The notes beneath the pieces were generated by a model. That model ran no database searches. It saw only the letters and a program-made list of their open reading frames with translations, and was not told the DNA's origin. Positions 1 through 59,168 of a stretch of DNA of 59,168 nt are shown one piece after another (position 1 is the stretch's first letter; each line of letters begins with the position of its first letter). Origin of the DNA: a virus. The DNA is taken from the IMG/VR virus record IMGVR_UViG_3300048837_000773, positions 1 through 59,168 of that record; one strand, given 5' to 3'. The position numbers and the translations under genes are program-made.

Positions 1-44
1 AGCGTAGCGGCCCGCACTGACCCGAACCGGCTTCAGATGGAAAC

Positions 45-69
45 AAAAAATCGGAGATTGCTCTCCGAT
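45..69 (-). terminator. Host intrinsic terminator outside attL
   Basis: A 7-bp inverted repeat (ATCGGAG at 50-56, CTCCGAT at 63-69) with a 6-nt loop is followed, reading on the minus strand, by a run of T (A45-50 on the plus strand). It would end minus-strand transcription of the original host tRNA gene that the prophage displaced. It lies outside the att repeat, so it belongs to the host chromosome. Confidence 0.7.
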
Positions 70-77
70 CTCATGTG

Positions 78-121
78 TGTCGGGGCGGGCGGATTTGAAC
101 CGCCGACCTCACGGACCCGAA
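78..121. repeat. attL: attL, 44-bp direct repeat of the tRNA-Pro 3' part
   Basis: This 44-bp sequence is identical to 59071-59114. It carries the anticodon loop, the 3' anticodon stem, the variable region, the T arm and the 3' acceptor strand of tRNA-Pro, but the 5' half is missing. Identity stops exactly at the 5' edge of the anticodon loop, a usual crossover place for tyrosine integrases that use tRNA genes. Confidence 0.93.
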
Positions 122-174
122 TCATGATCCGTGTGGATGAACCGTAGGGATCACGGGGCGGATTATAGGGTAAT

Positions 175-218
175 CCGTGATGCAGTTGGTAAGGCGAACC
201 GTGATGCAGTTGGTAAGG
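175..218. repeat. Two direct repeats, candidate integrase arm sites (left)
   Basis: CCGTGATGCAGTTGGTAAGG occurs at 175-194 and again at 199-218 (24-bp period). A third copy with one change in the first 16 bases lies at 58975-58990 beside attR. Copies flanking both ends of an integrated element at 50-140 bp from the core fit arm-type binding sites of the integrase. The role is inferred from placement. Confidence 0.6.
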
Positions 219-243
219 TGCATGTTGATCGGAATAAGTTTTT

Positions 244-456
244 TTATCGGACTATGAACAAAATGGCGGATGACGCTATGAAGGCCAGGCCGACTAAAGC
301 GGCAAATTTCTCTTTTGGCGTAAGCGAATCGCCGCCAAACATGCTGCTGGCGCTGGTATCGATCATGGTTCTGACTGCCCAGGGGATGATGCCCTTTCCC
401 AAAAAGAAGATGCCGAAACTGAGCAAAAATAGCGTTGAAACGACGTTGAGATTCAC
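244..456 (-). CDS. Small two-helix membrane protein next to attL
   Basis: This 70-aa protein has a GTG start preceded by AGGGA at good spacing. It is hydrophobic at residues about 5-27 and 49-68, giving two probable membrane helices with a short polar stretch between. It is AT-richer than the phage core and sits alone beside attL, as prophage cargo genes often do. A plus-strand frame (131-487) overlaps it but lacks domain-like composition. I do not recognise a family; a lysogeny-expressed membrane protein is only a guess. Confidence 0.5.
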   Translation of the reverse strand: MNLNVVSTLFLLSFGIFFLGKGIIPWAVRTMIDTSASSMFGGDSLTPKEKFAALVGLAFIASSAILFIVR

Positions 457-874
457 GTTTTTTCCCTGTTTTTGGGCTTTTTCGTGAAAGTGGTAATCGG
501 ACCGGTAATAGCATATTTCAAATCGGACTATACCAGTCTATTACCACTCCCACCGGTCGAAAGACAAAATTTTGGACGTTTTAGGCCATCCTAAAAAATG
601 GGCTGGGAGACCGGCAATAATAAGAGGTAGAAATAGGGCATTTTGTGGGATTTCACCTCATTTTTAGGGGTATATGCGTCATTTTTAAGGGATTACGCAG
701 GAATATGAAAAAATGTTTGCAAAAAACAAGGGGTATATGTTTTAACCGGTGGGAGTGGTGGGACCGGTAAAAATGGCCGTATAACCACTCTAACCACTCC
801 CACCGGTCTGGGAGATAAGACATAACATTTTTCGCAATTAATCAAATTGCATCCGATAACATACATTATCGGTT
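457..874. other. Gene-free, AT-rich, repeat-rich stretch
   Basis: I see no convincing gene here. The 15-bp word ACCACTCCCACCGGT occurs at 543-557 and 793-807, and inverted at 745-759; the last two form a perfect 15-bp inverted repeat 33 bp apart. Shorter pieces recur: GGACCGGTAA (499-508 and 761-770), TAACCACTC (782-790) and GGGGTATATG (about 667-676 and 730-739). The stretch may hold operators, integrase or replication sites. Confidence 0.6.
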
Positions 875-1435
875 CTAATTCCCAAAACTTACTATCCCTT
901 GGCAAGTTACCACACCATAAGATGCTGAAGACTCTCCATTTTTCCACTGCTCACCGTTTACCAATATGACACACTCCACTCTTCCTGTTTCCCCCTGATT
1001 CTGAGCAACAAGTGAGACAGTAGTACCATTTCCTACAACCATAGTTTTTGACCACGGTAGTTTTGCCTCCAATTGGTCTATTCCCCCATCCTCATTTATG
1101 TAGGTTATCAGAGAGGATTTTGCAGATCCAGTCACTTCGTACCTGACTGCACTATCGAATATGGTCACTGATTTTTCTGGAGTATCACCATTAGTAATGG
1201 AATTCAGTAATTCTTGTTCAATGCGATTGGTTTCTTTCTGGATGTAATTTACTCCCAAGATAACAGCAAGTAGAACAGCAGCTCCGAACAATAGCGCTAC
1301 TACTGCGCGAGCATTGCTTGAATTTTGCTGCGGCGAGTTAGGATCCTTTTTTAATGTCTCCAACTCGCGGTTACAAAAACGACACATGATTGCTTCGTTC
1401 TGGATTTCTTCAGCACAGTATGGGCACTTTTTCAT
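875..1435 (-). CDS. Zinc-ribbon, single-TM protein with MmpS-like domain
   Basis: This 186-aa protein starts at an ATG after GGGAGGA. Residues 1-24 are a zinc ribbon (C4-x2-C7, C18-x2-C21). Residues about 43-65 form a membrane helix. The C-terminal part ([38 protein letters not shown]) matches the pattern of MmpS-type/membrane-linked accessory proteins. It is the last gene of the minus-strand repressor operon, so it is probably expressed in the lysogen and may alter the host envelope. Its role is not known; homologous phage proteins of this layout occur as cargo. Confidence 0.75.
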
Positions 1436-1444
1436 CTGTCCTCC

Positions 1445-1723
1445 CTATTTGAGCAGCCGATATGTGATTAATGGGGCAACGGAGTAAACCGTGATTGCAA
1501 CACAGAGGGATGCTATCCAAAGGATAGGGACCATAATGGGTGGAACTGTTTGTGCAGGCGGCATCATCACGAGATTTACCAGCGTGATAATCGCATGAAG
1601 GAGTGCAAGTCTGAAGATAACCGGTAGACGTTGGAATTTATTTTTAAAAAAAAGAAACCGAAGGAAGTGAATTGCCAGGTTACGGCGTACCCGGCCCAGG
1701 ACGTTCCACGCGTCGGGAAGCAA
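1445..1723 (-). CDS. Small membrane protein, TTG start
   Basis: This 92-aa protein starts at a TTG that follows AGAAGGAG at 9-nt spacing, a very strong ribosome site and the main support for this start. It overlaps the end of the repressor gene by 44 bases, suggesting co-transcription. Two hydrophobic segments (about residues 35-58 and 63-88) are probable membrane helices; the N-terminus is basic. No family is recognised. Its position between a repressor and the MmpS-like gene suggests a lysogenic cargo or superinfection-type function. Confidence 0.6.
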   Translation of the reverse strand: MLPDAWNVLGRVRRNLAIHFLRFLFFKNKFQRLPVIFRLALLHAIITLVNLVMMPPAQTVPPIMVPILWIASLCVAITVYSVAPLITYRLLK

Positions 1724-2078
1724 TTTTCTTATCTCCTTCTCCAGCTAAAAAGCGTATGAAATCAATAGCCTGCTGACGTTTATCTTCAGGAAGTTGGGAC
1801 AATAAATATTCGGCTTCAGCAGTAAGGGGGTCATCATCAGGTAAATGAGGGAGAAGCCCAGCAGACCGAAAAACAATCTCGGGACGTATTTTTAGAGCCT
1901 TAGCAATTGCATTGCAAACGTCAGGGCCTGGCTTGCGTTCTCCTGACATGATTTTGGATATGGCGCCAGAAGAAATACCCCCACGGCGAGTGAGTTCTAT
2001 TTGAGCCCACCCGCGAGCGTCCAATTCAAACTGAAGCCATTCCGCGAAATCTGTCATATGACAGAATAATGTTATCAT
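1680..2078 (-). CDS. XRE-family HTH repressor (lysogeny regulator candidate)
   Basis: This 132-aa protein has a classic helix-turn-helix (residues about 18-60, including QIELTRRGGISSGAISKIMSG), as in CI/XRE repressors, and a helical C-terminal tail. The chosen ATG has AGGA 10 nt upstream; an ATG seven codons later (2057) has no ribosome site but lies inside a perfect 16-bp palindrome. The gene is divergent from the early operon and its upstream region is rich in palindromes, so it most likely sets the lysis-lysogeny switch. No peptidase domain is present, so RecA-stimulated self-cleavage is unlikely. Confidence 0.85.
   Translation of the reverse strand: MITLFCHMTDFAEWLQFELDARGWAQIELTRRGGISSGAISKIMSGERKPGPDVCNAIAKALKIRPEIVFRSAGLLPHLPDDDPLTAEAEYLLSQLPEDKRQQAIDFIRFLAGEGDKKIASRRVERPGPGTP
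2050..2065. promoter_or_regulatory. Perfect 16-bp palindrome at the repressor start
   Basis: TCTGTCATATGACAGA is its own reverse complement and covers the internal ATG of the XRE repressor. It is a likely operator, possibly for self-control by the repressor. Confidence 0.6.
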
Positions 2079-2114
2079 GTGATATATTTCCTATGGGACG
2101 AATAATATTGACTA

Positions 2115-2143
2115 TTGACAGATAATAGCGCCCGTGCTATTAT
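2115..2143 (+). promoter_or_regulatory. Early promoter TTGACA-17-TATTAT with embedded operator
   Basis: TTGACA (2115-2120) and TATTAT (2138-2143) are 17 bp apart, a near-ideal sigma-70 promoter reading into the early operon. A perfect 10-bp inverted repeat, AGATAATAGC (2120-2129) and GCTATTATCT (2136-2145), covers the spacer and the -10 box, so a bound dimer would block RNA polymerase. The binder is probably the divergent XRE repressor or the first gene product (RHH). Confidence 0.75.
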
Positions 2144-2180
2144 CTTCCTTGAGGAAGATTTTTTCATCCAAGAGGAAAAC

Positions 2181-2372
2181 ATGACCGAGAGTGAGTACGT
2201 TAATATAAGCCTGACATTCGATAAAGAAACCCTTCGGCGGCTGCGTGAATTGGCCACAGCGACGGACCGCAGTCTTTCAGCTATGGCTCGCTGGTGCGTA
2301 AATAATGAGTACGAGCGAATAACACAGGCCAGCCAACCCCCCGCTTCTTCCCCAGAAGATAAAACCGAATAG
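2181..2372 (+). CDS. Ribbon-helix-helix regulator, first early gene
   Basis: This 63-aa protein starts at an ATG preceded by AGAGGA. The sequence VNISLTFDKETLRRLRELA..TDRSLSAMARWCVNNEYER has the beta-strand plus two-helix layout of Arc/CopG-type ribbon-helix-helix proteins. The C-terminal tail is Pro/Ser/acid rich. As the first gene after the palindrome-covered promoter, and facing the XRE repressor, it may be the Cro-like arm of the switch or control of excision. The DNA target is unknown. Confidence 0.7.
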   Translation: MTESEYVNISLTFDKETLRRLRELATATDRSLSAMARWCVNNEYERITQASQPPASSPEDKTE

Positions 2373-2406
2373 CACGCACCACCAAGGGGTGTGCTTAACG
2401 TTCGTT
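2371..2406 (+). terminator. Hairpin plus T-run after the RHH gene
   Basis: AGCAC...GTGCT arms (2371-2375 and 2391-2395), with partly paired inner bases, are followed by a T-run at 2405-2410. It may attenuate early transcription before the recombinase gene. The stem is imperfect. Confidence 0.45.
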
Positions 2407-2457
2407 TTTTCCGGTAATACCTGGGTGGGAATGGCATCAGTTTAGGGGAATGGAACA

Positions 2458-3522
2458 GTGATGGATAAAAAGACCGAAATCGTTCCGTTGTTTGGCGAGG
2501 TGGTGGTTGCCACGGCAAGGCCAGAGCCTGGTCCGCGTGAGACGGACCGGATGTCGGCGTGGGCGGAAGCCTTCGAGCTGTGGATGGGCAGCCTGAAAAC
2601 GGAAAACACCCGGCGGGCATACCGCAAGGCGTGGGACGATTTCCTTTCTTTCACGGGGAAGAATCCGTGGGTGGTGGGAAAAACGGACGTGGCGCGGTGG
2701 GTGGAAGATATGCGGATGCGGGGTTTGAGTGCGTGCACGATCCAGCAGCGGATCGCGGCGGTGAGCTCCTTTTTCCGCTACACCAACGATGAGCACACGG
2801 TGATCAGCCCGGACGGGCGGGAAGTGTCGCTGCACTCGATCAACCCGGCGGCGGGGAAGAGCCTGCGGCCGAAAGTGGTGCCGTACGGTAAGGCGATCCA
2901 CCTTTCCGCCGAGGAAGCGCGGGCGCTGCTCAAGGCAATCAAGCGGAATACGCTGCAAGGGCTGCGGGATTACGCGTTGATTTTGGCTTACCTGTTTACG
3001 GGTCGGCGGAACAGCGAAGTGCGGGTGCTGCGCTGGGGTGACTTTGAGGTGAGTGCGGGGCGGGCCTGGTACCGGTGGAGTGGGAAGCATCACGAGAATG
3101 AGCGCTTTGAGCTTCCGGCGCCGGTGTGGGAGGCGATCCGGGCGTACCTGAAAGCGGCCGGGCGGTTGGAAGCGATGCAGGATGGCGACCCAATCTTCAC
3201 GGCGCTTTCGAACCGCGCGACGCGGCTGCCGAACGTGAACGCGCTGGCATTCCTGCCGACACGCCAACCGCTCTCGATGCGCGAGGTTGGACGGCTGCTG
3301 AAGGTGTACGCGAAGCGGGCGGGGTTGGACCCTAAAAAGGTGCACGTGCATACGCTGCGACATACGGCGGCGATGCTGCGAAAAGAAGCGGGTGATGACG
3401 TGCAGAAGATTAGCGCGTTTCTGGGTCACAGCTCGCTCGCGATTACCCAGATCTACCTTCATAAAGTGGAAGGCCAGAAGGATGAGAGCTGGGCGAAAGT
3501 GGAGAGTTTGTTGGGCCTGTAA
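2458..3522 (+). CDS. Tyrosine recombinase (left copy)
   Basis: This 354-aa protein has an N-terminal SAM-like core-binding domain (about residues 30-110) and a C-terminal catalytic domain. The usual residues are visible: Arg in GRRNSE (about 183), HTLRH (H298, R301), LGH (H324) and Tyr in QIYLHK (333). GTG and ATG starts are adjacent (2458/2461) after AGGGG. It is not near the complete attachment site, while a second integrase is, so it may serve dimer resolution, excision or another site. A truncated relative follows it directly. Confidence 0.88.
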   Translation: MMDKKTEIVPLFGEVVVATARPEPGPRETDRMSAWAEAFELWMGSLKTENTRRAYRKAWDDFLSFTGKNPWVVGKTDVARWVEDMRMRGLSACTIQQRIAAVSSFFRYTNDEHTVISPDGREVSLHSINPAAGKSLRPKVVPYGKAIHLSAEEARALLKAIKRNTLQGLRDYALILAYLFTGRRNSEVRVLRWGDFEVSAGRAWYRWSGKHHENERFELPAPVWEAIRAYLKAAGRLEAMQDGDPIFTALSNRATRLPNVNALAFLPTRQPLSMREVGRLLKVYAKRAGLDPKKVHVHTLRHTAAMLRKEAGDDVQKISAFLGHSSLAITQIYLHKVEGQKDESWAKVESLLGL

Positions 3523-3564
3523 GGCCAGGCATCGGTACGGTTACGTATTCAGTTGAGGTGGGAT

Positions 3565-4062
3565 ATGGATCTGATGAAAGTACGGAACGAGTTATTGCCT
3601 CTCCAGCCCAGGGAGGCAGCCAGCATGCTACAAGCCCTTCCGGTGCATACGCTCCAGGGGCTGCAGGATCACGCAATGCTGGTAACGGCGCTGGGCTTGC
3701 GGCTGCGGATTCGCGAAACGCTGGCGATGACGGTGGATGAAGCAGAAGGGTTATCGGAAGCGTTGGTACAAGCGCTGACCCAGACGTACTATGCCGCGAT
3801 GAAACAGCGGTACTGCGTTCTTGGTTGGGATAATGCCTTCCCGGCCCTCCACATTCGTGAACGCGGGCAGGTGACTGCCCGATCTAACAGGAGTTTTGTT
3901 CTGACGTTGAAACTGGCGGCCGACGGCGCGGGGATCGACCCGGACCGGATCGATCAGGGAACCTGGCGGCAACTGGCATACCAGATTCACAGCAGGCCTG
4001 GCGGTTTCGCGGCATTCGTTTCTACGTTCGCACCATTTGCGACGCCGGGAAACCAGTACTGA
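3565..4062 (+). CDS. Catalytically degenerate tyrosine-recombinase paralogue
   Basis: This 165-aa protein aligns by eye with the catalytic domain of the preceding recombinase: HTLQGLQDHAMLV matches NTLQGLRDYALIL, and GIDPDRIDQGTWRQLAY matches GLDPKKVHVHTLRHTAA. The first catalytic Arg (RLRIRE), the second Arg (GTWRQ) and a C-terminal Tyr persist, but both active-site histidines are replaced (Gly for the first, Pro at the LGH position) and the core-binding domain is absent. The ATG follows GAGGTGG. The stop codon lies in a dispersed palindrome. It could be a regulator or partner of the active recombinase. Confidence 0.65.
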   Translation: MDLMKVRNELLPLQPREAASMLQALPVHTLQGLQDHAMLVTALGLRLRIRETLAMTVDEAEGLSEALVQALTQTYYAAMKQRYCVLGWDNAFPALHIRERGQVTARSNRSFVLTLKLAADGAGIDPDRIDQGTWRQLAYQIHSRPGGFAAFVSTFAPFATPGNQY

Positions 4063-4078
4063 TAACAGGCATTATCAG
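4059..4078. repeat. Dispersed palindrome copy (CTGATAA / TTATCAG)
   Basis: The arms are perfect, with a 6-nt spacer. The TGA stop of the recombinase-like gene lies in the left arm. Confidence 0.75.
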
Positions 4079-4123
4079 CATACACGATCAACGATGGTCA
4101 CCATAGGAAAGGAGGAGAACGGG

Positions 4124-4552
4124 ATGATTTTTCGCAGTTGGCTATATGAGCCTACGACCTGGTTGGTGCTGGCGTTTCTGCTGGTTTTTGGCATCAGCTA
4201 CAACGCACTGGTAGCGCAGCTGGAGTCGATGCGGCATGACCGGGGGTATACGGCTTTTTTGGTCGTGGGTGGTTGTTTGGTCACACTGGCAGGGGGCAGC
4301 ATGCTGGCCGGTTTCGAGATGGGGGCATGGTTTACAGCCTGTTTCGCAGCCAGCGGTCTGCCGATGGTGATCGGCAGTTGGGCAAGGAATTCGCGGGCGC
4401 GGGTGGCCGAGGAGAAAAAGGTCGCCGATCTGGCGAAGGAGATGCTTAATGACGCCGAGGAAACCGAAAGGGTATGCGATCAATGCGGAGATTGCCCGCG
4501 CAATCAATGCGAATGGGGCGGCCAGGAGAGCGCTGCTGCGCATCCTAGATGA
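4124..4552 (+). CDS. Membrane protein, three predicted helices
   Basis: This 142-aa protein has an ATG after AAAGGAGG. Three hydrophobic segments (about residues 10-30, 45-61 and 64-82) are followed by a charged, partly coiled tail with a late Cys cluster (CDQCGDCPRNQC). The last 104 bases overlap the next gene in another frame. No family is recognised. It lies upstream of the translocase cluster and may belong to that envelope-associated set. Confidence 0.6.
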   Translation: MIFRSWLYEPTTWLVLAFLLVFGISYNALVAQLESMRHDRGYTAFLVVGGCLVTLAGGSMLAGFEMGAWFTACFAASGLPMVIGSWARNSRARVAEEKKVADLAKEMLNDAEETERVCDQCGDCPRNQCEWGGQESAAAHPR

Positions 4553-4694
4553 GACGCCGGGGCCGCAGCTGACGGCAATGCTGATCGCAAAAGCGGCGGC
4601 GGCACTGGGTGAGAATCTGGACGCCCTGCGTGAGATTGAGAAGATTGCCGGGCGGCCGAGAAAGAGAACGTCTGAAACCGATAAGCAAGTTTGA
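4449..4694 (+). CDS. Small basic helical protein, overlaps previous gene
   Basis: This 81-aa protein has an ATG seven bases after AAGGAG. The sequence is Ala-rich and helical (INAEIARAINANGAARRALLRILDE), with a basic end (GRPRKRT). The overlap with the preceding gene is large for this phage, so one of the two frames may extend less far than drawn. The function is unknown; a small DNA-associated protein is possible. Confidence 0.5.
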   Translation: MTPRKPKGYAINAEIARAINANGAARRALLRILDETPGPQLTAMLIAKAAAALGENLDALREIEKIAGRPRKRTSETDKQV

Positions 4695-4760
4695 TCTTTT
4701 GAAATTATCCACGGGTCACAGGAGCCCACGCGAGGAACCCCTGCTTCGCGAAAATCCTGA

Positions 4761-4829
4761 GGGCGAGTAGCTCAATGGTAGAGCGCGGTACCCACCACCG
4801 AAATGCAGGTTCGATCCCTGCCTCGTCCA
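4761..4829 (+). tRNA. tRNA-like gene with a defective anticodon arm
   Basis: The 69-nt sequence folds as a cloverleaf. The acceptor stem is GGGCGAG/CTCGTCC (one G-T pair), the D arm is GCTC-AATGGTA-GAGC, and the T arm is GCAGG-TTCGATC-CCTGC, followed by A. The anticodon arm is only 15 nt (CGGT/ACCG around ACCCACC), lacks U33, and the variable region is short. The loop centre would read CCA (Trp-like), but a standard tRNA cannot be assigned. It is either a decayed phage tRNA or a tRNA mimic. Confidence 0.6.
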
Positions 4830-4860
4830 ATCCCACCAGGTCGGATGCCTGGCGGAAAAA

Positions 4861-4936
4861 GGAGCGGCGGCGTGGACGCGACACGCAACCACATCGATTG
4901 GCGAATCGATTTACCCCGTCGACTCGGGGCCGCTCC
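4861..4936 (+). ncRNA. 76-nt cloverleaf RNA, tRNA-like
   Basis: The outer stem GGAGCGG/CCGCTCC encloses three hairpins in tRNA order: GCGTG/CACGC, ATCGATT/AATCGAT (loop GGCG) and CCCCG/CGGGG with loop TCGACT, which resembles a T loop short of one base. The length matches a tRNA, but there is no 7-nt anticodon loop and no canonical D loop. It directly follows the tRNA-like gene, so a pair of structured RNAs sits in this 350-bp gene-free gap. Confidence 0.5.
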
Positions 4937-4997
4937 CCTGTTTACCGGTAGTTATTGGTGCTTTTAGCGGTTTCTTTAGCGGTAGATCTTCATCCAC

Positions 4998-5024
4998 TGG
5001 TGCGGCGGCGCGACCGCCGCACCA
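4998..5024 (+). promoter_or_regulatory. Perfect 11-bp hairpin upstream of translocase operon
   Basis: TGGTGCGGCGG and its complement flank a 5-nt loop. The hairpin lies 24 bases before the ATG at 5048 and has no U-tail. Just upstream TTTAGCGGT occurs twice (4963-4983). It is a likely RNA processing or translation-control element rather than a terminator. Confidence 0.5.
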
Positions 5025-5047
5025 GGAAACACAACAGGAGGGGCTCA

Positions 5048-5335
5048 ATGAAAGGGTTTGGGGCGTTGGCGGTTTTCATTGTGGTGGCATACGCATTTGC
5101 GCTGCTGGTGGGGGGGGTGTTGAACGTGCTGCCGGGCTTCGAGTACGTGGACGGCAAGCAGGCTTTTGTTTACCCGACTGAGACCGGAGAAGTTGCGCTG
5201 GTGCTGGCCAGCGGGGAATACCTGGTGGAGGGGACGAGCATCCAGACAGGGTGCTACAAGCTGGAGCAGCCGGAGTATGGGCAGATCCGCGGGCGCGCGC
5301 ACTGGATCTGGCCGTTGTGCGGAGAGGCGAAGTAA
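5048..5335 (+). CDS. Small membrane-anchored protein of translocase cluster
   Basis: This 95-aa protein has an ATG after ACAGGAGGGG. An N-terminal hydrophobic helix (residues 4-25) is followed by a short extracytoplasmic-looking domain rich in beta residues with two cysteines (TGCYKLEQ, PLCGEA). It ends directly at the start of the next gene. Three adjacent membrane genes ending in the FtsK-like ATPase suggest a membrane complex. No family is recognised. Confidence 0.65.
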   Translation: MKGFGALAVFIVVAYAFALLVGGVLNVLPGFEYVDGKQAFVYPTETGEVALVLASGEYLVEGTSIQTGCYKLEQPEYGQIRGRAHWIWPLCGEAK

Positions 5336-5872
5336 ATGAACCGGTTTAAGTTGATCGTGGTTGGGATCGTGGCGCTGATTATTGCGGGCGCCATTTGCAC
5401 GGCGAGTGGGAGCAGCCTGATGAACAACACCAGCCACGCAATCACATCACAGGCCAACCTGGAAGGCATACGGACCATGCGCTTTATGGCTGGCACGATC
5501 GACCGCCAGGCGACGATGAACACGATTGCATTGGGGATTGTGGCGGTTGTCCTACTGGTAATGGCGCTGATCGTTGGGGCGCTGGTGGTGCGATTTATCT
5601 TGGTGGGTGGCGGGCGGTCTGGAAGCTCGCGTGCTGGATGGATGCCAGAACGCGGACGGATGCCGAAATTTATCAGCCTGGGGAGTGACGTACGGCCGTA
5701 CCTGGACCGGCTAAACCCGGAACAGAAAACCCTGCTGCTTGAAAGGCTGTACACCATTTGCTCTTACCTGGAGCGGGACCTGGGGAACCGGCGGATGGGC
5801 CGAGGCAGAGAACAGCGGATGACGGTATATGAGCGGGATGACGACTCCAATTCGGCGATCTTCTGGGGATAG
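5336..5872 (+). CDS. Two-helix membrane protein of translocase cluster
   Basis: This 178-aa protein begins 1 base after the previous stop. It has hydrophobic segments at about 5-25 and 63-90, a loop between them, and a charged cytoplasmic tail (LNPEQKTLLLERLYTICSYLERD). Five bases separate it from the translocase ATG. The layout suggests a membrane partner of the ATPase. No known family was recognised. Confidence 0.65.
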   Translation: MNRFKLIVVGIVALIIAGAICTASGSSLMNNTSHAITSQANLEGIRTMRFMAGTIDRQATMNTIALGIVAVVLLVMALIVGALVVRFILVGGGRSGSSRAGWMPERGRMPKFISLGSDVRPYLDRLNPEQKTLLLERLYTICSYLERDLGNRRMGRGREQRMTVYERDDDSNSAIFWG

Positions 5873-5876
5873 CGGT

Positions 5877-7832
5877 ATGCGTGGATTTGTGGCTATGGTG
5901 CTCTTCATCGGGTTTTGTTACCTGGTCTACCTGGCGGCGACCGGTGGAGAAGGGCTGCCGGAGCTGGAAGCGGTGAGCGGCGCGCTCGATACGCGGGCGG
6001 CGGCGTATGACGCAACCAGCCAGGCGGCCGAATTCCAGGCGGCGCAGATCCGGACGGCGCAAGCTATCCGTACGCAGGAAGCAGCAGCAGTGAGCCAGTG
6101 GATTGCGGCAACCGGACAGGCGGAGATGATGGCTATCACGCAGGCGGCAGGCCGAGAGACGGCCGCGGTGGCGATGCAGTTCACGCGTGAGGCATTCCAG
6201 TACACGGTGGAAGCAGGGCAAGCGAACCAGACCGCAACCGCGCGCGTGCTGGAGACTGTAACGGAAGCAACGAAAGCCGCGATGGACCTGCAGCAGACGG
6301 CGGATGTGGCGGGGCTGAACGCGTTTGCTACCGAGCAGGCGCAGATCAACCAGCGCGCGGAATTAGAGCTGCGCAAGAAGGCCATCGAAACCCGGACCGC
6401 GGAGAGTACGTGGTACCTGAAGCCATTGGGCTGGGTGGCGGTGGGGATTTTTATCGCAGTGGTGGTCTTCTGGCTGCTCAAGATGAAGGATGACACGAAT
6501 ATCAAGAGTATTCCCCGGGCTTTTACCGGGGAAACGGAAGCTGTTGTGGCGAAGGGAAAGGTAATCAACCCGGATCGGGGCATTGGACCGGTGATCGATC
6601 CGTACCATCCTGTGTCTTCTGGCACGCCGGACCAGATGCGGGTAACGCTGACGGACCAGGGCATGGCGGGAATCGGGCGGCTGACCCGGGCAGGATACCC
6701 GGTTTCGGCGCGCCAGGCGGCGGAACGGTTGGCGGGGCAGGCTGCTGCGGGCGCTCAGCAGCTCCCGGCGCAGGGGGAGGAGCTGCCCAGCGTGGCGCCG
6801 TGGGATCTGACGGGATGGACGGGCAGCACGCTGCCGTTGGGGATTGGCGTGGGGCGAACGGCGATTACGTTGAACCCGGAGCGGACGCCAAACCTGCTGG
6901 TGGCCGGTACGAGCCGGTCTGGGAAGACCATGATGGGGATGCGGCCGGTGATGGCCGAGGGGCTGGTGAGCGGCTGGCAAGTAATTTTGCTAAACGAAAA
7001 AGGCGGCGACTTCACGCCGTTGAAGAGTCACACAAACCTGGTAGCGGTGGACGGCGAGGCTGAGTCTGTTGCGGCTGTACTGGAAGGGATGGCGCGGGAA
7101 GTCAGCCGAAGGGACAGGATCCTCAAAGAGGCAGGTATATCGACGTATTACCGGCTGACGAATGCCAGCCAGGCGCTTGGACCGCGGGTGATGGTGGTGA
7201 TTGACGAGCTGGTAAGCCTGATCAACGGAGCCCCATCAAAGGCGATGAGCGACCACATCTGGAGGCTGGCGGTGGCCATCACCAGCAAATGCGGCGCAAT
7301 GGGAATGATGGTAGTGATCGGCAGCACCGATCCCAGTTACCGCACGCTGGGGCGGCAAGGGTTGACGGTACGGGATAACTGCGGGCGGATGGTGTTCCGG
7401 ATGCGCGATATGAGCAGCTCACGAGCTGCGCTGGATATCGGCGGGGCTGAGTCATTGACGGGCGCGCAGTTTATCGCGCAGCTCGACACGGAAGCGGTCA
7501 AAGGGGTGGCGTTCCACCCCGAGGATGAGGACGTGGCGCGGTTTTTGGCAAACCGGCCGGTGGCGGCGCTGCCACAACCGAGGTGGTTGGGTGGTGGATC
7601 CGTCGAGGGTTCGCAGCCCGAAATCAGCGTTTGGGAAGCGGAGACAATCGCGCTGGCGAAGAAGATTGAAGAGGTTTGGAAGGCGGGTGGGAGTAAGCGC
7701 GCCATGGCCCGGTCTGCTGGGTTTGAGTATGTCGGGAACCACTGCATCAAGATCGACCGAGCAATTGAATACCTGGTTGCTACTACTACTGCTAACGATG
7801 ATGATTTGGCCGAAAATGCGGAGGTTGGTTAG
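5877..7832 (+). CDS. FtsK/SpoIIIE/HerA-type membrane-anchored DNA translocase
   Basis: The 651-aa protein starts at the ATG after GGGGA. Residues 3-22 and about 181-205 are membrane helices flanking a long Ala/Gln-rich, coiled-coil-like segment. The C-terminal ATPase has a Walker A (AGTSRSGKTMMG, about residue 342) and a Walker B (VMVVIDELVSL, about 438). The C-terminus looks like a winged-helix (KIEEVWKAGGSKRAMARSAGFEY). Such ATPases pump DNA through membranes in division, sporulation and actinomycete-type conjugation. In a phage it might act in DNA uptake, packaging support or transfer; none of these is proven. Confidence 0.85.
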   Translation: MRGFVAMVLFIGFCYLVYLAATGGEGLPELEAVSGALDTRAAAYDATSQAAEFQAAQIRTAQAIRTQEAAAVSQWIAATGQAEMMAITQAAGRETAAVAMQFTREAFQYTVEAGQANQTATARVLETVTEATKAAMDLQQTADVAGLNAFATEQAQINQRAELELRKKAIETRTAESTWYLKPLGWVAVGIFIAVVVFWLLKMKDDTNIKSIPRAFTGETEAVVAKGKVINPDRGIGPVIDPYHPVSSGTPDQMRVTLTDQGMAGIGRLTRAGYPVSARQAAERLAGQAAAGAQQLPAQGEELPSVAPWDLTGWTGSTLPLGIGVGRTAITLNPERTPNLLVAGTSRSGKTMMGMRPVMAEGLVSGWQVILLNEKGGDFTPLKSHTNLVAVDGEAESVAAVLEGMAREVSRRDRILKEAGISTYYRLTNASQALGPRVMVVIDELVSLINGAPSKAMSDHIWRLAVAITSKCGAMGMMVVIGSTDPSYRTLGRQGLTVRDNCGRMVFRMRDMSSSRAALDIGGAESLTGAQFIAQLDTEAVKGVAFHPEDEDVARFLANRPVAALPQPRWLGGGSVEGSQPEISVWEAETIALAKKIEEVWKAGGSKRAMARSAGFEYVGNHCIKIDRAIEYLVATTTANDDDLAENAEVG

Positions 7833-7863
7833 CAAGTTAGCAGTTAGTAGCAGTAGTAGTAGC
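7779..7863 (+). repeat. Trinucleotide-based inverted repeat at translocase stop
   Basis: GCTACTACTACTGCT (7779-7793) is the exact reverse complement of AGCAGTAGTAGTAGC (7849-7863). The stop codon at 7830-7832 lies in the 55-nt loop. It could form a long RNA hairpin at the gene end; there is no U-tail. Confidence 0.7.
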
Positions 7864-7879
7864 ACTCGAAAATGGATGA

Positions 7880-7899
7880 CTGATAAGGCTTCTTATCGG
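7880..7899. repeat. Dispersed palindrome copy (CTGATAA / TTATCGG)
   Basis: The spacer is 6 nt. It is intergenic, 15 bases before the GIY-YIG start. Confidence 0.75.
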
Positions 7900-7913
7900 A
7901 ACTGGAGAAGAGG

Positions 7914-8201
7914 ATGGTTTACCTGCTGCATTTTGAAAAACCTTATTGCCATGCCCGGCATTACATGGGGTTTACAGATAACCTGGACCGGCGATTGGCT
8001 GAGCACCGGAACGGCAGCGGGTCGCGGCTGATGGAAGTGATCAGCCAGGCGGGAATCGGTTGGGAGCTGGCACGCACCTGGCCCAAGGGGGACCGCGCTT
8101 TGGAACGCAAGCTCAAAAAGCAGAAGCATGCGTGGCGGCATTGCCCGATCTGCCGGGCCGAACGGCACATGCGTGAAGTGATCGAACTTTCAAAAGAGTA
8201 G
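7914..8201 (+). CDS. GIY-YIG superfamily nuclease-like protein
   Basis: This 95-aa protein has a VYLLHF start, HYMGFTDNLDRRLAEH, and ALERKLKKQKHAWRHCPIC. These follow the pattern of UvrC-N/GIY-YIG small nucleases (beta strand, GFT-x-NLxxRLxEH, then the Lys-rich helix). The classical GIY is replaced by LLH and YIG by YMG, so activity is uncertain. A CxxC pair lies near the C-terminus. It may process phage DNA or be a homing-type remnant. Confidence 0.7.
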   Translation: MVYLLHFEKPYCHARHYMGFTDNLDRRLAEHRNGSGSRLMEVISQAGIGWELARTWPKGDRALERKLKKQKHAWRHCPICRAERHMREVIELSKE

Positions 8202-8209
8202 GAGGACAT

Positions 8210-8575
8210 ATGACGGAGCAGATCGTGAACGGAGTCGAGGTCGAGCGGATGCGGGACCTGGCGGAGCAGGTAACGCCGGTGGCGCAGGTGTGCCGGGTGT
8301 TCCACCCGTGCGGCGAGACAGCCGCGGTTGTGACAGAAAGCGGCCGGGTGATTGCGCGAGGCCTGCGCCTGGCGGATGCGCAGTTCTTTGCGGAGGGACC
8401 GCGGGCAGTGATAGAGCTGTGCAACGAAGTGAGCCTGCTGAAGGCGTACGTGGAGTACGTGAGTATCTCGGTTGAGCTCGCGGGCATCATGTTTCAGAAC
8501 GGACTGTACGAAAAGATGTTGCCGATGACGTATGACGTGTGGGTTGCGATGGTGGCGAAGGGGATGGAGCCATGA
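8210..8575 (+). CDS. Hypothetical early protein
   Basis: This 121-aa protein has an ATG after AGGAGGACAT. The N-terminal half is mixed alpha/beta (VCRVFHPCGETAAVVTESGRVIARGL), the C-terminal half helical. The last 4 bases overlap the next ATG (ATGA), so the two are translationally coupled. No domain is recognised. Confidence 0.6.
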   Translation: MTEQIVNGVEVERMRDLAEQVTPVAQVCRVFHPCGETAAVVTESGRVIARGLRLADAQFFAEGPRAVIELCNEVSLLKAYVEYVSISVELAGIMFQNGLYEKMLPMTYDVWVAMVAKGMEP

Positions 8576-9099
8576 GTACTCTGGAAATTCCAGATACTTT
8601 CACTGCTTTGACGATACCGGTGCCGCCTTCCCCTATTTTGGAGAACGCACTCGGCTACCGCCAGCATGCGCGGTGGTTTGCGACCTGGTGGGAACCAGGT
8701 GGAGACGAGGCGATGGTCAGTGATGGCCATATTGCAATGACCGGCAGTTGGGAAGGTTTTTTGACTTTCACAAAGCCGTTCTACAAGCAATTGGAAGTCT
8801 TCGAGCTTGGTAACTCGGACGTACCGGCAAAACACTGGCTAATGATCGACAGGGAAGCGCGCAAGGCATATGCGGCGCCAGCGCGCGAGGCCGGGCGGTT
8901 TTTGCGGGCGCAGTGGCCCAAAACGAATGTCACCCACATTACGGAGGAGCAATGGCGGGAGATCGTGGAAAAACTGCAAGAGCAGCTCCGGATTGTCAAG
9001 CCGCCAACGGCCAGAGAAATGGCGGCAGCCTACCAGGCACACATGGACGCGCAGGCGACGCTGCAGGCATGGCTGAACGTATGGTTCAACCGAAATTAG
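8572..9099 (+). CDS. Hypothetical early protein
   Basis: This 175-aa protein starts at the ATG overlapping the previous stop. It is Trp-rich in the N-terminal half (ARWFATWWEPGGDE..GSWEGF), suggesting a compact alpha/beta fold, with a helical C-terminus (HITEEQWREIVEKLQEQLRIV). The family is unknown. Confidence 0.6.
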   Translation: MSTLEIPDTFTALTIPVPPSPILENALGYRQHARWFATWWEPGGDEAMVSDGHIAMTGSWEGFLTFTKPFYKQLEVFELGNSDVPAKHWLMIDREARKAYAAPAREAGRFLRAQWPKTNVTHITEEQWREIVEKLQEQLRIVKPPTAREMAAAYQAHMDAQATLQAWLNVWFNRN

Positions 9100-9299
9100 G
9101 GAACCCGAGCCGGTGTAGGCGGTATTTTTCTCTTTTGGAGAAATTGGGCGAGGAGATGCGGCAAGATCCTACGATTGAAGAAACGGTGGATGATGCGCTG
9201 GCCAGGCTGCGGGCGCACTTTGAAGTTTGCCCTGACTGCCAGGCCTGGTGGAAGTGGATTTGGGAAGTGACAGAACCGAAAAAGGAGCTGCAAGCGTGA
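9069..9299 (+). CDS. Small CxxC protein preceding parA
   Basis: This 76-aa protein starts at ATG 9069 (alternatives 9081 and 9156; no strong ribosome site separates them). The core LGEEMRQDPTIEETVDDALARLRAHFEVCPDCQAWWKW is helical and ends in a CPDC pair. It overlaps the previous gene and shares its stop with the GTG of parA (GTGA), so it is coupled to the partition genes. The function is unknown. Confidence 0.5.
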   Translation: MAERMVQPKLGNPSRCRRYFSLLEKLGEEMRQDPTIEETVDDALARLRAHFEVCPDCQAWWKWIWEVTEPKKELQA

Positions 9300-10099
9300 A
9301 AACAATCGGCATTATGAATCAGAAGGGCGGAGTTGGAAAAACCACAAGCGCGGTCAACCTATCGGCATGGTTCGCGAACCACGGTTTCCGGGTGCTGCTG
9401 GTGGATATGGACGTGCAGGGGCATGCGGGAATTAGTCTGGGGGCCGGGAAAGGGGATGGTACGTACCGGTGGCTGCGTGAGGGCGAGGCGCTGAGGGGTC
9501 TGGTAAGCCATGCCCGGCCAGGCCTGGACGTGCTGCGCAGCAACAAACAGACGGAAAAGATCCGTTCGCACATGATGGAAATGATTGCGCGCGAGCTGTA
9601 CATTGCACGGCGCCTGGCAGAGGACGCGAACGATTACGACCTGGTGGTTTTGGATATGGCGCCGGGCAGCGACGTGGTGCAGATCGGCGGGCTGGCTGCC
9701 TGTGATTATTTCCTGGTCCCCTGCCCTATGGAATTTCTGAACCTGGACGGGGTCGTGGAAGCGATCAATTCGGCGCGCTCCCTGGGGCTGTTTCCATCGA
9801 TCGAGCCGCCGATGCTGGCCGGTGTGCTGCCCACGAAGTTCGAGCGGCGGCCGAATGACGTGCACGAGAACGTGACGCGGCTGAGCGAAGTGGTGCCGGT
9901 CGAGCAGATATTACCGCCGATCCCGAAGGACGTGCGGGCGCCGGAAGCGGCCGCGCGGGGAATGACAATCTGGGAGTATGCGCCATCAACGGCGGCAGCG
10001 ATCGGGTACAAGACCGACCAGACGCGGGGGGTCAACAGCCTGGGCAACCTGGGCGGGTACCAGCACGTGGCGGAAATTCTCAACACGCTGCTGTTTTAG
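9296..10099 (+). CDS. parA: ParA-type partition ATPase
   Basis: This 267-aa protein has a GTG start after AAGGAG. It carries the deviant Walker A KGGVGKTTSAVN (about residues 9-20), the A' motif LLVDMDVQGHAG and a Walker B VVLDMAPGS. It lacks an N-terminal HTH, so it is the small type that works with a separate centromere-binding protein. The next gene (RHH) and the 12-bp repeat array behind it complete a partition-like set. The prophage may replicate as a plasmid at some stage, or ParA may act in positioning. Confidence 0.88.
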   Translation: MKTIGIMNQKGGVGKTTSAVNLSAWFANHGFRVLLVDMDVQGHAGISLGAGKGDGTYRWLREGEALRGLVSHARPGLDVLRSNKQTEKIRSHMMEMIARELYIARRLAEDANDYDLVVLDMAPGSDVVQIGGLAACDYFLVPCPMEFLNLDGVVEAINSARSLGLFPSIEPPMLAGVLPTKFERRPNDVHENVTRLSEVVPVEQILPPIPKDVRAPEAAARGMTIWEYAPSTAAAIGYKTDQTRGVNSLGNLGGYQHVAEILNTLLF

Positions 10100-10108
10100 G
10101 AGGTAGAG

Positions 10109-10501
10109 ATGGCAATCAAAAAGGATGCACCGGTGCAAGCGCTGGTGGACCCAGCCGTGCAGGCGGCGCTGGGGGAACAAAGCGCTGACCCGGTATACAG
10201 CGGGATCCACCGGCTGCAGGCCGCGCGGGGAATGACGCCGGGGAAAGCCAAGAAGCGGCAGCGCGACCGCGAACGATCGAAAGTTACGTTCGATTGGCCA
10301 CAGTGGCTGATCGAGCGGCTTGAGGAAATGGCGGGCGAGGAAGACAACTCCTTCCCCATCAACCAGCTTACCGCCATTCTCGTGATCGAGGGACTGCGGG
10401 CTGTGGCGGCCGGGCGGCTGGATATCCGGGCGCGGAAGATCCCAACCAGGACGCCAAAATTCGATTGGTTCCTGCGCGTGGATGACGAAACGGATCTATA
10501 A
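10109..10501 (+). CDS. RHH protein, probable ParA partner
   Basis: This 130-aa protein starts 9 bases after parA with AGGAGG. The N-terminus is flexible and basic (GKAKKRQRDRERSK). The rest (KVTFDWPQWLIERLEEMAGEED..PINQLTAILVIEGLRAV) has the strand-helix-helix order of ribbon-helix-helix proteins such as ParG or omega. Unlike classic ParB, such partners bind short tandem repeats, and exactly such repeats follow at 10563-10646. The assignment is by context and fold pattern. Confidence 0.7.
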   Translation: MAIKKDAPVQALVDPAVQAALGEQSADPVYSGIHRLQAARGMTPGKAKKRQRDRERSKVTFDWPQWLIERLEEMAGEEDNSFPINQLTAILVIEGLRAVAAGRLDIRARKIPTRTPKFDWFLRVDDETDL

Positions 10502-10504
10502 GCT

Positions 10505-10681
10505 ATGCGAAACGATACGCGACGCGGGAAAAACAGCGGAATGGGCGAATGGGCAAAAATCTACGCCAGCGATAACGCCAGCATAAACGCCGGGAATAAC
10601 GCCAGCATAAACGCCAGCATAAACGCCAGCGATAACGCCGGGATACAAACGGCCAGGAAGGGCGCACACGAACGTATATAG
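10505..10681 (+). CDS. Possible 58-aa protein encoded through the 12-bp repeats
   Basis: An open frame of 58 codons runs through the array because the repeat length is a multiple of three. It gives tetrapeptide repeats of the type NASI/NASD/NAGN between basic ends. No ribosome-binding site precedes the ATG, so I favour the DNA-site explanation and list the frame only as an alternative. Confidence 0.2.
   Translation: MRNDTRRGKNSGMGEWAKIYASDNASINAGNNASINASINASDNAGIQTARKGAHERI
10563..10646. repeat. Seven tandem 12-bp iterons (ACGCCAGCATAA type)
   Basis: Seven head-to-tail units start with ACGCC at 10563, 10575, 10587, 10599, 10611, 10623 and 10635. The unit tails are AGCATAA (three), AGCGATA (two) or GGGAATA/GGGATAC. 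The array lies between the RHH gene and the primase gene, a place suited to a partition centromere or a replication origin. Confidence 0.85.
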
Positions 10682-10767
10682 GGGGCCGGTTCTCGTAAGT
10701 GGTCCATATCAAAAATGCATTCTACGGACTCTACGCGGGTCTTTTACGGGCGACCAGATGAGGCATT

Positions 10768-13700
10768 ATGAGCATTGTTGATGAGGTAAAAGCACGGCTG
10801 GATATCCTTGATGAGGTGTCTGCAAGCGTGAAATTGAAGCGGGCCGGGAAAAATCACACTGGCATGTGCCCGTTTCACGATAACAAGCGCACGCCGTCGT
10901 TTGTGGTTTTTCCGGGCACCGGTACATGGCGGTGTTTTGGGAGCTGCAACACAGGTGGAGACATTATTAGTTTTGTGATGAAACGGGACGGGTGCGACTT
11001 CCAGGAGGCGCTGCGGAAACTGGCGGGTAAGGCGGGTGTGGAGATGCGGCCGATGAGCCCGGAAGAGCAGCGCAAGATCGCAGTGCGGCGCGAACGGGAA
11101 GAGATATTGGCCGTCATTGCAGAGTTCTTCCGCCGGCAAATGGGAGCGCCGGCAATGCTGCCAGTGCGGGCGGAAGATTTCAATGAGGGTTTGAAGTACG
11201 CGGTATACGAGCGCAAATGGGAAACCGAAACGATCCGCAACGCAAACCTGGGGTATTTTGGTCGTGACTGGGATGGCATTCGCCACGCGCTGGTTCTGGC
11301 AGAGATTGACCCGGAGTCGCCGGCGGCTGTGGCGTTTGTGGGATACCGGGGCGACGTGGCTGCCTGGGGGATGAAGTGGGGGGTCAAACCGGCTCCCGGA
11401 TGGGTGGAAGATAAGAAGATCCCGGCGATGCCGCCGAATATGTTGATGTACGTGCACCTGCACAGGGGCCGGTGCGTTTACATCAGCGGGCGCAAGCTGG
11501 AGACAGAGGACGGACACGCGAAGAGCTGGAACCCACCCAGCGAGCTGGTTGGTGAGCGGCAGGCGTACTTCAATCACATCTGGAGCGGGGAGAAAGACCC
11601 AAAGCACCTGGTGATTGTGGAGGGACAGGGAGACGCGGTAACACTGGCGCAATGGGGCATCCTGGCTGTTGCGCTGGCCGGGTCGGGAAATTTGCGGCCA
11701 GAAACCTTAACAAATGGTGAGGAAGAAGTTAGAACCGATAATGTTTTATTATCGGAACTGAAACGAAAGATCAAAAATGAATCATCGCGGGCGAAAGCAT
11801 CTACGCGGATCGTCGTGGCGCTGGACCAGGATGAGCCAGGGAAAAAGCTCCAGGCAAGCGTTATCGAGGCGCTCTGCAGCGCCGGAATCGGGCCAACGCA
11901 GATCGCTATGTTGGAATGGCCGGAAAAAGATGCAAATGCCTGGCTGCAGGCAGGGGGGACGGCCAAGGCCGCGGCCGACGCGCTGGCCAGCGCGGAAAGC
12001 CTGCTGGAGGCGCTTATTTTGAGCGCGGAACCGATTGGCGGGAAAAGCGACGATGAAGCGGTGCAGAAATTGTTCGCGGAGCTGGCGAAGCTGAACCCAT
12101 TCGAGATCGAGAAGGTGCGCGAGGTGGTGTGCGAGCGGTTAAATCTGCGCCGGCGGGTTTTTGACGGTTTGCTGAAAGCGGCGCGCCGGGATGCAGGAAA
12201 AGGCGACGATGGCCAACCGGCATATTTTGTGGAGGGTGGCCGAGTCTTCGCGCGCTCTTTCGACGCACGCGGAGGGGAGACCGTCGAGGCGCTGTGCAAT
12301 TTTTCTGCCTTCATCCAAGGCGACGTGCTGCGGGATAACGGGCAAGACGTGATTCGCGAGTTCCATATTCGCGGGGCGATCGGGAAGCATAACCTGCCTA
12401 CGGCGCGGGTCAAGGCAGAAGATTTTGCAAAGATGGAATGGCCTATCTCGGCCTGGGGGAGCCGGGCGATCATCGAGGCTGGCGCGCGCCGGCGGGATCA
12501 GCTTCGCGCAGCTATCCAACACTTGAGCAAGGAGGTAAAGCGGATGACGATCTATACACATACCGGATGGAGAGAGGTGGAGAACGGCAACGGGGCAAAG
12601 CGCATCTATCTGACGGCCGCGGGCGCCGTGGGTGGGGAAGCGGTGGACGTGGAACTGGACCGGGATTTGGATTTGTACCAGGTGCCGACGGTTGCCCAGA
12701 ACCCGGGCGAAGCTATGGCGCTGAGCCTGTCTTACCTGGATATCGCGCCTGACCGGATTGCGTTCCCGATCTGGGCAGGGATGTACCTGGCGCCACTGCG
12801 GGACCTGGTCAACGTGGCGTTTTCGCTGTGGATCTACGGCGCCAGTGGGACGATGAAGAGCACGTACGCGGCGCTGGGGCTGAATCACTACGGGCCGGGT
12901 TTCGACGATAAGCACCTGCCGGCCAATTTTACGGATACGGCGAACCGGCTGGAGCAAAAAAGCTTTGTGATCAAAGACGCGCCGCTGTTGATCGACGATT
13001 TTGCGCCACAGAAAGATCAGCGGTCCTATACGGAGTATACCCGGACGGCGCACCGGATCGTGCGCGCCGCGGGCAACCTGGCCGGTCGCGGCCGGTTGAC
13101 GGCCGACGCCAGTGCTCGCACAACGTATGACCCGCGCAGCCTGGTGATCATCACCGGCGAGGATTTGCCGGAAAGCGAAAGCCTGGTGGCCCGGCTGTAC
13201 GTGGTGGAGGTAAACCGGGGCGATGTGGATAAGGTCAAGTTGAGCTCCCTGCAGGGCAAGCGCGACCGGCTTTGCCACGCTATGAGCGGGTACCTGACCT
13301 GGGCCAGCGAGAGCTGGCCAGGATGGGTGGAAACAATACCAAAGGCATGGAGGGAGTATCGGCAGCGCGCTTTCGAGGCCGGGTATCACCTGCGGCTGCC
13401 GGAGGCGGTGGCAGGGCTCATGATCGGGTCGGAGATGGGGCTGCGATACGCCAGCGCACTGGGTGTGATTAGTTCTGTGGAGTATGCGCGGTACATGGAC
13501 CGCGCTTGGGCAGCGCTGCAGGATGGGGCATCGGCGATGAGCAACCGGGTGAAGGAAGAAAAACCGGAGGCGCTGTTCCTGCGAACGCTGAGCGATTTGA
13601 TCACGCAGGGGAAGATCACATTCAAGGGCACGAACGGGCTGACCAACCTGGGTGGGGATCCCACTCCATTGGCGGAGATGCTGGGCTGGTACGACCACGA

Positions 13701-13929
13701 TTGGTTGTATCTGCTGCCGGACGCGACCTATAACCGGATCGCAAAACATTTCCGAGAACAGGGCAACGTCTTTCCGGTGCGGGAGGTGACGTTGCGAAAG
13801 ATGCTGGCAGAGGGGGGCATGATCAAGGTGGTGGATGGGCGGCGAACACCGGCCGTGAGCCTGGAAGGGGTGACACGGCGGGTGATGATGCTGAAGCGTT
13901 CGTTTTTGAATGAGGAAGAAGGCAAGTAG
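10768..13929 (+). CDS. Fused primase-TOPRIM-DUF927-like ATPase replication protein
   Basis: The 1053-aa protein joins several domains. There is a DnaG-type zinc finger (C34-x2-H37, C56-x3-C60 within CPFHDN...PSF...CFGSC), then a TOPRIM region (LVIVEGQGD about 285, RIVVALDQDEPG about 345). The C-terminal half is DUF927-like and has a P-loop (WIYGASGTMKST, about residue 687) and a helicase-like acidic motif (PLLIDDFAP). It probably primes and unwinds at the phage origin. One dispersed palindrome is embedded in frame at 11735-11755. The start has a weak ribosome site but fits the family length. Confidence 0.85.
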   Translation: MSIVDEVKARLDILDEVSASVKLKRAGKNHTGMCPFHDNKRTPSFVVFPGTGTWRCFGSCNTGGDIISFVMKRDGCDFQEALRKLAGKAGVEMRPMSPEEQRKIAVRREREEILAVIAEFFRRQMGAPAMLPVRAEDFNEGLKYAVYERKWETETIRNANLGYFGRDWDGIRHALVLAEIDPESPAAVAFVGYRGDVAAWGMKWGVKPAPGWVEDKKIPAMPPNMLMYVHLHRGRCVYISGRKLETEDGHAKSWNPPSELVGERQAYFNHIWSGEKDPKHLVIVEGQGDAVTLAQWGILAVALAGSGNLRPETLTNGEEEVRTDNVLLSELKRKIKNESSRAKASTRIVVALDQDEPGKKLQASVIEALCSAGIGPTQIAMLEWPEKDANAWLQAGGTAKAAADALASAESLLEALILSAEPIGGKSDDEAVQKLFAELAKLNPFEIEKVREVVCERLNLRRRVFDGLLKAARRDAGKGDDGQPAYFVEGGRVFARSFDARGGETVEALCNFSAFIQGDVLRDNGQDVIREFHIRGAIGKHNLPTARVKAEDFAKMEWPISAWGSRAIIEAGARRRDQLRAAIQHLSKEVKRMTIYTHTGWREVENGNGAKRIYLTAAGAVGGEAVDVELDRDLDLYQVPTVAQNPGEAMALSLSYLDIAPDRIAFPIWAGMYLAPLRDLVNVAFSLWIYGASGTMKSTYAALGLNHYGPGFDDKHLPANFTDTANRLEQKSFVIKDAPLLIDDFAPQKDQRSYTEYTRTAHRIVRAAGNLAGRGRLTADASARTTYDPRSLVIITGEDLPESESLVARLYVVEVNRGDVDKVKLSSLQGKRDRLCHAMSGYLTWASESWPGWVETIPKAWREYRQRAFEAGYHLRLPEAVAGLMIGSEMGLRYASALGVISSVEYARYMDRAWAALQDGASAMSNRVKEEKPEALFLRTLSDLITQGKITFKGTNGLTNLGGDPTPLAEMLGWYDHDWLYLLPDATYNRIAKHFREQGNVFPVREVTLRKMLAEGGMIKVVDGRRTPAVSLEGVTRRVMMLKRSFLNEEEGK
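11735..11755. repeat. Dispersed palindrome copy inside primase gene
   Basis: The arms CCGATAA / TTATCGG are perfect, but the spacer is 7 nt instead of 6. It lies between the TOPRIM halves of the coding sequence. Confidence 0.7.
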
Positions 13930-13946
13930 AGAAAGGAAGGGGTGCT

Positions 13947-14804
13947 ATGGGTACGCGGTTTTTTATCGATAGCAGCGAGGAGAAGCTGGACCAGGTGATT
14001 CGCGCTGTGCAGGCGGTTAACGATCTGCAGGGGAAGCGGGTGATCGAGTCGCAGCGGTTGGTATGCCTGGAAGTCGAGCGGGAAGATATTGCCCAGGCGC
14101 TGGAGACCCTGCTGGACTGCAGCGGCGTGCGGCACGTGCGGGCAACACCGGTGACGGCTGGCAAAGCCCAGCCTGAAGCGCAACAGGAAATGGCGGATCA
14201 GGAAGATCCGGCGGATCAGGAAGATCCGGCGGCGGCAGAGGAACCGATCATCATCGAGGAGGAACCGTTGACAAAGACTGTTTTGGACGTTTGTGAGATT
14301 TGTGGAGAGGCGCCGGTTTCGCGGCCAGGGGCAAAGATTTGCACATCGGTGAAGTGCCGGAAGGAACATAAACGGCTGTACATGAAGGAGTATTTCAACC
14401 GGAAGCGGCGTCAGGAAGCAGAACCTGGCTTATCGGACGAGGAACGCGAATTCGAGGCGCTGCTGGAGGCCGAAACGCTGGCCGAGCAGGTGCAGGAGGA
14501 GAAGGATCCGAAAAGTGAAGACCCGGAGGGCGAGGCGTTTGAAGACCTGATCGAAGAAGCGCCAGAGGATGATGAGTACACGCTGGCAGCGAACGGGGAG
14601 CGATTTAGCCGGGACGCGCTGATGATGGTGCTGCAACAGCGCCAGCTCCTTCCGGGTACGCTGCTGCGCAAGGGGAACCGGTTCTACACCGTCAATGGGT
14701 GCTATGAGCTGCGCCGGAAGTCGGTTTCGGTCAAAATTGCCAACGCTTTCCGCGATCGGGATGCTTACCGGAATAACTGGCAAAGCGGTAGTCAGAACCG
14801 ATAA
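13947..14804 (+). CDS. Acidic zinc-finger protein
   Basis: This 285-aa protein has an ATG after GGAAGGGG. Residues about 1-70 are a mixed domain; then come an acidic linker with a duplicated ADQEDP unit (18-bp DNA duplication at 14193-14228), a zinc finger (CEICGEAPVSRPGAKICTSVKCRKEHKRLYMKEYF, described by its Cys pairs at about 117 and 132), a long acidic stretch, and a C-terminal globular piece. The finger resembles those of DNA-binding phage proteins. The stop codon lies inside a dispersed palindrome. Confidence 0.65.
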   Translation: MGTRFFIDSSEEKLDQVIRAVQAVNDLQGKRVIESQRLVCLEVEREDIAQALETLLDCSGVRHVRATPVTAGKAQPEAQQEMADQEDPADQEDPAAAEEPIIIEEEPLTKTVLDVCEICGEAPVSRPGAKICTSVKCRKEHKRLYMKEYFNRKRRQEAEPGLSDEEREFEALLEAETLAEQVQEEKDPKSEDPEGEAFEDLIEEAPEDDEYTLAANGERFSRDALMMVLQQRQLLPGTLLRKGNRFYTVNGCYELRRKSVSVKIANAFRDRDAYRNNWQSGSQNR

Positions 14805-14817
14805 GCCAGGTTATCGG
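14798..14817. repeat. Dispersed palindrome copy (CCGATAA / TTATCGG)
   Basis: The arms are perfect with a 6-nt spacer. The TAA stop of the zinc-finger gene is the end of the left arm. Confidence 0.8.
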
Positions 14818-14840
14818 ATGACCACGGTTTTGAATTGGAG
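14817..14840 (+). repeat. 24-nt leader repeat, first copy
   Basis: It matches 15103-15126 at 23 of 24 positions (begins GATGACCACGG, ends TTGAATTGGAG). It ends in the GGAG that would serve as ribosome site for the GTG at 14848. Confidence 0.75.
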
Positions 14841-14847
14841 CGTGACA

Positions 14848-15069
14848 GTGGGATCTACAAACAGTGATTATGTGACGCTTGGTTGGACCTGCCACGTGGG
14901 GCGGGAAGGGACCCGGGGCGGGTACCGCGCGTGGGCAAGAAAGGGTGATGAACGGATTAGCACCCGGTTGTACTTTGGGAAAGGGGCAAAGGGAAGGGCG
15001 CAACGCGAGCTGATGATGGCCATCAACCAGAAAGAAATGATTGGGGAACGTTCCGAACGTTCCGGTTGA
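14848..15069 (+). CDS. Small basic AP2/integrase-arm-like hypothetical protein
   Basis: This 73-aa protein starts at the GTG seven bases after GGAG; the ATG at 14818 is an alternative inside the repeated leader. The sequence YVTLGWTCHVGREGTRGGYRAWARKGDERISTRLYFGKGAKGRAQRELMMAIN looks like a small beta-sheet plus helix DNA-contacting fold, but this is only impression. The end of the gene contains a tandem GAACGTTCC repeat (15046-15063). Confidence 0.45.
   Translation: MGSTNSDYVTLGWTCHVGREGTRGGYRAWARKGDERISTRLYFGKGAKGRAQRELMMAINQKEMIGERSERSG
15045..15064. repeat. Tandem GAACGTTCC palindromes
   Basis: GAACGTTCC occurs twice in direct succession (15046-15063) and each contains the palindrome GAACGTTC. 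The site is at the 3' end of a small gene, about 70 bases before the DUF5131 start, and could be an operator. Confidence 0.5.
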
Positions 15070-15102
15070 TCGTTCCCATGGATGCTTAAAGGGGAACGGA
15101 GC

Positions 15103-15126
15103 GATGACCACGGATTTGAATTGGAG
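15103..15126 (+). repeat. 24-nt leader repeat, second copy
   Basis: This is the same leader as 14817-14840 with one mismatch. It ends at the GGAG that precedes the DUF5131 ATG. Confidence 0.75.
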
Positions 15127-15133
15127 GTTGGCT

Positions 15134-16147
15134 ATGGCAGAAACGAGGATCGAATGGGCAGATGCGGTATGGAACCCGGTGGTGGGCTGCTCGCGGGTAA
15201 GTGAGGGGTGTAGGCACTGTTACGCGGAGCGGATGGCCTTCCGACTGGCAAAAATGGGAAAGCTGGGGTACGCGGACGTGGCGGTTACGCGTGGGTGGAC
15301 GGGGAAGGTGAACGTGCTGCGGTCGAAGCTGGAGGAGCCGTTGGGGTGGAAGAAGCCGCGGCGGGTGTTTGTGAACAGCATGAGCGATTTGTTCCATGAG
15401 GCGCTGGTTGCAAAACCGGAATGGAGCGAAGTACTCACGGATATGTGGCAGACGATGGCCGCAACCCCAAAGCATACGTATTTGATCCTGACGAAGCGCC
15501 CACACATTATGGAGCGCGAGGTGAAGCTATTAATCGCCGAGGCGGGGTTCCCTGTGCTGCCGAATGTTTGGCTGGGTACGTCGATCAGCATCCAGCGGGA
15601 TAGGGACCGGTTTCTGCCGTATCTGCTGGAGACACCCGCAGCGAAGCGGTTTGTGAGCTGCGAGCCGCTGCTGGGGCCGGTGCACCTGCTGGGGTCAGTG
15701 AAGACGCAGGATCACTGGTACCCGGCGCCGCTGCGGGGTGGAATGATCGACTGGGTGATCTGCGGGGGGGAGAGCGGGCCGGGGGCGCGGCCGATGCACC
15801 CGGATTGGGCGCGGGGTCTGCGGGACCAGTGCCAGGCGGCGGGGGTTCCGTTCTTCTTCAAGCAGTGGGGGGAATTTCATCCAGCGTTCGAAGGAAAAGA
15901 TTTCGAGGCGACCTGCGCGGTATGCGGGTGCTCGGATAATGATCCGTGTGAAGGTGGGTGTTACTGGATCGGAGACGAGCGCGCGGATGACGATATGAGG
16001 GACCGATGCAGCCAGTGCAAGGGCGTGAAGTGCCACCGGTGGCCGGACGGTTCGTACTCATACAGAGTTAGGAAGAGGGTCGCCGGCCGGCTGTTGGATG
16101 GGCAGGCGTGGGATGAGTATCCGATCACGGGAAGGGAAACGGCGTGA
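15134..16147 (+). CDS. DUF5131 / phage Gp37-Gp68 family protein
   Basis: This 337-aa protein has the family signature TRIEWADAVWNPVVGCS at the N-terminus, with Cys in the spacing C-x6-C-x2-C (GCSRVSEGCRHCY), a radical-SAM-like cluster site, and later VWLGTSI, FVSCEPLL and ICGGESGPGARP. A Cys-rich insertion (about residues 255-305, with CAVCGCSDNDPC and CSQC) is extra to the core. The ATG follows TTGGAGG. The family is common in phages, is predicted to bind an iron-sulfur cluster, and has no proven role that I know of. Confidence 0.85.
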   Translation: MAETRIEWADAVWNPVVGCSRVSEGCRHCYAERMAFRLAKMGKLGYADVAVTRGWTGKVNVLRSKLEEPLGWKKPRRVFVNSMSDLFHEALVAKPEWSEVLTDMWQTMAATPKHTYLILTKRPHIMEREVKLLIAEAGFPVLPNVWLGTSISIQRDRDRFLPYLLETPAAKRFVSCEPLLGPVHLLGSVKTQDHWYPAPLRGGMIDWVICGGESGPGARPMHPDWARGLRDQCQAAGVPFFFKQWGEFHPAFEGKDFEATCAVCGCSDNDPCEGGCYWIGDERADDDMRDRCSQCKGVKCHRWPDGSYSYRVRKRVAGRLLDGQAWDEYPITGRETA

Positions 16148-16162
16148 AAACGGGAGGCGGGT

Positions 16163-16327
16163 ATGGATGGGCTGGTAGCAGTGGCGTTGGTGATTTTCGC
16201 GGCGGGGCTGCTGATGGGCTGGAGCATGGCGCGGTCGGGGAAGTCGAGGGCGGGGGCGCGGCGCAGATCCGCGCCGGCAAGGAGGCGGAAGGCAACCAGG
16301 CCGAGGAAGTGGGTGGTGTGGCGTTGA
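16163..16327 (+). CDS. 54-aa single-helix membrane protein
   Basis: The ATG follows GGGAGGCGG. Residues 3-21 are hydrophobic (LVAVALVIFAAGLLMGW) and the rest is strongly basic, ending WVVWR. The layout is that of a small bitopic membrane protein with a cytoplasmic basic tail. The family is unknown. Confidence 0.55.
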   Translation: MDGLVAVALVIFAAGLLMGWSMARSGKSRAGARRRSAPARRRKATRPRKWVVWR

Positions 16328-16338
16328 ATGGAGGATGC

Positions 16339-16611
16339 ATGGAAGAACAAATCCAGAAGTTATCAGAGGAGATGAAAGCGATTGCGGAAGAGCGGGATTG
16401 GTACACACTGGAGTGCGCGCGGCTGCTGGAAGAGGTGGGCCAGTTGAATGCACGCTGGACTACGGAAATGCGGCAGCGGTATATCGAGGGTCTGAACGTG
16501 GCGCTGAGCCAGCTTTGGGGCGGTGGTACGAAGCAGGATGCCATCGATGCGATTACGAAGCTGATCCAGGCGGAACAGTACAAGTGGGTCAAGGAAGGAG
16601 GGGCGAAGTGA
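16339..16611 (+). CDS. Small coiled-coil protein
   Basis: This 90-aa protein starts at the ATG after GGAGG. The first half is a coiled coil (EEQIQKLSEEMKAIAEERD), the second half helical. It overlaps the next gene by 4 bases (GTGA). The function is unknown. Confidence 0.6.
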   Translation: MEEQIQKLSEEMKAIAEERDWYTLECARLLEEVGQLNARWTTEMRQRYIEGLNVALSQLWGGGTKQDAIDAITKLIQAEQYKWVKEGGAK

Positions 16612-17249
16612 GCGACCAGGAATATTGTGGGAACTGCAATGGAACAGGCTATGTTCGCGAGGGATATGACGGAGTGACACCTTGCTCTTGGTGCAACGTC
16701 TCACCGGAAGATTTACTAAGTGACGCTGTAGAGAAAATTGATAAGTTGCAAGTGGAGCTGGTCCAGGCGAAAGCGAGCCTGTTTAGCGAACGATCTGCTC
16801 ACGAGGAAATCGTGAAACAGTGGGAAGGGATCGTCCAGGAAGACGAGGCGATCATCGAAAGTCTGCGGGATGAAGTTGCGCTGTTTAAAAGCACATTGGC
16901 AGACAACGAGGCCTACGGGATGGCAGTGATGACAGAAAGGGACGCGTTGCGGAGTGCATTGAATCATGCAGTGTATATGCAGGACAAGATCCGCGCGGAG
17001 CGAGATACGGCAGAAGATTTGGCTGAGAAGCTGCGAAAGCACGCGAAGACAGAAGAGGATTTCCACCCACGCGCGGTAAAGCTACTGCGCAAGCGCAAGC
17101 CGTTTTTGGTTGTGGCAAACGATGAGCCGTACTACCGCCAGGTCTACGATTTGATCCGGGACAACGAAATGCTACGTGGAGAATGGACTACATCGGACCA
17201 GTGGCGATATGAAGATGCGATTGCGGCATGGAAGGACGGTCAGAAATGA
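16608..17249 (+). CDS. Zinc-ribbon and coiled-coil hypothetical protein
   Basis: This 213-aa protein has a GTG start after GGAAGGAGG. The N-terminus carries a DnaJ-like zinc motif (CGNCNGTGYV ... CSWC), followed by a long coiled coil (about residues 40-140) and a compact basic end. The same class of zinc/coiled-coil protein is frequent in phage early regions; the role is not known. Confidence 0.6.
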   Translation: MSDQEYCGNCNGTGYVREGYDGVTPCSWCNVSPEDLLSDAVEKIDKLQVELVQAKASLFSERSAHEEIVKQWEGIVQEDEAIIESLRDEVALFKSTLADNEAYGMAVMTERDALRSALNHAVYMQDKIRAERDTAEDLAEKLRKHAKTEEDFHPRAVKLLRKRKPFLVVANDEPYYRQVYDLIRDNEMLRGEWTTSDQWRYEDAIAAWKDGQK

Positions 17250-17569
17250 TGACGCCAGAGGGAGAGAAGAATCACGACCGGTTATTAGATGCAGTGAACG
17301 GCAACTCTGGATATGCGCTGATGGATTGCGCGGAAGAGTTGTCTAACCTGCAGTCGCTGTTGGAACTGACCCGACAGCAGCGGGATGAGGTCCGCGCTGA
17401 AGTGGATCGTTTGAGGGCAGAGCGGGAAAAAATTGCTACAGACATTAATGCAGCCCGAGGCTTTATTGGCCACTTGATTTGCATTGGTTATTTCCGTGGA
17501 ACGCTAAGGTACGCTAACAGAGCTTTAGAAATCGTTGATTGGTTGTCAAAGTGGGATGGTGGGGAATGA
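17246..17569 (+). CDS. Coiled-coil hypothetical protein
   Basis: This 107-aa protein has an ATG overlapping the previous stop (ATGATG). The coiled coil at residues about 28-75 (ELSNLQSLLELTRQQRDEVRAEV) is followed by a short globular end. It is coupled to both neighbours. Confidence 0.55.
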   Translation: MMTPEGEKNHDRLLDAVNGNSGYALMDCAEELSNLQSLLELTRQQRDEVRAEVDRLRAEREKIATDINAARGFIGHLICIGYFRGTLRYANRALEIVDWLSKWDGGE

Positions 17570-18267
17570 GCAAGAAGGAGGATCTTTCACCTGCCCTATC
17601 CCAATATACCCACCTGGGAGTCTTTCTCATCGTTGATGGGCGTGTGTGTAATCCTGTTGGCTCGACGGAACGCACCGTGACGGCGCGATGGAAGGATGAT
17701 AAGTTTTGGTGGGTTGTTCGCTACGTGGATACAGGTGAGTTGGCGGAGGTGGTGGCGGAAGATCTTAGGGATATTACGAACTGCGAGGGATACAAAAAAC
17801 TGCTGGCAGACGTGCAGAAAGACGAAATGAAGGCGCCGGGCTTCCATGATTACAGGGGAAAACTTGTATGGGTGATAGAGCGGGCGCAGAAATATGCGGA
17901 AGTCACCGGGCTGAAGACGGTGGATATCTTGAACACGTGGGAAAAGCACAGGCGGTACTGGTACATGAATTACTACCAGGAAAGCAACCAGCCTCTGCCA
18001 ACCTCAGAACGAGTGCGGATCCTTAAGACGAGGCAGGAGCTGCTAGACGCAATCGGAGAAGCGGGCTTCCGCTGCCCGGCATGCGGGGGCAGGTCCACCT
18101 CGCCGTACGAGTGCGATTCGGGTAAAGAAATGGAGCCGGGAAAGATCTGTGATTGGAAAGTGTATGGGCTTCTGAAGGACCTGGGAAAGGGAGTGTACGT
18201 CTTTGTGAAAGACCAGTTCTACGGAGAGACAATCTTTATGCCTATTGCATGGGAAGCGGCGGCGTAG
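17566..18267 (+). CDS. Hypothetical protein with zinc-ribbon C-terminus
   Basis: This 233-aa protein has an ATG overlapping the previous stop. The N-terminal beta-rich domain (FLIVDGRVCNPVGSTERTV) is followed by a helical part and a Cys cluster (CPACGGRSTSPYEC ... C). No family is recognised. Confidence 0.55.
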   Translation: MSKKEDLSPALSQYTHLGVFLIVDGRVCNPVGSTERTVTARWKDDKFWWVVRYVDTGELAEVVAEDLRDITNCEGYKKLLADVQKDEMKAPGFHDYRGKLVWVIERAQKYAEVTGLKTVDILNTWEKHRRYWYMNYYQESNQPLPTSERVRILKTRQELLDAIGEAGFRCPACGGRSTSPYECDSGKEMEPGKICDWKVYGLLKDLGKGVYVFVKDQFYGETIFMPIAWEAAA

Positions 18268-18282
18268 GAAAGGGGAACGGAA

Positions 18283-18504
18283 ATGGAGGAAGCATTGAGT
18301 GATGGGGATCTGGTGGTTGTGCGAACGGCACGTGGCGAGGGGCAGTTTATCTGCCGGCTGGACGGGTCGCATTTGTACCTGCAGGAGGTGGATCGGGGAA
18401 CAGTCAAGCGGATCACGGGATATGGGGGGTGCGTGCTGCCGGCGCGGCCGGCGACGGGTGTAACGGTTGAAAAGGTCAAGGAGAAGAGTAATGGAAGAAA
18501 ATAG
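18283..18504 (+). CDS. Small beta-rich hypothetical protein
   Basis: This 73-aa protein has an ATG after GGAAAGGGGAACGGAA. The pattern of short strands (DLVVVRTARGEGQFICRLDG) suggests an SH3- or Hfq-like barrel. It overlaps the next gene by 14 bases. Confidence 0.5.
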   Translation: MEEALSDGDLVVVRTARGEGQFICRLDGSHLYLQEVDRGTVKRITGYGGCVLPARPATGVTVEKVKEKSNGRK

Positions 18505-18877
18505 CGTGGAAGCGATGCGGGAGAAGATGAAGGGGTACCTGGCGGCGGTCGCGAAGCTGCCGGCGGGTGAGCGTTTCGAGCTGCTGGAGGGGTTGGCGCG
18601 GGAGACGCGATTGAATGTAACCATCCGGTTAGAGCAGAGGGACGGAGAGTTTGTGGAGCATATCGATCTGCGGGGGGAAACAGAGAAGAGTGTGGTCAAT
18701 GAGCTGCTGGAGCGCGCGCTATCAGCAGAAATGATGGTGGAGACGCTGGTGAAGCAGCTCTTGTGGGCAAAACACTGGATTGACCTTGCGATCACGAAGC
18801 GGGTAGATCCTGCCTGCCTGCCCGATTCCACGCCGATCTCTGAGGCGCTTGGTACCTATTTGGAGTGGAAGAGGTAA
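18491..18877 (+). CDS. Hypothetical early protein
   Basis: This 128-aa protein has an ATG after AAGGAG. It is mostly helical with a short central sheet (RLNVTIRLEQRDGEFVEHIDLRG is the most regular part, summarised here by its position at about residues 38-60). No family is recognised. Confidence 0.55.
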   Translation: MEENSVEAMREKMKGYLAAVAKLPAGERFELLEGLARETRLNVTIRLEQRDGEFVEHIDLRGETEKSVVNELLERALSAEMMVETLVKQLLWAKHWIDLAITKRVDPACLPDSTPISEALGTYLEWKR

Positions 18878-18880
18878 ACA

Positions 18881-19288
18881 ATGTGCGAATGCGGATGTGG
18901 CGATTTTCGACCGTACAAGTCTTTCCTGGTGGGCGACCTGGTGCTTTCCGTGGAGGTGTATCCGGGCTGCCAGGAATGTGGTACCGGGATTATGGTGGCC
19001 TTGAACATTTTTACGATGGAAGAAGCTGCTCGGTGGATTGAGGACATCGAAGCGCTGCCGCAGCTTCAGCCAGTGAAGGGCGATTATGGATGGAAGCGGG
19101 AGGATGTCCCGCTGATTGGCGAAGAAGACATTGTGGAATGGGCAGAAAAGCAGCGCGTGCTTCTTGGCGAGGAGGGGTCGTATTCCACGTTGGAAGATTA
19201 TTTAGCCGATAACGGGCTGGACCTGCTCCAGGGTGGGTTGGAGATCCGGCTAAAGAAGAACCGGGATGCGGAAAATAAGAACCGGTAA
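18881..19288 (+). CDS. Hypothetical protein with N-terminal Cys cluster
   Basis: This 135-aa protein begins MCECGCGDF and has CQEC at about residue 31, so a small zinc or cluster site is likely. A helical acidic end follows. The TAA stop lies in the left arm of a dispersed palindrome. Confidence 0.55.
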   Translation: MCECGCGDFRPYKSFLVGDLVLSVEVYPGCQECGTGIMVALNIFTMEEAARWIEDIEALPQLQPVKGDYGWKREDVPLIGEEDIVEWAEKQRVLLGEEGSYSTLEDYLADNGLDLLQGGLEIRLKKNRDAENKNR

Positions 19289-19301
19289 TGTGTCTTATCG
19301 G
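19282..19301. repeat. Dispersed palindrome copy (CCGGTAA / TTATCGG)
   Basis: The spacer is 6 nt. It contains the upstream stop codon and ends 18 bases before the exonuclease ATG. Confidence 0.75.
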
Positions 19302-19318
19302 CCATGGAGGGAAAGGGG

Positions 19319-20308
19319 ATGAATCACGATATCGTGAAAGATGGCGAAAAGTTTCGGTGCCGGGTGTGCAACTGGAGCTGGAAGAGCAAGCCAGGCACGA
19401 GCTGCCCGGGCGTGACGCGGTACGAGTGGCAGGGCGCGCCGGCGAATTTGAAAACAGAAGCACAGCTCAGGAAGGTTTATTTGAAACCTGGTCCGCGGCG
19501 GGGGATTGTGAAAACGCGCCGGATGACGGAATGGTTGTATGACGTGAATGAGGTGATTCCGTTCACGGACGAGGAGACCCGGGATGCGAAGGAAAGGGCG
19601 CGCAAGGCACGATACCGAACCTGCAAAAAGTGCAAGAAGGAGGTTCGTCGGGAGAAATGGGACAGCGAGTGGAAAGCTTGCGACGCTTGCCGGCCAGATT
19701 TGATCAAGGATTATTACCGGCAGCAGGCGATCGAGGAAGCAATCCGGGAGGAGGAGCATCAAAAGTTCCTCGACGAAAACCGGGCGGCGGCGCAGGAGGA
19801 GGCGCGGCTGTGGCTGGCGCTGGGCAAACAGGCTGTAATCCTGGACACAGAAACGACCGGGCTTGACTATGACGCTGAGGTGGTACAGATTGGGTTGATT
19901 GATTTGCAGGGAAATGTGCTGATGGACTGCCTGGTGCATCCACAGAAACCAATTCCTGACGATGCGATGCGGATTCACGGGATTACGAATGAGATGGTAG
20001 CAACCGCGCCTGGTTTTGAGGAGGTACACCACAAGCTTTATGGGCTGCTGGATGGAAAACTGGTGATTACGTATAACGCGGCCTATGACAAGCGGGTGAT
20101 CTTACAGAGCGCGAAACAGTGCGGCTGTGCACTGGATCAGTTGATCGTGCGAGATTGGGTGTGCGCGATGGAAATGTATGCCCAGTACGTAGGAGAGTGG
20201 AGTGAGTATCACGGGTCTTTCCGGTGGCAGAAGCTGCCGGCAGGCGATCACAGCGCGGTGGGTGACTGTCAGGCAACACTGGCGATTATCCATAAGATGG
20301 CCGGGTGA
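19319..20308 (+). CDS. DnaQ-like 3'-5' exonuclease with N-terminal zinc fingers
   Basis: This 329-aa protein starts at the ATG after GAGGGAAAGGGG. Residues 1-130 hold two Cys-rich pieces (CRVCNWSW; CKKCKK and CDAC). The exonuclease domain shows Exo I (VILDTETTG, about 178), Exo II region (ITYNAAYDKRVI) and Exo III (HSAVGDCQAT), so the catalytic D, E, D, H and D are all present. It probably proofreads or trims DNA in phage replication. Confidence 0.85.
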   Translation: MNHDIVKDGEKFRCRVCNWSWKSKPGTSCPGVTRYEWQGAPANLKTEAQLRKVYLKPGPRRGIVKTRRMTEWLYDVNEVIPFTDEETRDAKERARKARYRTCKKCKKEVRREKWDSEWKACDACRPDLIKDYYRQQAIEEAIREEEHQKFLDENRAAAQEEARLWLALGKQAVILDTETTGLDYDAEVVQIGLIDLQGNVLMDCLVHPQKPIPDDAMRIHGITNEMVATAPGFEEVHHKLYGLLDGKLVITYNAAYDKRVILQSAKQCGCALDQLIVRDWVCAMEMYAQYVGEWSEYHGSFRWQKLPAGDHSAVGDCQATLAIIHKMAG

Positions 20309-20331
20309 ATCACAAACCGTTGGAGGGGTAC

Positions 20332-20733
20332 ATGAACAATTTGATGATCGGTTATCTGGTGATGGGAATTCTGATGGCGGTGGGGACGATCGCCACACGT
20401 TTCAGCCGGGGCGAGAAGATTGACCGGTGGGGCATGGTCTCTTACCTGGCAATGCTGCCGTTGTGGCCATTCTTTGCGGGGCTGGCTTTGGCGGCGATGC
20501 TGCGGAAACCAGGAGTGCGGTGCGCGTACTGCAACTACCTGGCAGCGACGGACCGGGAGGTGCGCGACCATTTCGCCGTATGTAAGAAGCATCCAATGTA
20601 CCGGCTGACCCGGGCGAGCTGGGCGCTGCTGGATGCAATTGTCGACACACCTTTGAGCATGGAGGCGAGCCTGGCCGAGATCGAGCTGAAGCAAGAACTG
20701 CGCCGGTTGGACCCGCAGGGGGAACCGCTGTGA
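20332..20733 (+). CDS. Membrane protein with zinc-finger tail
   Basis: This 133-aa protein has an ATG after GGAGGGG. Two hydrophobic helices (about 4-22 and 35-55) precede a C2H2-like motif (CAYCNYLAATDREVRDHFAVCKKH by its Cys/His pattern). The combination suggests a membrane-tethered nucleic-acid or protein contact. The family is unknown. Confidence 0.55.
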   Translation: MNNLMIGYLVMGILMAVGTIATRFSRGEKIDRWGMVSYLAMLPLWPFFAGLALAAMLRKPGVRCAYCNYLAATDREVRDHFAVCKKHPMYRLTRASWALLDAIVDTPLSMEASLAEIELKQELRRLDPQGEPL

Positions 20734-21125
20734 AAGGCAACTGGTTCGAGGTTTACCACGCGCCTGACGTAAAGCAGGCCGCGGCGTACTGTGGATTTGC
20801 GCGCTTCGATCTGCGTGCGCCGCCATTTGACCTGAGGGCTATCGAACGAGGAAGGGTGCGGTACTATCTGCGCTATCACCTGCCCTGGGAGTACGCACTG
20901 CCGGGGGTGGAAACGCCCGATATTATTTTCGATGGGCCAATCGCGTACGCGGAATGGTTCGCGGCAGAGCACTGTGGAATGGAAAACGCGCAGGCGCAGG
21001 CTTACCGGCGGCAGGGCGAGGTGTGGGTGGTGGAAGTGACGGACGAGCGACAGGCGGTAACCATTGAGGTGTTTATCGATAATGAGCGCTTCAGTGCAAA
21101 TCAAATTATTGGAATGCACTACTAG
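20730..21125 (+). CDS. Hypothetical early protein
   Basis: This 131-aa protein has a GTG start overlapping the previous stop. It is mixed alpha/beta with many aromatic residues (RYYLRYHLPWEYALPG). There is no motif that I can name. Confidence 0.55.
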   Translation: MKGNWFEVYHAPDVKQAAAYCGFARFDLRAPPFDLRAIERGRVRYYLRYHLPWEYALPGVETPDIIFDGPIAYAEWFAAEHCGMENAQAQAYRRQGEVWVVEVTDERQAVTIEVFIDNERFSANQIIGMHY

Positions 21126-21135
21126 GGAGGTTGGT

Positions 21136-21849
21136 ATGAATGAGGTGCGAAGGTATTGGCGAGAGTACGTCTGGCAATCGAAAGTGCTGGCGCGGGCGTG
21201 GTGGTCGCTGCAGCAGGGCAAGGCGGATGGACAGGCGGCGGCGAGCCTGTTCCGGTTGAACCGGCTGGCGAAGAATGGCACGGGCAAGGTAGAGATCTAC
21301 CAGATGAAAAGTCACCTGATCCGGCATTTCTATAAAAAAGGGTTTTGCATCCGGGCGGAGAAATCCATCCAGGAGCTGGAGTGCTGGCATACGATGCGCT
21401 ACCTGTCCGGTGTGGATGAGGTGTGTCCCAAGTGCGATAACACGGGGATATTTGCGCGGCACGAGCTGTTCCAGTTTACATTTTTGGTGGACGGACTGCG
21501 GTACGCGTGGCATCAGCCCATGCGACTGGTGGATTGGCCGGTGGAGCTGAGTGAAGGCAAGCCGAGTGTGTATACCGGCCGGTGCGCGGATTGGGATTTG
21601 GATGTGGTCCAGGCGAATTGGGATCAGGCGGTATTATGGGTTTATCTGCGCTGCCTGGGAGTGCGGGATCTGCCTGAGCTGCGCACGGTTCGAGGCTTGA
21701 TGCGAATTGCACGGTTCTATTGGGTAACGCGAAAGTTGGATATCTGGACACGCCGAACACGCCGGCGGATTGAGAAGCGCCTGGAAGGAAAGCGCGGCTG
21801 GATGGCCGAGCGGATCCGGGAGTGGGCGAGCGATGGGTTTCCTTTTTAG
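21136..21849 (+). CDS. Hypothetical basic protein with CxxC
   Basis: This 237-aa protein has an ATG after GGGAGG. It is helical and basic, with ECWHTMRY...CPKCDNTG (a zinc pair) in the middle and a very basic C-terminal helix (RRTRRRIEKRLEGKRG). The composition suits nucleic-acid binding. The family is unknown. Confidence 0.55.
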   Translation: MNEVRRYWREYVWQSKVLARAWWSLQQGKADGQAAASLFRLNRLAKNGTGKVEIYQMKSHLIRHFYKKGFCIRAEKSIQELECWHTMRYLSGVDEVCPKCDNTGIFARHELFQFTFLVDGLRYAWHQPMRLVDWPVELSEGKPSVYTGRCADWDLDVVQANWDQAVLWVYLRCLGVRDLPELRTVRGLMRIARFYWVTRKLDIWTRRTRRRIEKRLEGKRGWMAERIREWASDGFPF

Positions 21850-21858
21850 GGAGGGAAA

Positions 21859-22032
21859 ATGGAACGAAGAACGAAAGTGCTGCTGGCGATCATGGCGGCG
21901 GTTCTGACGATCGCGCTAGTGATTGCGAATGTGAATGCGGAAGGGGTACAGCCGCCTCCGTGTATTCGGGGTGATCTGGCGGCGCAGATCTGCGGTCGGA
22001 GCACACTTTATTTGCCAATGGTGGTGCGGTAA
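21859..22032 (+). CDS. 57-aa secreted peptide
   Basis: The ATG follows AGGGAGGG. Residues 1-27 are a signal-peptide-like segment (basic start, hydrophobic core, VNAEG as cleavage region). The mature part is about 30 residues with two cysteines and ends YLPMVVR, a sequence style I associate with secreted Chloroflexota proteins. It is the last gene of the early operon, immediately before a strong hairpin. Confidence 0.6.
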   Translation: MERRTKVLLAIMAAVLTIALVIANVNAEGVQPPPCIRGDLAAQICGRSTLYLPMVVR

Positions 22033-22037
22033 TGGGA

Positions 22038-22070
22038 GGGCCCCGGCCGAGCTCGGCCGGGGCCCTGTTT
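22038..22070 (+). terminator. Early-operon terminator
   Basis: A perfect 28-bp palindrome (22038-22065, arms of 14 bases) is followed by TGTTT. The tail is short but the stem is extremely strong. Confidence 0.8.
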
Positions 22071-22094
22071 CAATTTCGGCTTAGAAATTCATAC

Positions 22095-22127
22095 TTGACA
22101 ACGAGTGATATTATACGTACAATATCA
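22095..22127 (+). promoter_or_regulatory. Promoter TTGACA-17-TACAAT with overlapping operator
   Basis: TTGACA is at 22095-22100 and TACAAT at 22118-22123 with 17 bp between. A 22-bp near-palindrome (TGATATT at 22106-22112, AATATCA at 22121-22127, TACGTA in the centre, one unmatched pair) covers the spacer and the -10 box. The helicase/DUF3440 operon is therefore probably repressed by a dimeric regulator. Confidence 0.8.
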
Positions 22128-22171
22128 ATAAGGATTGAACAAGAACCAATCAAGAGCAGAAGGACTAAGAA

Positions 22172-22612
22172 ATGACCACCATCAGCATCCATCGCGACAG
22201 TTTCAGCCATTTCGATGGCGACACCTACACCGTGAACCTCGAGCGCAAGTTTGAGGGTTACGAGACCGGCGACCTGATCTGCTTTGTCCAGCCTTTCGGG
22301 AGCAATCTTCCGCTGATGCTGGAAATCGCTATTCGCAAAAATGGCGAGATGGCATTCCGGTCATGGGGGTGGAGCGGCAGGGGTAACCAGTACCTGCATA
22401 CCGAAGAGACTGCCGCGATTGACCCTGAGCGCCCGTTTACTCAACCCTTTATCCCGACGCCGGAGCAGATTGAGACAGTAAACGGTCTGTTCAGCGGGCG
22501 CATCACCTTCGAGGGACTACGGCTTAGTCCCGGCGCAAGCCTGCAGCGCGTCTGCCCGGTGGACGTACAGGCAGAGGAAGCGCGCGTGGGCAAAAATATT
22601 TTCTTGGCGTAA
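22172..22612 (+). CDS. Hypothetical protein, first of the second operon
   Basis: This 146-aa protein starts about 40 bases after the promoter. It is beta-rich with acidic and aromatic residues, typical of a small cytosolic phage protein. No family is recognised. Codon use here shifts slightly towards that of host genes compared with the early operon. Confidence 0.6.
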   Translation: MTTISIHRDSFSHFDGDTYTVNLERKFEGYETGDLICFVQPFGSNLPLMLEIAIRKNGEMAFRSWGWSGRGNQYLHTEETAAIDPERPFTQPFIPTPEQIETVNGLFSGRITFEGLRLSPGASLQRVCPVDVQAEEARVGKNIFLA

Positions 22613-22656
22613 AGCACAGCCGCGCCGGTCGAGCCAAAGGCCGGCAAGGAGGTCAC

Positions 22657-23358
22657 GTGGTAAAAGGTGGGAGGAGGGAAGGGGCAGGCCGACCGACCCT
22701 TGACGTAGAACGTCTGTATGTTACTCTGAGGCGGCCTCAGATCGAATGGCTGAAAGGCAAAGGGAACGCTTCAGAGGTTTTGCGGTCCCTGGTGGACCGC
22801 GCAATCGAGGAGGAGGGATCCGTGCACCTTTACGAAGTTGGCAAACCGTACACCGACCGAAAGCATTGGCCCGAACTGGCGCAGTATAACTACCGGTCCG
22901 GCGAACACGAGCTAATTCTGTTTTTCGACCGGCCCAGCTCCAAGGAGGTCCAGGCGGTGCGAAAAGATCCGTTTGAGCTGGCACTCTACACAGCAGGTAT
23001 GCAGATTGTGCTGCTTTATCGATTTGGCCAGGTAATCCCCTGGAGCGATGCGCCATACAGCATCCACCTTGTTCCACCCGAGCAGCGCACGCTGCCGTTG
23101 CCGACCGGGTCAGAAGAGCAGGCCTGGCTGCACGTGGTTCTGGTGGACGCGTCCAATGGTATTGTGCGTGCACTGCGCTCGCTAACAATGTCCGCGGAAT
23201 TCACCCAGGCGCTGCACCAGTCGATCCGCGCGCAGGCGGATATGCCGTTTACGCGCGCCAACTACAACGGCGAGCTGGAAGCGCTGTTCGCGGAGAACTC
23301 ATCTGCGGACCTGGCCAGTATGGCGCAGATCCGGTACACGAGTAATCAGGACCGATAA
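22657..23358 (+). CDS. RHH-domain hypothetical protein
   Basis: This 233-aa protein has a GTG start after AAGGAGGT. The N-terminus (GRREGAGRPTLDVERLYVTLRRPQIEWLKGKGNASEVLRSLVDRAIEE, by its strand-helix-helix order at residues 4-52) is a ribbon-helix-helix domain with a GAGRP hook. The remaining 180 residues form an unknown alpha/beta domain. It could regulate this operon, whose promoter carries a near-palindromic operator. The stop lies in a dispersed palindrome. Confidence 0.65.
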   Translation: MVKGGRREGAGRPTLDVERLYVTLRRPQIEWLKGKGNASEVLRSLVDRAIEEEGSVHLYEVGKPYTDRKHWPELAQYNYRSGEHELILFFDRPSSKEVQAVRKDPFELALYTAGMQIVLLYRFGQVIPWSDAPYSIHLVPPEQRTLPLPTGSEEQAWLHVVLVDASNGIVRALRSLTMSAEFTQALHQSIRAQADMPFTRANYNGELEALFAENSSADLASMAQIRYTSNQDR

Positions 23359-23371
23359 GAGCAATTATGAG
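23352..23371. repeat. Dispersed palindrome copy, imperfect right arm
   Basis: CCGATAA, a 6-nt spacer, then TTATGAG. It spans the stop of the RHH gene and the ATG of the next gene. Confidence 0.6.
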
Positions 23372-24020
23372 CATCCTCATCCGTCCACCCAAACCACCCG
23401 TCACGAACACCATCGCGGTCTTGACCTATACCGCGGACCTGGTGCAGGCGCGCCTGCCCGAGAAACATGAGGATTTCCGCGAGGTTGTGAAGGCGCGCGG
23501 TTATCACTGGAACGGCTGGAACCGCGTGTGGGAGAAGCACATCAATGGCCAGACCGGGCCATCGCTGCATCGCGCCGCGGAAGTTGGCCGGGCGCTGCTG
23601 GAAGCCGGTTTTATCGTTGATTTCCCCGACCAGGCTGTGTTGGACCTGGCCGTCTCGGGGGAGTGGGAGCCGGAGTGCCGGCGCTGGGTGCTGGCCGTGG
23701 TGAAAGGCGAGTATGCGGGTTGGTTCGCGCTCAAGTGGGCGCGCGATGAGGATTACTATACCCGCGCGCGCCGGCTTCCCGGATCGCGCTACAGCTCGCC
23801 CAATGTGGTGGTACCGCCAGATGCGTTCGCGGAGGTGCTGGATTTTGCCGAGGTACACGGGTTCCGGGTTGGCAAGGCGGCGATGGAGATTGCCGAGCAG
23901 GCGCGGGCCCGGGTGGACCAGGCGCTGCTGGTGGAGCTGAAGACGCCGGAGCCGAAACAGGCAGCGGCAGAGCCGGAAACCTACGAGGTTGCGGATGAAC
24001 TGCTTGACGAGCCTCTATAG
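23367..24020 (+). CDS. HARP-like helicase partner protein
   Basis: This 217-aa protein has the stretch FREVVKARGYHWNGWNRVWEK (about residues 35-55), followed by RAAEVGRALLEAGF. That recalls the HARP/annealing-helicase accessory domain that often precedes SNF2 ATPases. The C-terminus is acidic and Pro-rich and overlaps the helicase start by 26 bases. It is likely to guide the helicase to forked or single-stranded DNA; this is inference from pattern and neighbourhood. Confidence 0.5.
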   Translation: MSILIRPPKPPVTNTIAVLTYTADLVQARLPEKHEDFREVVKARGYHWNGWNRVWEKHINGQTGPSLHRAAEVGRALLEAGFIVDFPDQAVLDLAVSGEWEPECRRWVLAVVKGEYAGWFALKWARDEDYYTRARRLPGSRYSSPNVVVPPDAFAEVLDFAEVHGFRVGKAAMEIAEQARARVDQALLVELKTPEPKQAAAEPETYEVADELLDEPL

Positions 24021-25401
24021 CCACCAGCAGCGTGCGGTGGATAAGCTGGCCCGTTCGCGGGTGGGTGCGCTCATCATGGAGATGGGCACCGGCAAAACCC
24101 GCACGGCGATTGAGTTTATCCGCTTGCGCGAGCAGCGCACCAGCCGGGCAATCTGGTACTGCCCGGTCGCGTTGAAAGACACCATTGCCTATGAGATTGC
24201 CAAACATACCGATCTCAGACCGGACCAGGTACACGTTTTCGACGAGCACACCAGCCCGCGAAACCTGCCGCCGGCGCGTATCTATATCATCGGCATCGAG
24301 AGCATGTCATCTAGCAATCGGGTCATCCTGGCCGCGAACAAGCTTATTGACGAAAACAGCTTCGTTATCGTCGATGAAAGCAGCTACATCAAAGGCCACA
24401 ACGCGCTGCGCACGCGTCGAATTACGCGTCTGGCCGAGCGGGCGAAATATCGCATGATCCTGACCGGCACGCCGCTTTCGCAAGGCGTGGTGGATCTGTA
24501 CGCACAGATGAAGTTTCTCTCGCCGCAAATCCTCGGGTACAAATCGTTCTACTCATTTGCGCACAATCACCTGGAGTACAGCGAGAAATACCCCGGCATG
24601 ATCTTGCGGGCGCTGAATACAGACCTTCTCGCGGCCAAGATCCACCCATACAGCTACCAGGTGACAAAAGAAGAGTGCCTGGATCTACCGAAGAAGCTGA
24701 CCGATGAATTGTTTTTCTATCTCACGGAGGAGCAGCGAGAAGCCTACCAGCAGGCGAAAGACGAGATATTGGCCGAACTCGATTATGACCGGTTTGACTC
24801 GATCACGATCTTCCGCCTGTTTACCGCGCTGCAGCAGATCGTAAGCGGATTTTGGAACAAGGACGGCAAGCTGCTGGAATTTCCGCATCGCCGGTTGGAC
24901 ATGGTCGATGCGGCCATCGACTACCAGATCCCCACCGGGGATAAGGTCATTATCTGGACAAAATACGTCTACTCGCTCCAGCGGATCGTAGAGCGGCTGC
25001 GAGAACGCTTTGGCGCGGACGCCGTATCGCTGCTGTATGGCGACCAGTCGGGGGAGACGCGGAAGCGTGAGGTAGATCGCTGGCGGTCGGAGGCGCAATT
25101 CCTGGTATCCACCCAGTCCACCGGCGGGCACGGGTTCACGTTCAACGAGGCGTGCCACGTTATTTTCTACGAGAATGGATTTAAGTACAGCGAGCGGTTG
25201 CAGGCGGAAGACCGCTGTCACCGGATCGGGCAGACCATGCCGGTGACCTACATCGACATCCGTTCGAGCGGTGGCATCGATTACCGTATCCGGGATGCGC
25301 TGGCCAGGAAAGGGAATGTGGTCAACGAATTCCGGCAAAAGGTGGAGCGTATCAAAGACAAAAAGCGCGCGGAAGTGCGAAAGATGATCAAGGACCTATG
25401 A
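23995..25401 (+). CDS. SNF2-type superfamily 2 helicase/translocase
   Basis: This 468-aa protein has motif I MEMGTGKTRT (about residue 28), motif II VDESS, motif III LTGTP, motif V STQSTGGHGFTF and motif VI QAEDRCHRIGQ, the order and spellings of the SNF2 class. The ATG follows GAGG. It is a compact core without chromodomain-like extras. Its stop overlaps the next start (ATGA). It probably remodels DNA or protein-DNA complexes together with the HARP-like and DUF3440 proteins. Confidence 0.9.
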   Translation: MNCLTSLYSHQQRAVDKLARSRVGALIMEMGTGKTRTAIEFIRLREQRTSRAIWYCPVALKDTIAYEIAKHTDLRPDQVHVFDEHTSPRNLPPARIYIIGIESMSSSNRVILAANKLIDENSFVIVDESSYIKGHNALRTRRITRLAERAKYRMILTGTPLSQGVVDLYAQMKFLSPQILGYKSFYSFAHNHLEYSEKYPGMILRALNTDLLAAKIHPYSYQVTKEECLDLPKKLTDELFFYLTEEQREAYQQAKDEILAELDYDRFDSITIFRLFTALQQIVSGFWNKDGKLLEFPHRRLDMVDAAIDYQIPTGDKVIIWTKYVYSLQRIVERLRERFGADAVSLLYGDQSGETRKREVDRWRSEAQFLVSTQSTGGHGFTFNEACHVIFYENGFKYSERLQAEDRCHRIGQTMPVTYIDIRSSGGIDYRIRDALARKGNVVNEFRQKVERIKDKKRAEVRKMIKDL

Positions 25402-26786
25402 GCAAAACGTACCTGGATATGGACGTGCTTACAGCCGCCCGTGAACGCATACGATTTATTTTCGATCACTATGAAAAAATTGTGGTCTCCTACTCGGGCG
25501 GGAAGGATTCGACGGTGCTGCTGGAACTGGCCCGGCAAGAGGCCGAACGGCGCGGGCGGAAGATCTACGCACTATTTATCGACCCGGAAGCGCAGTACGC
25601 CGAAACCATCCGGCAAATTGAACACGCTATTCTGCATGATCCGGTCATTATTCCGATCTGGATCTGCATCCCGCTTTTATGGCGCAACGCGGTAAGCGTG
25701 TTTCAACCTCATTGGCGCTCCTGGGACCCGGAAGAGCGGGAGCGCTGGGTCCGACCTGTTCCGGAGCATGATTGCGTAATTGCCGATACAGCCGCGTTCC
25801 CGTTTTACGATGAGAACTACGGCATCGATGAGGTGGTGGAGGAAATCCCCGGCTGGCTGATCCAGCCCGGCGAGAACTATGCTTCGCTTGTTGGTATTCG
25901 CGCGGATGAGAGCTTCCACCGCTACACGGCAGTGAAAGGAAGGCGAAAGAAGAACTACCTGGAGCTGGGCGGTCGCAAAATCCACTGGTCCACCATACCA
26001 AACGAGAAGCGCCCGGAGATTGTCAATTTTTATCCGATCTTCGATTGGCACGTCTCAGACGTGTGGCGCTTCATTCACGATGCAGGCATACGCTACAACG
26101 GCATCTATGACCTGATGTACCTGGCGGGAGTGCCGATCATCGAGCAGCGCGTATGCCAGCCGTATGGCGACGAGCAGCGGCGAGGCCTGGACCAGTGGGC
26201 CAAGATTGAGCCGGAGACGTGGGCCGCGGCGCTGGAGCGGGTCTCGGGCGTGAACTACGGGGCGCGCTACTCGGGTGACAAAATGCTGGGGTATCATCGC
26301 GGCGTGGGATTGCCGGATGGTCACACGTGGAAAAGCTACACGTTTTTCCTGCTATCAACGCTTCCGGATGTTGTGCGCGAGCGCTACATGGCCAATTTTG
26401 CCATCGCGCTGGAGTGGTACGCGAAGAAACGATTTTTGGGGAGCGTGGCGGAACTGGCGGATGACGATACGCCCATTCCCAACCCAACCGAGTTCAACAT
26501 CCCGAGCTGGCGCAAGCTGGCTCTGTCCATCGCGAAAAATGATTTTTGGGGCAATACGCTGGATATTGGCGTGACGAAATATCCAATGCGCGATATCTAC
26601 GAGAGCGTAGAAGCGGACGGGCGGGTGAAGGTGCGCGTTTCGGTGCAACCGTACTATGATCTGTTCCGCGAGCAGTTCCAGGTGTACCAGGCGCGGGGAA
26701 TGGATGCGGTCCATATGGATTTTGAACACCCGACCGCGAAGGGCGCCGTTCGGGAGATGATCAAGAAACGCTACGAGGACCTATGA
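25398..26786 (+). CDS. DUF3440 PAPS-reductase-like protein (IbrA-like)
   Basis: This 462-aa protein has a PP-loop YSGGKDSTVLLELA (about residues 31-44) typical of PAPS reductase/DndC-type ATP pyrophosphatases, plus the long C-terminal extension of the DUF3440 group (IPSWRKLALSIAKNDFWG). In enterobacteria the IbrA protein has this architecture and pairs with IbrB, a ParB-like protein; the same pair is here, split by a GNAT. The substrate is unknown: sulfur transfer or nucleotide chemistry is possible. Start and stop both overlap neighbours by 4 bases. Confidence 0.85.
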   Translation: MSKTYLDMDVLTAARERIRFIFDHYEKIVVSYSGGKDSTVLLELARQEAERRGRKIYALFIDPEAQYAETIRQIEHAILHDPVIIPIWICIPLLWRNAVSVFQPHWRSWDPEERERWVRPVPEHDCVIADTAAFPFYDENYGIDEVVEEIPGWLIQPGENYASLVGIRADESFHRYTAVKGRRKKNYLELGGRKIHWSTIPNEKRPEIVNFYPIFDWHVSDVWRFIHDAGIRYNGIYDLMYLAGVPIIEQRVCQPYGDEQRRGLDQWAKIEPETWAAALERVSGVNYGARYSGDKMLGYHRGVGLPDGHTWKSYTFFLLSTLPDVVRERYMANFAIALEWYAKKRFLGSVAELADDDTPIPNPTEFNIPSWRKLALSIAKNDFWGNTLDIGVTKYPMRDIYESVEADGRVKVRVSVQPYYDLFREQFQVYQARGMDAVHMDFEHPTAKGAVREMIKKRYEDL

Positions 26787-27202
26787 ATATTCAAAAGTTT
26801 GACCACGACGAAGAGAACGAGTTTTTCTGGTCGAAAATGGGCCGCTTTTTTGCCTCGCCGAAAGTGCGCGCTTCGGTGGGCGGCTTTATGACGTCCGGGC
26901 CGGCGTTTACCTGGTGGGTGGCCTTCGACGATGGGGGCCAGGTGATGGGATTCTGCGCGGCCAAGCGCGAGCGGGGCGGGGAGCAGGTTTACCTGACCTA
27001 TGCGTACGTGCTGCCGGAGCATCGGGGAAAGGGCGTTTACACCGCGCTGTTCCACGCGCGGCAGGCGGACGTAGTCACATGGCCAGGGGTGAAACGGCTT
27101 CACTCTGTGGTCAACCTGCATTCCGAGCCGATTTTTCCGGAGAATGGGTTTGTGAAATGTGGCGAGCGGGGCAGTTTTACCATCATGGAGAAAATTTTAT
27201 GA
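26783..27202 (+). CDS. GNAT acetyltransferase
   Basis: This 139-aa protein has strand-helix order and the acetyl-CoA motif YVLPEHRGKGVYTALFHAR (about residues 73-91, R/Q-x-x-G-x-G/A form), then GVKRLHSVVNLHSEPIFPENGF, as in GNAT enzymes. It is coupled to the DUF3440 and ParB-like genes by 4-base overlaps. In phage modification clusters GNATs sometimes decorate DNA bases or host proteins; the target is not visible here. Confidence 0.8.
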   Translation: MNIQKFDHDEENEFFWSKMGRFFASPKVRASVGGFMTSGPAFTWWVAFDDGGQVMGFCAAKRERGGEQVYLTYAYVLPEHRGKGVYTALFHARQADVVTWPGVKRLHSVVNLHSEPIFPENGFVKCGERGSFTIMEKIL

Positions 27203-27852
27203 AACAGGAAAGCCTGTTTGAGGTTGGCAATGAGAAAATCGTAGAAATGGCGCGGGGGCTGTGCGAGGAGCTGGCCAGACTGCCAGAAGAGCAGCGCATC
27301 CCGACGCTGAACCAGGTGCGCGCCATGCTGCATCAGGTTAGCCCGTTCCGAGACGAGCCGGTAGACCTGGTGCAGTGGGTGCAGGCGGATGACGTGGAGG
27401 GCAATTCGTACAACCCAAACCGGGTCGCGCCGCCAGAAATGAAACTGCTGGCCCGTTCCGTGGCAATGGACGGCTATACTCAGCCGATTGTGGGTTGGTC
27501 CGTGAACAGCCACGTGGAAGTGGTAGATGGCTTCCACCGGGCGCGGGTAGGAAAGGAGATCGGCGAAGTGCGCCGGCGCGTGCGCGGGTACCTACCGGTG
27601 GTGATGATCAACGCCAGCCGGGAGGATGCAAAAGACCGCATGGCCGCGACGATCCGCCACAACCGCGCGCGTGGCGTGCATGGTGTGCTGCCGATGACAG
27701 ACATCGTCGCGGCGCTGTTGCGCGAAGGCTGGAGCGATGATGAGGTGGCCCGCGAACTGGGCATGGACGCAGATGAGGTGCTGCGGTTCAAGCAAAATAC
27801 GGGGTTACCGGAGCTGTTCAAAAATTCGGATTATGGGAGAGCGTGGGAATGA
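27199..27852 (+). CDS. ParB-like protein (IbrB-like)
   Basis: This 217-aa protein has a ParB/sulfiredoxin-type N-terminal domain after a short leader (ADDVEGNSYNPNRVAPPEMKLLARSVAMDGYTQPIVGW, by its usual order at about residues 60-97). The motif VEVVDGFHRARVGKE (GxHR) and an HTH region follow (MTDIVAALLREGWSDDEVARELGMDADEVLRFK). It is the partner expected beside an IbrA-like protein. It is unlikely to serve the distant parA, which has its own RHH partner. Confidence 0.85.
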   Translation: MKQESLFEVGNEKIVEMARGLCEELARLPEEQRIPTLNQVRAMLHQVSPFRDEPVDLVQWVQADDVEGNSYNPNRVAPPEMKLLARSVAMDGYTQPIVGWSVNSHVEVVDGFHRARVGKEIGEVRRRVRGYLPVVMINASREDAKDRMAATIRHNRARGVHGVLPMTDIVAALLREGWSDDEVARELGMDADEVLRFKQNTGLPELFKNSDYGRAWE

Positions 27853-28124
27853 AGGATAAATTTCAGGAAGCAATCAATGTATTAAATGAATACGCGAGGC
27901 TGACGATTAACCAATATTATTGTGGAGCAACGGGGTGGATGGCAATTGCCATTGAGGAAAAAGCCGTAAAGATCGCCATGATCACCGGCGAAGAGACAAG
28001 CGCTATTCTGAAGCGCTTCTCCGCGATCGCCCGGGAAGAAGCGCGTACAAGCACGGATATGTACGAAGATATTTTCTATGCTATGCTGGAGCGTGAGTTG
28101 ATGATCCGCGCTCGCGGAGAATGA
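27849..28124 (+). CDS. Small helical protein ending the DUF3440 operon
   Basis: This 91-aa protein has an ATG overlapping the previous stop (ATGA). It is helical (KFQEAINVLNEYARLTINQYY; ILKRFSAIAREEARTSTDMYEDIFYAMLE). No family is recognised; tight coupling suggests it works with the module. Confidence 0.6.
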   Translation: MKDKFQEAINVLNEYARLTINQYYCGATGWMAIAIEEKAVKIAMITGEETSAILKRFSAIAREEARTSTDMYEDIFYAMLERELMIRARGE

Positions 28125-28174
28125 TACCGGGTGATTATTCGGAGATTTACTTCATCACTGTTTGATAATGGCAC

Positions 28175-28210
28175 AAAACCGCCCAAGCTCCTCAAGCTCG
28201 GGCGGTTTGT
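28175..28210. terminator. Bidirectional terminator after the DUF3440 operon
   Basis: AACCGCCC (28177-28184) and GGGCGGTT (28200-28207), with a nested AAGCT repeat in the loop, have TTTGT on the plus side and TTTTG on the minus side. It ends the second operon and also a small minus-strand unit. Confidence 0.85.
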
Positions 28211-28224
28211 CTATTCGAAAACAG

Positions 28225-28305
28225 TTAGCGCATGTGGATCAGGGTTATTAGCCAGTCGAGGGTGCGCTTGTCCATACGGTCAAACCAAGAATAACAGCAG
28301 TACAT
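28225..28305 (-). CDS. Possible 26-aa peptide before a terminator
   Basis: On the minus strand an ATG (28305) follows GGAGG at 5-nt spacing and opens a 26-codon frame (starts MYCCYSWFDR, ends TLIHMR). It stops just before the bidirectional terminator. A strong ribosome site plus terminator supports a genuine tiny gene or a leader. It lies opposite the junction of the second and late operons. Confidence 0.35.
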   Translation of the reverse strand: MYCCYSWFDRMDKRTLDWLITLIHMR

Positions 28306-28394
28306 TGGATCCTCCATTTGTTTTTCTTGGTATAAAGAAACGCTTTCATCTGAAAAAGTTAATCAGTGAATCCAAAAATCTTTTCGCATATATG

Positions 28395-28414
28395 CCGATA
28401 AGGGGGATTATCTG
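28395..28414. repeat. Dispersed palindrome copy upstream of the late promoter
   Basis: CCGATAA, a 6-nt spacer, TTATCTG. It ends 21 bases before the -35 box of the late promoter. Confidence 0.65.
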
Positions 28415-28435
28415 TTCTGATGTAGGATAGAACAC

Positions 28436-28464
28436 TTGTCTTGCGAGTCGGTACGTGCTACACT
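28436..28464 (+). promoter_or_regulatory. Late promoter TTGTCT-17-TACACT
   Basis: TTGTCT is at 28436-28441 and TACACT at 28459-28464. Immediately downstream are inverted repeats: GGTAAT/ATTACC (28471-28476 and 28482-28487) and TAGGTTTACCTA (28501-28512), with TTACCTAAA twice. These may be activator or repressor sites for the morphogenesis operon. Confidence 0.6.
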
Positions 28465-28601
28465 ATAGGTGGTAATTTCCTATTACCTAAAAATCAATAG
28501 TAGGTTTACCTAAATTTGGATTTAGGCGGCGGTGGGGGATTACCTGCGGGCTGGGCGGGCCAGACCGCAAGAGCTTGCTTACTTGTTGGAGGAATTACCA
28601 T

Positions 28602-28958
28602 ATGGAAGAGCTGGTGATGCTGTTTGTTTCGCTGGTTGGCGTGGGGTCGCTGATCAGCATCGTGGTCAACATCCTTAAAACCAAGGGTTGGGTAAAAGAT
28701 GGGTCGGCGCCGTCCTGGGTGCTGGGGCTCAACCTGGTGGGGATGGTGACGCTGTTCATCCTTCAGACCTTTTTCCCGCAGGTGGACATCGGCAGCCTGG
28801 ACCAGGTGGCCGGTACCGTGGCGCAGATCCTGGCGCTGGTGTTCGGGCTGGTGCTTCAGTTGGGTTCTTCCAAACTGACCCACGCGGCCGTGAAAGGAAT
28901 GCCGCTAATTGGCAAGAGCTATACAGACGAGTTCCAGCGCGGCTATTCGTTGAAGTAG
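28602..28958 (+). CDS. Holin-like membrane protein
   Basis: This 118-aa protein starts at the ATG after GGAGGAATTACCAT. It has three hydrophobic segments (about 4-24, 46-63 and 75-95), with an amphipathic end (LTHAAVKGMPLIGKSYTDEFQRGYS). Size, helices and its place at the head of the late operon fit a phage holin. A second membrane protein follows. Confidence 0.65.
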   Translation: MEELVMLFVSLVGVGSLISIVVNILKTKGWVKDGSAPSWVLGLNLVGMVTLFILQTFFPQVDIGSLDQVAGTVAQILALVFGLVLQLGSSKLTHAAVKGMPLIGKSYTDEFQRGYSLK

Positions 28959-29028
28959 GCATTGCGCGCCGGCTGCACTGCGGGCTGGCAGCGCAGCCGG
29001 CGCTACTCCAGGGCTGGGGGTTAGCGGT

Positions 29029-29442
29029 ATGGATATTTGGGATGCGCTGGCTAAGTTGGGCGGGTTTACCGGTATCGCGGCGCTGGTGGTGGTCATCATC
29101 GATTGGTCATCGAAGCGCCAAAAGGCAAAAACCGACACGATGGGCGCCGTAGTGGACGGGGCGGGCGACCTGGTAGAACACTATCGCAAATTGGTGGGGG
29201 AGATGAACGATCAGTTGGGGGAGCTGCGCAAAATCCAGGAGCGGCATACGCAACAGATTAACAAGCTCAACCGGACTGTGACCCGGTTTGGCCAGCGCAT
29301 TGCGTATCTGACCGGCGGCATCCACCAGTTGATCCACCAGATTCAGACGATGGATGCCGAGCCGGTATGGAAACCGGATGAATGGTCTCCAGACGATGGG
29401 GAAGACGCCGGCCGCGAAACCCCCATGCCCCCGGGTGATTAA
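29029..29442 (+). CDS. Membrane-anchored coiled-coil protein (holin partner or spanin-like)
   Basis: This 137-aa protein has an N-terminal hydrophobic helix (about residues 10-26), then a long coiled coil (KAKTDTMGAVVDGAGDLVEHY; LVGEMNDQLGELRKIQERHTQ) and an acidic Pro-rich tail. It sits directly after the holin-like gene, so a lysis-regulating or envelope-spanning job is plausible. The start is preceded by TTAGCGGT. Confidence 0.6.
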   Translation: MDIWDALAKLGGFTGIAALVVVIIDWSSKRQKAKTDTMGAVVDGAGDLVEHYRKLVGEMNDQLGELRKIQERHTQQINKLNRTVTRFGQRIAYLTGGIHQLIHQIQTMDAEPVWKPDEWSPDDGEDAGRETPMPPGD

Positions 29443-29465
29443 AGAGCGGCTTCGCCGTTTCTTTA
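29441..29465 (+). terminator. Weak hairpin before terminase
   Basis: CGGC/GCCG with A-rich and T-rich flanks forms an imperfect stem ending in TTTCTTT. It may be an attenuator between lysis and packaging genes. Confidence 0.4.
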
Positions 29466-29504
29466 AAAGATAAAATTCCGAATCTTCCGATTTTCGGGGT
29501 GATC

Positions 29505-30110
29505 ATGGCGCAGCAGGATGATGAAAACACCGCGTTCCCGGCTTCGGCCGCGACGCCCGGCCAGGCAGACAGCCGGCGGGCGCGCCATGCGTTTTTACAG
29601 AATGCGAAGGACTGCCCGTGGCTGCAGGATTATCTGCAGCTGCGGCTGGAGGGTTGGGACTGGCGCAAGGCGGCCTACATTGCCTGGAAAGCCTCGCCGC
29701 TGGATGGGCGCGCGCCGAAGACACAGCAGGAGCTGGCTACGGATGTGCTTGGACTGCGGTCGGACCGGGCGATTCGGAATTGGATCGAGAAGGATCCGGC
29801 AATCGAAGAACGGGTGGCGCGGCTGCAGATCGAGCCGTTATTCCAGCACCGGCGGGATGTGATCAATACCTTGATCGAGTCGGCGAAAGCAGCCGGGCGC
29901 GAGGGAGCGGCTGACCGGAAACTATATTTCACCCTGACGGGAGACCTGAAAACCGGGAAGGGCGAGGGCGAAACCACTCCAGGCCGGCAAGCGCCTGGTT
30001 CTTCTCCGTTCGAGGGAGTGAGCGACGATGAGCTGGAGCGGATTATCCGAAACCTCCAGGCTGCTGTTGGCGACGCAGGCGCAGAGCCAGAATCCGAAGA
30101 ATCGGACTGA
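29505..30110 (+). CDS. terS: Terminase small subunit
   Basis: This 201-aa protein has a helical N-terminus with an HTH-like segment (TQQELATDVLGLRSDRAIRNWIEKDPAIEERV, about residues 72-103) and an acidic C-terminal tail, the usual layout of small terminases that recognise pac/cos DNA. It directly precedes and overlaps the large subunit (by 83 bases). The assignment rests mainly on position and HTH. Confidence 0.75.
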   Translation: MAQQDDENTAFPASAATPGQADSRRARHAFLQNAKDCPWLQDYLQLRLEGWDWRKAAYIAWKASPLDGRAPKTQQELATDVLGLRSDRAIRNWIEKDPAIEERVARLQIEPLFQHRRDVINTLIESAKAAGREGAADRKLYFTLTGDLKTGKGEGETTPGRQAPGSSPFEGVSDDELERIIRNLQAAVGDAGAEPESEESD

Positions 30111-31815
30111 GCTGGAGCGCCTGGCGATTGCGCTGGCGGAGCGCGCGCGGCGAGGGGGCTGGGCGCGATCTACCTCCGCGGCGCCATCCAGTGCGTCCCA
30201 CCAGGACCTGTTGACCTGGTCGATTGTCAACCGGGCGAACCTCAAACCGGGTCTTCCGTTCAACCTGTTGGAGCACCCGTACTTGAAGGGGATTTACCAG
30301 GAGACTGCCAAGGTTGTGGTGCTCTATAAGGCCAGCCAGATGGGGGCCAGCGAGTACGCAGTTTCGTATGCTTTGCACGCGGCCGACGCGCGCATGGCGA
30401 CGGTTCTGTACATTTTCCCAACCGATACCCACGTGAGCGATTTCTCCAGCGCCCGCATTGGACCGGCCATCGAAGCCAGCCCCTACCTGAATTCGATCGT
30501 GGTCGAAGGTGGCGGGAAAGACGGTAAGCGAGGGGCGGACCGCGTGACGCTGAAACGGGTGCGCGATCGCTTTATTTATCTGCGCGGCGGCCAGGTGAAA
30601 ACCAACGGCCAGGCGCCACAGCTCAAATCTATCGATGCGGACCTGATTGTGCTGGACGAGGTGGATGAGATGGACCCGCGGGCGCCATCCATCGCGGAGA
30701 AGCGCCTGGGACATTCCACGATCGCTGAGCAGCGGTGGATCTCTACGCCAACCTACCCGGGGGTTGGGATCCACGCCAAATGGTTGGAGAGCGACCAGCG
30801 TGAGTGGTTTGTGCGCTGCGAGGCGTGTGGAGAACGGCAGCCGATGACGATCCACCAGGTGGTGGACGCGTGGGACGAATTGGGCAGGCCTACGGCCTGG
30901 CACGATTACGTGGCGTGCCAGAAGTGCAGGCGGCCGCTGAACCGCCTGGCGCCGGGCGAATGGGTCGCGGCGTTTCCAGATCGGGAGATTGCCGGGTTCC
31001 ATTTGACAAAGCTGTTTGGACCAACCACCAGCCTGAAACACCTGGTACAGGGGTTGGTCACCACGGATGAAACCAAGCGGCGCGAGGCGTTTAATCAGGA
31101 CCTGGGGGAAACGTACACGCCGCGGGGCGGACAGATCACGGATGGAACGCTGGACGACTGCCGGCGCGATTATGGGCGCGGGCCCGTGGCGGGCGAGCGA
31201 ACAGTGATGGGCGTAGACGTGAACAAGACGCTCAACGTGGTGATTCGGGGTCCGCGGAACGCGGAAACGGGGGAGCGGCCGCTGCGCTTCGCCGGCGAGC
31301 TGGAGAGTTTCGAGGCGGTGGGGTACCTGATCAAACAATACCGGGTTGAGCGGTGCGTCATCGATGCGCTGCCGGAAACGCGGAAGGCGCGCGAGCTGCA
31401 GGCAGATTTTGCACCCAGCGTACGCAAAAACGGGATGGAGACCCTGCTCTTCGAGCGCGGGGTGGTATGGCTGGCCTATTACGTGGTCCAGAAGACCGGG
31501 TCTAAAAACGCGGAAATGGCGGTGTGGGATAAAGAGAAAGGGGTTGTGAACATCGACCGGACGCGAGCGCTGGATAACACCTTCGCGCTGTTCTATGACC
31601 AGCAGAACACGCTGCCCGGGGATGCACGTGATCTCCCAGACTACTACGCTCATTTGAAAGCCCCGGTACGCACGGTTGAAAAAGACGCGACCGGACAGCC
31701 GGTGGCGCGGTACGTAGAGAGCAACCCGGATCACTACGCACACGCGGAAAATTACTGCAATATCGCGACGATGGAAATGGCGGTAAAACGAGCTGGAACG
31801 TGGGGAAGGAGATAA
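30028..31815 (+). CDS. terL: Terminase large subunit (GpA-like)
   Basis: This 595-aa protein has an atypical P-loop KASQMGASEYAV (about residue 102), an acidic box DLIVLDEVDEMD (about 207), a zinc pair set (CEACGERQ, CQKCRR) and a C-terminal nuclease region starting VMGVDVNK. This order is that of the phage lambda GpA group of packaging ATPase/nucleases. It drives DNA packaging into the prohead through the portal. Confidence 0.9.
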   Translation: MSWSGLSETSRLLLATQAQSQNPKNRTELERLAIALAERARRGGWARSTSAAPSSASHQDLLTWSIVNRANLKPGLPFNLLEHPYLKGIYQETAKVVVLYKASQMGASEYAVSYALHAADARMATVLYIFPTDTHVSDFSSARIGPAIEASPYLNSIVVEGGGKDGKRGADRVTLKRVRDRFIYLRGGQVKTNGQAPQLKSIDADLIVLDEVDEMDPRAPSIAEKRLGHSTIAEQRWISTPTYPGVGIHAKWLESDQREWFVRCEACGERQPMTIHQVVDAWDELGRPTAWHDYVACQKCRRPLNRLAPGEWVAAFPDREIAGFHLTKLFGPTTSLKHLVQGLVTTDETKRREAFNQDLGETYTPRGGQITDGTLDDCRRDYGRGPVAGERTVMGVDVNKTLNVVIRGPRNAETGERPLRFAGELESFEAVGYLIKQYRVERCVIDALPETRKARELQADFAPSVRKNGMETLLFERGVVWLAYYVVQKTGSKNAEMAVWDKEKGVVNIDRTRALDNTFALFYDQQNTLPGDARDLPDYYAHLKAPVRTVEKDATGQPVARYVESNPDHYAHAENYCNIATMEMAVKRAGTWGRR

Positions 31816-31843
31816 CAGGCGATGATTGACACTTTAGCAGAAG

Positions 31844-31951
31844 ATGGTCATTACCTCGCCGATCAACCATTACGACAATGGCGAGTTCGCGTTCGAGGTG
31901 GGAACCAGGAAGCGGCGCTGGCGGGTTATCGCAAAGATGGTAGAGGTTTAA
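31844..31951 (+). CDS. Possible 35-aa peptide between terminase and portal
   Basis: A frame of 35 codons (INHYDNGEFAFEVGTRKRRWRV at its centre, shown by its balanced beta-like make-up) ends just before a palindrome. A competing 74-codon frame starts at 31822 with a better ribosome site (AAGGAG) but runs through the palindrome and into the portal start. Only one can be real; neither is certain. Confidence 0.3.
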   Translation: MVITSPINHYDNGEFAFEVGTRKRRWRVIAKMVEV

Positions 31952-31959
31952 AAACAGTA

Positions 31960-31979
31960 CTGATAATCGAGCTTATCGG
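31960..31979. repeat. Dispersed palindrome copy (CTGATAA / TTATCGG)
   Basis: The spacer is 6 nt. It is intergenic between terminase and portal, about 30 bases before the portal ATG. Confidence 0.75.
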
Positions 31980-32008
31980 CATGGATAGCGGTAAGGGTAG
32001 GAGGCAGT

Positions 32009-33418
32009 ATGGCGAAAAAAGCGGTGGAAAATGCGCTGAACGATAACCAGATTATGACGCTCAGCTCTGTGCTGGGGCGGTCGATGCTGGCGCGCAGCAT
32101 GGCGGGCGGAATGCAGTTCCAGGGGAAACGGGATATGTATGAGGTCCTGGGGTATCCAAAAAATATCCAGTGGGATGCGTACCTGGAGAAATATCGCCGG
32201 CAGGATATTGCCGGCAAAGTGGTGGACTTGCCGCCGCAGGATACCTGGCGAAAGCCGCCGAAGATCCTGGACGGGGATGAGGATTCGACTATGGACGAAG
32301 TGCGGAGCCCTTTCTTGCAGGGGATCCGCTTCCTGGTCCAGAAGCGGCGCATGTGGCACTACCTGCACCGGCTTGACCGGCTATCGGGTGTTGGTCGGTA
32401 TGGGGTGATGTTGATCGGGGCAGCCGAGGGTAAGCCGCTGCTGGAACCGTTGGAGGCCAATTCTCTGCGGAAGCCGCAGGACGTAATTTACCTGTCGGTT
32501 TTTAGCGAGGGAAGCGCGACCGTACAGGAGCTGGTGCGAGATACAGCAAATGAGCGGTACGGGCTGCCAGATCGGTACGTGCTGCAGCTGGGGCAGGGGC
32601 TGGGATCTACGGTGGCGCACTGGTCCAGAACGCTGCACGTGGCAGAAGACTTGCTGGAAGATGATATCTACGGCATGCCGCGGCTGGAACGGGTCTACAA
32701 CCGGTTGGATGACCTGTTGAAGCTGGTCGGCGGCGGCGCGGAAGCCACCTGGAAGAACATGGACCGGGGCCTGGTGGCCAACGCCAAAGAGGGCTACGAT
32801 ATTCCGGCAGACGAAGCCGAGCGCCTAGAAGATGAAATCACCGAGTATATCCATGGCCTGCGGAGGTTTATCCGCACCCAAGGGATGGACATCACCGCAT
32901 TGGGGAGTGAGGTGATCGATCCGAAGGGGGCGTTTGAGACGATTATCGCGCTGATTTCCGCGGCAACGGACATCCCGCAGCGGATTTTGCTGGGCAGCGA
33001 GCGGGGCGAACTGGCCAGCAGCCAGGACCAGGCAACCTGGGCTGGGGTGATTGCCAGCCGGCAGACACAGCACGCAGAGCCGGTGATCCTGCGGCCATTC
33101 ATCGACCGGCTGATCTGGGCAGGCGCGCTGCCGGCGCCAACCAACGGCGAATATAGTGTGGAATGGGAAACGCTGTTCGAGCTGACCGAGCTGGAGAAAT
33201 CCCAGGTGGCGGAACGGTACGCCAATGCTGTGTCGAAGATCGCTCCACCCGGAGCGCCGGAGCTGGTGGTGCTGCCGAGCGAGTTCCGCGAGCGGTATAT
33301 GGCGTTGCCGCCCATGGAAATGGATGAGCGCCAGGCGCTGGACGAAGAAGACGATACCGAGGAAGACGAAACGGCGGAAGGCGAAGAACCGGACGGGACA
33401 GAAGGCGCTTTAGACTAA
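32009..33418 (+). CDS. Portal protein (DUF1073-like)
   Basis: This 469-aa protein shows the usual features of the DUF1073 portal group: KNIQWDAYLEKYRRQDIAGKVVD near the N-terminus (residues about 51-73), SGVGRYGVMLIG, WSRTLHVAEDLL, and IPQRILLGSERGELASSQDQATWAGVIASRQ near the C-terminus. An acidic tail (EEDDTEEDETAEGEEPDG) ends it. It forms the dodecameric vertex through which DNA is packaged. Confidence 0.9.
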   Translation: MAKKAVENALNDNQIMTLSSVLGRSMLARSMAGGMQFQGKRDMYEVLGYPKNIQWDAYLEKYRRQDIAGKVVDLPPQDTWRKPPKILDGDEDSTMDEVRSPFLQGIRFLVQKRRMWHYLHRLDRLSGVGRYGVMLIGAAEGKPLLEPLEANSLRKPQDVIYLSVFSEGSATVQELVRDTANERYGLPDRYVLQLGQGLGSTVAHWSRTLHVAEDLLEDDIYGMPRLERVYNRLDDLLKLVGGGAEATWKNMDRGLVANAKEGYDIPADEAERLEDEITEYIHGLRRFIRTQGMDITALGSEVIDPKGAFETIIALISAATDIPQRILLGSERGELASSQDQATWAGVIASRQTQHAEPVILRPFIDRLIWAGALPAPTNGEYSVEWETLFELTELEKSQVAERYANAVSKIAPPGAPELVVLPSEFRERYMALPPMEMDERQALDEEDDTEEDETAEGEEPDGTEGALD

Positions 33419-33434
33419 AACAAAAGGGGGAAGC

Positions 33435-33704
33435 GTGGTATCACAGGCTGTTCGTACCGTAAAAATAGAGAGCATCCCATACACCTGCCCGAACTGCGGC
33501 GCGCAGGTAGGAGAATTTGTACCGGTCAATGGCGCGGTGCTGCTGGATGCCGGCGGGTGGCTGATCGCGGACGGCTCACGGCACTGCCATCGCTGCGGTA
33601 GGCTGATCCACATGAAAGCGCCGCGGGATAGCTGGCCGGTGCTGGTAGAGCGCTACCTGGCGCGCCTGGCAGCCGCGGCGGCGATGGGAGGCGCCAGTGG
33701 GTAA
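33435..33704 (+). CDS. Small zinc-ribbon protein of head module
   Basis: This 89-aa protein has a GTG start after GGGGGAAGC. Two Cys pairs (CPNCGAQ and CHRCGR) form a zinc ribbon. It lies between portal and MuF; the role is unknown, perhaps head assembly. Confidence 0.6.
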   Translation: MVSQAVRTVKIESIPYTCPNCGAQVGEFVPVNGAVLLDAGGWLIADGSRHCHRCGRLIHMKAPRDSWPVLVERYLARLAAAAAMGGASG

Positions 33705-34671
33705 ACCGAAATCAGAGAACGCACGGCGAGATCCCACCCGGACTGCAATGCTGCGCCGAGAGTACGTGACGGCATGCCGGAAGCGTTTCACACGCGCACT
33801 GTCGCTGATCCGGGAGACCGTGGTGAAGAACGATGCGCTGTACCTGCAGGAGCGCTCTGGCCTGGCAGCTTTTGCCCGGGCTGCCCGGCGTTATGATTTT
33901 CCCTCTGACCCGGCGGGGAAAGCGGGCGCTTTTATGGATTGGCTGCGCGAGATGGTGGATGAGGAAATCCTCGCCATCGAGCAGCGCGATGGCCAGCGGA
34001 TCAGCCTGCGTGAGGAGTGGCAAAACCTGTACGTGCGGACGGCTTATGTGAAGGGTGTGGCGCAGGCAGACCGTTTGCTTGGCTGGGCGGGAATCAGCCG
34101 GCCGGAACAGGAGATTTGGCAGATCTTCCAGCAGCCGATCCACGCGAACACGCTGGCCATGTTGTACACGCGAAACTTCGAGGAGCTGCGCGGGATCACC
34201 GACGCGATGAGTCAGGGGATCAGCCGGAGCCTGACGGAGGGACTGGCGCGCGGCTGGGGAAGCGCGAAGATTGCGCGCGCACTGGCGGACCAGGTGGATG
34301 GGATCGGGATCCGGCGGGCCACGCTGCTGGCCAGGACTGAGGTGATCCGGGCGTACGCGGAAGGAACGTTGAACCGGTTCGAGGAAACGGGGATTACCGA
34401 AGTGATTGGGGACGTGGAGTTTTCGACGGCCGGCGATGCGCGGGTATGCCCAATCTGCAAGGCGCTGCAGGGTCGAACCTACACCATCCAGGAGGCGCAT
34501 GGGATTATTCCGGTGCATCCACAGTGCCGGTGCGCCTGGCTGCCGGTGATTTTGGCCACGAACAGCCGGGGAATCATCATCCAGAGCTTTTATAGGTTTT
34601 TCGGGATAACGTGTGGCAATGATAGAGCAAAATCAAAGCGACTTAACCACCTTAACGCAAAGGCTTCTTGA
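33697..34671 (+). CDS. MuF-type minor head protein
   Basis: This 324-aa protein has the MuF C-terminal signature: RATLLARTEVIRAYAEG, then DARVCPICKALQGRTYTI and VHPQCRCAWLPV (zinc-binding CxxC, HPxCRC). The last 40 residues run past the normal end into the start of the methyltransferase gene, suggesting that the downstream cassette was inserted here. It is injected or capsid-associated in Mu/SPP1-type phages. Confidence 0.85.
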   Translation: MGKPKSENARRDPTRTAMLRREYVTACRKRFTRALSLIRETVVKNDALYLQERSGLAAFARAARRYDFPSDPAGKAGAFMDWLREMVDEEILAIEQRDGQRISLREEWQNLYVRTAYVKGVAQADRLLGWAGISRPEQEIWQIFQQPIHANTLAMLYTRNFEELRGITDAMSQGISRSLTEGLARGWGSAKIARALADQVDGIGIRRATLLARTEVIRAYAEGTLNRFEETGITEVIGDVEFSTAGDARVCPICKALQGRTYTIQEAHGIIPVHPQCRCAWLPVILATNSRGIIIQSFYRFFGITCGNDRAKSKRLNHLNAKAS

Positions 34672-36181
34672 GATTTTTGACTGCGAGATCTGCGGCGCAG
34701 GCGAAAAAATCATGGCTGCCGTGATGATGCACGATCGGGAGCGGTTGAGAGCCTGCTACGAATTGTTAAGCAGAGATATTGGTTGTGATCTTTTACAACG
34801 GATTTACCAGTATCACCTGGCGGACCGCGAGAAAAACAAACAGGATTTCACCCCGCTATCGATCGGGCGTTTGCTTGATCGTGTTACCCCTGATGAGGGT
34901 GTGATCTATGATCTGTGCGCTGGCAGCGGGAGCCTGACCATCCAGAAATGGAGCGGAAATCAAGACGCGACATTTATTTGTGAGGAGATAGATCATCGGG
35001 TTATCCCGTTTTTGCTTCTCAACCTGGTTGTTCGTAACATCGATGGATGGGTTATTCATCGAAACGCGTTGACGCTGGAGACCAATGCGGTTTATCAACT
35101 GAAAGCATCGGAAACATTCTCATTGGTTCAGGCAGTGGGAGAACCCCCAATCCTTAAGGCTAATGCCATTATCTCTAATCCGCCCTACAACATTCCCTGG
35201 CAGCCACCTGATCCATTGTTTGCCGATGAGCGCTTTGGGCTTGGTATCCCCCCGAAAAGCAATGCCAACCTGGCGTTTGTATTGACAGCGCTTTCCAGAC
35301 TAGAGCGCGGCGGGAAATGCGCTTTTGTGCTACCTGTAGGCGTGCTCACATCCTCGAATGAGCGCCCTATCCGGAAAACTCTGATTGATGCGGGATTGCT
35401 CGAAACGGTAATCGCCCTGCCTGATAGCATGTTCGAATCAACGGACATTCCTGTTTGCGTGATTATTTTTGGCGATGGTCATGCCGCGCAAGGCCATATC
35501 AATGTTTTGGACTGCCGGAAATTTTTCGATGTGGAGATGCGCTTTCAAAATGGTCAGTATGGCGGGAAATCGCATGAGGGGCGTACCTATCACAAAGAAA
35601 TCAAAACGTTTTCCGATCAGCGAATCTCAGAGATCCTGGCATCGTTTGGAAAACCTGTCCCAGGGCTTGCAGCGCGTCCATCCTTGGATGATATCGCAAA
35701 GCAGGATTACATACTGACACCCAGTCGCTATATTTCACAGACGGAGGAAGTGAAGAAAGGTCATCGCCCCTACGAGGAGATTATTGACGACATCAACCGG
35801 ATTTGCCGTGAGCGCAATGTCGTCAGGATTACCGTGAACGAAACTTTAGCACGAGAATTGGGGTTGGCTGAGATCTGTGAAGCTGTAAAGAGCAGCCAAG
35901 AGAACGCAAAGGGTTTAGAGAAAACATTTGCTCTTTTTGGAAAGAAGGTGATTCAGTCCGATTATATTGGACTGTCGAAAAATAAAAACGAATTGCGCAT
36001 TGAAAACCGGGATAAGGAATATTTTTCGAGCCTTCTAGCAATTTTTCTTCCGATGTGGCGGCAGCACATTTTTTATCTGAACATGGAAGAAAACCGACTA
36101 TTAGCGGAATTGCGAGATGCTCTGATCCCGGATTTGATGAGCGGAAAGATCGTGATTCCACACGAGGAAGTTAATGTGTGA
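34613..36181 (+). CDS. HsdM-like N6-adenine methyltransferase with HsdS-type tail
   Basis: This 522-aa protein has DFTPLSIGRLL, VIYDLCAGSGSL (SAM site, about residue 100), IISNPPYNIPW (catalytic NPPY, about 187) and LPVGVLTSSNERPIRKTL, as in type I HsdM subunits. The last 30 residues (LLAELRDALIPDLMSGKIVI) match the usual end of HsdS specificity subunits. There is no restriction subunit nearby. The gene is AT-richer than its neighbours and splits the head genes. It is probably a solitary methyltransferase for self-protection. Confidence 0.85.
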   Translation: MAMIEQNQSDLTTLTQRLLEIFDCEICGAGEKIMAAVMMHDRERLRACYELLSRDIGCDLLQRIYQYHLADREKNKQDFTPLSIGRLLDRVTPDEGVIYDLCAGSGSLTIQKWSGNQDATFICEEIDHRVIPFLLLNLVVRNIDGWVIHRNALTLETNAVYQLKASETFSLVQAVGEPPILKANAIISNPPYNIPWQPPDPLFADERFGLGIPPKSNANLAFVLTALSRLERGGKCAFVLPVGVLTSSNERPIRKTLIDAGLLETVIALPDSMFESTDIPVCVIIFGDGHAAQGHINVLDCRKFFDVEMRFQNGQYGGKSHEGRTYHKEIKTFSDQRISEILASFGKPVPGLAARPSLDDIAKQDYILTPSRYISQTEEVKKGHRPYEEIIDDINRICRERNVVRITVNETLARELGLAEICEAVKSSQENAKGLEKTFALFGKKVIQSDYIGLSKNKNELRIENRDKEYFSSLLAIFLPMWRQHIFYLNMEENRLLAELRDALIPDLMSGKIVIPHEEVNV

Positions 36182-36465
36182 AACCAACGTATGAGTATAA
36201 GGGATGGGAGGGAAGCGTGAAGCATATACCGCATAACAATCACCACAAGCCAGGAACGTGGAAGGGGCTGATGGTGCCAATCGATGAAATAGGGAAACGC
36301 TATCGAAAGAGCGCAAGTATGACGTGCCCGGAGTGTGGTCAGATCAGCTCACTATCGGGGCACGATATTGCCGACGATGGGATAGTTTCTCCGAGCGTGG
36401 TTTGCCCATACGAGTTGTGCCATTTCCATGAATTCATCAAACTGGAGGGGTGGGACCCTGTCTGA
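36178..36465 (+). CDS. Small zinc-ribbon protein after the methyltransferase
   Basis: This 95-aa protein has a GTG start overlapping the methyltransferase stop. The Cys pairs CPECGQ and CPYELC plus HFHEFIKLEGWDP resemble zinc-ribbon phage proteins of unknown role. The TGA stop is in a dispersed palindrome. Confidence 0.6.
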   Translation: MKPTYEYKGWEGSVKHIPHNNHHKPGTWKGLMVPIDEIGKRYRKSASMTCPECGQISSLSGHDIADDGIVSPSVVCPYELCHFHEFIKLEGWDPV

Positions 36466-36481
36466 TAAGTGTTCTTATCGG
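36462..36481. repeat. Dispersed palindrome copy (CTGATAA / TTATCGG)
   Basis: The spacer is 6 nt. It includes the TGA stop of the zinc-ribbon gene and ends 24 bases before the -35 of an internal promoter. Confidence 0.78.
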
Positions 36482-36505
36482 AGCTAAAATCCGTGGTTTC
36501 GGTGG

Positions 36506-36533
36506 TTGAAATTCTGAACAGGCGTGCTATAAT
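36506..36533 (+). promoter_or_regulatory. Internal promoter, extended -10
   Basis: TTGAAA (36506-36511), 16 bp, then TGCTATAAT with TATAAT at 36528-36533. The extended -10 makes it one of the strongest-looking promoters in the window. It lies just after the methyltransferase cassette. Confidence 0.75.
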
Positions 36534-36539
36534 CTTTGT

Positions 36540-36640
36540 GTGACAACAACCCTTCGGGGGTTATAGCGCGGCTTCGGCCGTCATAGGTTTTACCGGAAGT
36601 ACCGCCCGGAGACTCGCAAGAGTCTTCGGGCGGTTTTCGT
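36540..36640 (+). ncRNA. Candidate ~100-nt small RNA with own promoter and terminator
   Basis: From the predicted start the transcript has a hairpin AACCC/GGGTT, then CGGC-TTCG-GCCG with a classical UUCG tetraloop (36569-36580), then a 14-bp stem with a GCAA loop and a T-tail (36602-36640). No open frame of note is inside. It may be a regulatory RNA or an attenuated leader of the protease gene that starts 20 bases later. Confidence 0.55.
36602..36640 (+). terminator. Strong intrinsic terminator
   Basis: A 14-bp stem (36602-36615 with 36620-36633), GCAA loop and TTTTCGTTT tail. The downstream protease gene needs read-through from the late promoter or anti-termination. Confidence 0.85.
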
Positions 36641-36659
36641 TTAACTCCAATCAGGTGCA

Positions 36660-38471
36660 GTGATGAAGATGCAGATCAGGATCAACCAGGTGCAGGGACA
36701 GGTGCGGCGGGAGACGCTGGCCGGCCGCGATTACCTGGTGGCGCCGGTGGTGGCCATCCGCGCGGGGGTGCTGAATAACGCGCTGGCGCCGCTGGAGGAG
36801 ATTGGGCGGTTTGTCGATGCCTGGAACGGGATCCCCGTTCCGCTCGGTCATCCAAAGGTGAACGGCCTGCCGGTTTCGGCCAATTCTCCTGAGCTGGAAG
36901 CCCAGGCGGTGGTGGGGCGCTTCTGGCGGGCTGAGCTGGTGGATGACCGCCTGGTGGGGGAGATCTGGATCGATGTGGAGAAGGCGCGGGCGCTGGGGGG
37001 CGATGCGCTGACGGTGCTGGAGCGCCTGGAGAAGGGCGAGGGGATCGAGGTCTCGACCGCGTATTTCTGTGACCTGGAGGAGAAGCCGGGCACATTCAAC
37101 GGGCAGCGCTTTTTCGGGATCCAGCGCAACCTGCGTCCGGATCACCTGGCGCTGCTGTTACACCAGATCGGGGCGTGTTCCTGGAAGGACGGCTGTGGCG
37201 TGCCAAGATTGAACGAACTGCAGACGAACGAACAGCATACCGGAGTGATGATCGCGCTGTACCCATCCGCGGAAGCGGCTGCACAGCTCGCGCTGAGCGG
37301 AGAGGGAGGACTGCCGGAGGATGCAACCATCACGCCGGCAGGGGAAATCCATTTGACGTTGGCGTACCTGGGCGATTCTGCGGAGCTGAAGCCGGAGTAC
37401 CACGGAAGCCTGCTGCAGCGGGTGATGGAGTGGGCGAAGATGACGCCAATTGTACGGGGGAACGTCAGCGGGATTGGGCGCTTCACCACACCCACCACGG
37501 ATGGAATGCAGGCGGTTTTCTTGCTGTACGACTGCGGTTACCTGGAGCACCTGCGCTGGTGGCTGACAGATGGCCTTCCGGTCTCTACACCTAACCGCGG
37601 GTTTATCCCGCACATTACGCTGGCCTACGTGCCGGCGGATGCACCTACCCCTGGCCTGGCACCGGCGCCGCAAGAGCTGGTTTTCGACCGGGTTGGGGTG
37701 GCATGGGGCGGGCAGGTCACTCTGTTCGATCTGCAGGGGGAGGCGGCCATCGCTTCGAATGAGGCGGGGGAGGAGACCGGGATGCAGACCAAAAATGGGT
37801 TTAACCCGGTGAGCCTGGCACGAAAGGCCTTGCAGGGGCTGGCCAGGGCGCTGGGATGGACTGAAACACTGACGGAAGAAACGCCGGCAGTAAACGATGC
37901 CCCTGGGGCGGGGGAACAATCTGAGGAGGTGGCGATGGATCGGGAAGGATTGATTGCGAAGCTGGTTGGGAATGCGAACTGCCCGTTTGATCAGGCAGAG
38001 CTGCAGGCGATGCCAGACAGCGCGCTGACCAAGCTGGAGCAGAAGCTGGAGCATGGATGCGGCACTCCGGCCGCCAACGAAGCAACTGTTGAAGCGGCTC
38101 CGGTGACCAACGAACCAGCCACTGCGGTGGCTGCGGTCGAGCTGACTGTGCCGGCGGAGCTGCAGGAGGTAACAAACCTTCTGCGGGAACTGGGCGGGGT
38201 GCAGGGGGTGAAAGCGGCGCTGGAGACCATCCAGGCGAACGCGAACCTGCGGAAAGGTGAGCTGACTGCCGAGCTGAAGGCCAACGAGCGCTGCGCGTTC
38301 TCGGAAGAGGATCTGCAGGCGATGCGTGTGGACCAGCTGGAGAAGCTGGCCAGCAGCCTGAAGCCGGCCGATTATGGCGGGCGCGGCGGACCGCGGGGCA
38401 ACGCGAGAACCGAGGTGCACCAGGTGCCCGAACCGCCGAAGATCTTGCTGGCAGAACCTGATACGGACTGA
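36660..38471 (+). CDS. Prohead protease-like (DUF2213) fused to 2H phosphoesterase
   Basis: This 603-aa protein has three parts. The first (residues about 1-185) resembles DUF2213 phage head-maturation proteins (WNGIPVPLGHPK, STAYFCDLEE). The second (about 205-365) has two HxTL motifs, HLTLAYLGD (H230) and HITLAYVPA (H318), the mark of 2H phosphoesterases such as 2'-5' ligases and Acb1. The third is a coiled, Ala/Glu-rich scaffold-like tail. The start (GTG, or ATG 3 bases on) has a weak ribosome site. Confidence 0.8.
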   Translation: MMKMQIRINQVQGQVRRETLAGRDYLVAPVVAIRAGVLNNALAPLEEIGRFVDAWNGIPVPLGHPKVNGLPVSANSPELEAQAVVGRFWRAELVDDRLVGEIWIDVEKARALGGDALTVLERLEKGEGIEVSTAYFCDLEEKPGTFNGQRFFGIQRNLRPDHLALLLHQIGACSWKDGCGVPRLNELQTNEQHTGVMIALYPSAEAAAQLALSGEGGLPEDATITPAGEIHLTLAYLGDSAELKPEYHGSLLQRVMEWAKMTPIVRGNVSGIGRFTTPTTDGMQAVFLLYDCGYLEHLRWWLTDGLPVSTPNRGFIPHITLAYVPADAPTPGLAPAPQELVFDRVGVAWGGQVTLFDLQGEAAIASNEAGEETGMQTKNGFNPVSLARKALQGLARALGWTETLTEETPAVNDAPGAGEQSEEVAMDREGLIAKLVGNANCPFDQAELQAMPDSALTKLEQKLEHGCGTPAANEATVEAAPVTNEPATAVAAVELTVPAELQEVTNLLRELGGVQGVKAALETIQANANLRKGELTAELKANERCAFSEEDLQAMRVDQLEKLASSLKPADYGGRGGPRGNARTEVHQVPEPPKILLAEPDTD

Positions 38472-38472
38472 A

Positions 38473-38492
38473 CCGGTAATCGACGTTACCGG
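38473..38492. repeat. Dispersed palindrome copy (CCGGTAA / TTACCGG)
   Basis: A fully complementary variant: the change A to G in the left arm is matched by T to C in the right. It follows the protease stop by one base. Confidence 0.78.
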
Positions 38493-38528
38493 ACGTAATT
38501 CAACTATTTGCAGGAGTGTGGAGGAACT

Positions 38529-38987
38529 ATGGCTCCGAAGACAGTGCTTTTGAAGGGCGACCCAATCCGCAAGGAAGGGAAGGCTGGTGGGGCGATCACC
38601 CCGGGTCATCTGATTGATTTTGACTCGAGCGGTGACCTGGTTGTGCATGCGACTGCCGGCGGGAACGCCCAGCCGCGCTTCGCCATCGAAGAGGATTTCA
38701 TCGGTGATGGCATTGATACGGCGTATGCCGATGACTCGAACGTGCAGTATGTGGTGGCCCGGCAGGGCGATGAGATGTACGCGATCTTGACCACCAGCCA
38801 GACGATCGCGAAGGGCGCTGCGCTGGAAAGCGCCGGCGATGGTACCCTGCGCGCGCATACTCCGCTGGCGATCGCTGAGGGCGGAACGGCCAACAAAACG
38901 GCCTACGCTGACGCGGTGGTAGGGTACGCGCTGGAAGCAGTGACGACCACATCCGCTACCAAGCGCATCCGGGTCGAAGTGGCGTAA
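38529..38987 (+). CDS. Capsid decoration / DUF2190-like protein
   Basis: This 152-aa protein starts at the ATG after GGAGG. It is beta-rich with ITPGHLIDFDSSGDLVVHA and VVARQGDEMYAILTTSQTIAKGAALES, the usual arrangement of capsid-decorating or DUF2190-type proteins that sit before the major capsid gene. No other role is apparent. Confidence 0.75.
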   Translation: MAPKTVLLKGDPIRKEGKAGGAITPGHLIDFDSSGDLVVHATAGGNAQPRFAIEEDFIGDGIDTAYADDSNVQYVVARQGDEMYAILTTSQTIAKGAALESAGDGTLRAHTPLAIAEGGTANKTAYADAVVGYALEAVTTTSATKRIRVEVA

Positions 38988-39042
38988 GCCCTCCCGGCTG
39001 TGATTCCTACTGGTTATTTATTGGTTCCTGGAGGGAATACCA

Positions 39043-40026
39043 ATGGCTCCAAATGAAAATGCTGCTGCTCTGATCACCGACGCGAAGGAATTCTCTGGTT
39101 CGGCGCCGGTGCGGCTGATGCAGGCCGGGTTCATAATCAACGCGCTGCGGACCAATGCGCTGCTGCGCGATACCGAATGGCAGGAAATCGACCGCGCTGT
39201 GGTCGACATTGCGCGCGCGCAGCTCAACGGCATCGCCGATCTGCGCCAGTATGGGTTGGTGCACCCGTTGGGCGGCCTTGGCACCATCCTGACCGCTTAC
39301 GATCTGCAGTCGGACATGACCGATGCGAACATCGACATGAGCGGCGTGACGCCTGGTGAAGAAGACAAGCTGGACTTCACCCAGGTGAACGTTCCTGTGC
39401 CGATCGTCCACAAGGATTTTCGCCTGAACATCCGCCAGCTCGAGGCTTCGCGCCGGATGGGCGATGGGCTGGACGTTTCGCAGAGCCAGGTGGCCACGCG
39501 CAAGGTAGTCGAGGGCCTGGAAGGGCTGCTGTTCAACGGTTCGACCATGAAGGTGAACGGAAACAGCATCTACGGGTACACCACGCACCCGAACCGCAAC
39601 ACCATGACCGGCGCAGACTGGGGCACAATCGCGAACATCTACACCAACGTCAATTCGGCTGTGGCTGCGGCGGAAGCGGACAACTACTATGGCCCGTATG
39701 GCCTGTACGTTGCGTCGGCGCAGTACGCGCAGACCCGCGAGGTCTACACGGACGGGTCCGGCCAGACCGCTGCACAGCGCTGTTTGGCGTCGATCCCGAG
39801 CTTGAAGTACATCAAGCCGTCGAGCAAGCTCACCGACGGTACTGCCGTGCTGGTAACGCTGCAGAAAGACGTGGTAGACCTGGCCATTGCGCAGGATATC
39901 GTGCCTGTGGAGTGGGACGCGCAGGGCGGCCTGGTGCAGTTCTTCAAGGTCATGTGCGCCATGGTTCCGCGGGTGAAAGCGGACGCCGACAGCAAGTCGG
40001 GCATCGTTCACATCTCCGGGATCTAA
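39043..40026 (+). CDS. Major capsid protein (HK97-fold)
   Basis: This 327-aa protein has an ATG after GGAGGGAATACCA. It reads ALLRDTEWQEIDRAVVDIARAQLNGIADLRQYGL, then LDFTQVNVPVPIVHKDFRLNIRQLEASRRMG and YGYTTHPNRN (given by position, residues about 42-190). This is the encapsulin-like subgroup of HK97 capsids. Position, size and high translation signal agree. Confidence 0.9.
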   Translation: MAPNENAAALITDAKEFSGSAPVRLMQAGFIINALRTNALLRDTEWQEIDRAVVDIARAQLNGIADLRQYGLVHPLGGLGTILTAYDLQSDMTDANIDMSGVTPGEEDKLDFTQVNVPVPIVHKDFRLNIRQLEASRRMGDGLDVSQSQVATRKVVEGLEGLLFNGSTMKVNGNSIYGYTTHPNRNTMTGADWGTIANIYTNVNSAVAAAEADNYYGPYGLYVASAQYAQTREVYTDGSGQTAAQRCLASIPSLKYIKPSSKLTDGTAVLVTLQKDVVDLAIAQDIVPVEWDAQGGLVQFFKVMCAMVPRVKADADSKSGIVHISGI

Positions 40027-40055
40027 ATTGCCCGGTGTTTTACTGGTGGAGGGGA

Positions 40056-40087
40056 GGGAGCGGCCGGGCTACCCGGAGGCCGCTCCC
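40056..40087 (+). terminator. Hairpin after the capsid gene
   Basis: GGGAGCGGCC and GGCCGCTCCC are perfect 10-bp arms around a 12-nt loop. There is no U-tail, so it probably stabilises the capsid mRNA rather than terminating. Confidence 0.55.
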
Positions 40088-40115
40088 CCACCCAACCGAT
40101 GGAAAGCGAGGCAAC

Positions 40116-40547
40116 ATGAGGTATCGAATCAGGACCGGCAAGCACTACCGGCAGTTTGAGCGGTTCGGCGCTGGCGACGTGATAGAGCCTACCGAGGCCG
40201 AACTAAAAGCGTTCGGCGACCGGTTTGAGGCCATCGCCGATCCGGCTGATACGACGGGGAAGCCGATGGTGATTGAGACGGTTGCGCCGCTCGAAACGAT
40301 CCTGGGGATTGTGCACGGGCTTAAGGCGCTAGACAGCCAGGCGGACATGGCTGAGCTGCCCGAGTTGCCGGGGGGCGCGAACCAGGCGCTGGCAGAAGCG
40401 GGGATCACCACGCTCGAGCAACTCGCGGCGCTGGCAATGGCGCCGGAAGCGCTGGAGAAGGTGCGTGGGATTGGTAAGACGAAAGCCCGGGCGATCCGGG
40501 AAGCGCTGATGGCAATGGCTGTGGCTGGCGAGGGCGAAAATGGCTGA
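40116..40547 (+). CDS. Head protein with helix-hairpin-helix end
   Basis: This 143-aa protein has a C-terminal HhH motif (AGITTLEQLAALAMAPEALEKVRGIGKTKARAIREAL, about residues 97-133). The N-terminus is beta-rich (RYRIRTGKHYRQFERFGAGDVI). Such proteins frequently follow the capsid gene and are structural. It overlaps the next gene by 8 bases. Confidence 0.65.
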   Translation: MRYRIRTGKHYRQFERFGAGDVIEPTEAELKAFGDRFEAIADPADTTGKPMVIETVAPLETILGIVHGLKALDSQADMAELPELPGGANQALAEAGITTLEQLAALAMAPEALEKVRGIGKTKARAIREALMAMAVAGEGENG

Positions 40548-40911
40548 GCGTAACCCGAACGCACGCGTAGATGCAGAACAGGTAAGAGATATTATCAGCA
40601 CTGGCCTGACGGATGGGCAGGTGAACGCGATGATCAACACCGCGCACCTGGTCATCGAAGAACGGCTGGGGGATAAGCGTCTGAGCGCGAGCCTGCTCGG
40701 GCAAATCGAGCTGTGGCTGGCTGCGCATTACGTGTGCATGCGGGATCCGCGTAAAAAACAGGTGAAGGTCGACGATACGTCCGTCACATACCAGGGCGAA
40801 ACCGGGATGGGGCTTAAAGCGACAAGCTACGGCCAGCAGGCTATGGACCTGGATCCTACCGGAACGCTGGCCAGCACCAGCATGAAGCGGGCGTCGCTAC
40901 GGGCGGAGTAA
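40540..40911 (+). CDS. Head-tail adaptor
   Basis: This 123-aa protein is helical, then has LLGQIELWLAAHYVCMRDPRKKQVKVDDTSVTYQGETGMGLKATSYGQQAMDLDPTG (by order), the pattern of gp6/gp15-type head completion proteins. A weak palindrome copy (40579-40598) lies in the gene. Confidence 0.7.
   Translation: MAERNPNARVDAEQVRDIISTGLTDGQVNAMINTAHLVIEERLGDKRLSASLLGQIELWLAAHYVCMRDPRKKQVKVDDTSVTYQGETGMGLKATSYGQQAMDLDPTGTLASTSMKRASLRAE
40579..40598. repeat. Weak dispersed palindrome copy (CAGGTAA / TTATCAG)
   Basis: The spacer is 6 nt. It is in the head-tail adaptor gene near its start. Confidence 0.45.
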
Positions 40912-41271
40912 ATGTTCAACAGCGAAGAACTGGGGCAACTGCGAGAACTGCAAGAATCGGCCATGCCAGATACGGTGACTGTACTGCGCATTACGGTGCA
41001 GGACGACGCCGATCACGGCGGGTCGATCGAGCAGGAAACCACGCTGGAGACAACGCACGGCCGGCAGGAGCCCACCGGATTATCGCCGGAGGAACAAACC
41101 ATCGCGGCGCGCGCGGCGGGCAAGATCACCACAAATTGGATACTGCCATACAGCTCGCAAGCGGAGGATACCGATATCGTGATCGCCGGCGGCAGGCGCT
41201 ACCTGGTGTTGGGGGTAATGCGAAAATCACTGGCCACGGCGCGCCGGCTGGTGTGCGTGGAGGTCCTGTGA
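40912..41271 (+). CDS. Head closure / stopper-like protein
   Basis: This 119-aa protein starts one base after the previous stop. It is a beta-barrel type sequence (DTVTVLRITVQDDADHGG; TNWILPYSSQAEDTDIVIAGGRRYLVLGV), as in head-tail stoppers. It overlaps the next GTG. Confidence 0.7.
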   Translation: MFNSEELGQLRELQESAMPDTVTVLRITVQDDADHGGSIEQETTLETTHGRQEPTGLSPEEQTIAARAAGKITTNWILPYSSQAEDTDIVIAGGRRYLVLGVMRKSLATARRLVCVEVL

Positions 41272-41471
41272 AGAAGATCCGTATCAAGATCCTGCCGAAG
41301 GATATGCGGAACACCACGATCACGATGACTTTGCGCGGCGAGGTCTACCAGGTGGAGCGGTGGTTCCATCCGCAGATCCAGATCGGATACGTGCTTATGC
41401 GGGCCGGCATGAAAATCGTGGAGCTGGGCGTCCGGATGATGGGCGTGCAATGGAACGAGGAGCGCGAATGA
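41268..41471 (+). CDS. Small connector-region protein
   Basis: This 67-aa protein has a GTG overlapping the previous stop and is basic with two strands (KIRIKILPKDMRNTTITMTLRGEVYQVERW). The family is not recognised; its location implies virion assembly. Confidence 0.6.
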   Translation: MKKIRIKILPKDMRNTTITMTLRGEVYQVERWFHPQIQIGYVLMRAGMKIVELGVRMMGVQWNEERE

Positions 41472-41989
41472 TTGGAAACGTGGTGCTAGAGTACGACGGC
41501 TTCGACGAACTGGCCGCGGCGCTGCCGCGGGCGGTGGGTCGAATCGTGTGGCGCAGCGCCAACCGGATCCGGTCGTTTGCGATGACGTTGATGCGGGGAG
41601 CCAAGCACGGGCGGTTGTACCGGCGATCGGCGATCCGGAAATCCTACAAGCTGGGCGGGCGCGGGTTCCGGGCATGGCAGGGGGCAGGGGCGAAGGCTGC
41701 CATTGATGGCGACCGGGCCACGTTTGTAACAGGGTACAAGTTCCACCGGGCCAGCGCGCCGGGGGAAGCGCCGGCGATCGACACCGGGAACCTGCGGGGT
41801 TCGATCAGCGCGGATATGACCGGTGATACCACGGCGATGGTTTCGGTGAATGCCGAGCACGGGATCTACCTGGAATACGGCACACGGAAGATGGCCAAGA
41901 GGCCATGCATCCGGCCGGCCGTAGAAGCAGAGCGTCCGCGGTTTACCGCGGATATGCGGAACCTGGAATCTGAATGGAGGCGGGGATGA
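41468..41989 (+). CDS. HK97 gp10-like tail completion protein
   Basis: This 173-aa protein reads VLEYDGFDELAAALPRAVGRIVWRSANRIRSFAMTLM, then TGNLRGSI and NAEHGIYLEYGTRKMAKRPCIRPAVE (by order), the hallmarks of gp10-type proteins with the YxEYGT and P-x-RPA motifs. It overlaps both neighbours by 4 bases. Confidence 0.85.
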   Translation: MIGNVVLEYDGFDELAAALPRAVGRIVWRSANRIRSFAMTLMRGAKHGRLYRRSAIRKSYKLGGRGFRAWQGAGAKAAIDGDRATFVTGYKFHRASAPGEAPAIDTGNLRGSISADMTGDTTAMVSVNAEHGIYLEYGTRKMAKRPCIRPAVEAERPRFTADMRNLESEWRRG

Positions 41990-42405
41990 TCAACAGCCTG
42001 ACCTCTACAGATTGGGTGGTCCAGACGCTGCGCAGCGATCCGGAAACGCGCGATATGGTTGATGGCCGGGTGTACCTTGACCTGATCAACCCGCAAACCA
42101 CACCGCAGTACCCGTACATCGTGGTGAGCAAAGCGGCCAGCACGCCAGTCACCAACGCGAGCGCGGACATCTACATGCTGGAGGAACTGATCGACGTGGA
42201 CGTGTACGACCGGTCGAGCACTCCAGAACTGGCGGCGCAGATCCTGGACCAGGTACAGGCGACGCTGCACCAGGCCAGTGGAGAAACCATCGAGGGTACT
42301 GTGATCGGGTGCGTTTTTGAGGGGGAAACTCCGCTGCCTCCATCGGTGGAGGAGCGCGTCATTTACCAACATAAGAGCGGAACGTTCCGCATTTTTACGC
42401 AGTGA
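41986..42405 (+). CDS. Tail terminator (DUF3168-like)
   Basis: This 139-aa protein has an ATG after GGAGGCGGGG and is alpha/beta (WVVQTLRSDPETRDMVDGRVYLDLINPQTTPQYPYIVVSK by order). The YPYIVVS and ELIDVDVYDR motifs are usual for tail terminators. It caps the tail tube. Confidence 0.75.
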   Translation: MINSLTSTDWVVQTLRSDPETRDMVDGRVYLDLINPQTTPQYPYIVVSKAASTPVTNASADIYMLEELIDVDVYDRSSTPELAAQILDQVQATLHQASGETIEGTVIGCVFEGETPLPPSVEERVIYQHKSGTFRIFTQ

Positions 42406-42413
42406 GGTGAAGC

Positions 42414-43385
42414 ATGGCCGAAAAAGCCGCCATTTTCCAGGGCTTACAGGTAGGGATTGAGAGCGTTGCAGGCACGCCGGTTGCGGCGAACCGCAAGCTG
42501 CTGGCAACCTCGTTCGAGCTAAACCCGCGCAGTGACGGAAACGCCTTCCGCGCCGCGGGGAACAAATATGCCTCGTTCGTGACGGTCAACAAAGAATGGA
42601 CCGAGCTGGGGATGAGCGGCAGGCTGACGTTTAATGAAATCCTGTATCCGCTCGCGTCGCTGATCTCTGAACCGACACCGACGCAGCAGGACGCTACCCC
42701 GGCATATCTGTGGAGCTTCTTTTCGAACACGAGCGCGCCGGACGTCGGGCGTACATTAACAGTCGAACAGGGCGACGCGGACAGCGCCTGGCGCAGCGCC
42801 GGCGTGCAGGTGAATGGAATGACCTTCACCTTCAACCGGAATGAAGTTTCCTTCGCCGGAAACGCGCTGGGTGAAGCCCTGGAGAAGGGAATTACCCTGT
42901 CGGCCAGCCCGACCAGCCTGACGCCGCTGCCGGTGCTGCCAGCCCAGGTGAAGTTCTACACCGCATCTACCCGGACAGGATTGGCCGGGGCTACAGCGAT
43001 GACGCGCGGGTTCTCGCTGGTGTGGGGCCTGACGGATAAGAGCGAACTGGCCTGGCCTGTTGGGGCTGATCCGTTCACGATTGAGAAAGAGCCGAAAGCC
43101 GGCGGGACATTGCGGCTGGCCAGCGATGCGGCCGGTATGGGCATTTTGGACAACCTGCGCAATGGATCGACGTTGTGGTTCCGGGTGGAAGCGATTGGGG
43201 CGTTGATCCAGTCCACGTACTACCAGAAATTCACGCTGGACTTCCCGGCGCAGGTGGAATCGGTGCCCGGTTTTGGCGTGGAGAACAGCGTGCACGTGAT
43301 CGAGTACGGGCTGACTAATGTCCACGATTCGACATGGGGAAGGTCTTTCCAGATCGATATCATCACGAACGTGCAGACGCTGTAA
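42414..43385 (+). CDS. Major tail tube protein
   Basis: This 323-aa protein starts LQVGIESVAGTPVAANRKL, a common opening of tail tube proteins (modified-terminus form). Beta-rich repeats, VNGMTFTFNRNEVSFAGNALGEAL and WFRVEAIGALI follow. The position between tail terminator and tail chaperone supports it. Confidence 0.85.
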   Translation: MAEKAAIFQGLQVGIESVAGTPVAANRKLLATSFELNPRSDGNAFRAAGNKYASFVTVNKEWTELGMSGRLTFNEILYPLASLISEPTPTQQDATPAYLWSFFSNTSAPDVGRTLTVEQGDADSAWRSAGVQVNGMTFTFNRNEVSFAGNALGEALEKGITLSASPTSLTPLPVLPAQVKFYTASTRTGLAGATAMTRGFSLVWGLTDKSELAWPVGADPFTIEKEPKAGGTLRLASDAAGMGILDNLRNGSTLWFRVEAIGALIQSTYYQKFTLDFPAQVESVPGFGVENSVHVIEYGLTNVHDSTWGRSFQIDIITNVQTL

Positions 43386-43400
43386 GACCTGAAATTAGAG

Positions 43401-43420
43401 CTGATAAGAACTGTTAGCGG
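43401..43420. repeat. Dispersed palindrome copy (CTGATAA / TTAGCGG)
   Basis: The spacer is 6 nt. The right arm is TTAGCGG, directly followed by TAGGAGG, the ribosome site of the tail chaperone. Confidence 0.7.
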
Positions 43421-43431
43421 TAGGAGGATGC

Positions 43432-43758
43432 ATGCCCATTCACGTCAAGAAACTGAACGATCGCACCTTAAGCGTGGCGTTTACCTACATGGGTGAGACC
43501 ATGGAGGTGGAATACCGGCCGAACGCAATCACGCGAACGGATTTCTTCGAAGAGCTGAAGCAATTCGAGGACGTTGACCAGAGCTTAGTGTTCCAGCTTC
43601 AGGCGGCCGTGGCGCGGTGGGAACTGCTGGACGATGCAGGGAAACCGGAAGAAATCACGCTGGAGCTGGTCAAATCGATCGAGCGGCCGTTCTGGTTTGC
43701 CTTGATCGAGGCGATTAACCAGGACATGGAGCGGCGGATCGCCGCAAAAAATCCTTAA
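43432..43758 (+). CDS. Tail assembly chaperone, short form (gpG-like)
   Basis: This 108-aa protein has an ATG after GTAGGAGGATGC. It is a small alpha/beta chaperone (VKKLNDRTLSVAFTYMGETMEVEYRPNAI). It ends IAAKNP at a run of six A's (43746-43751), where a -1 shift gives the longer form. Length and place before the tape measure are those of lambda gpG analogues. Confidence 0.8.
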   Translation: MPIHVKKLNDRTLSVAFTYMGETMEVEYRPNAITRTDFFEELKQFEDVDQSLVFQLQAAVARWELLDDAGKPEEITLELVKSIERPFWFALIEAINQDMERRIAAKNP

Positions 43759-43970
43759 CGGCCTACCTCGTTGCGCCGGACCTGTACGAGAAACCGGACA
43801 GGGAAACCATCGACCTGTGGAACTTGGTGCAGTTGGGACGATGGTTGGGCGGGGTGGGGCCGTGGGAGGTCCTGGAGCACATGGACTGGTATGACGATCT
43901 GCTGATGCTGATGGAGGCGGATCGGGCCAAAGCAGAGGACGATGAGAAGCGCTGGAGGCTGAAGGAATGA
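43432..43970 (+). CDS. Tail assembly chaperone, -1 frameshift form (gpGT-like)
   Basis: A slippery A AAA AAT at 43746-43752, just before the TAA at 43756, lets ribosomes enter the -1 frame. That frame is open up to TGA at 43968 and adds about 72 residues (LTAYLVAPDLYEKPDRETID ... AEDDEKRWRLKE). The extension overlaps the tape-measure start by 4 bases. No own start codon exists for it, which agrees with programmed frameshifting. Confidence 0.78.
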
Positions 43971-46468
43971 CGATTACAGCGGCGCGGCTGCGGGTAGAGA
44001 TTGGCGCGGATACCAAAGGCGCCGAGGATGGGCTGGGCAAGGTCCAAAAGGGGCTGCACCAGCTCGGCTCGGTTGGCCAGGTGGCGCTGGGCACTGTGCT
44101 TGGCCAGGCGATTACGGGCGCCGGGCGGGCGCTGGTGGGCCTGGGGGGCGAAGCGCTGACCGCGTACGGCAGTTTTGAACGGTTGGGATCGTCATTGCAG
44201 CAGTTGGTGGCGAAGGAGCTGCTCCATACCGGGCAGGCCTCGGATATGGGGGAAGCGCTGAGCATGGCTGCGGAGAAAGCGGCCGGGCTGCAGGGATGGG
44301 TGCAAAAGCTGGCTATTCAAAGCCCGTTCACGGCCGCGGGCGTAAGCCAGGCATACCGGATGGCGATGGCGTACGGGTTCAATACACAAGAAGCCAAGCG
44401 CCTGACACAGGCGATGATCGATTACAGCGCCGGATCTGGGGCGAGTGAAGAAACGATGCAGCGGGTCGCGCTGGCTTTGGGGCAGATCCAGGCGCGCGGA
44501 AAGCTGGCCGGGCAAGAGGTGCTGCAGCTCACGGAAGCAGGCCTGAACGTGGACCGGATCCTGGCGGATGCTTTCGGGAAAACGACCGGAGAGATCCAGA
44601 CGATGCGGGAAAAGGGCCTGATCCCGGCGAACCAAGCAATTGAGGCGATTGTAACCAGCCTGGAGCGGGATTTCGGCGGCGCGGCGCGCCGGCAGAGCGG
44701 CACCATTTCGGGCCTGGTTAGCTCGCTGGAAGACCTGAAGGAAGTGGGGCTGCGGGAATTCTTCGGCGGCGTGTTCCGGGAGTTTCAGCCAGACGTGGAG
44801 CTCATGGTGGAAACACTGCAGGATCCGCGCACAATTGAGCAGCTGCGCGAGATGGGTACAACCTTTGCGCGGACGGCCAGGACGATCGTCACAGAAGCGG
44901 GCGAGGTAGTGAACTGGTTCATGGAGATGGACGAAGGGACGCGGAACCTGGCGCTGGGATTGGGCGCCATCGCGCTGGTTGGGCCAACGGTTGTACAGGT
45001 GATGACTGGGCTCTACACCGTGGCAGTAGGGCTACCGGCCGTTTTGGGCACGATCACCACCATGTGGGCGGCGTGGAATGCCGGTTTGAGCCTTACGACC
45101 GTGCTGCAGATCGGGCTCGCGCCGATGGCGGTAACGCTGGGGGCTATTGCGTTAGCCGGCGGCGCAGTGGTGGCGATGTGGAGCGCCTGGAATACTCAAA
45201 TCGTCAAAACGAACGAGCGGGGCAGCGGCGCAGTCGGCGGCGCCATGCAGGAAATGCTGGAGGATATGCGCCAGAGCGGGGCCGATGCGCCGAAATTGGC
45301 GGATGAATTTATCGCGGCGTACGGCCGCATGAACGAACAGATCGCAAATGCGGGCGTAGCGGGTGCTTTCGTCGATCGCATTGGGCTGGCACAGCAGAGC
45401 CTGGCGGCGCTTTCCGGGGAGATTTCAAAAAGCGGGGCCGGTTACAGCACCTACATCACGCAGATGGAACGCGCTGCCCAGGGCGCCGGACTGTTTACAC
45501 AGCGCACCGAGAACGGGCTGCGGGTGTACCAGCGGTCGGCCGGCCGAATCATCGAGATGAGCGACGCAATAGGCGTTCTTACAAGAGAGCAATTCGGCAA
45601 CATCCAGGCGCAGCAGGAAACCCAGCGCGCCACGGCACTGGCCGCGGACGCACAGCGTTATGCAGCTCAGGCGGCGCAAGACCTGGGACAGGCATATCAG
45701 GAGCAGAGCAATTGGGCGGGCGAGGTAAAAACGAAGTTCGACGCGCTGAAAGATGCGCAGCTCAAGCTGAATGAGGCGCAGGCTTCGTTTTCGCAGAACT
45801 ACGCGGATAAGGTGGTCTCGAAGCTGGAGGCGGCGGGGATTAAAGGCGAAGACCTGGCGCGGGCGCTTGGGGCGCTCGATGACAAGATGGGCACGAATAC
45901 GCTGGCAACCTACGAGGCCAACAAGGCGCTTGATGAGGCGATCAAGAATTACGGGAAGACGAAGAACCTGGAAGACTTCGACAAAGCGCTCGAGGCCAAC
46001 AAATCGGCCTGGGAAAAGCTGGATGAGCGCCTGCAGCAGGCAAAAAGCGGGTTCGAAGAGGCGCAGACCGCATTCAATAATTTCATCGCGCGCATCCAAG
46101 AAGCAAACGGGATGGAAGTGACCATCTACGTCAATTCGCTTATGAAAGGCGGCAGCCAAACCAAATCCTCGAAGCGATGGGGCGGAGACGTGACTGACCT
46201 GGACGATACGCGCGCTGCGGGTGGGCCGACGCTGGCCGGGCGGCCGTACCTGGTGGGCGAGGAAGGGCCGGAAATGTTCATGCCGCGGACATCGGGGACG
46301 GTGGTGAACGCCCGGCAGACACAGCAGCTCATCGAAGCGCTGATGACCGGGGGCGGACGCGGCGCGCCGGCGCAGGTGGTTTTCCAGCGCGGTTCGATTG
46401 TGGCGGCGTCGAATATGAGCACACGCGACCTGGCCGTGGCTGTGATCAACGAGATCCGGAGGATGTAA
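43967..46468 (+). CDS. Tape measure protein
   Basis: This 833-aa protein has long helical runs, hydrophobic segments (about 325-405, LALGLGAIALVGPTVVQVM; LAPMAVTLGAIALAGGAVVAMW) and Ala/Gln-rich coiled coils, with a Gly-rich end holding FMPRTSGTVVNARQTQQLIE. It fixes tail length; 833 residues suggest a tail of roughly 125 nm by the usual 0.15 nm per residue. The C-terminus overlaps the next gene. Confidence 0.9.
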   Translation: MTITAARLRVEIGADTKGAEDGLGKVQKGLHQLGSVGQVALGTVLGQAITGAGRALVGLGGEALTAYGSFERLGSSLQQLVAKELLHTGQASDMGEALSMAAEKAAGLQGWVQKLAIQSPFTAAGVSQAYRMAMAYGFNTQEAKRLTQAMIDYSAGSGASEETMQRVALALGQIQARGKLAGQEVLQLTEAGLNVDRILADAFGKTTGEIQTMREKGLIPANQAIEAIVTSLERDFGGAARRQSGTISGLVSSLEDLKEVGLREFFGGVFREFQPDVELMVETLQDPRTIEQLREMGTTFARTARTIVTEAGEVVNWFMEMDEGTRNLALGLGAIALVGPTVVQVMTGLYTVAVGLPAVLGTITTMWAAWNAGLSLTTVLQIGLAPMAVTLGAIALAGGAVVAMWSAWNTQIVKTNERGSGAVGGAMQEMLEDMRQSGADAPKLADEFIAAYGRMNEQIANAGVAGAFVDRIGLAQQSLAALSGEISKSGAGYSTYITQMERAAQGAGLFTQRTENGLRVYQRSAGRIIEMSDAIGVLTREQFGNIQAQQETQRATALAADAQRYAAQAAQDLGQAYQEQSNWAGEVKTKFDALKDAQLKLNEAQASFSQNYADKVVSKLEAAGIKGEDLARALGALDDKMGTNTLATYEANKALDEAIKNYGKTKNLEDFDKALEANKSAWEKLDERLQQAKSGFEEAQTAFNNFIARIQEANGMEVTIYVNSLMKGGSQTKSSKRWGGDVTDLDDTRAAGGPTLAGRPYLVGEEGPEMFMPRTSGTVVNARQTQQLIEALMTGGGRGAPAQVVFQRGSIVAASNMSTRDLAVAVINEIRRM

Positions 46469-47805
46469 TGGCGTACCAACTGCGGCTTACAGACGGCACG
46501 AATACGCTGTTTACCTTTTCGGATGGGGTGAACTGCATCATCCAGGCGGGGATGGGCGAGTCGCCGGCGCTGCCCACGGAAGACGTGGCGTGGGTGGAGG
46601 AGGTGGTGCCGATCCTGTTGATGGGCGGGCTGACCACGATCCAGAACAATATGCGAACGATCAACCGGACGCTGGCGGATGCACGCTATAAAGAGACGGC
46701 GCGCGCCGGCGGGCATATCTACCTGGAGAAGAGCGCAAGCGATACGGATGGATGGTGGCGGGCGAAGATCCGCGGCGGGGAGCTGAGTGGATACTCCATC
46801 GACCAGGCCATTCGAACGGGGAAGATGCTGGTCCAGCTTACGGTGGAGCGGGTGGATTACTGGGAGGGTGCGCTGACGAGTGTGACGGTATCGAACCGGC
46901 ACGGGACGAACGCGACCGGGTTGACCGTATATAACCACATGGACGGGGACGCGGACAATTACGTGCAGCTCGCAGCGAACCAGATCACCGGCGATCTGCC
47001 CACGCCGGCATTGATCGAACTGACCAACCTGTTTGCCGGAAACGTGAATTTCGTGTGGATTGGGCATAAATTTACGGGCGCACCGGCAACATTTTCGCCG
47101 GTTTACGAGGGTGAAGCAGCGATCGGTAAGAGCGGCACAACCTATACGGATGCATCGAACGGGCGGTATGAGGCGCTGCAGGCGTTCAGCGGAATAACTA
47201 CACAACTGCTTACCTGGACGCTGAGCACAGCGCAAATGGACGCGGCAGCGGGGGGATGGTTCCACGTGTTTGTGCGCCTGGCTTCTGCAAGCGCTTTTCC
47301 TCACGTAACGCGGTTCGAGCTGGCGCTGACACAGGGCGCCGGGCGCGTGTGGGCGTCGGGAACACATATGCCTGGCGACTCCTTTATGACGCTGTACGAC
47401 CTGTTCTTGATGCGCCTGCCACCATGGCTGCCAGGCGCGACCGGGAGCGGCTCGCTGACGATGGAGCTGCTGGCGCTGCAGGCGAGTGGGGCCACGGCGT
47501 ACTACAACGTGGATTACGTGTACCTGATGCCGGCAGATGGCTTCCGGCACTACCGGGTAGAGTCGTACGCGATTGGACAGAACCAGCGCCTGGTGGATAA
47601 CGGGCCAGACGATGAGGTGTACCGGGATGCCGGGAATGGGACGGGGAAGATTGGGAACGTGATTGCCGCGGGGGATCCGATTATGCTGCGGCCGGGCAAG
47701 CTGCAACGGTTGTACTTCCTGGTGCAAGACATCAACGGAAACAGCCAGGTAGCGAGAACCGCGTCCGCTAAGATCTCTTATCGGCCCAGGCGGCGGGATC
47801 TATGA
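46468..47805 (+). CDS. Distal tail-like protein
   Basis: This 445-aa protein overlaps the tape measure stop by one base. The start MAYQLRLTDGTNTLFTFSDG and the beta-rich make-up fit a distal tail (Dit) protein with a carbohydrate-binding-like insertion (about 230-400). The pattern CCGCTAA / TTATCGG is embedded near the end (47765-47784). Confidence 0.75.
   Translation: MAYQLRLTDGTNTLFTFSDGVNCIIQAGMGESPALPTEDVAWVEEVVPILLMGGLTTIQNNMRTINRTLADARYKETARAGGHIYLEKSASDTDGWWRAKIRGGELSGYSIDQAIRTGKMLVQLTVERVDYWEGALTSVTVSNRHGTNATGLTVYNHMDGDADNYVQLAANQITGDLPTPALIELTNLFAGNVNFVWIGHKFTGAPATFSPVYEGEAAIGKSGTTYTDASNGRYEALQAFSGITTQLLTWTLSTAQMDAAAGGWFHVFVRLASASAFPHVTRFELALTQGAGRVWASGTHMPGDSFMTLYDLFLMRLPPWLPGATGSGSLTMELLALQASGATAYYNVDYVYLMPADGFRHYRVESYAIGQNQRLVDNGPDDEVYRDAGNGTGKIGNVIAAGDPIMLRPGKLQRLYFLVQDINGNSQVARTASAKISYRPRRRDL
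47765..47784. repeat. Dispersed palindrome copy (CCGCTAA / TTATCGG)
   Basis: The spacer is 6 nt. The left arm CCGCTAA is the complement of the TTAGCGG arm seen at 43414 and 51203. It lies in coding sequence 21 bases before the stop. Confidence 0.55.
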
Positions 47806-49178
47806 GCAGCGTGGTTTTTCGCGATCGCGGGTTCCTGGCCAAGCCGGTTGACGGCCTGGTCTTCGACGTGGAACGGTATTCCTGGAGCGCCAAGGGCGGA
47901 CCGTTTAAGGCGACGATAAAGGTCACCGGCGACCCGCTGAAAATGCGGGAAATGCTGACCTGGCTGCGCTATGCGGTGGAAATCTTTAATGATCGCGGAA
48001 AAGGCGTGTGGTGGGGGTACGTGGAATCGGTGGAGATTGCAGGGCGATATTTTACCCGGCGATCGACGCTGGATGGGTTGTATAACCGGGTCGCGGTGGC
48101 TTATACGAGCGTGGCGGTGGGGCAGGAGACAATCGGGGTACGGGGAACCACGGCATGGGCCGAGGATGCGGACAGCGTGCGCGAGTTTGGAAAGCGCGAG
48201 CTGCTGGACAGCTTTTCGGGCACGACGCAGACGGTTGCGGTCAATCTGCGGAACCGAAAACTGGCGAAGACGCGGTTCCCGAAGATCTTAAAGGTGCGTG
48301 AAACGATGCTGGCGCCTGGCCAGGAAGAAACGGCAACGATCACCTGCCGGGGGTGGTGGACCACGCTGGAATGGCAGTACTGCACGATCCCGACACGGCT
48401 GGCCATGGCTGCCTGGCAGTGGCGCGGCGCACGGCCGCCGCGGCCGGTGGGCGCCACTGCGGCCAACCTGGGACTGATGCAAACATTTTCGTTGACGGGA
48501 GCAACGAACGTGCTGCAGGTTGGTGTTTACGGTCGGAAAATAGGCAGCCCAACCGATAACCTGAGCCTGGCCATTTATTCGCTGACCAGCGACGTACCCA
48601 ATCAGTCGCTGGGAAGCGCGAATCTGAGCGGGGTATTGATCCAAAACACGAGCGCCGAGCTGTTGTTTACCTTCAGCTCGAACGTAGCGCTCAGCGCAAA
48701 TACCCAGTACGGCCTGGTGCTCAGCAGAAGCACCGGAGATATCGACGATTATTTCCTGATGCCGGTTGACGTACCCGGATACGGCGGCGGGATTTTGCGG
48801 CAGGGGAGCGGTTCGAGCTGGAGCACACTGGCGGGGGAATCGCTGGCATTCCGGATATACGCGAACGATATGCGGCCGACCAGCACACAGATGGAGAACA
48901 TCATTTCGACGTACGGGGAATTTATCAATACTGTGCGCGTGCTCAATGCGAGCGGGGTATCTTCGGACAGCTATCGAAACGGTACCTACTACGCCCTGGA
49001 TGAGATTGAAGACCTGATGGAGGCGGGAACGGCCAACAACCGGCGGCTGCTGGCCAACGTGGATATCTACCGGAACGTGGCCATCTATGAAGAACCAGCA
49101 GGGGAATGTTTACCGGGGGGATGGGATGCTGGATCCATCCACCTGCCCGTGCGGAATCTGGGTGAAGGACCGGGATGA
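47802..49178 (+). CDS. Tail-tip (Tal-like) protein, probably frameshifted
   Basis: This 458-aa protein is beta-rich with a Tal-like start (VVFRDRGFLAKPVDGLVFDVERYSW). Near the end it reads IYEEPAGECLPGGW..., but the +1 frame from 49101-49120 continues with a more protein-like sequence for 76 codons. A G-run (GGGG at 49101, GGGGGG at 49115) is the likely slip point. It is either a sequencing indel or real dual coding. Confidence 0.7.
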   Translation: MSSVVFRDRGFLAKPVDGLVFDVERYSWSAKGGPFKATIKVTGDPLKMREMLTWLRYAVEIFNDRGKGVWWGYVESVEIAGRYFTRRSTLDGLYNRVAVAYTSVAVGQETIGVRGTTAWAEDADSVREFGKRELLDSFSGTTQTVAVNLRNRKLAKTRFPKILKVRETMLAPGQEETATITCRGWWTTLEWQYCTIPTRLAMAAWQWRGARPPRPVGATAANLGLMQTFSLTGATNVLQVGVYGRKIGSPTDNLSLAIYSLTSDVPNQSLGSANLSGVLIQNTSAELLFTFSSNVALSANTQYGLVLSRSTGDIDDYFLMPVDVPGYGGGILRQGSGSSWSTLAGESLAFRIYANDMRPTSTQMENIISTYGEFINTVRVLNASGVSSDSYRNGTYYALDEIEDLMEAGTANNRRLLANVDIYRNVAIYEEPAGECLPGGWDAGSIHLPVRNLGEGPG

Positions 49179-49332
49179 GCCGGCGTACACCAACGCCGGG
49201 CCGTTTTCCTGGAATGAGCCGGTATTTCTTGAGGAGTGCGAATACGAAGAACAGACACGCCGGCTGACGCCCAAGTGGCTGGAAGAGTTGGACATTATGC
49301 AGGAAATTGGAGGAGGGATCAAAGATGGCTAG
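49087..49332 (+). CDS. Overlapping +1 frame of the tail-tip protein end
   Basis: This 81-aa frame (MKNQQGNVYRGDG...) has no ribosome site before its ATG. Its Cys-containing, Trp-rich sequence (CPCGIWVKDRDEP; WNEPVFLEECEYEEQ) looks like the true C-terminus of the tail-tip protein. If joined, the product is about 510 aa. As a separate gene it is doubtful. Confidence 0.45.
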   Translation: MKNQQGNVYRGDGMLDPSTCPCGIWVKDRDEPAYTNAGPFSWNEPVFLEECEYEEQTRRLTPKWLEELDIMQEIGGGIKDG

Positions 49333-50998
49333 AGGGCATACGAATACCAGAGAGATGCGCAAGCACCAGCCATTTTTGGCGCAGATGGCTGGGAACGTTA
49401 CGGTTGATACGACTGCTGAGACGAACCAGGAGCTGACGGATCACATCGCGGCGACGGCCGCGTTTGGCCATAGTGCGGGTGTAGGGCTGCATACGCACCA
49501 GGCGCCGATCGAGGGGGGGCTGCTGGATCATGGGCTGGCGCTAAGTGGCCTTGAAGATGACGATCACCTGCAGTATTTCCGGGTAGATGGAGTGCGGGGT
49601 ATGTCGGGACACGTGCTGCCGACGCTGCCAGATACGTATGATTTGGGCAGCTCGACGCTGCTGTGGCGAAAGGGCTGGCTGAGCGAGATGGACGCGGTCC
49701 TGTTTGCCGAAAACACGATCAGTGTGATTGGCGGGTGGTTCTACATCACGAAGGACCAGGGCGCGCTGGTCGCAGCGCTGCCCGCGGCGGCGGTCACCTA
49801 CGATTTTGGCAAGACGATGACGCCGAACGATTTTGTGGTGTTCCGGGCGGCGCTGATGGTCGAGTACATCCGGATTGGGACGCTGGTGAGCGGCACCACC
49901 TACAACATTACTCGGAACCTGGATGGGACCGGGGCGAATGACTGGCCTGCGGGGGCGGTCTACGCGGTGCTGGGCGCGCCTGGCCAGGGGCGGATCGAGC
50001 TCAACGCCTACGACACTCCACGGATCAGCATCATCGAGCAGGGCGCAACCTACAATGCGCAGACGGAGCGGATCCGGCTCGGCGACCTGGCGGCCTGGCA
50101 GGCGGCCGGGCTGACCGGATACGGGATGGCGATGGGCGATTTTGCTGGCGGGGAGTACCTGTACTACACCTCTGGCAGCGGGCTGGTTATCCGGGGGACT
50201 GTGCGCGCGGATGATGGGTACCTGGGTAACCTGACCATCAGCGGCACCATGCGGACCGGGGTCAGCCCGAATCCGCGGATCGAGTTATCGGGCTCGCAAC
50301 TGGCGGGATACAGCAATGCGGCAACAAGGCAGTTCTGGCTGAACGCCAGTGACGGAAAGGCGTATGCCGGCCTTGGAAACATCGTTTTAGACAGTACGGG
50401 AATAACGGTGTACGGACACTCCGTCGACTTTTTCCGAGATTCATCGCAATCGATTCATGGTTGGCTTGTGATGGAGGATCGGGAAGCGTCTAATATGCTC
50501 AACCTGGTTCGGTATGGAGGATTTTCAAACCAATACACCCGTATTGGCCTTACGGGTACCGATATCCGCTTTTATCTGGATGATTCTGAGGTGGCCACCC
50601 TCACGTCTACCGGCTTTCCAAGGTTCGTGCCGATTGATCCCCCGATCACATCATCGACTTTCAACGGTAATGCATTCAGCACTACCGGAAAAACCGCCAT
50701 TACGGTTTCTACAGCGTTCTCAGGGGTGCCTTCGAATGCCAAGGCGCTGTACTGCCGGGTTAGCGTCCGCGATAGCGGGTCGGCCAACAACGCCAATGTA
50801 TGGTTTGGCCTGTCATCGAACACCACTGGGGGCGTCTTCCATATCGGCGTAAGCCCGCGCGGACTTCCGAACGACTACTACTCTGAGGAAGACGGGATTT
50901 GCCCGGTAACAGCCAACGGGCTCATTTATTACCAGGTTAGCGCATCCGGCACCGCCACGATGGACGTGGTGATCACCGTTTGCGGCTATTTTATCTAG
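49325..50998 (+). CDS. Tail fibre / baseplate protein
   Basis: This 557-aa protein has an ATG after GGAGGAGGGATCAAAG. The N-terminal part has YDLGSSTLLWRKGWLSEMDAVLFAENTISVIGG, usual for baseplate-attached fibres, then repetitive beta segments and a C-terminal beta domain. It is likely part of host recognition. Confidence 0.75.
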   Translation: MARGHTNTREMRKHQPFLAQMAGNVTVDTTAETNQELTDHIAATAAFGHSAGVGLHTHQAPIEGGLLDHGLALSGLEDDDHLQYFRVDGVRGMSGHVLPTLPDTYDLGSSTLLWRKGWLSEMDAVLFAENTISVIGGWFYITKDQGALVAALPAAAVTYDFGKTMTPNDFVVFRAALMVEYIRIGTLVSGTTYNITRNLDGTGANDWPAGAVYAVLGAPGQGRIELNAYDTPRISIIEQGATYNAQTERIRLGDLAAWQAAGLTGYGMAMGDFAGGEYLYYTSGSGLVIRGTVRADDGYLGNLTISGTMRTGVSPNPRIELSGSQLAGYSNAATRQFWLNASDGKAYAGLGNIVLDSTGITVYGHSVDFFRDSSQSIHGWLVMEDREASNMLNLVRYGGFSNQYTRIGLTGTDIRFYLDDSEVATLTSTGFPRFVPIDPPITSSTFNGNAFSTTGKTAITVSTAFSGVPSNAKALYCRVSVRDSGSANNANVWFGLSSNTTGGVFHIGVSPRGLPNDYYSEEDGICPVTANGLIYYQVSASGTATMDVVITVCGYFI

Positions 50999-51005
50999 GA
51001 GGCAT

Positions 51006-51206
51006 ATGAGCGAGAACATCACACAGGCCAGGGACCGGTACATCCAGCAGCGCGAGCAGGCGCTGGCGCGACAGCACGAGCTGGAGAAGGAGCTGGTGCG
51101 GGTGCAACAGCTCACCATCGCGTTGAGCGGGGCCATCGAAGCCCTGGACGCGCTGCTGCAGGAAGGGCGGGTGCAGCAGGAAAACAGAACCGATAAGACA
51201 AGTTAG
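51006..51206 (+). CDS. 66-aa coiled-coil protein
   Basis: The ATG follows AGGAGGCAT. Almost the whole length is a single coiled coil (ARDRYIQQREQALARQHELEKE). It probably trimerises with fibre or lysin proteins. The stop lies in the right arm of a palindrome. Confidence 0.65.
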   Translation: MSENITQARDRYIQQREQALARQHELEKELVRVQQLTIALSGAIEALDALLQEGRVQQENRTDKTS

Positions 51207-51209
51207 CGG
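51190..51209. repeat. Dispersed palindrome copy (CCGATAA / TTAGCGG)
   Basis: The spacer is 6 nt. The right arm runs into TAGGAGG, the ribosome site of the glycosidase gene. Confidence 0.7.
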
Positions 51210-51220
51210 TAGGAGGCGGT

Positions 51221-52948
51221 ATGGCTGGATTTGGCGAGAAGGCGATTTTTGTTTGGAACAATGAGAAGATCAACAAAAACGCGGCGGTGGTCACATCGCT
51301 GTTGGCAAATGCTGGCTTCGAGGCAGCGCACCTGCACGCGGTTAATGTATGGACCTGGAAGACGGCTTCGCGCCTGGCGCTGGTCCAGACACTGCGTGCG
51401 GCCGGAATCCAGGCGTATGGATCGGCGGGTGTATATGGATATAAGCCAGAGGAGGAGGGGCGCCTGGCGGGGGAGCTGGTACGCGATTTGGGCCTGGCCG
51501 GGTTTATCTTCGACGCCGAAGGTATCTTCGACGCTCAACCTACGGCCGCGGCGAACGCGATCACGATGCTCAGGGCATACAAGCAGGTGACAAGCCAGCC
51601 GGCCGCCTGGTGCTGGTGGCCGTTCTACAAAAACCCGTACCCGCCTTTTCAATCGTACCATCCGGTAGAAGTACTCAAGGCCGCGATGCGGATCGCGGAC
51701 GTGGGTATGCCAATGGCGTACTGGTCGTGGGGGGATACGGCGCCGGACGCGGTGCGCTACCTGAATGCTGTGTGGCCACAGTGGAGGGCGGTTACGAATA
51801 AGCCGCTGGTGATCGCCGGGCGGGCGTGCGTTGGCGACGGCGGGACCGCGCGGCCGGCGGCGATGCTGGCGTTTGAGGCGCGGGCGCGCGAACTGGGCGC
51901 AATCGGGATGACCTGGTGGTCGATGGAGCACGCGCTCGACAAGGTGAATCTGCCTGGCGTATGGGAAGCGCTTGGCCAGACAATGCAAATGGGAAAAGGC
52001 GGAGGAGGTGTACCGGTGGTGGAGAATCACTACAAAAAAACGGCAATGGGGCTGATTACAAAGAAGCCCGGGTGGACAAATAAAGAATTTGCGTTCATCG
52101 TTGGGGAAGCGGGGGAATCGTGGTACAAGCCTAACCCGGATCTGAAGGCAATCGAGGAGCAGGCAGCGGCAGAGGGGAAACCGTTCCTGGCGCTGTACCG
52201 TTTCAGTGTCGATTTCTACATCCGGCAGCAGTACCCGATGGACGTGGATCTGTGGCCTACCCTGGCGCAGGATGAGCCATACCAGATGTGCATCCGCGCG
52301 ATCGGAAACCGGAACGTGAAGGCGGTGATCGTCGAGGTGACAAACGAGAAGAATCACGATGGCAAGGAGCAAGACAAGGACTGGATCTCGTTTGCATCGA
52401 AGATCTTCCTCGGGCGTGTGGGGGATTGGCTGGCGCGGAATAAGCCCGGTGTGCCATTGCTGCTGGCCAGCTCGAACGAGTTTATCCAGAGTAAGGCGCC
52501 GAATATGAACATCTGGGCGCATACCTACGCGAGCTGCATCACGCAGCCGGCGCAATTGGCGCTGCTGGATGAGAGCTTCCCGGGCAGAACCGATAAGCCA
52601 AATTATCTGGGGAACTCGGATGGGTGGAAGTTTTGGGCGCATTACACCTTCAAAAGTAACGGGGACCGCCTGGCGATCTTCAACGGGGACCGGGCAGCGC
52701 TGGAGCGCTGGCTGAAGGTGGAAAACGGACAGGAGCCTGAGAAGCCGGGAGAACCGGAGAAGCCGCCTGTACCAACGCCGGATCCAGAGCTTGAAAAAGC
52801 GGTGAAGGCGTTGACGGATAGAACCGCGGCGCTGGGACAGGAAATCCAGGCGTTGAATGGAAAGATCGAGGGAATCGGGCAACGGCTGGCGGCGCTGGAA
52901 TCGCGCTACCAGGCGCATACACACAAGATTACGGTCGAAAAGCCGTAA
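51221..52948 (+). CDS. Two-domain glycosidase-like lysin or virion hydrolase
   Basis: This 575-aa protein has two barrel-type halves: residues about 5-265 (IFVWNNEKINKNAAVVTSLL; FIFDAEGIFD) and about 285-495 (FLALYRFSVDFYIRQQYPMDVD; WISFASKIFLGRVGDWLA). A Pro-Glu linker (PEKPGEPEKPPVPTPDPE) and a coiled coil ending HTHKITVEKP follow. The second half resembles GH25-type lysozymes. It may be the endolysin or a tail-bound cell-wall enzyme. Confidence 0.7.
   Translation: MAGFGEKAIFVWNNEKINKNAAVVTSLLANAGFEAAHLHAVNVWTWKTASRLALVQTLRAAGIQAYGSAGVYGYKPEEEGRLAGELVRDLGLAGFIFDAEGIFDAQPTAAANAITMLRAYKQVTSQPAAWCWWPFYKNPYPPFQSYHPVEVLKAAMRIADVGMPMAYWSWGDTAPDAVRYLNAVWPQWRAVTNKPLVIAGRACVGDGGTARPAAMLAFEARARELGAIGMTWWSMEHALDKVNLPGVWEALGQTMQMGKGGGGVPVVENHYKKTAMGLITKKPGWTNKEFAFIVGEAGESWYKPNPDLKAIEEQAAAEGKPFLALYRFSVDFYIRQQYPMDVDLWPTLAQDEPYQMCIRAIGNRNVKAVIVEVTNEKNHDGKEQDKDWISFASKIFLGRVGDWLARNKPGVPLLLASSNEFIQSKAPNMNIWAHTYASCITQPAQLALLDESFPGRTDKPNYLGNSDGWKFWAHYTFKSNGDRLAIFNGDRAALERWLKVENGQEPEKPGEPEKPPVPTPDPELEKAVKALTDRTAALGQEIQALNGKIEGIGQRLAALESRYQAHTHKITVEKP
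52590..52609. repeat. Dispersed palindrome copy in the lysin gene
   Basis: CCGATAA, a 6-nt spacer, TTATCTG. It is in coding sequence. Confidence 0.55.
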
Positions 52949-52960
52949 AGGGAGGGGATG

Positions 52961-53512
52961 ATGGCACAGTATTCTGAAACGCTTCGCAATGCCATGGTAG
53001 GCGTGTTCGAAAGTGCGATCGGGGCAAGTCCGGCACTTGTTGTTCGCAGCGGCGCCATGCCGGCAAACTGCGCAGCGACGGCAACCGGCAGCGTGCTGGT
53101 AACAATCAACCTGGCGGCCGATTGGATGAGCGCGCCATCCGGCGGGTCGGTACAGATGAACGGCACACCAGAAGACACGTCTGCGGATGGGACCGGTCTG
53201 GCCGGGTATTACCGTATTAATCAGGGCGCTACCTGCCACGAACAGGGGCTGGTGGCGGAAACCTGGCTGGGCAGCAAAGCATACCTGGCTGGGCAGCAGG
53301 TGAGCAACGATAGCGGCAGATGCTATCGCTGCATTACTGCCGGGACCAGCGCGGCGTCCGGTGGTCCGACCGGCACCGGGGCCAACATCGCGGATAATAC
53401 GGCAGCCTGGCAGTACGTTGGCCTGGTCGATATGACCATCGCCAACACCAGCATCAACGCTGGCCAGCCGGTGACCATTACGCAATGGCAAGTTACCGCG
53501 CCGGGGGCATAG
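52961..53512 (+). CDS. Virion structural protein with carbohydrate-binding-like module
   Basis: This 183-aa protein has the stretch KAYLAGQQVSNDSGRCYRC followed by GTSAASGGPTGTGANIADNTAAWQYVG (residues about 108-155), a module repeated in many phage tail proteins. The N-terminus is an Ala/Gly-rich structural domain. It belongs to the tail/baseplate set. Confidence 0.7.
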   Translation: MAQYSETLRNAMVGVFESAIGASPALVVRSGAMPANCAATATGSVLVTINLAADWMSAPSGGSVQMNGTPEDTSADGTGLAGYYRINQGATCHEQGLVAETWLGSKAYLAGQQVSNDSGRCYRCITAGTSAASGGPTGTGANIADNTAAWQYVGLVDMTIANTSINAGQPVTITQWQVTAPGA

Positions 53513-53569
53513 AGACAATCGGGAGCGGGGGCCGGGATCGGCCTCCGCTCCACCAAACAAGGATGGGCT

Positions 53570-55834
53570 ATGGCAAACCGCGCGGCAGAGATTAGAGCAA
53601 CAGTGCAGAGCCAGTCCCCCGGCGCCGTGGTGACCGCACGGGGACGTAACTGGATTGAGCACGCGCTGGTCGATGGTCGGCGCGTGCTCGACGCCGGCCT
53701 CGGGCCGCTCCACGTTGCCGGGACTGAGACAGAGATCGATACGGCCTGGCGGGCCACAACCGGCGCGTGGCAGTACCAGATGGTGCTGGCCGACTACAAC
53801 GCCTACGCCCGTAGCCAGCTAAATGCGGGTGACACGGTACAGTACCGCGACCCAGGGAGCGGCGAGACCGTCACATTCCAACCATTGGCGCTAAATTGGG
53901 TCAACGAGGTTGGTTCGCGGCAGCAGATCACGCAACCGCAGAGCGTGATGGCGACGGTTGCCGATGACGTGCTGCGGTGGCAAAACGGGTATGGCGCTGG
54001 ACGGCATTTTCGGTGGCAGGCGCAAAGTGCGCGGCTGCAGAAGCTATTGACGATCGACAGCGCGGCCAACTTGCCTGCTCCAGCAGCATGGCTAACGGGG
54101 ACGAGGTGGCTGGAGCTTGAATTTATCGTTAAATTTTCGGCAGGGATTGATCCCTGGCTGGATGGGGTTAAATGGTCGCGCGGCACGACGCCAGTACGGA
54201 CGGCCAACCGTGTCGAGTTCCGCTCCATTGCCAGCGGAGCCGCGCTGTGGCACCTGGACTACCCGCGCGCCTGGGACAGCGCGGGGAATGAGGTTGTTGG
54301 GCAGTACGAGTTACGCAGGCAGTCGAGCAGTTACTACATCACCGTGCGCGTGCCGCAGGCATGGCTGCAGTCGGCTGTGTACCCTGTGTACATCGACCCG
54401 ACGATTGAGGTGTCGGTGAGTGCGGGCAGCAACGACGGCCATTGGTGGGAGGGCACCACCGATTTTGATGCTGACTCCTCATATATGCTCGTCGGCAACG
54501 GGAACCAATGGGGGCGGGGGGCGATGAACGGCTTTGCACGCTTTGTAGGGTTGGCTGGCCTGCAAGGCATGACCGTGGACAGCGCTTACCTGCGTTACAC
54601 GGCTAATGAGTCGTTTAGCACAGCGACCTGTCGTATTCGGATACGGGCTGTGGCGGCGGATAATCCCGCTGCGCCAACCAGCTACGCTCAGGCCGAGGGC
54701 GCAACGCGCACCACGGCCTACGTGGACTGGTCGGTGCCTGCGGACGTCAACAACGTCGCAAAAAACAGCCCAGACATTGCCGCTGTGGTGCAGGAGGTGG
54801 TCAACCGCTCGGGATTCGGCGGCGCACTCATCGTCTACCTCGAAGATAACGCTTCTGACAACAACGCCAGGAGGTACGTTGGCCCGTACGACTGGTCGGC
54901 TACCAATGCGCCGTTGCTGCACATAGAGTACTCGGAGGGATTGCCAGAGGGGATTAGCGCATCAGTCACACAAATGGTCCCGACCTTTTCCATGAGCAGC
55001 ACGGGACGCGTGGGCGCTAGAGGATCTGTGGCTTCTATAATCCGTAGACCGGGCGCTTCCAGCGCCGCAGCGCCTCGGGTAACTGGGTTTGCTCAGGGAA
55101 CAATGCAGATCGTCGCCACCAGCAAAGCAGTCCAGGTTCGCGCAAACGGATCCCGGGCCGTGGTCCTGACTCGGCCAGCAAACACGAATATGGCGGCAAC
55201 GCGGGTTCATGTTTCTGCGGCGCCAGGATCCGTCCAGAGGATGAATACCAGCGCTGCTGCCCAGGTGGCCGCTGGCGGATCACGGACCACCGTTTTCCAA
55301 ATTCAAACCCTGGCAGGTGGAGGGGTGCAGATACGCGGGTCTGCGGAAGCGGTTTTAAGGTTCGTCCTGGCTGCGGCTGGAACGGTGGGAGAACCAGGTG
55401 AAACAATCACAGGGCAGATCCACCGAGTGCTGGAGAAACTCGATACGAGTTACCGCGTGCAATTGGGCGCGCCTGCATTGACCAATCAGGCGATTCACGC
55501 ATCCAGCAGCAGCAGGACAGCCCAGGTCAAGACGTTCGGCAGGACGACCATTGAAAGGGTTATGGCGGAGATGGAATCCACCGCATCCGCTGGCGTGCAG
55601 GTCACTGGATGGCTGGTAGAGGAGCAGGGATTTGAACGAGATCGCACGATGCAGGCGGGGGTTTCAGGGTACCTGGCCTATACGATTGCGAAATTGCTCA
55701 AGGCTGCGGTGGCGCGCGCGGGAGCGTTTGGGCCCAATGCGCAGCTCGTTTTGACTATCGTCGAGCCCGTCATGCTGGCGGTCATGGAACAACAAGAAAC
55801 GACGCTCCATTTGAGCGAAAGCGAGGGTCAATGA
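53570..55834 (+). CDS. Large tail fibre-like structural protein
   Basis: This 754-aa protein has an N-terminal DNRLRE-like beta domain: VDSAYLRYTANESFSTATCRIRIR, then VVNRSGFGGALIVYLEDN (about residues 345-440). A variable Thr/Ser-rich repeat region (about 470-680) and a helical end follow. The repeats suggest a receptor-contact region. Confidence 0.7.
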   Translation: MANRAAEIRATVQSQSPGAVVTARGRNWIEHALVDGRRVLDAGLGPLHVAGTETEIDTAWRATTGAWQYQMVLADYNAYARSQLNAGDTVQYRDPGSGETVTFQPLALNWVNEVGSRQQITQPQSVMATVADDVLRWQNGYGAGRHFRWQAQSARLQKLLTIDSAANLPAPAAWLTGTRWLELEFIVKFSAGIDPWLDGVKWSRGTTPVRTANRVEFRSIASGAALWHLDYPRAWDSAGNEVVGQYELRRQSSSYYITVRVPQAWLQSAVYPVYIDPTIEVSVSAGSNDGHWWEGTTDFDADSSYMLVGNGNQWGRGAMNGFARFVGLAGLQGMTVDSAYLRYTANESFSTATCRIRIRAVAADNPAAPTSYAQAEGATRTTAYVDWSVPADVNNVAKNSPDIAAVVQEVVNRSGFGGALIVYLEDNASDNNARRYVGPYDWSATNAPLLHIEYSEGLPEGISASVTQMVPTFSMSSTGRVGARGSVASIIRRPGASSAAAPRVTGFAQGTMQIVATSKAVQVRANGSRAVVLTRPANTNMAATRVHVSAAPGSVQRMNTSAAAQVAAGGSRTTVFQIQTLAGGGVQIRGSAEAVLRFVLAAAGTVGEPGETITGQIHRVLEKLDTSYRVQLGAPALTNQAIHASSSSRTAQVKTFGRTTIERVMAEMESTASAGVQVTGWLVEEQGFERDRTMQAGVSGYLAYTIAKLLKAAVARAGAFGPNAQLVLTIVEPVMLAVMEQQETTLHLSESEGQ

Positions 55835-56118
55835 AGATCAATACGTATGACGTGGGAGATAGGCCAAAAATCACGGGGCAGTTTTACCGTGAGGGAGAAC
55901 TGGTAGATCCCGACTCGGTGGCAGCTACTGTGAGAGATCCGGCCGGCATGGTCACCACGCTGGAAGTAGGCACGGGGCTGGAGCGCGTATCGGTTGGAAC
56001 GTACAGCTTCACAATCGACATCACTGCCAGCGGTACCTGGTTTTATCGGCTTGCCGGCAGTGGCGCACACCAGGCGGCAGCGGAGGGAGCTTTCCGAGTG
56101 CGGCCAAGTCGCGTTTAA
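55831..56118 (+). CDS. Small Ig-like structural protein
   Basis: This 95-aa protein overlaps the previous gene by 4 bases. It is a single beta-sandwich (DVGDRPKITGQFYREGELVD; GTYSFTIDITASGTWFYRLAG). It is probably a fibre tip or decoration. Confidence 0.65.
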   Translation: MKINTYDVGDRPKITGQFYREGELVDPDSVAATVRDPAGMVTTLEVGTGLERVSVGTYSFTIDITASGTWFYRLAGSGAHQAAAEGAFRVRPSRV

Positions 56119-56124
56119 TCGCGG

Positions 56125-56144
56125 CTGATAACGGTACTTATCGG
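56125..56144. repeat. Dispersed palindrome copy (CTGATAA / TTATCGG)
   Basis: The spacer is 6 nt. It is intergenic, 18 bases before the phosphoesterase start. Confidence 0.78.
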
Positions 56145-56162
56145 TACAGAAATGGGGGAACA

Positions 56163-57572
56163 TTGAACCCGACGCCGAAGGAACTTGCAGAACAACATGA
56201 CGCCGGTTTGACATACGCAGAAATCGGCGAGCGTTATGGAAAATCGGGCGACTGGGTCGCCGGGCGAATTCGCCGGTATCTGAACCGGCAGCGGCTTCGT
56301 GAAGCGGCTCGGAGCGCGGCGCTTGACCGGGGAGCGGATCAGGCGCCGCCTGTTGAAACGGACGGAGACGGGGAAGTGGGTGGGGATAAGATCGAGATTG
56401 TCTCCAGCCAGAACAGCCAGGAGATTGACACACGCAGCCGGAGGATCCAGACGCTCGAGCAGCTGCTCGAGGCTTGCAAGGTGGACCTGGATACATGGAG
56501 CGTGGACCATTACGTGGTCAACAAATGGGAAGTGGGGTCAAAAGACCCGGATGGTCAGATCGCGGTGGCGCCGCTATTTCAGGTGAAGGCCTGGTTGGTG
56601 CGGAAGGTGCCGGTCAAAGTGCGACCGGTGGTTTCGCCGGTGGAGATCCAGGTGCGCGCGCGCGCGATTCCGCGATCGCATTCGCGCGAAATGAAGGCGG
56701 CGCTGTGCCTGGCGGATCCACACTTTGGTTTTCGAAAGGACATGGTGAGCGGTGCGCTGCAGCCGTTTCACGACCGGCGGGCGCTGGATGCCGTGTTGAA
56801 AATCGCCTACGTGCTGGCGCCGGATGACGTGTTTTTCCTGGGCGATGTGAATGATTTTGCAGGATGGTCGGATAAATTCCTGAAAGAACCGGGGTTTTAT
56901 TTCACGACACAACCGGCGCTGATCGAAGCGGCGTGGGTGATCGGGCAATTTAAGGCGGCGACACGTGGGGGACGGACGGTCCTCATCGATGGGAATCACG
57001 ACGTGCGGCCCGAGCGGGCGATGGTGAATCACCTGGTGGAGGCGTATCAGCTGCGCGCGGCGGATCAAATGGAGCTGCCGGCGGTGATGAGCATCGATAA
57101 CTTGCTGGGGCTTTCGCGGATGGGGGTGGAGTACCTGGAGGGCTACCCGGACCGAGACGTGTGGATCAACGAGCACGCGCGGCTGATCCATGGTGAAAAA
57201 GTGCGCGCGCAGCCAGGCCAGACGGCCGCGGCGGTGGTGCGAGATGCACACGAGACTACGGTTTTCGGCCACATTCACCGGCGCGAGATGGCCACCAAGA
57301 CCATCGCCGGCCGGCGGGGGCCGCGGCTGGTGCAGGCGTACTGCCCTGGCTGCCTGTGTCACGTGGATGGGCGCGTGCCGGGGTCCAGCCGGCGGGCGCA
57401 GTGGCAGCAGGGCGCGGTGGTGATCTGGTACAACGATGAGACGTGCAATATCACTCCGATCGACATCGAAAACGGCCACGCGTTCTTCAATGGCCACGTT
57501 TTCGAGGGCGAGGATTACGCGCGCGAGCTTTCGCAGCAAACCGGCTGGGAGTTTGGCAGAGATGCGCTATAA
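56163..57572 (+). CDS. HTH plus calcineurin-like phosphoesterase
   Basis: This 469-aa protein has a TTG start after GGGGGA. Residues 3-45 are a helix-turn-helix (TYAEIGERYGKSGDWVAGRIRRYL). From about 180 the metallophosphatase motifs follow: LADPHFG, FFLGDVNDF, DGNHDVR and FGHIHRRE, which give both metal sites. It is the last late gene. It may cleave nucleotides or nucleic acids, or act on a host signal. Confidence 0.85.
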   Translation: MNPTPKELAEQHDAGLTYAEIGERYGKSGDWVAGRIRRYLNRQRLREAARSAALDRGADQAPPVETDGDGEVGGDKIEIVSSQNSQEIDTRSRRIQTLEQLLEACKVDLDTWSVDHYVVNKWEVGSKDPDGQIAVAPLFQVKAWLVRKVPVKVRPVVSPVEIQVRARAIPRSHSREMKAALCLADPHFGFRKDMVSGALQPFHDRRALDAVLKIAYVLAPDDVFFLGDVNDFAGWSDKFLKEPGFYFTTQPALIEAAWVIGQFKAATRGGRTVLIDGNHDVRPERAMVNHLVEAYQLRAADQMELPAVMSIDNLLGLSRMGVEYLEGYPDRDVWINEHARLIHGEKVRAQPGQTAAAVVRDAHETTVFGHIHRREMATKTIAGRRGPRLVQAYCPGCLCHVDGRVPGSSRRAQWQQGAVVIWYNDETCNITPIDIENGHAFFNGHVFEGEDYARELSQQTGWEFGRDAL

Positions 57573-57680
57573 TCGAAAAAGTAAACCCACCACGCCTCTG
57601 GCCTGTGGTCATGCGCAACGAGGGTCGCTGACCAGCGCGCGCGGCAGGCGCCGGCGATTGCCTGACCGCGAAAAAAAGTA

Positions 57681-57710
57681 CAGCTCCGGAGAACATCCGG
57701 AGCTGCTTTT
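57681..57710. terminator. Bidirectional terminator between late operon and integrase end
   Basis: CAGCTCCGGA / TCCGGAGCTG, with a 5-nt loop, is followed by GCTTTTT on plus and preceded by an A-run that gives T7 on minus. It ends both convergent transcripts. Confidence 0.88.
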
Positions 57711-57916
57711 TATTCACGCGGTTTGCGGATACAGTAGGGGTTGACCAGGCGGAGCAGGCCTCGATCGACCAGGTCATAGGCGAGGTCAAGATCAACGTGG
57801 GTGCGCTCGCCAGCGATGACCAGGCGGCCGTTGGCCTGGACCATGATCCAGACGCCTGGCTCATCCAGCCGGCGGAGCAGCTCTTCGGGGTCCGTGATGC
57901 GGTTCCAGTTTTTCAT
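57710..57916 (-). CDS. Small protein coupled to the integrase
   Basis: This 68-aa protein has an ATG overlapping the integrase stop (TATGA). The sequence RITDPEELLRRLDEPGVWIMVQANGRLVIAGERTHVDLDLAYDLVDRG is compact alpha/beta. Its position directly behind the integrase suggests an excision or directionality factor, but it lacks the winged-helix look of known Xis proteins. Confidence 0.5.
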   Translation of the reverse strand: MKNWNRITDPEELLRRLDEPGVWIMVQANGRLVIAGERTHVDLDLAYDLVDRGLLRLVNPYCIRKPRE

Positions 57917-58866
57917 AGGTTCCAATTATCCACTGGGCTGGCAATGCGATGACCGCGGTCGATATCGATTTGGGCAATGCGCAGATAGGTACGCACCATT
58001 TCCATGGTGGTGTGGCCCAGCAGCTCCTGGAGGGTATAGGCATCGCCACCATTGCGCAGGTACTGGATGGCAAAGGTGTGGCGAAAGCGATGGGGGTGCA
58101 CGTCTTGCACGCCGGCACGTTCGCCGGCGGTGTGGAGCAGCTTGAGCAGCTGGATGCGATCAAGCGCGTGGTTCTGACCGGTTTTGAATAACGGCGCGTT
58201 GACGTTCTCGCCTTTTCGAGTGGTCAGGTATTTAAAAAGGGCCTGGCCTGTACGGGCAGAGAAAGGCAGCTTGCGCTCTTTGTCGCCTTTTCCGAATGGG
58301 ATGGCATACCGGTTGCGCATGTCTACCTCGATGATTTTTAGGGAGCAGATTTCGGTTGCGCGCATGCCGGTATCGAGGAGGAGCATGATGATGGCGCGGT
58401 TGCGATCGGCTTCCGGAAGTTTATGACGACTGGTGCGCTTTCCAGGCCGGGAGTAGGGTTTGGAGTAGGTGAGCTGGTCGAGGATCCGGCGCACGTCATC
58501 CTCGGTGTAGGGGACGATGGCGCGCTCTTCTGGTTGGGGCGGTTGGATTTTACGCACCACGTTTTCCTGTACGTGTTCGAACAGGACTGCCCAAGACCAG
58601 AGGGCGCTGAGGCCGGTGTGGTAATTGAGCACGGTTTTTTTGGAGACCGTGGTCTGGGCAGCCAGAAAGGCTTCAACGTGGGAATAGGTTATGGCAGCGA
58701 GTGGCAGGTCTTCGCGCAGGAAAGCGGCGAATTTGCGATAGGTGGTCATGTAATCGGCAATGGTGTGGTCTGATTTGTGGCGGGCCTGAAGATTGAGTTG
58801 GATCCCGTCAACAGCCTGGGAAAAGGTGATGCCATCGTATATGGCGATTGGTTTCTTCTTGCGCAT
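57913..58866 (-). CDS. int: Tyrosine integrase at the attachment site
   Basis: This 317-aa protein starts at an ATG eight bases after GGAGG. It has an N-terminal SAM-like core-binding domain (residues about 13-105) and a catalytic domain with R169 (TGMRATE), the Lys of GKGDKERKLP, H259/R262 (HPHRFRH), H285 (LLGHTT) and Y294 (VRTYLR). All residues needed for strand exchange are present. It lies beside the intact tRNA-Pro, so it is the enzyme that inserted the phage. Confidence 0.92.
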   Translation of the reverse strand: MRKKKPIAIYDGITFSQAVDGIQLNLQARHKSDHTIADYMTTYRKFAAFLREDLPLAAITYSHVEAFLAAQTTVSKKTVLNYHTGLSALWSWAVLFEHVQENVVRKIQPPQPEERAIVPYTEDDVRRILDQLTYSKPYSRPGKRTSRHKLPEADRNRAIIMLLLDTGMRATEICSLKIIEVDMRNRYAIPFGKGDKERKLPFSARTGQALFKYLTTRKGENVNAPLFKTGQNHALDRIQLLKLLHTAGERAGVQDVHPHRFRHTFAIQYLRNGGDAYTLQELLGHTTMEMVRTYLRIAQIDIDRGHRIASPVDNWNL

Positions 58867-58885
58867 CCGTGTATCCTCCGGTTCC

Positions 58886-58899
58886 GGAACGAGTGTTCC
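58886..58899. promoter_or_regulatory. SOS-like box before the integrase
   Basis: GGAACGAGTGTTCC matches the Gram-positive LexA pattern GAAC-N4-GTTC exactly. GTTCCGGAAC overlaps it upstream. It is 20 bases from the integrase start on the minus strand. If the host LexA uses this motif, the integrase would respond to DNA damage. Confidence 0.6.
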
Positions 58900-58910
58900 G
58901 ATAATATCGG
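58898..58910. promoter_or_regulatory. CCGATAATATCGG palindrome before the integrase
   Basis: This perfect 13-bp palindrome overlaps the SOS-like box and contains a half of the dispersed palindrome family. CTGATAA follows at 58919-58925. The cluster is probably the integrase operator region. Confidence 0.55.
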
Positions 58911-58974
58911 CATTAGTTCTGATAATTGGTTCGCCGATTTTTTTTAAACCTGAGGGGTCGAACGCGGTTTTTCC

Positions 58975-58990
58975 CCGTGATGCATTTGGT
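58975..58990. repeat. Candidate integrase arm site (right)
   Basis: CCGTGATGCATTTGGT matches the two left arm repeats (175-190 and 199-214) at 15 of 16 bases. Confidence 0.6.
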
Positions 58991-59020
58991 TTGAAAAGAG
59001 GGGTTGGAGGGTGAAGCAAA

Positions 59021-59057
59021 GACCTCACGGATAGACGTTCTATCTACCCGTGAGGTC
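59021..59057 (-). terminator. Long hairpin reusing tRNA stem sequence, inside attR
   Basis: GACCTCACGGATAGA and its partly matched complement flank a short loop. GACCTCACGGA also occurs in the tRNA itself (59098-59108). On the minus strand the hairpin follows the tRNA by 16 bases and has a T-rich end, so it may replace the host terminator for the reconstituted tRNA. Confidence 0.6.
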
Positions 59058-59070
59058 TGCGGTTGTCATT

Positions 59071-59114
59071 TGTCGGGGCGGGCGGATTTGAACCGCCGAC
59101 CTCACGGACCCGAA
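59071..59114. repeat. attR: attR, 44-bp direct repeat
   Basis: It is identical to 78-121. Here it is part of the complete tRNA-Pro, whose 3' part was supplied by the phage. Confidence 0.93.
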
Positions 59115-59147
59115 CCGTGCACTCTATCCGGACTGAGCCACGCCCCG
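59073..59147 (-). tRNA. tRNA-Pro (CGG), integration target
   Basis: The 75-nt cloverleaf has acceptor CGGGGCG/CGCCCCG, D arm GCTC/GAGT, anticodon arm CACGG-TTCGGGT-CCGTG with anticodon CGG, and T arm GGCGG-TTCAAAT-CCGCC. The encoded end is A-CA rather than CCA. It remains functional because the phage restores the 3' half. Confidence 0.95.
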
Positions 59148-59168
59148 CTGACCTCCCTATTCTACCAT

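Follow-up and report, generated by a model that had tools for sequence, protein, structure and literature searches.

A near-even array of Xer/dif-like palindromes in Chloroflexota-type temperate phages

Which protein would read a palindrome that recurs along the whole genome of a temperate phage, and what would such an array do? The window, i.e. the whole stretch of 59,168 nt of viral DNA analysed here, had been predicted to carry a dispersed family of the form CYGRTAA-N6-TTATCGG, interpreted as phage stoperators, the operator of a regulon or RNA processing hairpins. The Xer/dif geometry, the even spacing and the phage-specific arm sequences described below were absent from that prediction.

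Number, form and spacing of the window sites

When the right arm is written TTAYCRG, the window contains 16 sites with at most one mismatch to CYGRTAA-N6-TTAYCRG, against a mean of 0.06 and a largest count of 1 in 100 dinucleotide shuffles, so the family is confirmed and stands far above the shuffled control. Using the stricter right arm of the original prediction and up to three mismatches, 48 strand-matches are found where 8.9 are expected. A scan of spacers from 0 to 18 (at most one mismatch each) recovered 16 sites at 6, one at 7 and none elsewhere, which bears out the fixed spacing with one 7-nt outlier; the outlier, at 11735, has two perfect arms. Sixteen of the positions first listed were retained; the one at 231 has three mismatches and is probably no member, and a perfect site at 853 had been missed. 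The membership of 50559 and 56030, with two mismatches each, is doubtful. The working set is made up of the following 17 sites:

853..872, minus strand: site 1, CCGATAACATACATTATCGG; AGAA extension on the minus strand; past the stop of the leftward gene 875-1435
4059..4078, plus strand: site 2, CTGATAACAGGCATTATCAG; overlaps the stop codon of 3565-4062
7880..7899, no strand assigned: site 3, CTGATAAGGCTTCTTATCGG; intergenic
11735..11755, no strand assigned: site 4, CCGATAATGTTTTATTATCGG; 7-bp centre; within the primase gene; occupies an expected spacing gap
14798..14817, plus strand: site 5, CCGATAAGCCAGGTTATCGG; overlaps a stop codon
19282..19301, plus strand: site 6, CCGGTAATGTGTCTTATCGG; overlaps a stop codon
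23352..23371, plus strand: site 7, CCGATAAGAGCAATTATGAG; overlaps a stop codon
28395..28414, minus strand: site 8, CCGATAAGGGGGATTATCTG; outer arm reversed
31960..31979, plus strand: site 9, CTGATAATCGAGCTTATCGG; directly past TerL; counterpart site at this place in L001, L002, G024 and G006
36462..36481, no strand assigned: site 10, CTGATAAGTGTTCTTATCGG
38473..38492, plus strand: site 11, CCGGTAATCGACGTTACCGG; GGTAA/TTACC in both arms
40579..40598, plus strand: site 12, CAGGTAAGAGATATTATCAG; within a coding gene; identical 20 bases in G024
43401..43420, plus strand: site 13, CTGATAAGAACTGTTAGCGG; intergenic
47765..47784, no strand assigned: site 14, CCGCTAAGATCTCTTATCGG; close to the 3' end of 46468-47805
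51190..51209, plus strand: site 15, CCGATAAGACAAGTTAGCGG; overlaps a stop codon
52590..52609, plus strand: site 16, CCGATAAGCCAAATTATCTG; within a coding gene
56125..56144, no strand assigned: site 17, CTGATAACGGTACTTATCGG; intergenic

These sites are spaced near-regularly, with a mean distance of 3454 bp and a coefficient of variation of 0.28, whereas randomly placed positions give 0.92 and randomly chosen gene junctions 0.86. Only 4 of the 17 are deep in genes, where 83% of the window lies, in agreement with the predicted preference for gene junctions.

Arrays in related phages and in hosts

A contig search with the portal provided no loci, and a second search with a TerL alignment yielded loci in MAGs. 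At least 16 other Chloroflexota-type phages bear such arrays, with 7 to 22 sites per genome. The arm sequence is specific to each phage and the form is constant: a half-site of about 12 bp (CWGTNNCGATAA), 6 bp and the inverse of the half-site. The centre is strictly 6 bp long in most phages and 7 bp in G058 and G064, the inner ends are TAA...TTA, and the arms are near-symmetric in most phages. In all 14 phages tested, the spacing is evener than that of random gene junctions. CTG on the left with CGG on the right is the arrangement of the window; it does not extend to the relatives, since G024 and G008 have CCG..CAG. The array of G059 is odd in form and was excluded from the covariation test; the strongest dyads of G036 and G014 were rejected as members of this array because they are minisatellites.

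Sites at the same place in the window and in G024 have different centres, and no 6-bp centre is repeated inside a genome. The latter is also likely by chance, as we estimate that about one or two repeats would be expected, and the absence of repeats thus says nothing on selection for distinct centres.

The motif is not equally frequent throughout the host chromosome: whole Chloroflexota genomes (2.7-6.9 Mb) contain 2 to 31 matches each, a density that disfavours the regulon operator in its host form, which we rejected. Similarly, a scan of IMG/VR for the exact CCGATAA-N6-TTATCGG returned mostly single chance matches. The recurrence of the array in relatives and the absence of a host-wide motif support the idea of a phage-specific array of dispersed binding sites on DNA, similar to stoperator systems.

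The recurrence of the array also bears on the proposal that the palindromes act as RNA hairpins for processing or termination. Their arms are complementary and some differences preserve pairing through G-U. Nevertheless, in G013 the left arm is fixed (CCGAGTA) and cannot pair fully with the right arm, both orientations are used among the late genes, and the 16 G-U against 9 C-A cells reveal no clear strand bias. Hairpins are therefore disfavoured, to the point that we consider them extremely improbable.

Likeness to Xer sites and the candidate binding protein

The dif site consists of two 11-bp half-sites around a 6-bp centre (PMC5357621). The palindromes share this geometry, two inverted half-sites of about 11 bp and a 6-bp centre, with 16 of the 17 window sites at spacer 6 and the relatives strictly at 6 or 7. 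They also share with the dif sites of XerCD, XerA and XerH the inner ends ATAA...TTAT and, among the published half-sites scored, a sequence near those of XerC; in both cases the genome also encodes a Xer-like recombinase. Scoring covered the dif examples quoted in passages of one paper, of which that of Myxococcus xanthus was noticed first: the half-site AGTTCCGATAA matches its XerC half-site AGGTCCGATAA at 10 of 11 positions. A half-site model built from 17 phages scores this M. xanthus arm at p = 1e-5 relative to random 11-mers, and its outer seven bases alone at p = 0.001. Within the limits of those passages, the match and the model score place the half-site sequence in the Xer type (AxTT....ATAA). 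In seven Chloroflexota MAGs, the universal dif (TTATGT arm) had one match, at chance level.

Known dif sites occur once per replicon. Here there are 17 in the window and 7 to 22 in the relatives, near-evenly spaced, with arms that are mostly near-symmetric and phage-specific and, unlike in dif systems, without association to an FtsK-like gene; a tie between such a gene and the array was rejected, as it occurs in some array-less genomes and is missing from some with an array. The single putative attP of the Tyroviruses, tailed phages with several tyrosine recombinases, has the same 11-6-11 geometry, but it lies beside one recombinase gene (PMC9703825), whereas the sites studied here are dispersed.

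Four products of the window are of interest as potential binders:

1680..2078, minus strand: XRE repressor-like protein; its divergent promoter, 2079-2180, has no array site
2461..3522, plus strand: g01, XerD-like tyrosine recombinase with a full catalytic set; best candidate for the predicted site binder
29505..30110, plus strand: TerS-like protein ("g40"), upstream of TerL; second-best covariation with the sites
57913..58866, minus strand: second tyrosine recombinase, adjoining the att site; probable integrase into tRNA-Pro

The catalytic residues of g01 are kept in all 13 aligned proteins, and it is closest to XerD and XerA in sequence, and to XerA, XerH and Cre in fold. Arm and protein divergence were compared by Mantel tests in 12 phages (10 for XRE). 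The strongest covariation of the proteins compared was that of g01 (r = 0.71, p = 0.0001; 12 phages), and it persists when controlled for TerS (partial 0.52, p = 0.0075) or for gene content (0.66, p = 0.0006). In the g01 tree, arrays are present in 12 of the 19 rows of one part, whereas the other main clade has them in 1 of its 20 rows. There is also evidence against g01: a second recombinase is present and the array undetected in G056, G067, G069, G076 and Rctr41k, an out-of-sample phage without such an array; and g01 was not found on the contig of the array-bearing G068. The integrase 57913-58866 looked promising on six genomes and was later rejected as site binder, as its covariation with the arms is not significant (r = 0.28; 12 phages) and its close relatives (55-58%) lack window-type arrays.

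One alternative is that the TerS-like protein binds the palindromes, which would then be dispersed packaging-related sites. Members of its family occur in 17 of the 18 phages with an array and in 2 of 13 controls, and its own arm covariation reaches r = 0.60. Yet this value falls to 0.29 (p = 0.03) when controlled for g01. The family is also found in G056 and G069, which bear no array, and in the equally array-less Rctr41k, on account of which the TerS-like protein was rejected as array predictor. Moreover, a two-arm site of 28-30 bp is unusual for TerS. Packaging sites thus seem improbable.

Another possibility is a stoperator-like system, in which a lysogenic repressor (XRE, the Arc-like protein 2181-2372 or the recombinase as a mere DNA-binding block) would bind the sites and halt transcription across the silent prophage. 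The phage is temperate, its sites lie mainly at gene junctions and evenly over transcribed DNA, and, like the Cluster A mycobacteriophage stoperators (L5, Bxb1, Trixie), which are also often found at gene junctions, they are numerous, dispersed and variable between phages together with the presumed binding protein. In Cluster A, motif distance tracks repressor distance (PMC6550527), but the covariation with XRE is not significant here (r = 0.32, p = 0.14; 10 phages) and XRE relatives also occur in array-less phages. Cluster A stoperators are 13 bp long, lack symmetry, mostly point one way and are present at the repressor and early promoters. By contrast, the sites of the array are palindromic, two-armed and 28-30 bp long (12-bp arms), both orientations are found among the late genes of G013, and, unlike the L5 operators, none of those in the window, G015 or G013 is located at the divergent promoter of XRE, although the early lytic promoter itself is unmapped. 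The stoperator interpretation retains its phage-specific dispersed array and is weakened in its classical, XRE-dependent version; overall, we regard it as rather unlikely.

The window also encodes a ParA (9296-10099) followed by a small protein (10109-10501), which suggests that the palindromes could be centromeric partition sites bound by this ParA partner. Gene presence across relatives refutes this explanation: arrays occur in G013, G015 and G036, where neither this ParA nor its partner is present, and G040 and G041 have both genes and no array. Partition is accordingly hardly credible.

Possible action of the array

We give an even chance to the interpretation that the array is a genome-wide, near-even series of Xer/dif-type core sites whose predicted binder is the phage's own XerD-like recombinase 2461-3522. 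Each palindrome would present two inverted half-sites of about 11-12 bp, of the AGTTCCGATAA type, on either side of a 6-bp centre, and the recombinase would bind them with one protomer per half-site. Against this interpretation stand the many sites per genome where dif is single, the covariation of the TerS-like protein, the lack of a clear breakpoint excess at the sites (see below) and the 7-bp spacer at 11735, which would make that one a poor recombination site. As all 6-bp centres in a genome differ, strand exchange between its different sites should be blocked; in that case, the array would work between a site and its counterpart in a sister genome, or bridge sites without exchange. The former might correspond to the resolution of copies or concatemers and the latter could fold or silence the genome; we place copy resolution slightly ahead of bridging.

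More tentatively, and as a possibility rather than an expectation, a large group of Chloroflexota-type temperate phages may carry a near-periodic Xer-type array with its own arm code in each phage and its own 6-bp centre at each site. The phage Xer recombinase would bring these sites together with nothing deleted, either within one genome (bridging) or from one sister genome to another, a new genome-organising or copy-resolving system. A limited literature search found no precedent for such an array. Few systems of dispersed protein sites are known on phage genomes and Xer sites are normally single, so an evenly distributed Xer-type array in many related phages would, if true, put this recombinase family to a new use. 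Several questions then become accessible to direct test: the identity of the phage protein that recognises the array, whether centres that do not match allow pairing but block exchange, and whether the regular distances serve genome folding, silencing or copy resolution. With their different arm codes, the arrays, at least 17 in number, would also constitute a natural specificity series for tyrosine recombinases.

Alternatively, a recombinase could swap gene modules between phages at the sites, which would then be cassette boundaries. The array resembles the pdif (dif modules) of Acinetobacter plasmids in that one molecule carries several Xer-type sites whose centres vary; pdif flank mobile gene modules and use the host XerCD. 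Homology breaks start exactly at sites between G008 and L010 (8726) and between G008 and G022 (19968). Contrary to pdif, no clear general excess of breakpoints is seen at the sites, as 5 of 64 divergence change-points in 14 related pairs lie within 60 bp of one (about 2 expected), and the arm sequence changes along with a protein of the phage. The different centres of corresponding sites in the window and G024 imply that exchange between them would be blocked, and we find module exchange very improbable. In L016, a 2.1-kb insert is flanked by two sites where a relative has one; the two flanking centres and the single L170 centre all differ.

Setting and layout of the array

At each end of the prophage lies a copy of the 3' portion of a tRNA-Pro gene. 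The window encodes TerL, portal, tail and replication proteins, a repressor-like XRE protein, an Arc-like protein and two two-domain tyrosine recombinases, namely the integrase and a second, XerD-like protein (g01, 2461-3522). Relatives of TerL among assembled genomes come for the most part from Chloroflexota MAGs, and a megablast search of positions 4000-24000 against 50,697 phage records returned no match. Several other elements accompany the array:

166-213: two direct 24-nt repeats, TAGGGTAATCCGTGATGCAGTTGG, adjoining the tRNA-Pro att core; these may serve as accessory sites for the integrase
480-820: between the att site and the leftward gene 875-1435, ACCACTCCCACCGGT recurs, also in inverted form; it looks like a separate regulatory repeat family
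2079-2160: AGATAATAGC-GCCCGT-GCTATTATCT and other palindromes, unlike the array, between the XRE and Arc-like genes; likely the repressor's own operators
4761-4829: tRNA-Trp gene carried by the phage

The dispersed palindrome family of the original prediction is borne out: the window contains 16 copies of CYGRTAA-N6-TTAYCRG when up to one mismatch is allowed, whereas 100 dinucleotide shuffles averaged 0.06 copies and never gave more than 1. Spacer 6 is specific in the window, and the additional site at 11735, already singled out as an outlier with a 7-nt spacer, indeed combines that spacer with perfect arms. The list of sites proposed at the time holds only in part, as it overlooked a perfect site at 853 and included 231, which carries three mismatches. 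The preference for gene junctions was also recovered: according to gene calls made by a simple script, 13 of the 17 sites are at or near gene ends and four are deep inside genes, even though such positions make up 83% of the window. The stop codon at several gene-end sites is the motif's own TAA or TGA. The sites are spaced 3454 bp apart on average with a CV of 0.28; randomly placed sites would give a CV of 0.92 ± 0.20, and sites at randomly chosen gene junctions 0.86 ± 0.17. The centre sequence differs at every site within a genome.

Whole Chloroflexota genomes (2.7-6.9 Mb) contain just 2 to 31 one-mismatch matches each; the check for the motif throughout host chromosomes thus found it not to be host-wide, and a host motif was rejected. 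The host MAG G047 (Anaerolinea sp. CH6) has many GGTAACGGCCGTTACC-like palindromes across its contigs, but these share a single fixed centre, whereas the centres of the phage array vary.

Arrays in related phages

The window motif is also present in six TerL relatives (G024, with 11 sites in 43 kb, G006, G008, G022, L001 and L002), while six others with the same TerL are without it (G014, G023, G033, G035, G040 and G041). Variants exist in G013, G015 and the G043 prophage. A search with the window integrase found 80 viral loci, and when whole contigs were analysed for dyads, several of these phages proved to have their own arrays with other arms, always as TAA-N6-TTA or TAA-N7-TTA.

Forms of the array in individual related phages
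G013: variant GTTCCGAGTA-N6-TTATCGGAAGTG
G015: variant C.GTTCCGCTAA-N6-inverse
G062: TAA-N6-TTA count 18, versus 0.1 at other spacers
G068: TAA-N6-TTA count 20, versus 1.3 at other spacers
G063: TAA-N6-TTA count 13, versus 0.6 at other spacers
G064: spacer 7 count 19, versus 0.6
G058: spacer 7 count 14, versus 2.6

Refined motifs in 18 phages, a set including G059, of odd form, gave 7 to 22 sites apiece, with a mean spacing of 1.8 to 4.2 kb and a CV of 0.15 to 0.45; the 13 sites of G013 were counted with its own matrix because the shared model fits it poorly. Spacing was evener than that of random gene junctions in all 14 phages tested (p of 0.0006 or less), motif models and tests being drawn from the same contigs, many of them metagenomic fragments. 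The most regular array is that of G063 (13 sites, on average 2169 bp apart, CV 0.15). A limited search of an open-access library found no precedent, which does not prove that none exists.

Other dispersed repeats were observed in these genomes. G058 (L329-L331) has a second palindrome, CTTCT-N13-AGAAG, which occurs 9 times, in several cases no more than about 60 bp from an array site; G065 and G066 have, besides the array, GC-rich inverted repeats around GGGCGAGG...CCTCGCCCCTAC; and G036 (L230-L232) and G014 (L159-L161) have minisatellites of CACTTCC-type and CCCCTGA-type heptamers in at least 13 places each.

Likeness to Xer sites and the candidate binding protein

Weighting 17 phages equally gives a 12-bp half-site of approximately C-W-G-T-W-C-C-G-A-T-A-A, in which the inner TAA hardly varies. 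The layout of the sites is shared with dif, described as two inverted half-sites of 11 bp separated by 6 bp (PMC5357621). Among the published half-sites scored, those of XerC fit the phage sequence, and those of XerD mostly share little with it beyond ATAA. The M. xanthus XerC half-site AGGTCCGATAA is identical to the phage AGTTCCGATAA at 10 of 11 positions; compared with random 11-mers, this arm has p = 1e-5 under the phage model, and its outer seven bases alone have p = 0.001, values that are not blind, as this example was noticed among the published ones before scoring.

The g01 family is nearest by sequence to E. coli XerD, XerA and a XerC-like protein, its AlphaFold model (pLDDT 79) matches XerA and the XerH-difH and Cre-loxP complexes, and the catalytic residues are retained in 13 of 13 aligned proteins. 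The recombinases were split into two classes by C-terminal pattern. In the g01 tree, arrays cluster: 12 of the 19 rows in one part have them, several of the other rows there being short contigs, compared with 1 row out of 20 in the other main clade, and G013 stands alone on a long branch; absence was called from TAA-N6/N7-TTA counts and dyads, which degenerate arrays can escape (dyads missed that of G015). Across 12 phages with all three proteins, arm-model distance correlates with the distances of g01 (r = 0.71, p = 0.0001) and of the TerS-like protein (r = 0.60, p = 0.0001) and not significantly with that of the integrase (r = 0.28, p = 0.09); for XRE, r = 0.32 (p = 0.14, 10 phages). Controlling for TerS leaves the g01 correlation at 0.52 (p = 0.0075), and controlling for g01 leaves that of TerS at 0.29 (p = 0.03); with gene content as the control, the values are 0.66 for g01 and 0.54 for TerS. 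These association and covariation tests were picked after the arrays had been seen and are based on 10 to 17 phages. Judged by presence, the strongest correlate is the TerS-like family (17 of 18 array-bearing phages versus 2 of 13 controls). As a predictor it failed out of sample: Rctr41k has the family and two recombinases and no such array. An FtsK-like gene showed no link to arrays.

Possible modes of action

We infer that each array site would be occupied by two g01 protomers. In tyrosine recombinases, differing centres generally block the completion of strand exchange. Since all centres within a genome differ, exchange would be expected only between corresponding sites on separate genome copies; alternatively, pairing of sites may stop short of exchange. 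The site with spacer 7, at 11735, falls at a position expected from the spacing rule, a hint that binding counts for more than exchange. The array may also act as a block to transcription. The RNA-processing hairpins offered in the original prediction are disfavored, as the arms of G013 cannot fully pair and lie in mixed orientation, and as there is no clear wobble bias.

A few homology breaks between related phages lie exactly at sites, but of the 64 change-points in 14 pairs, 5 fell within 60 bp of a site, where about 2 were expected. A 2.1-kb insert (L016, 3109-5270) lies between two array sites, where the relative L170 has a single site at 11759.
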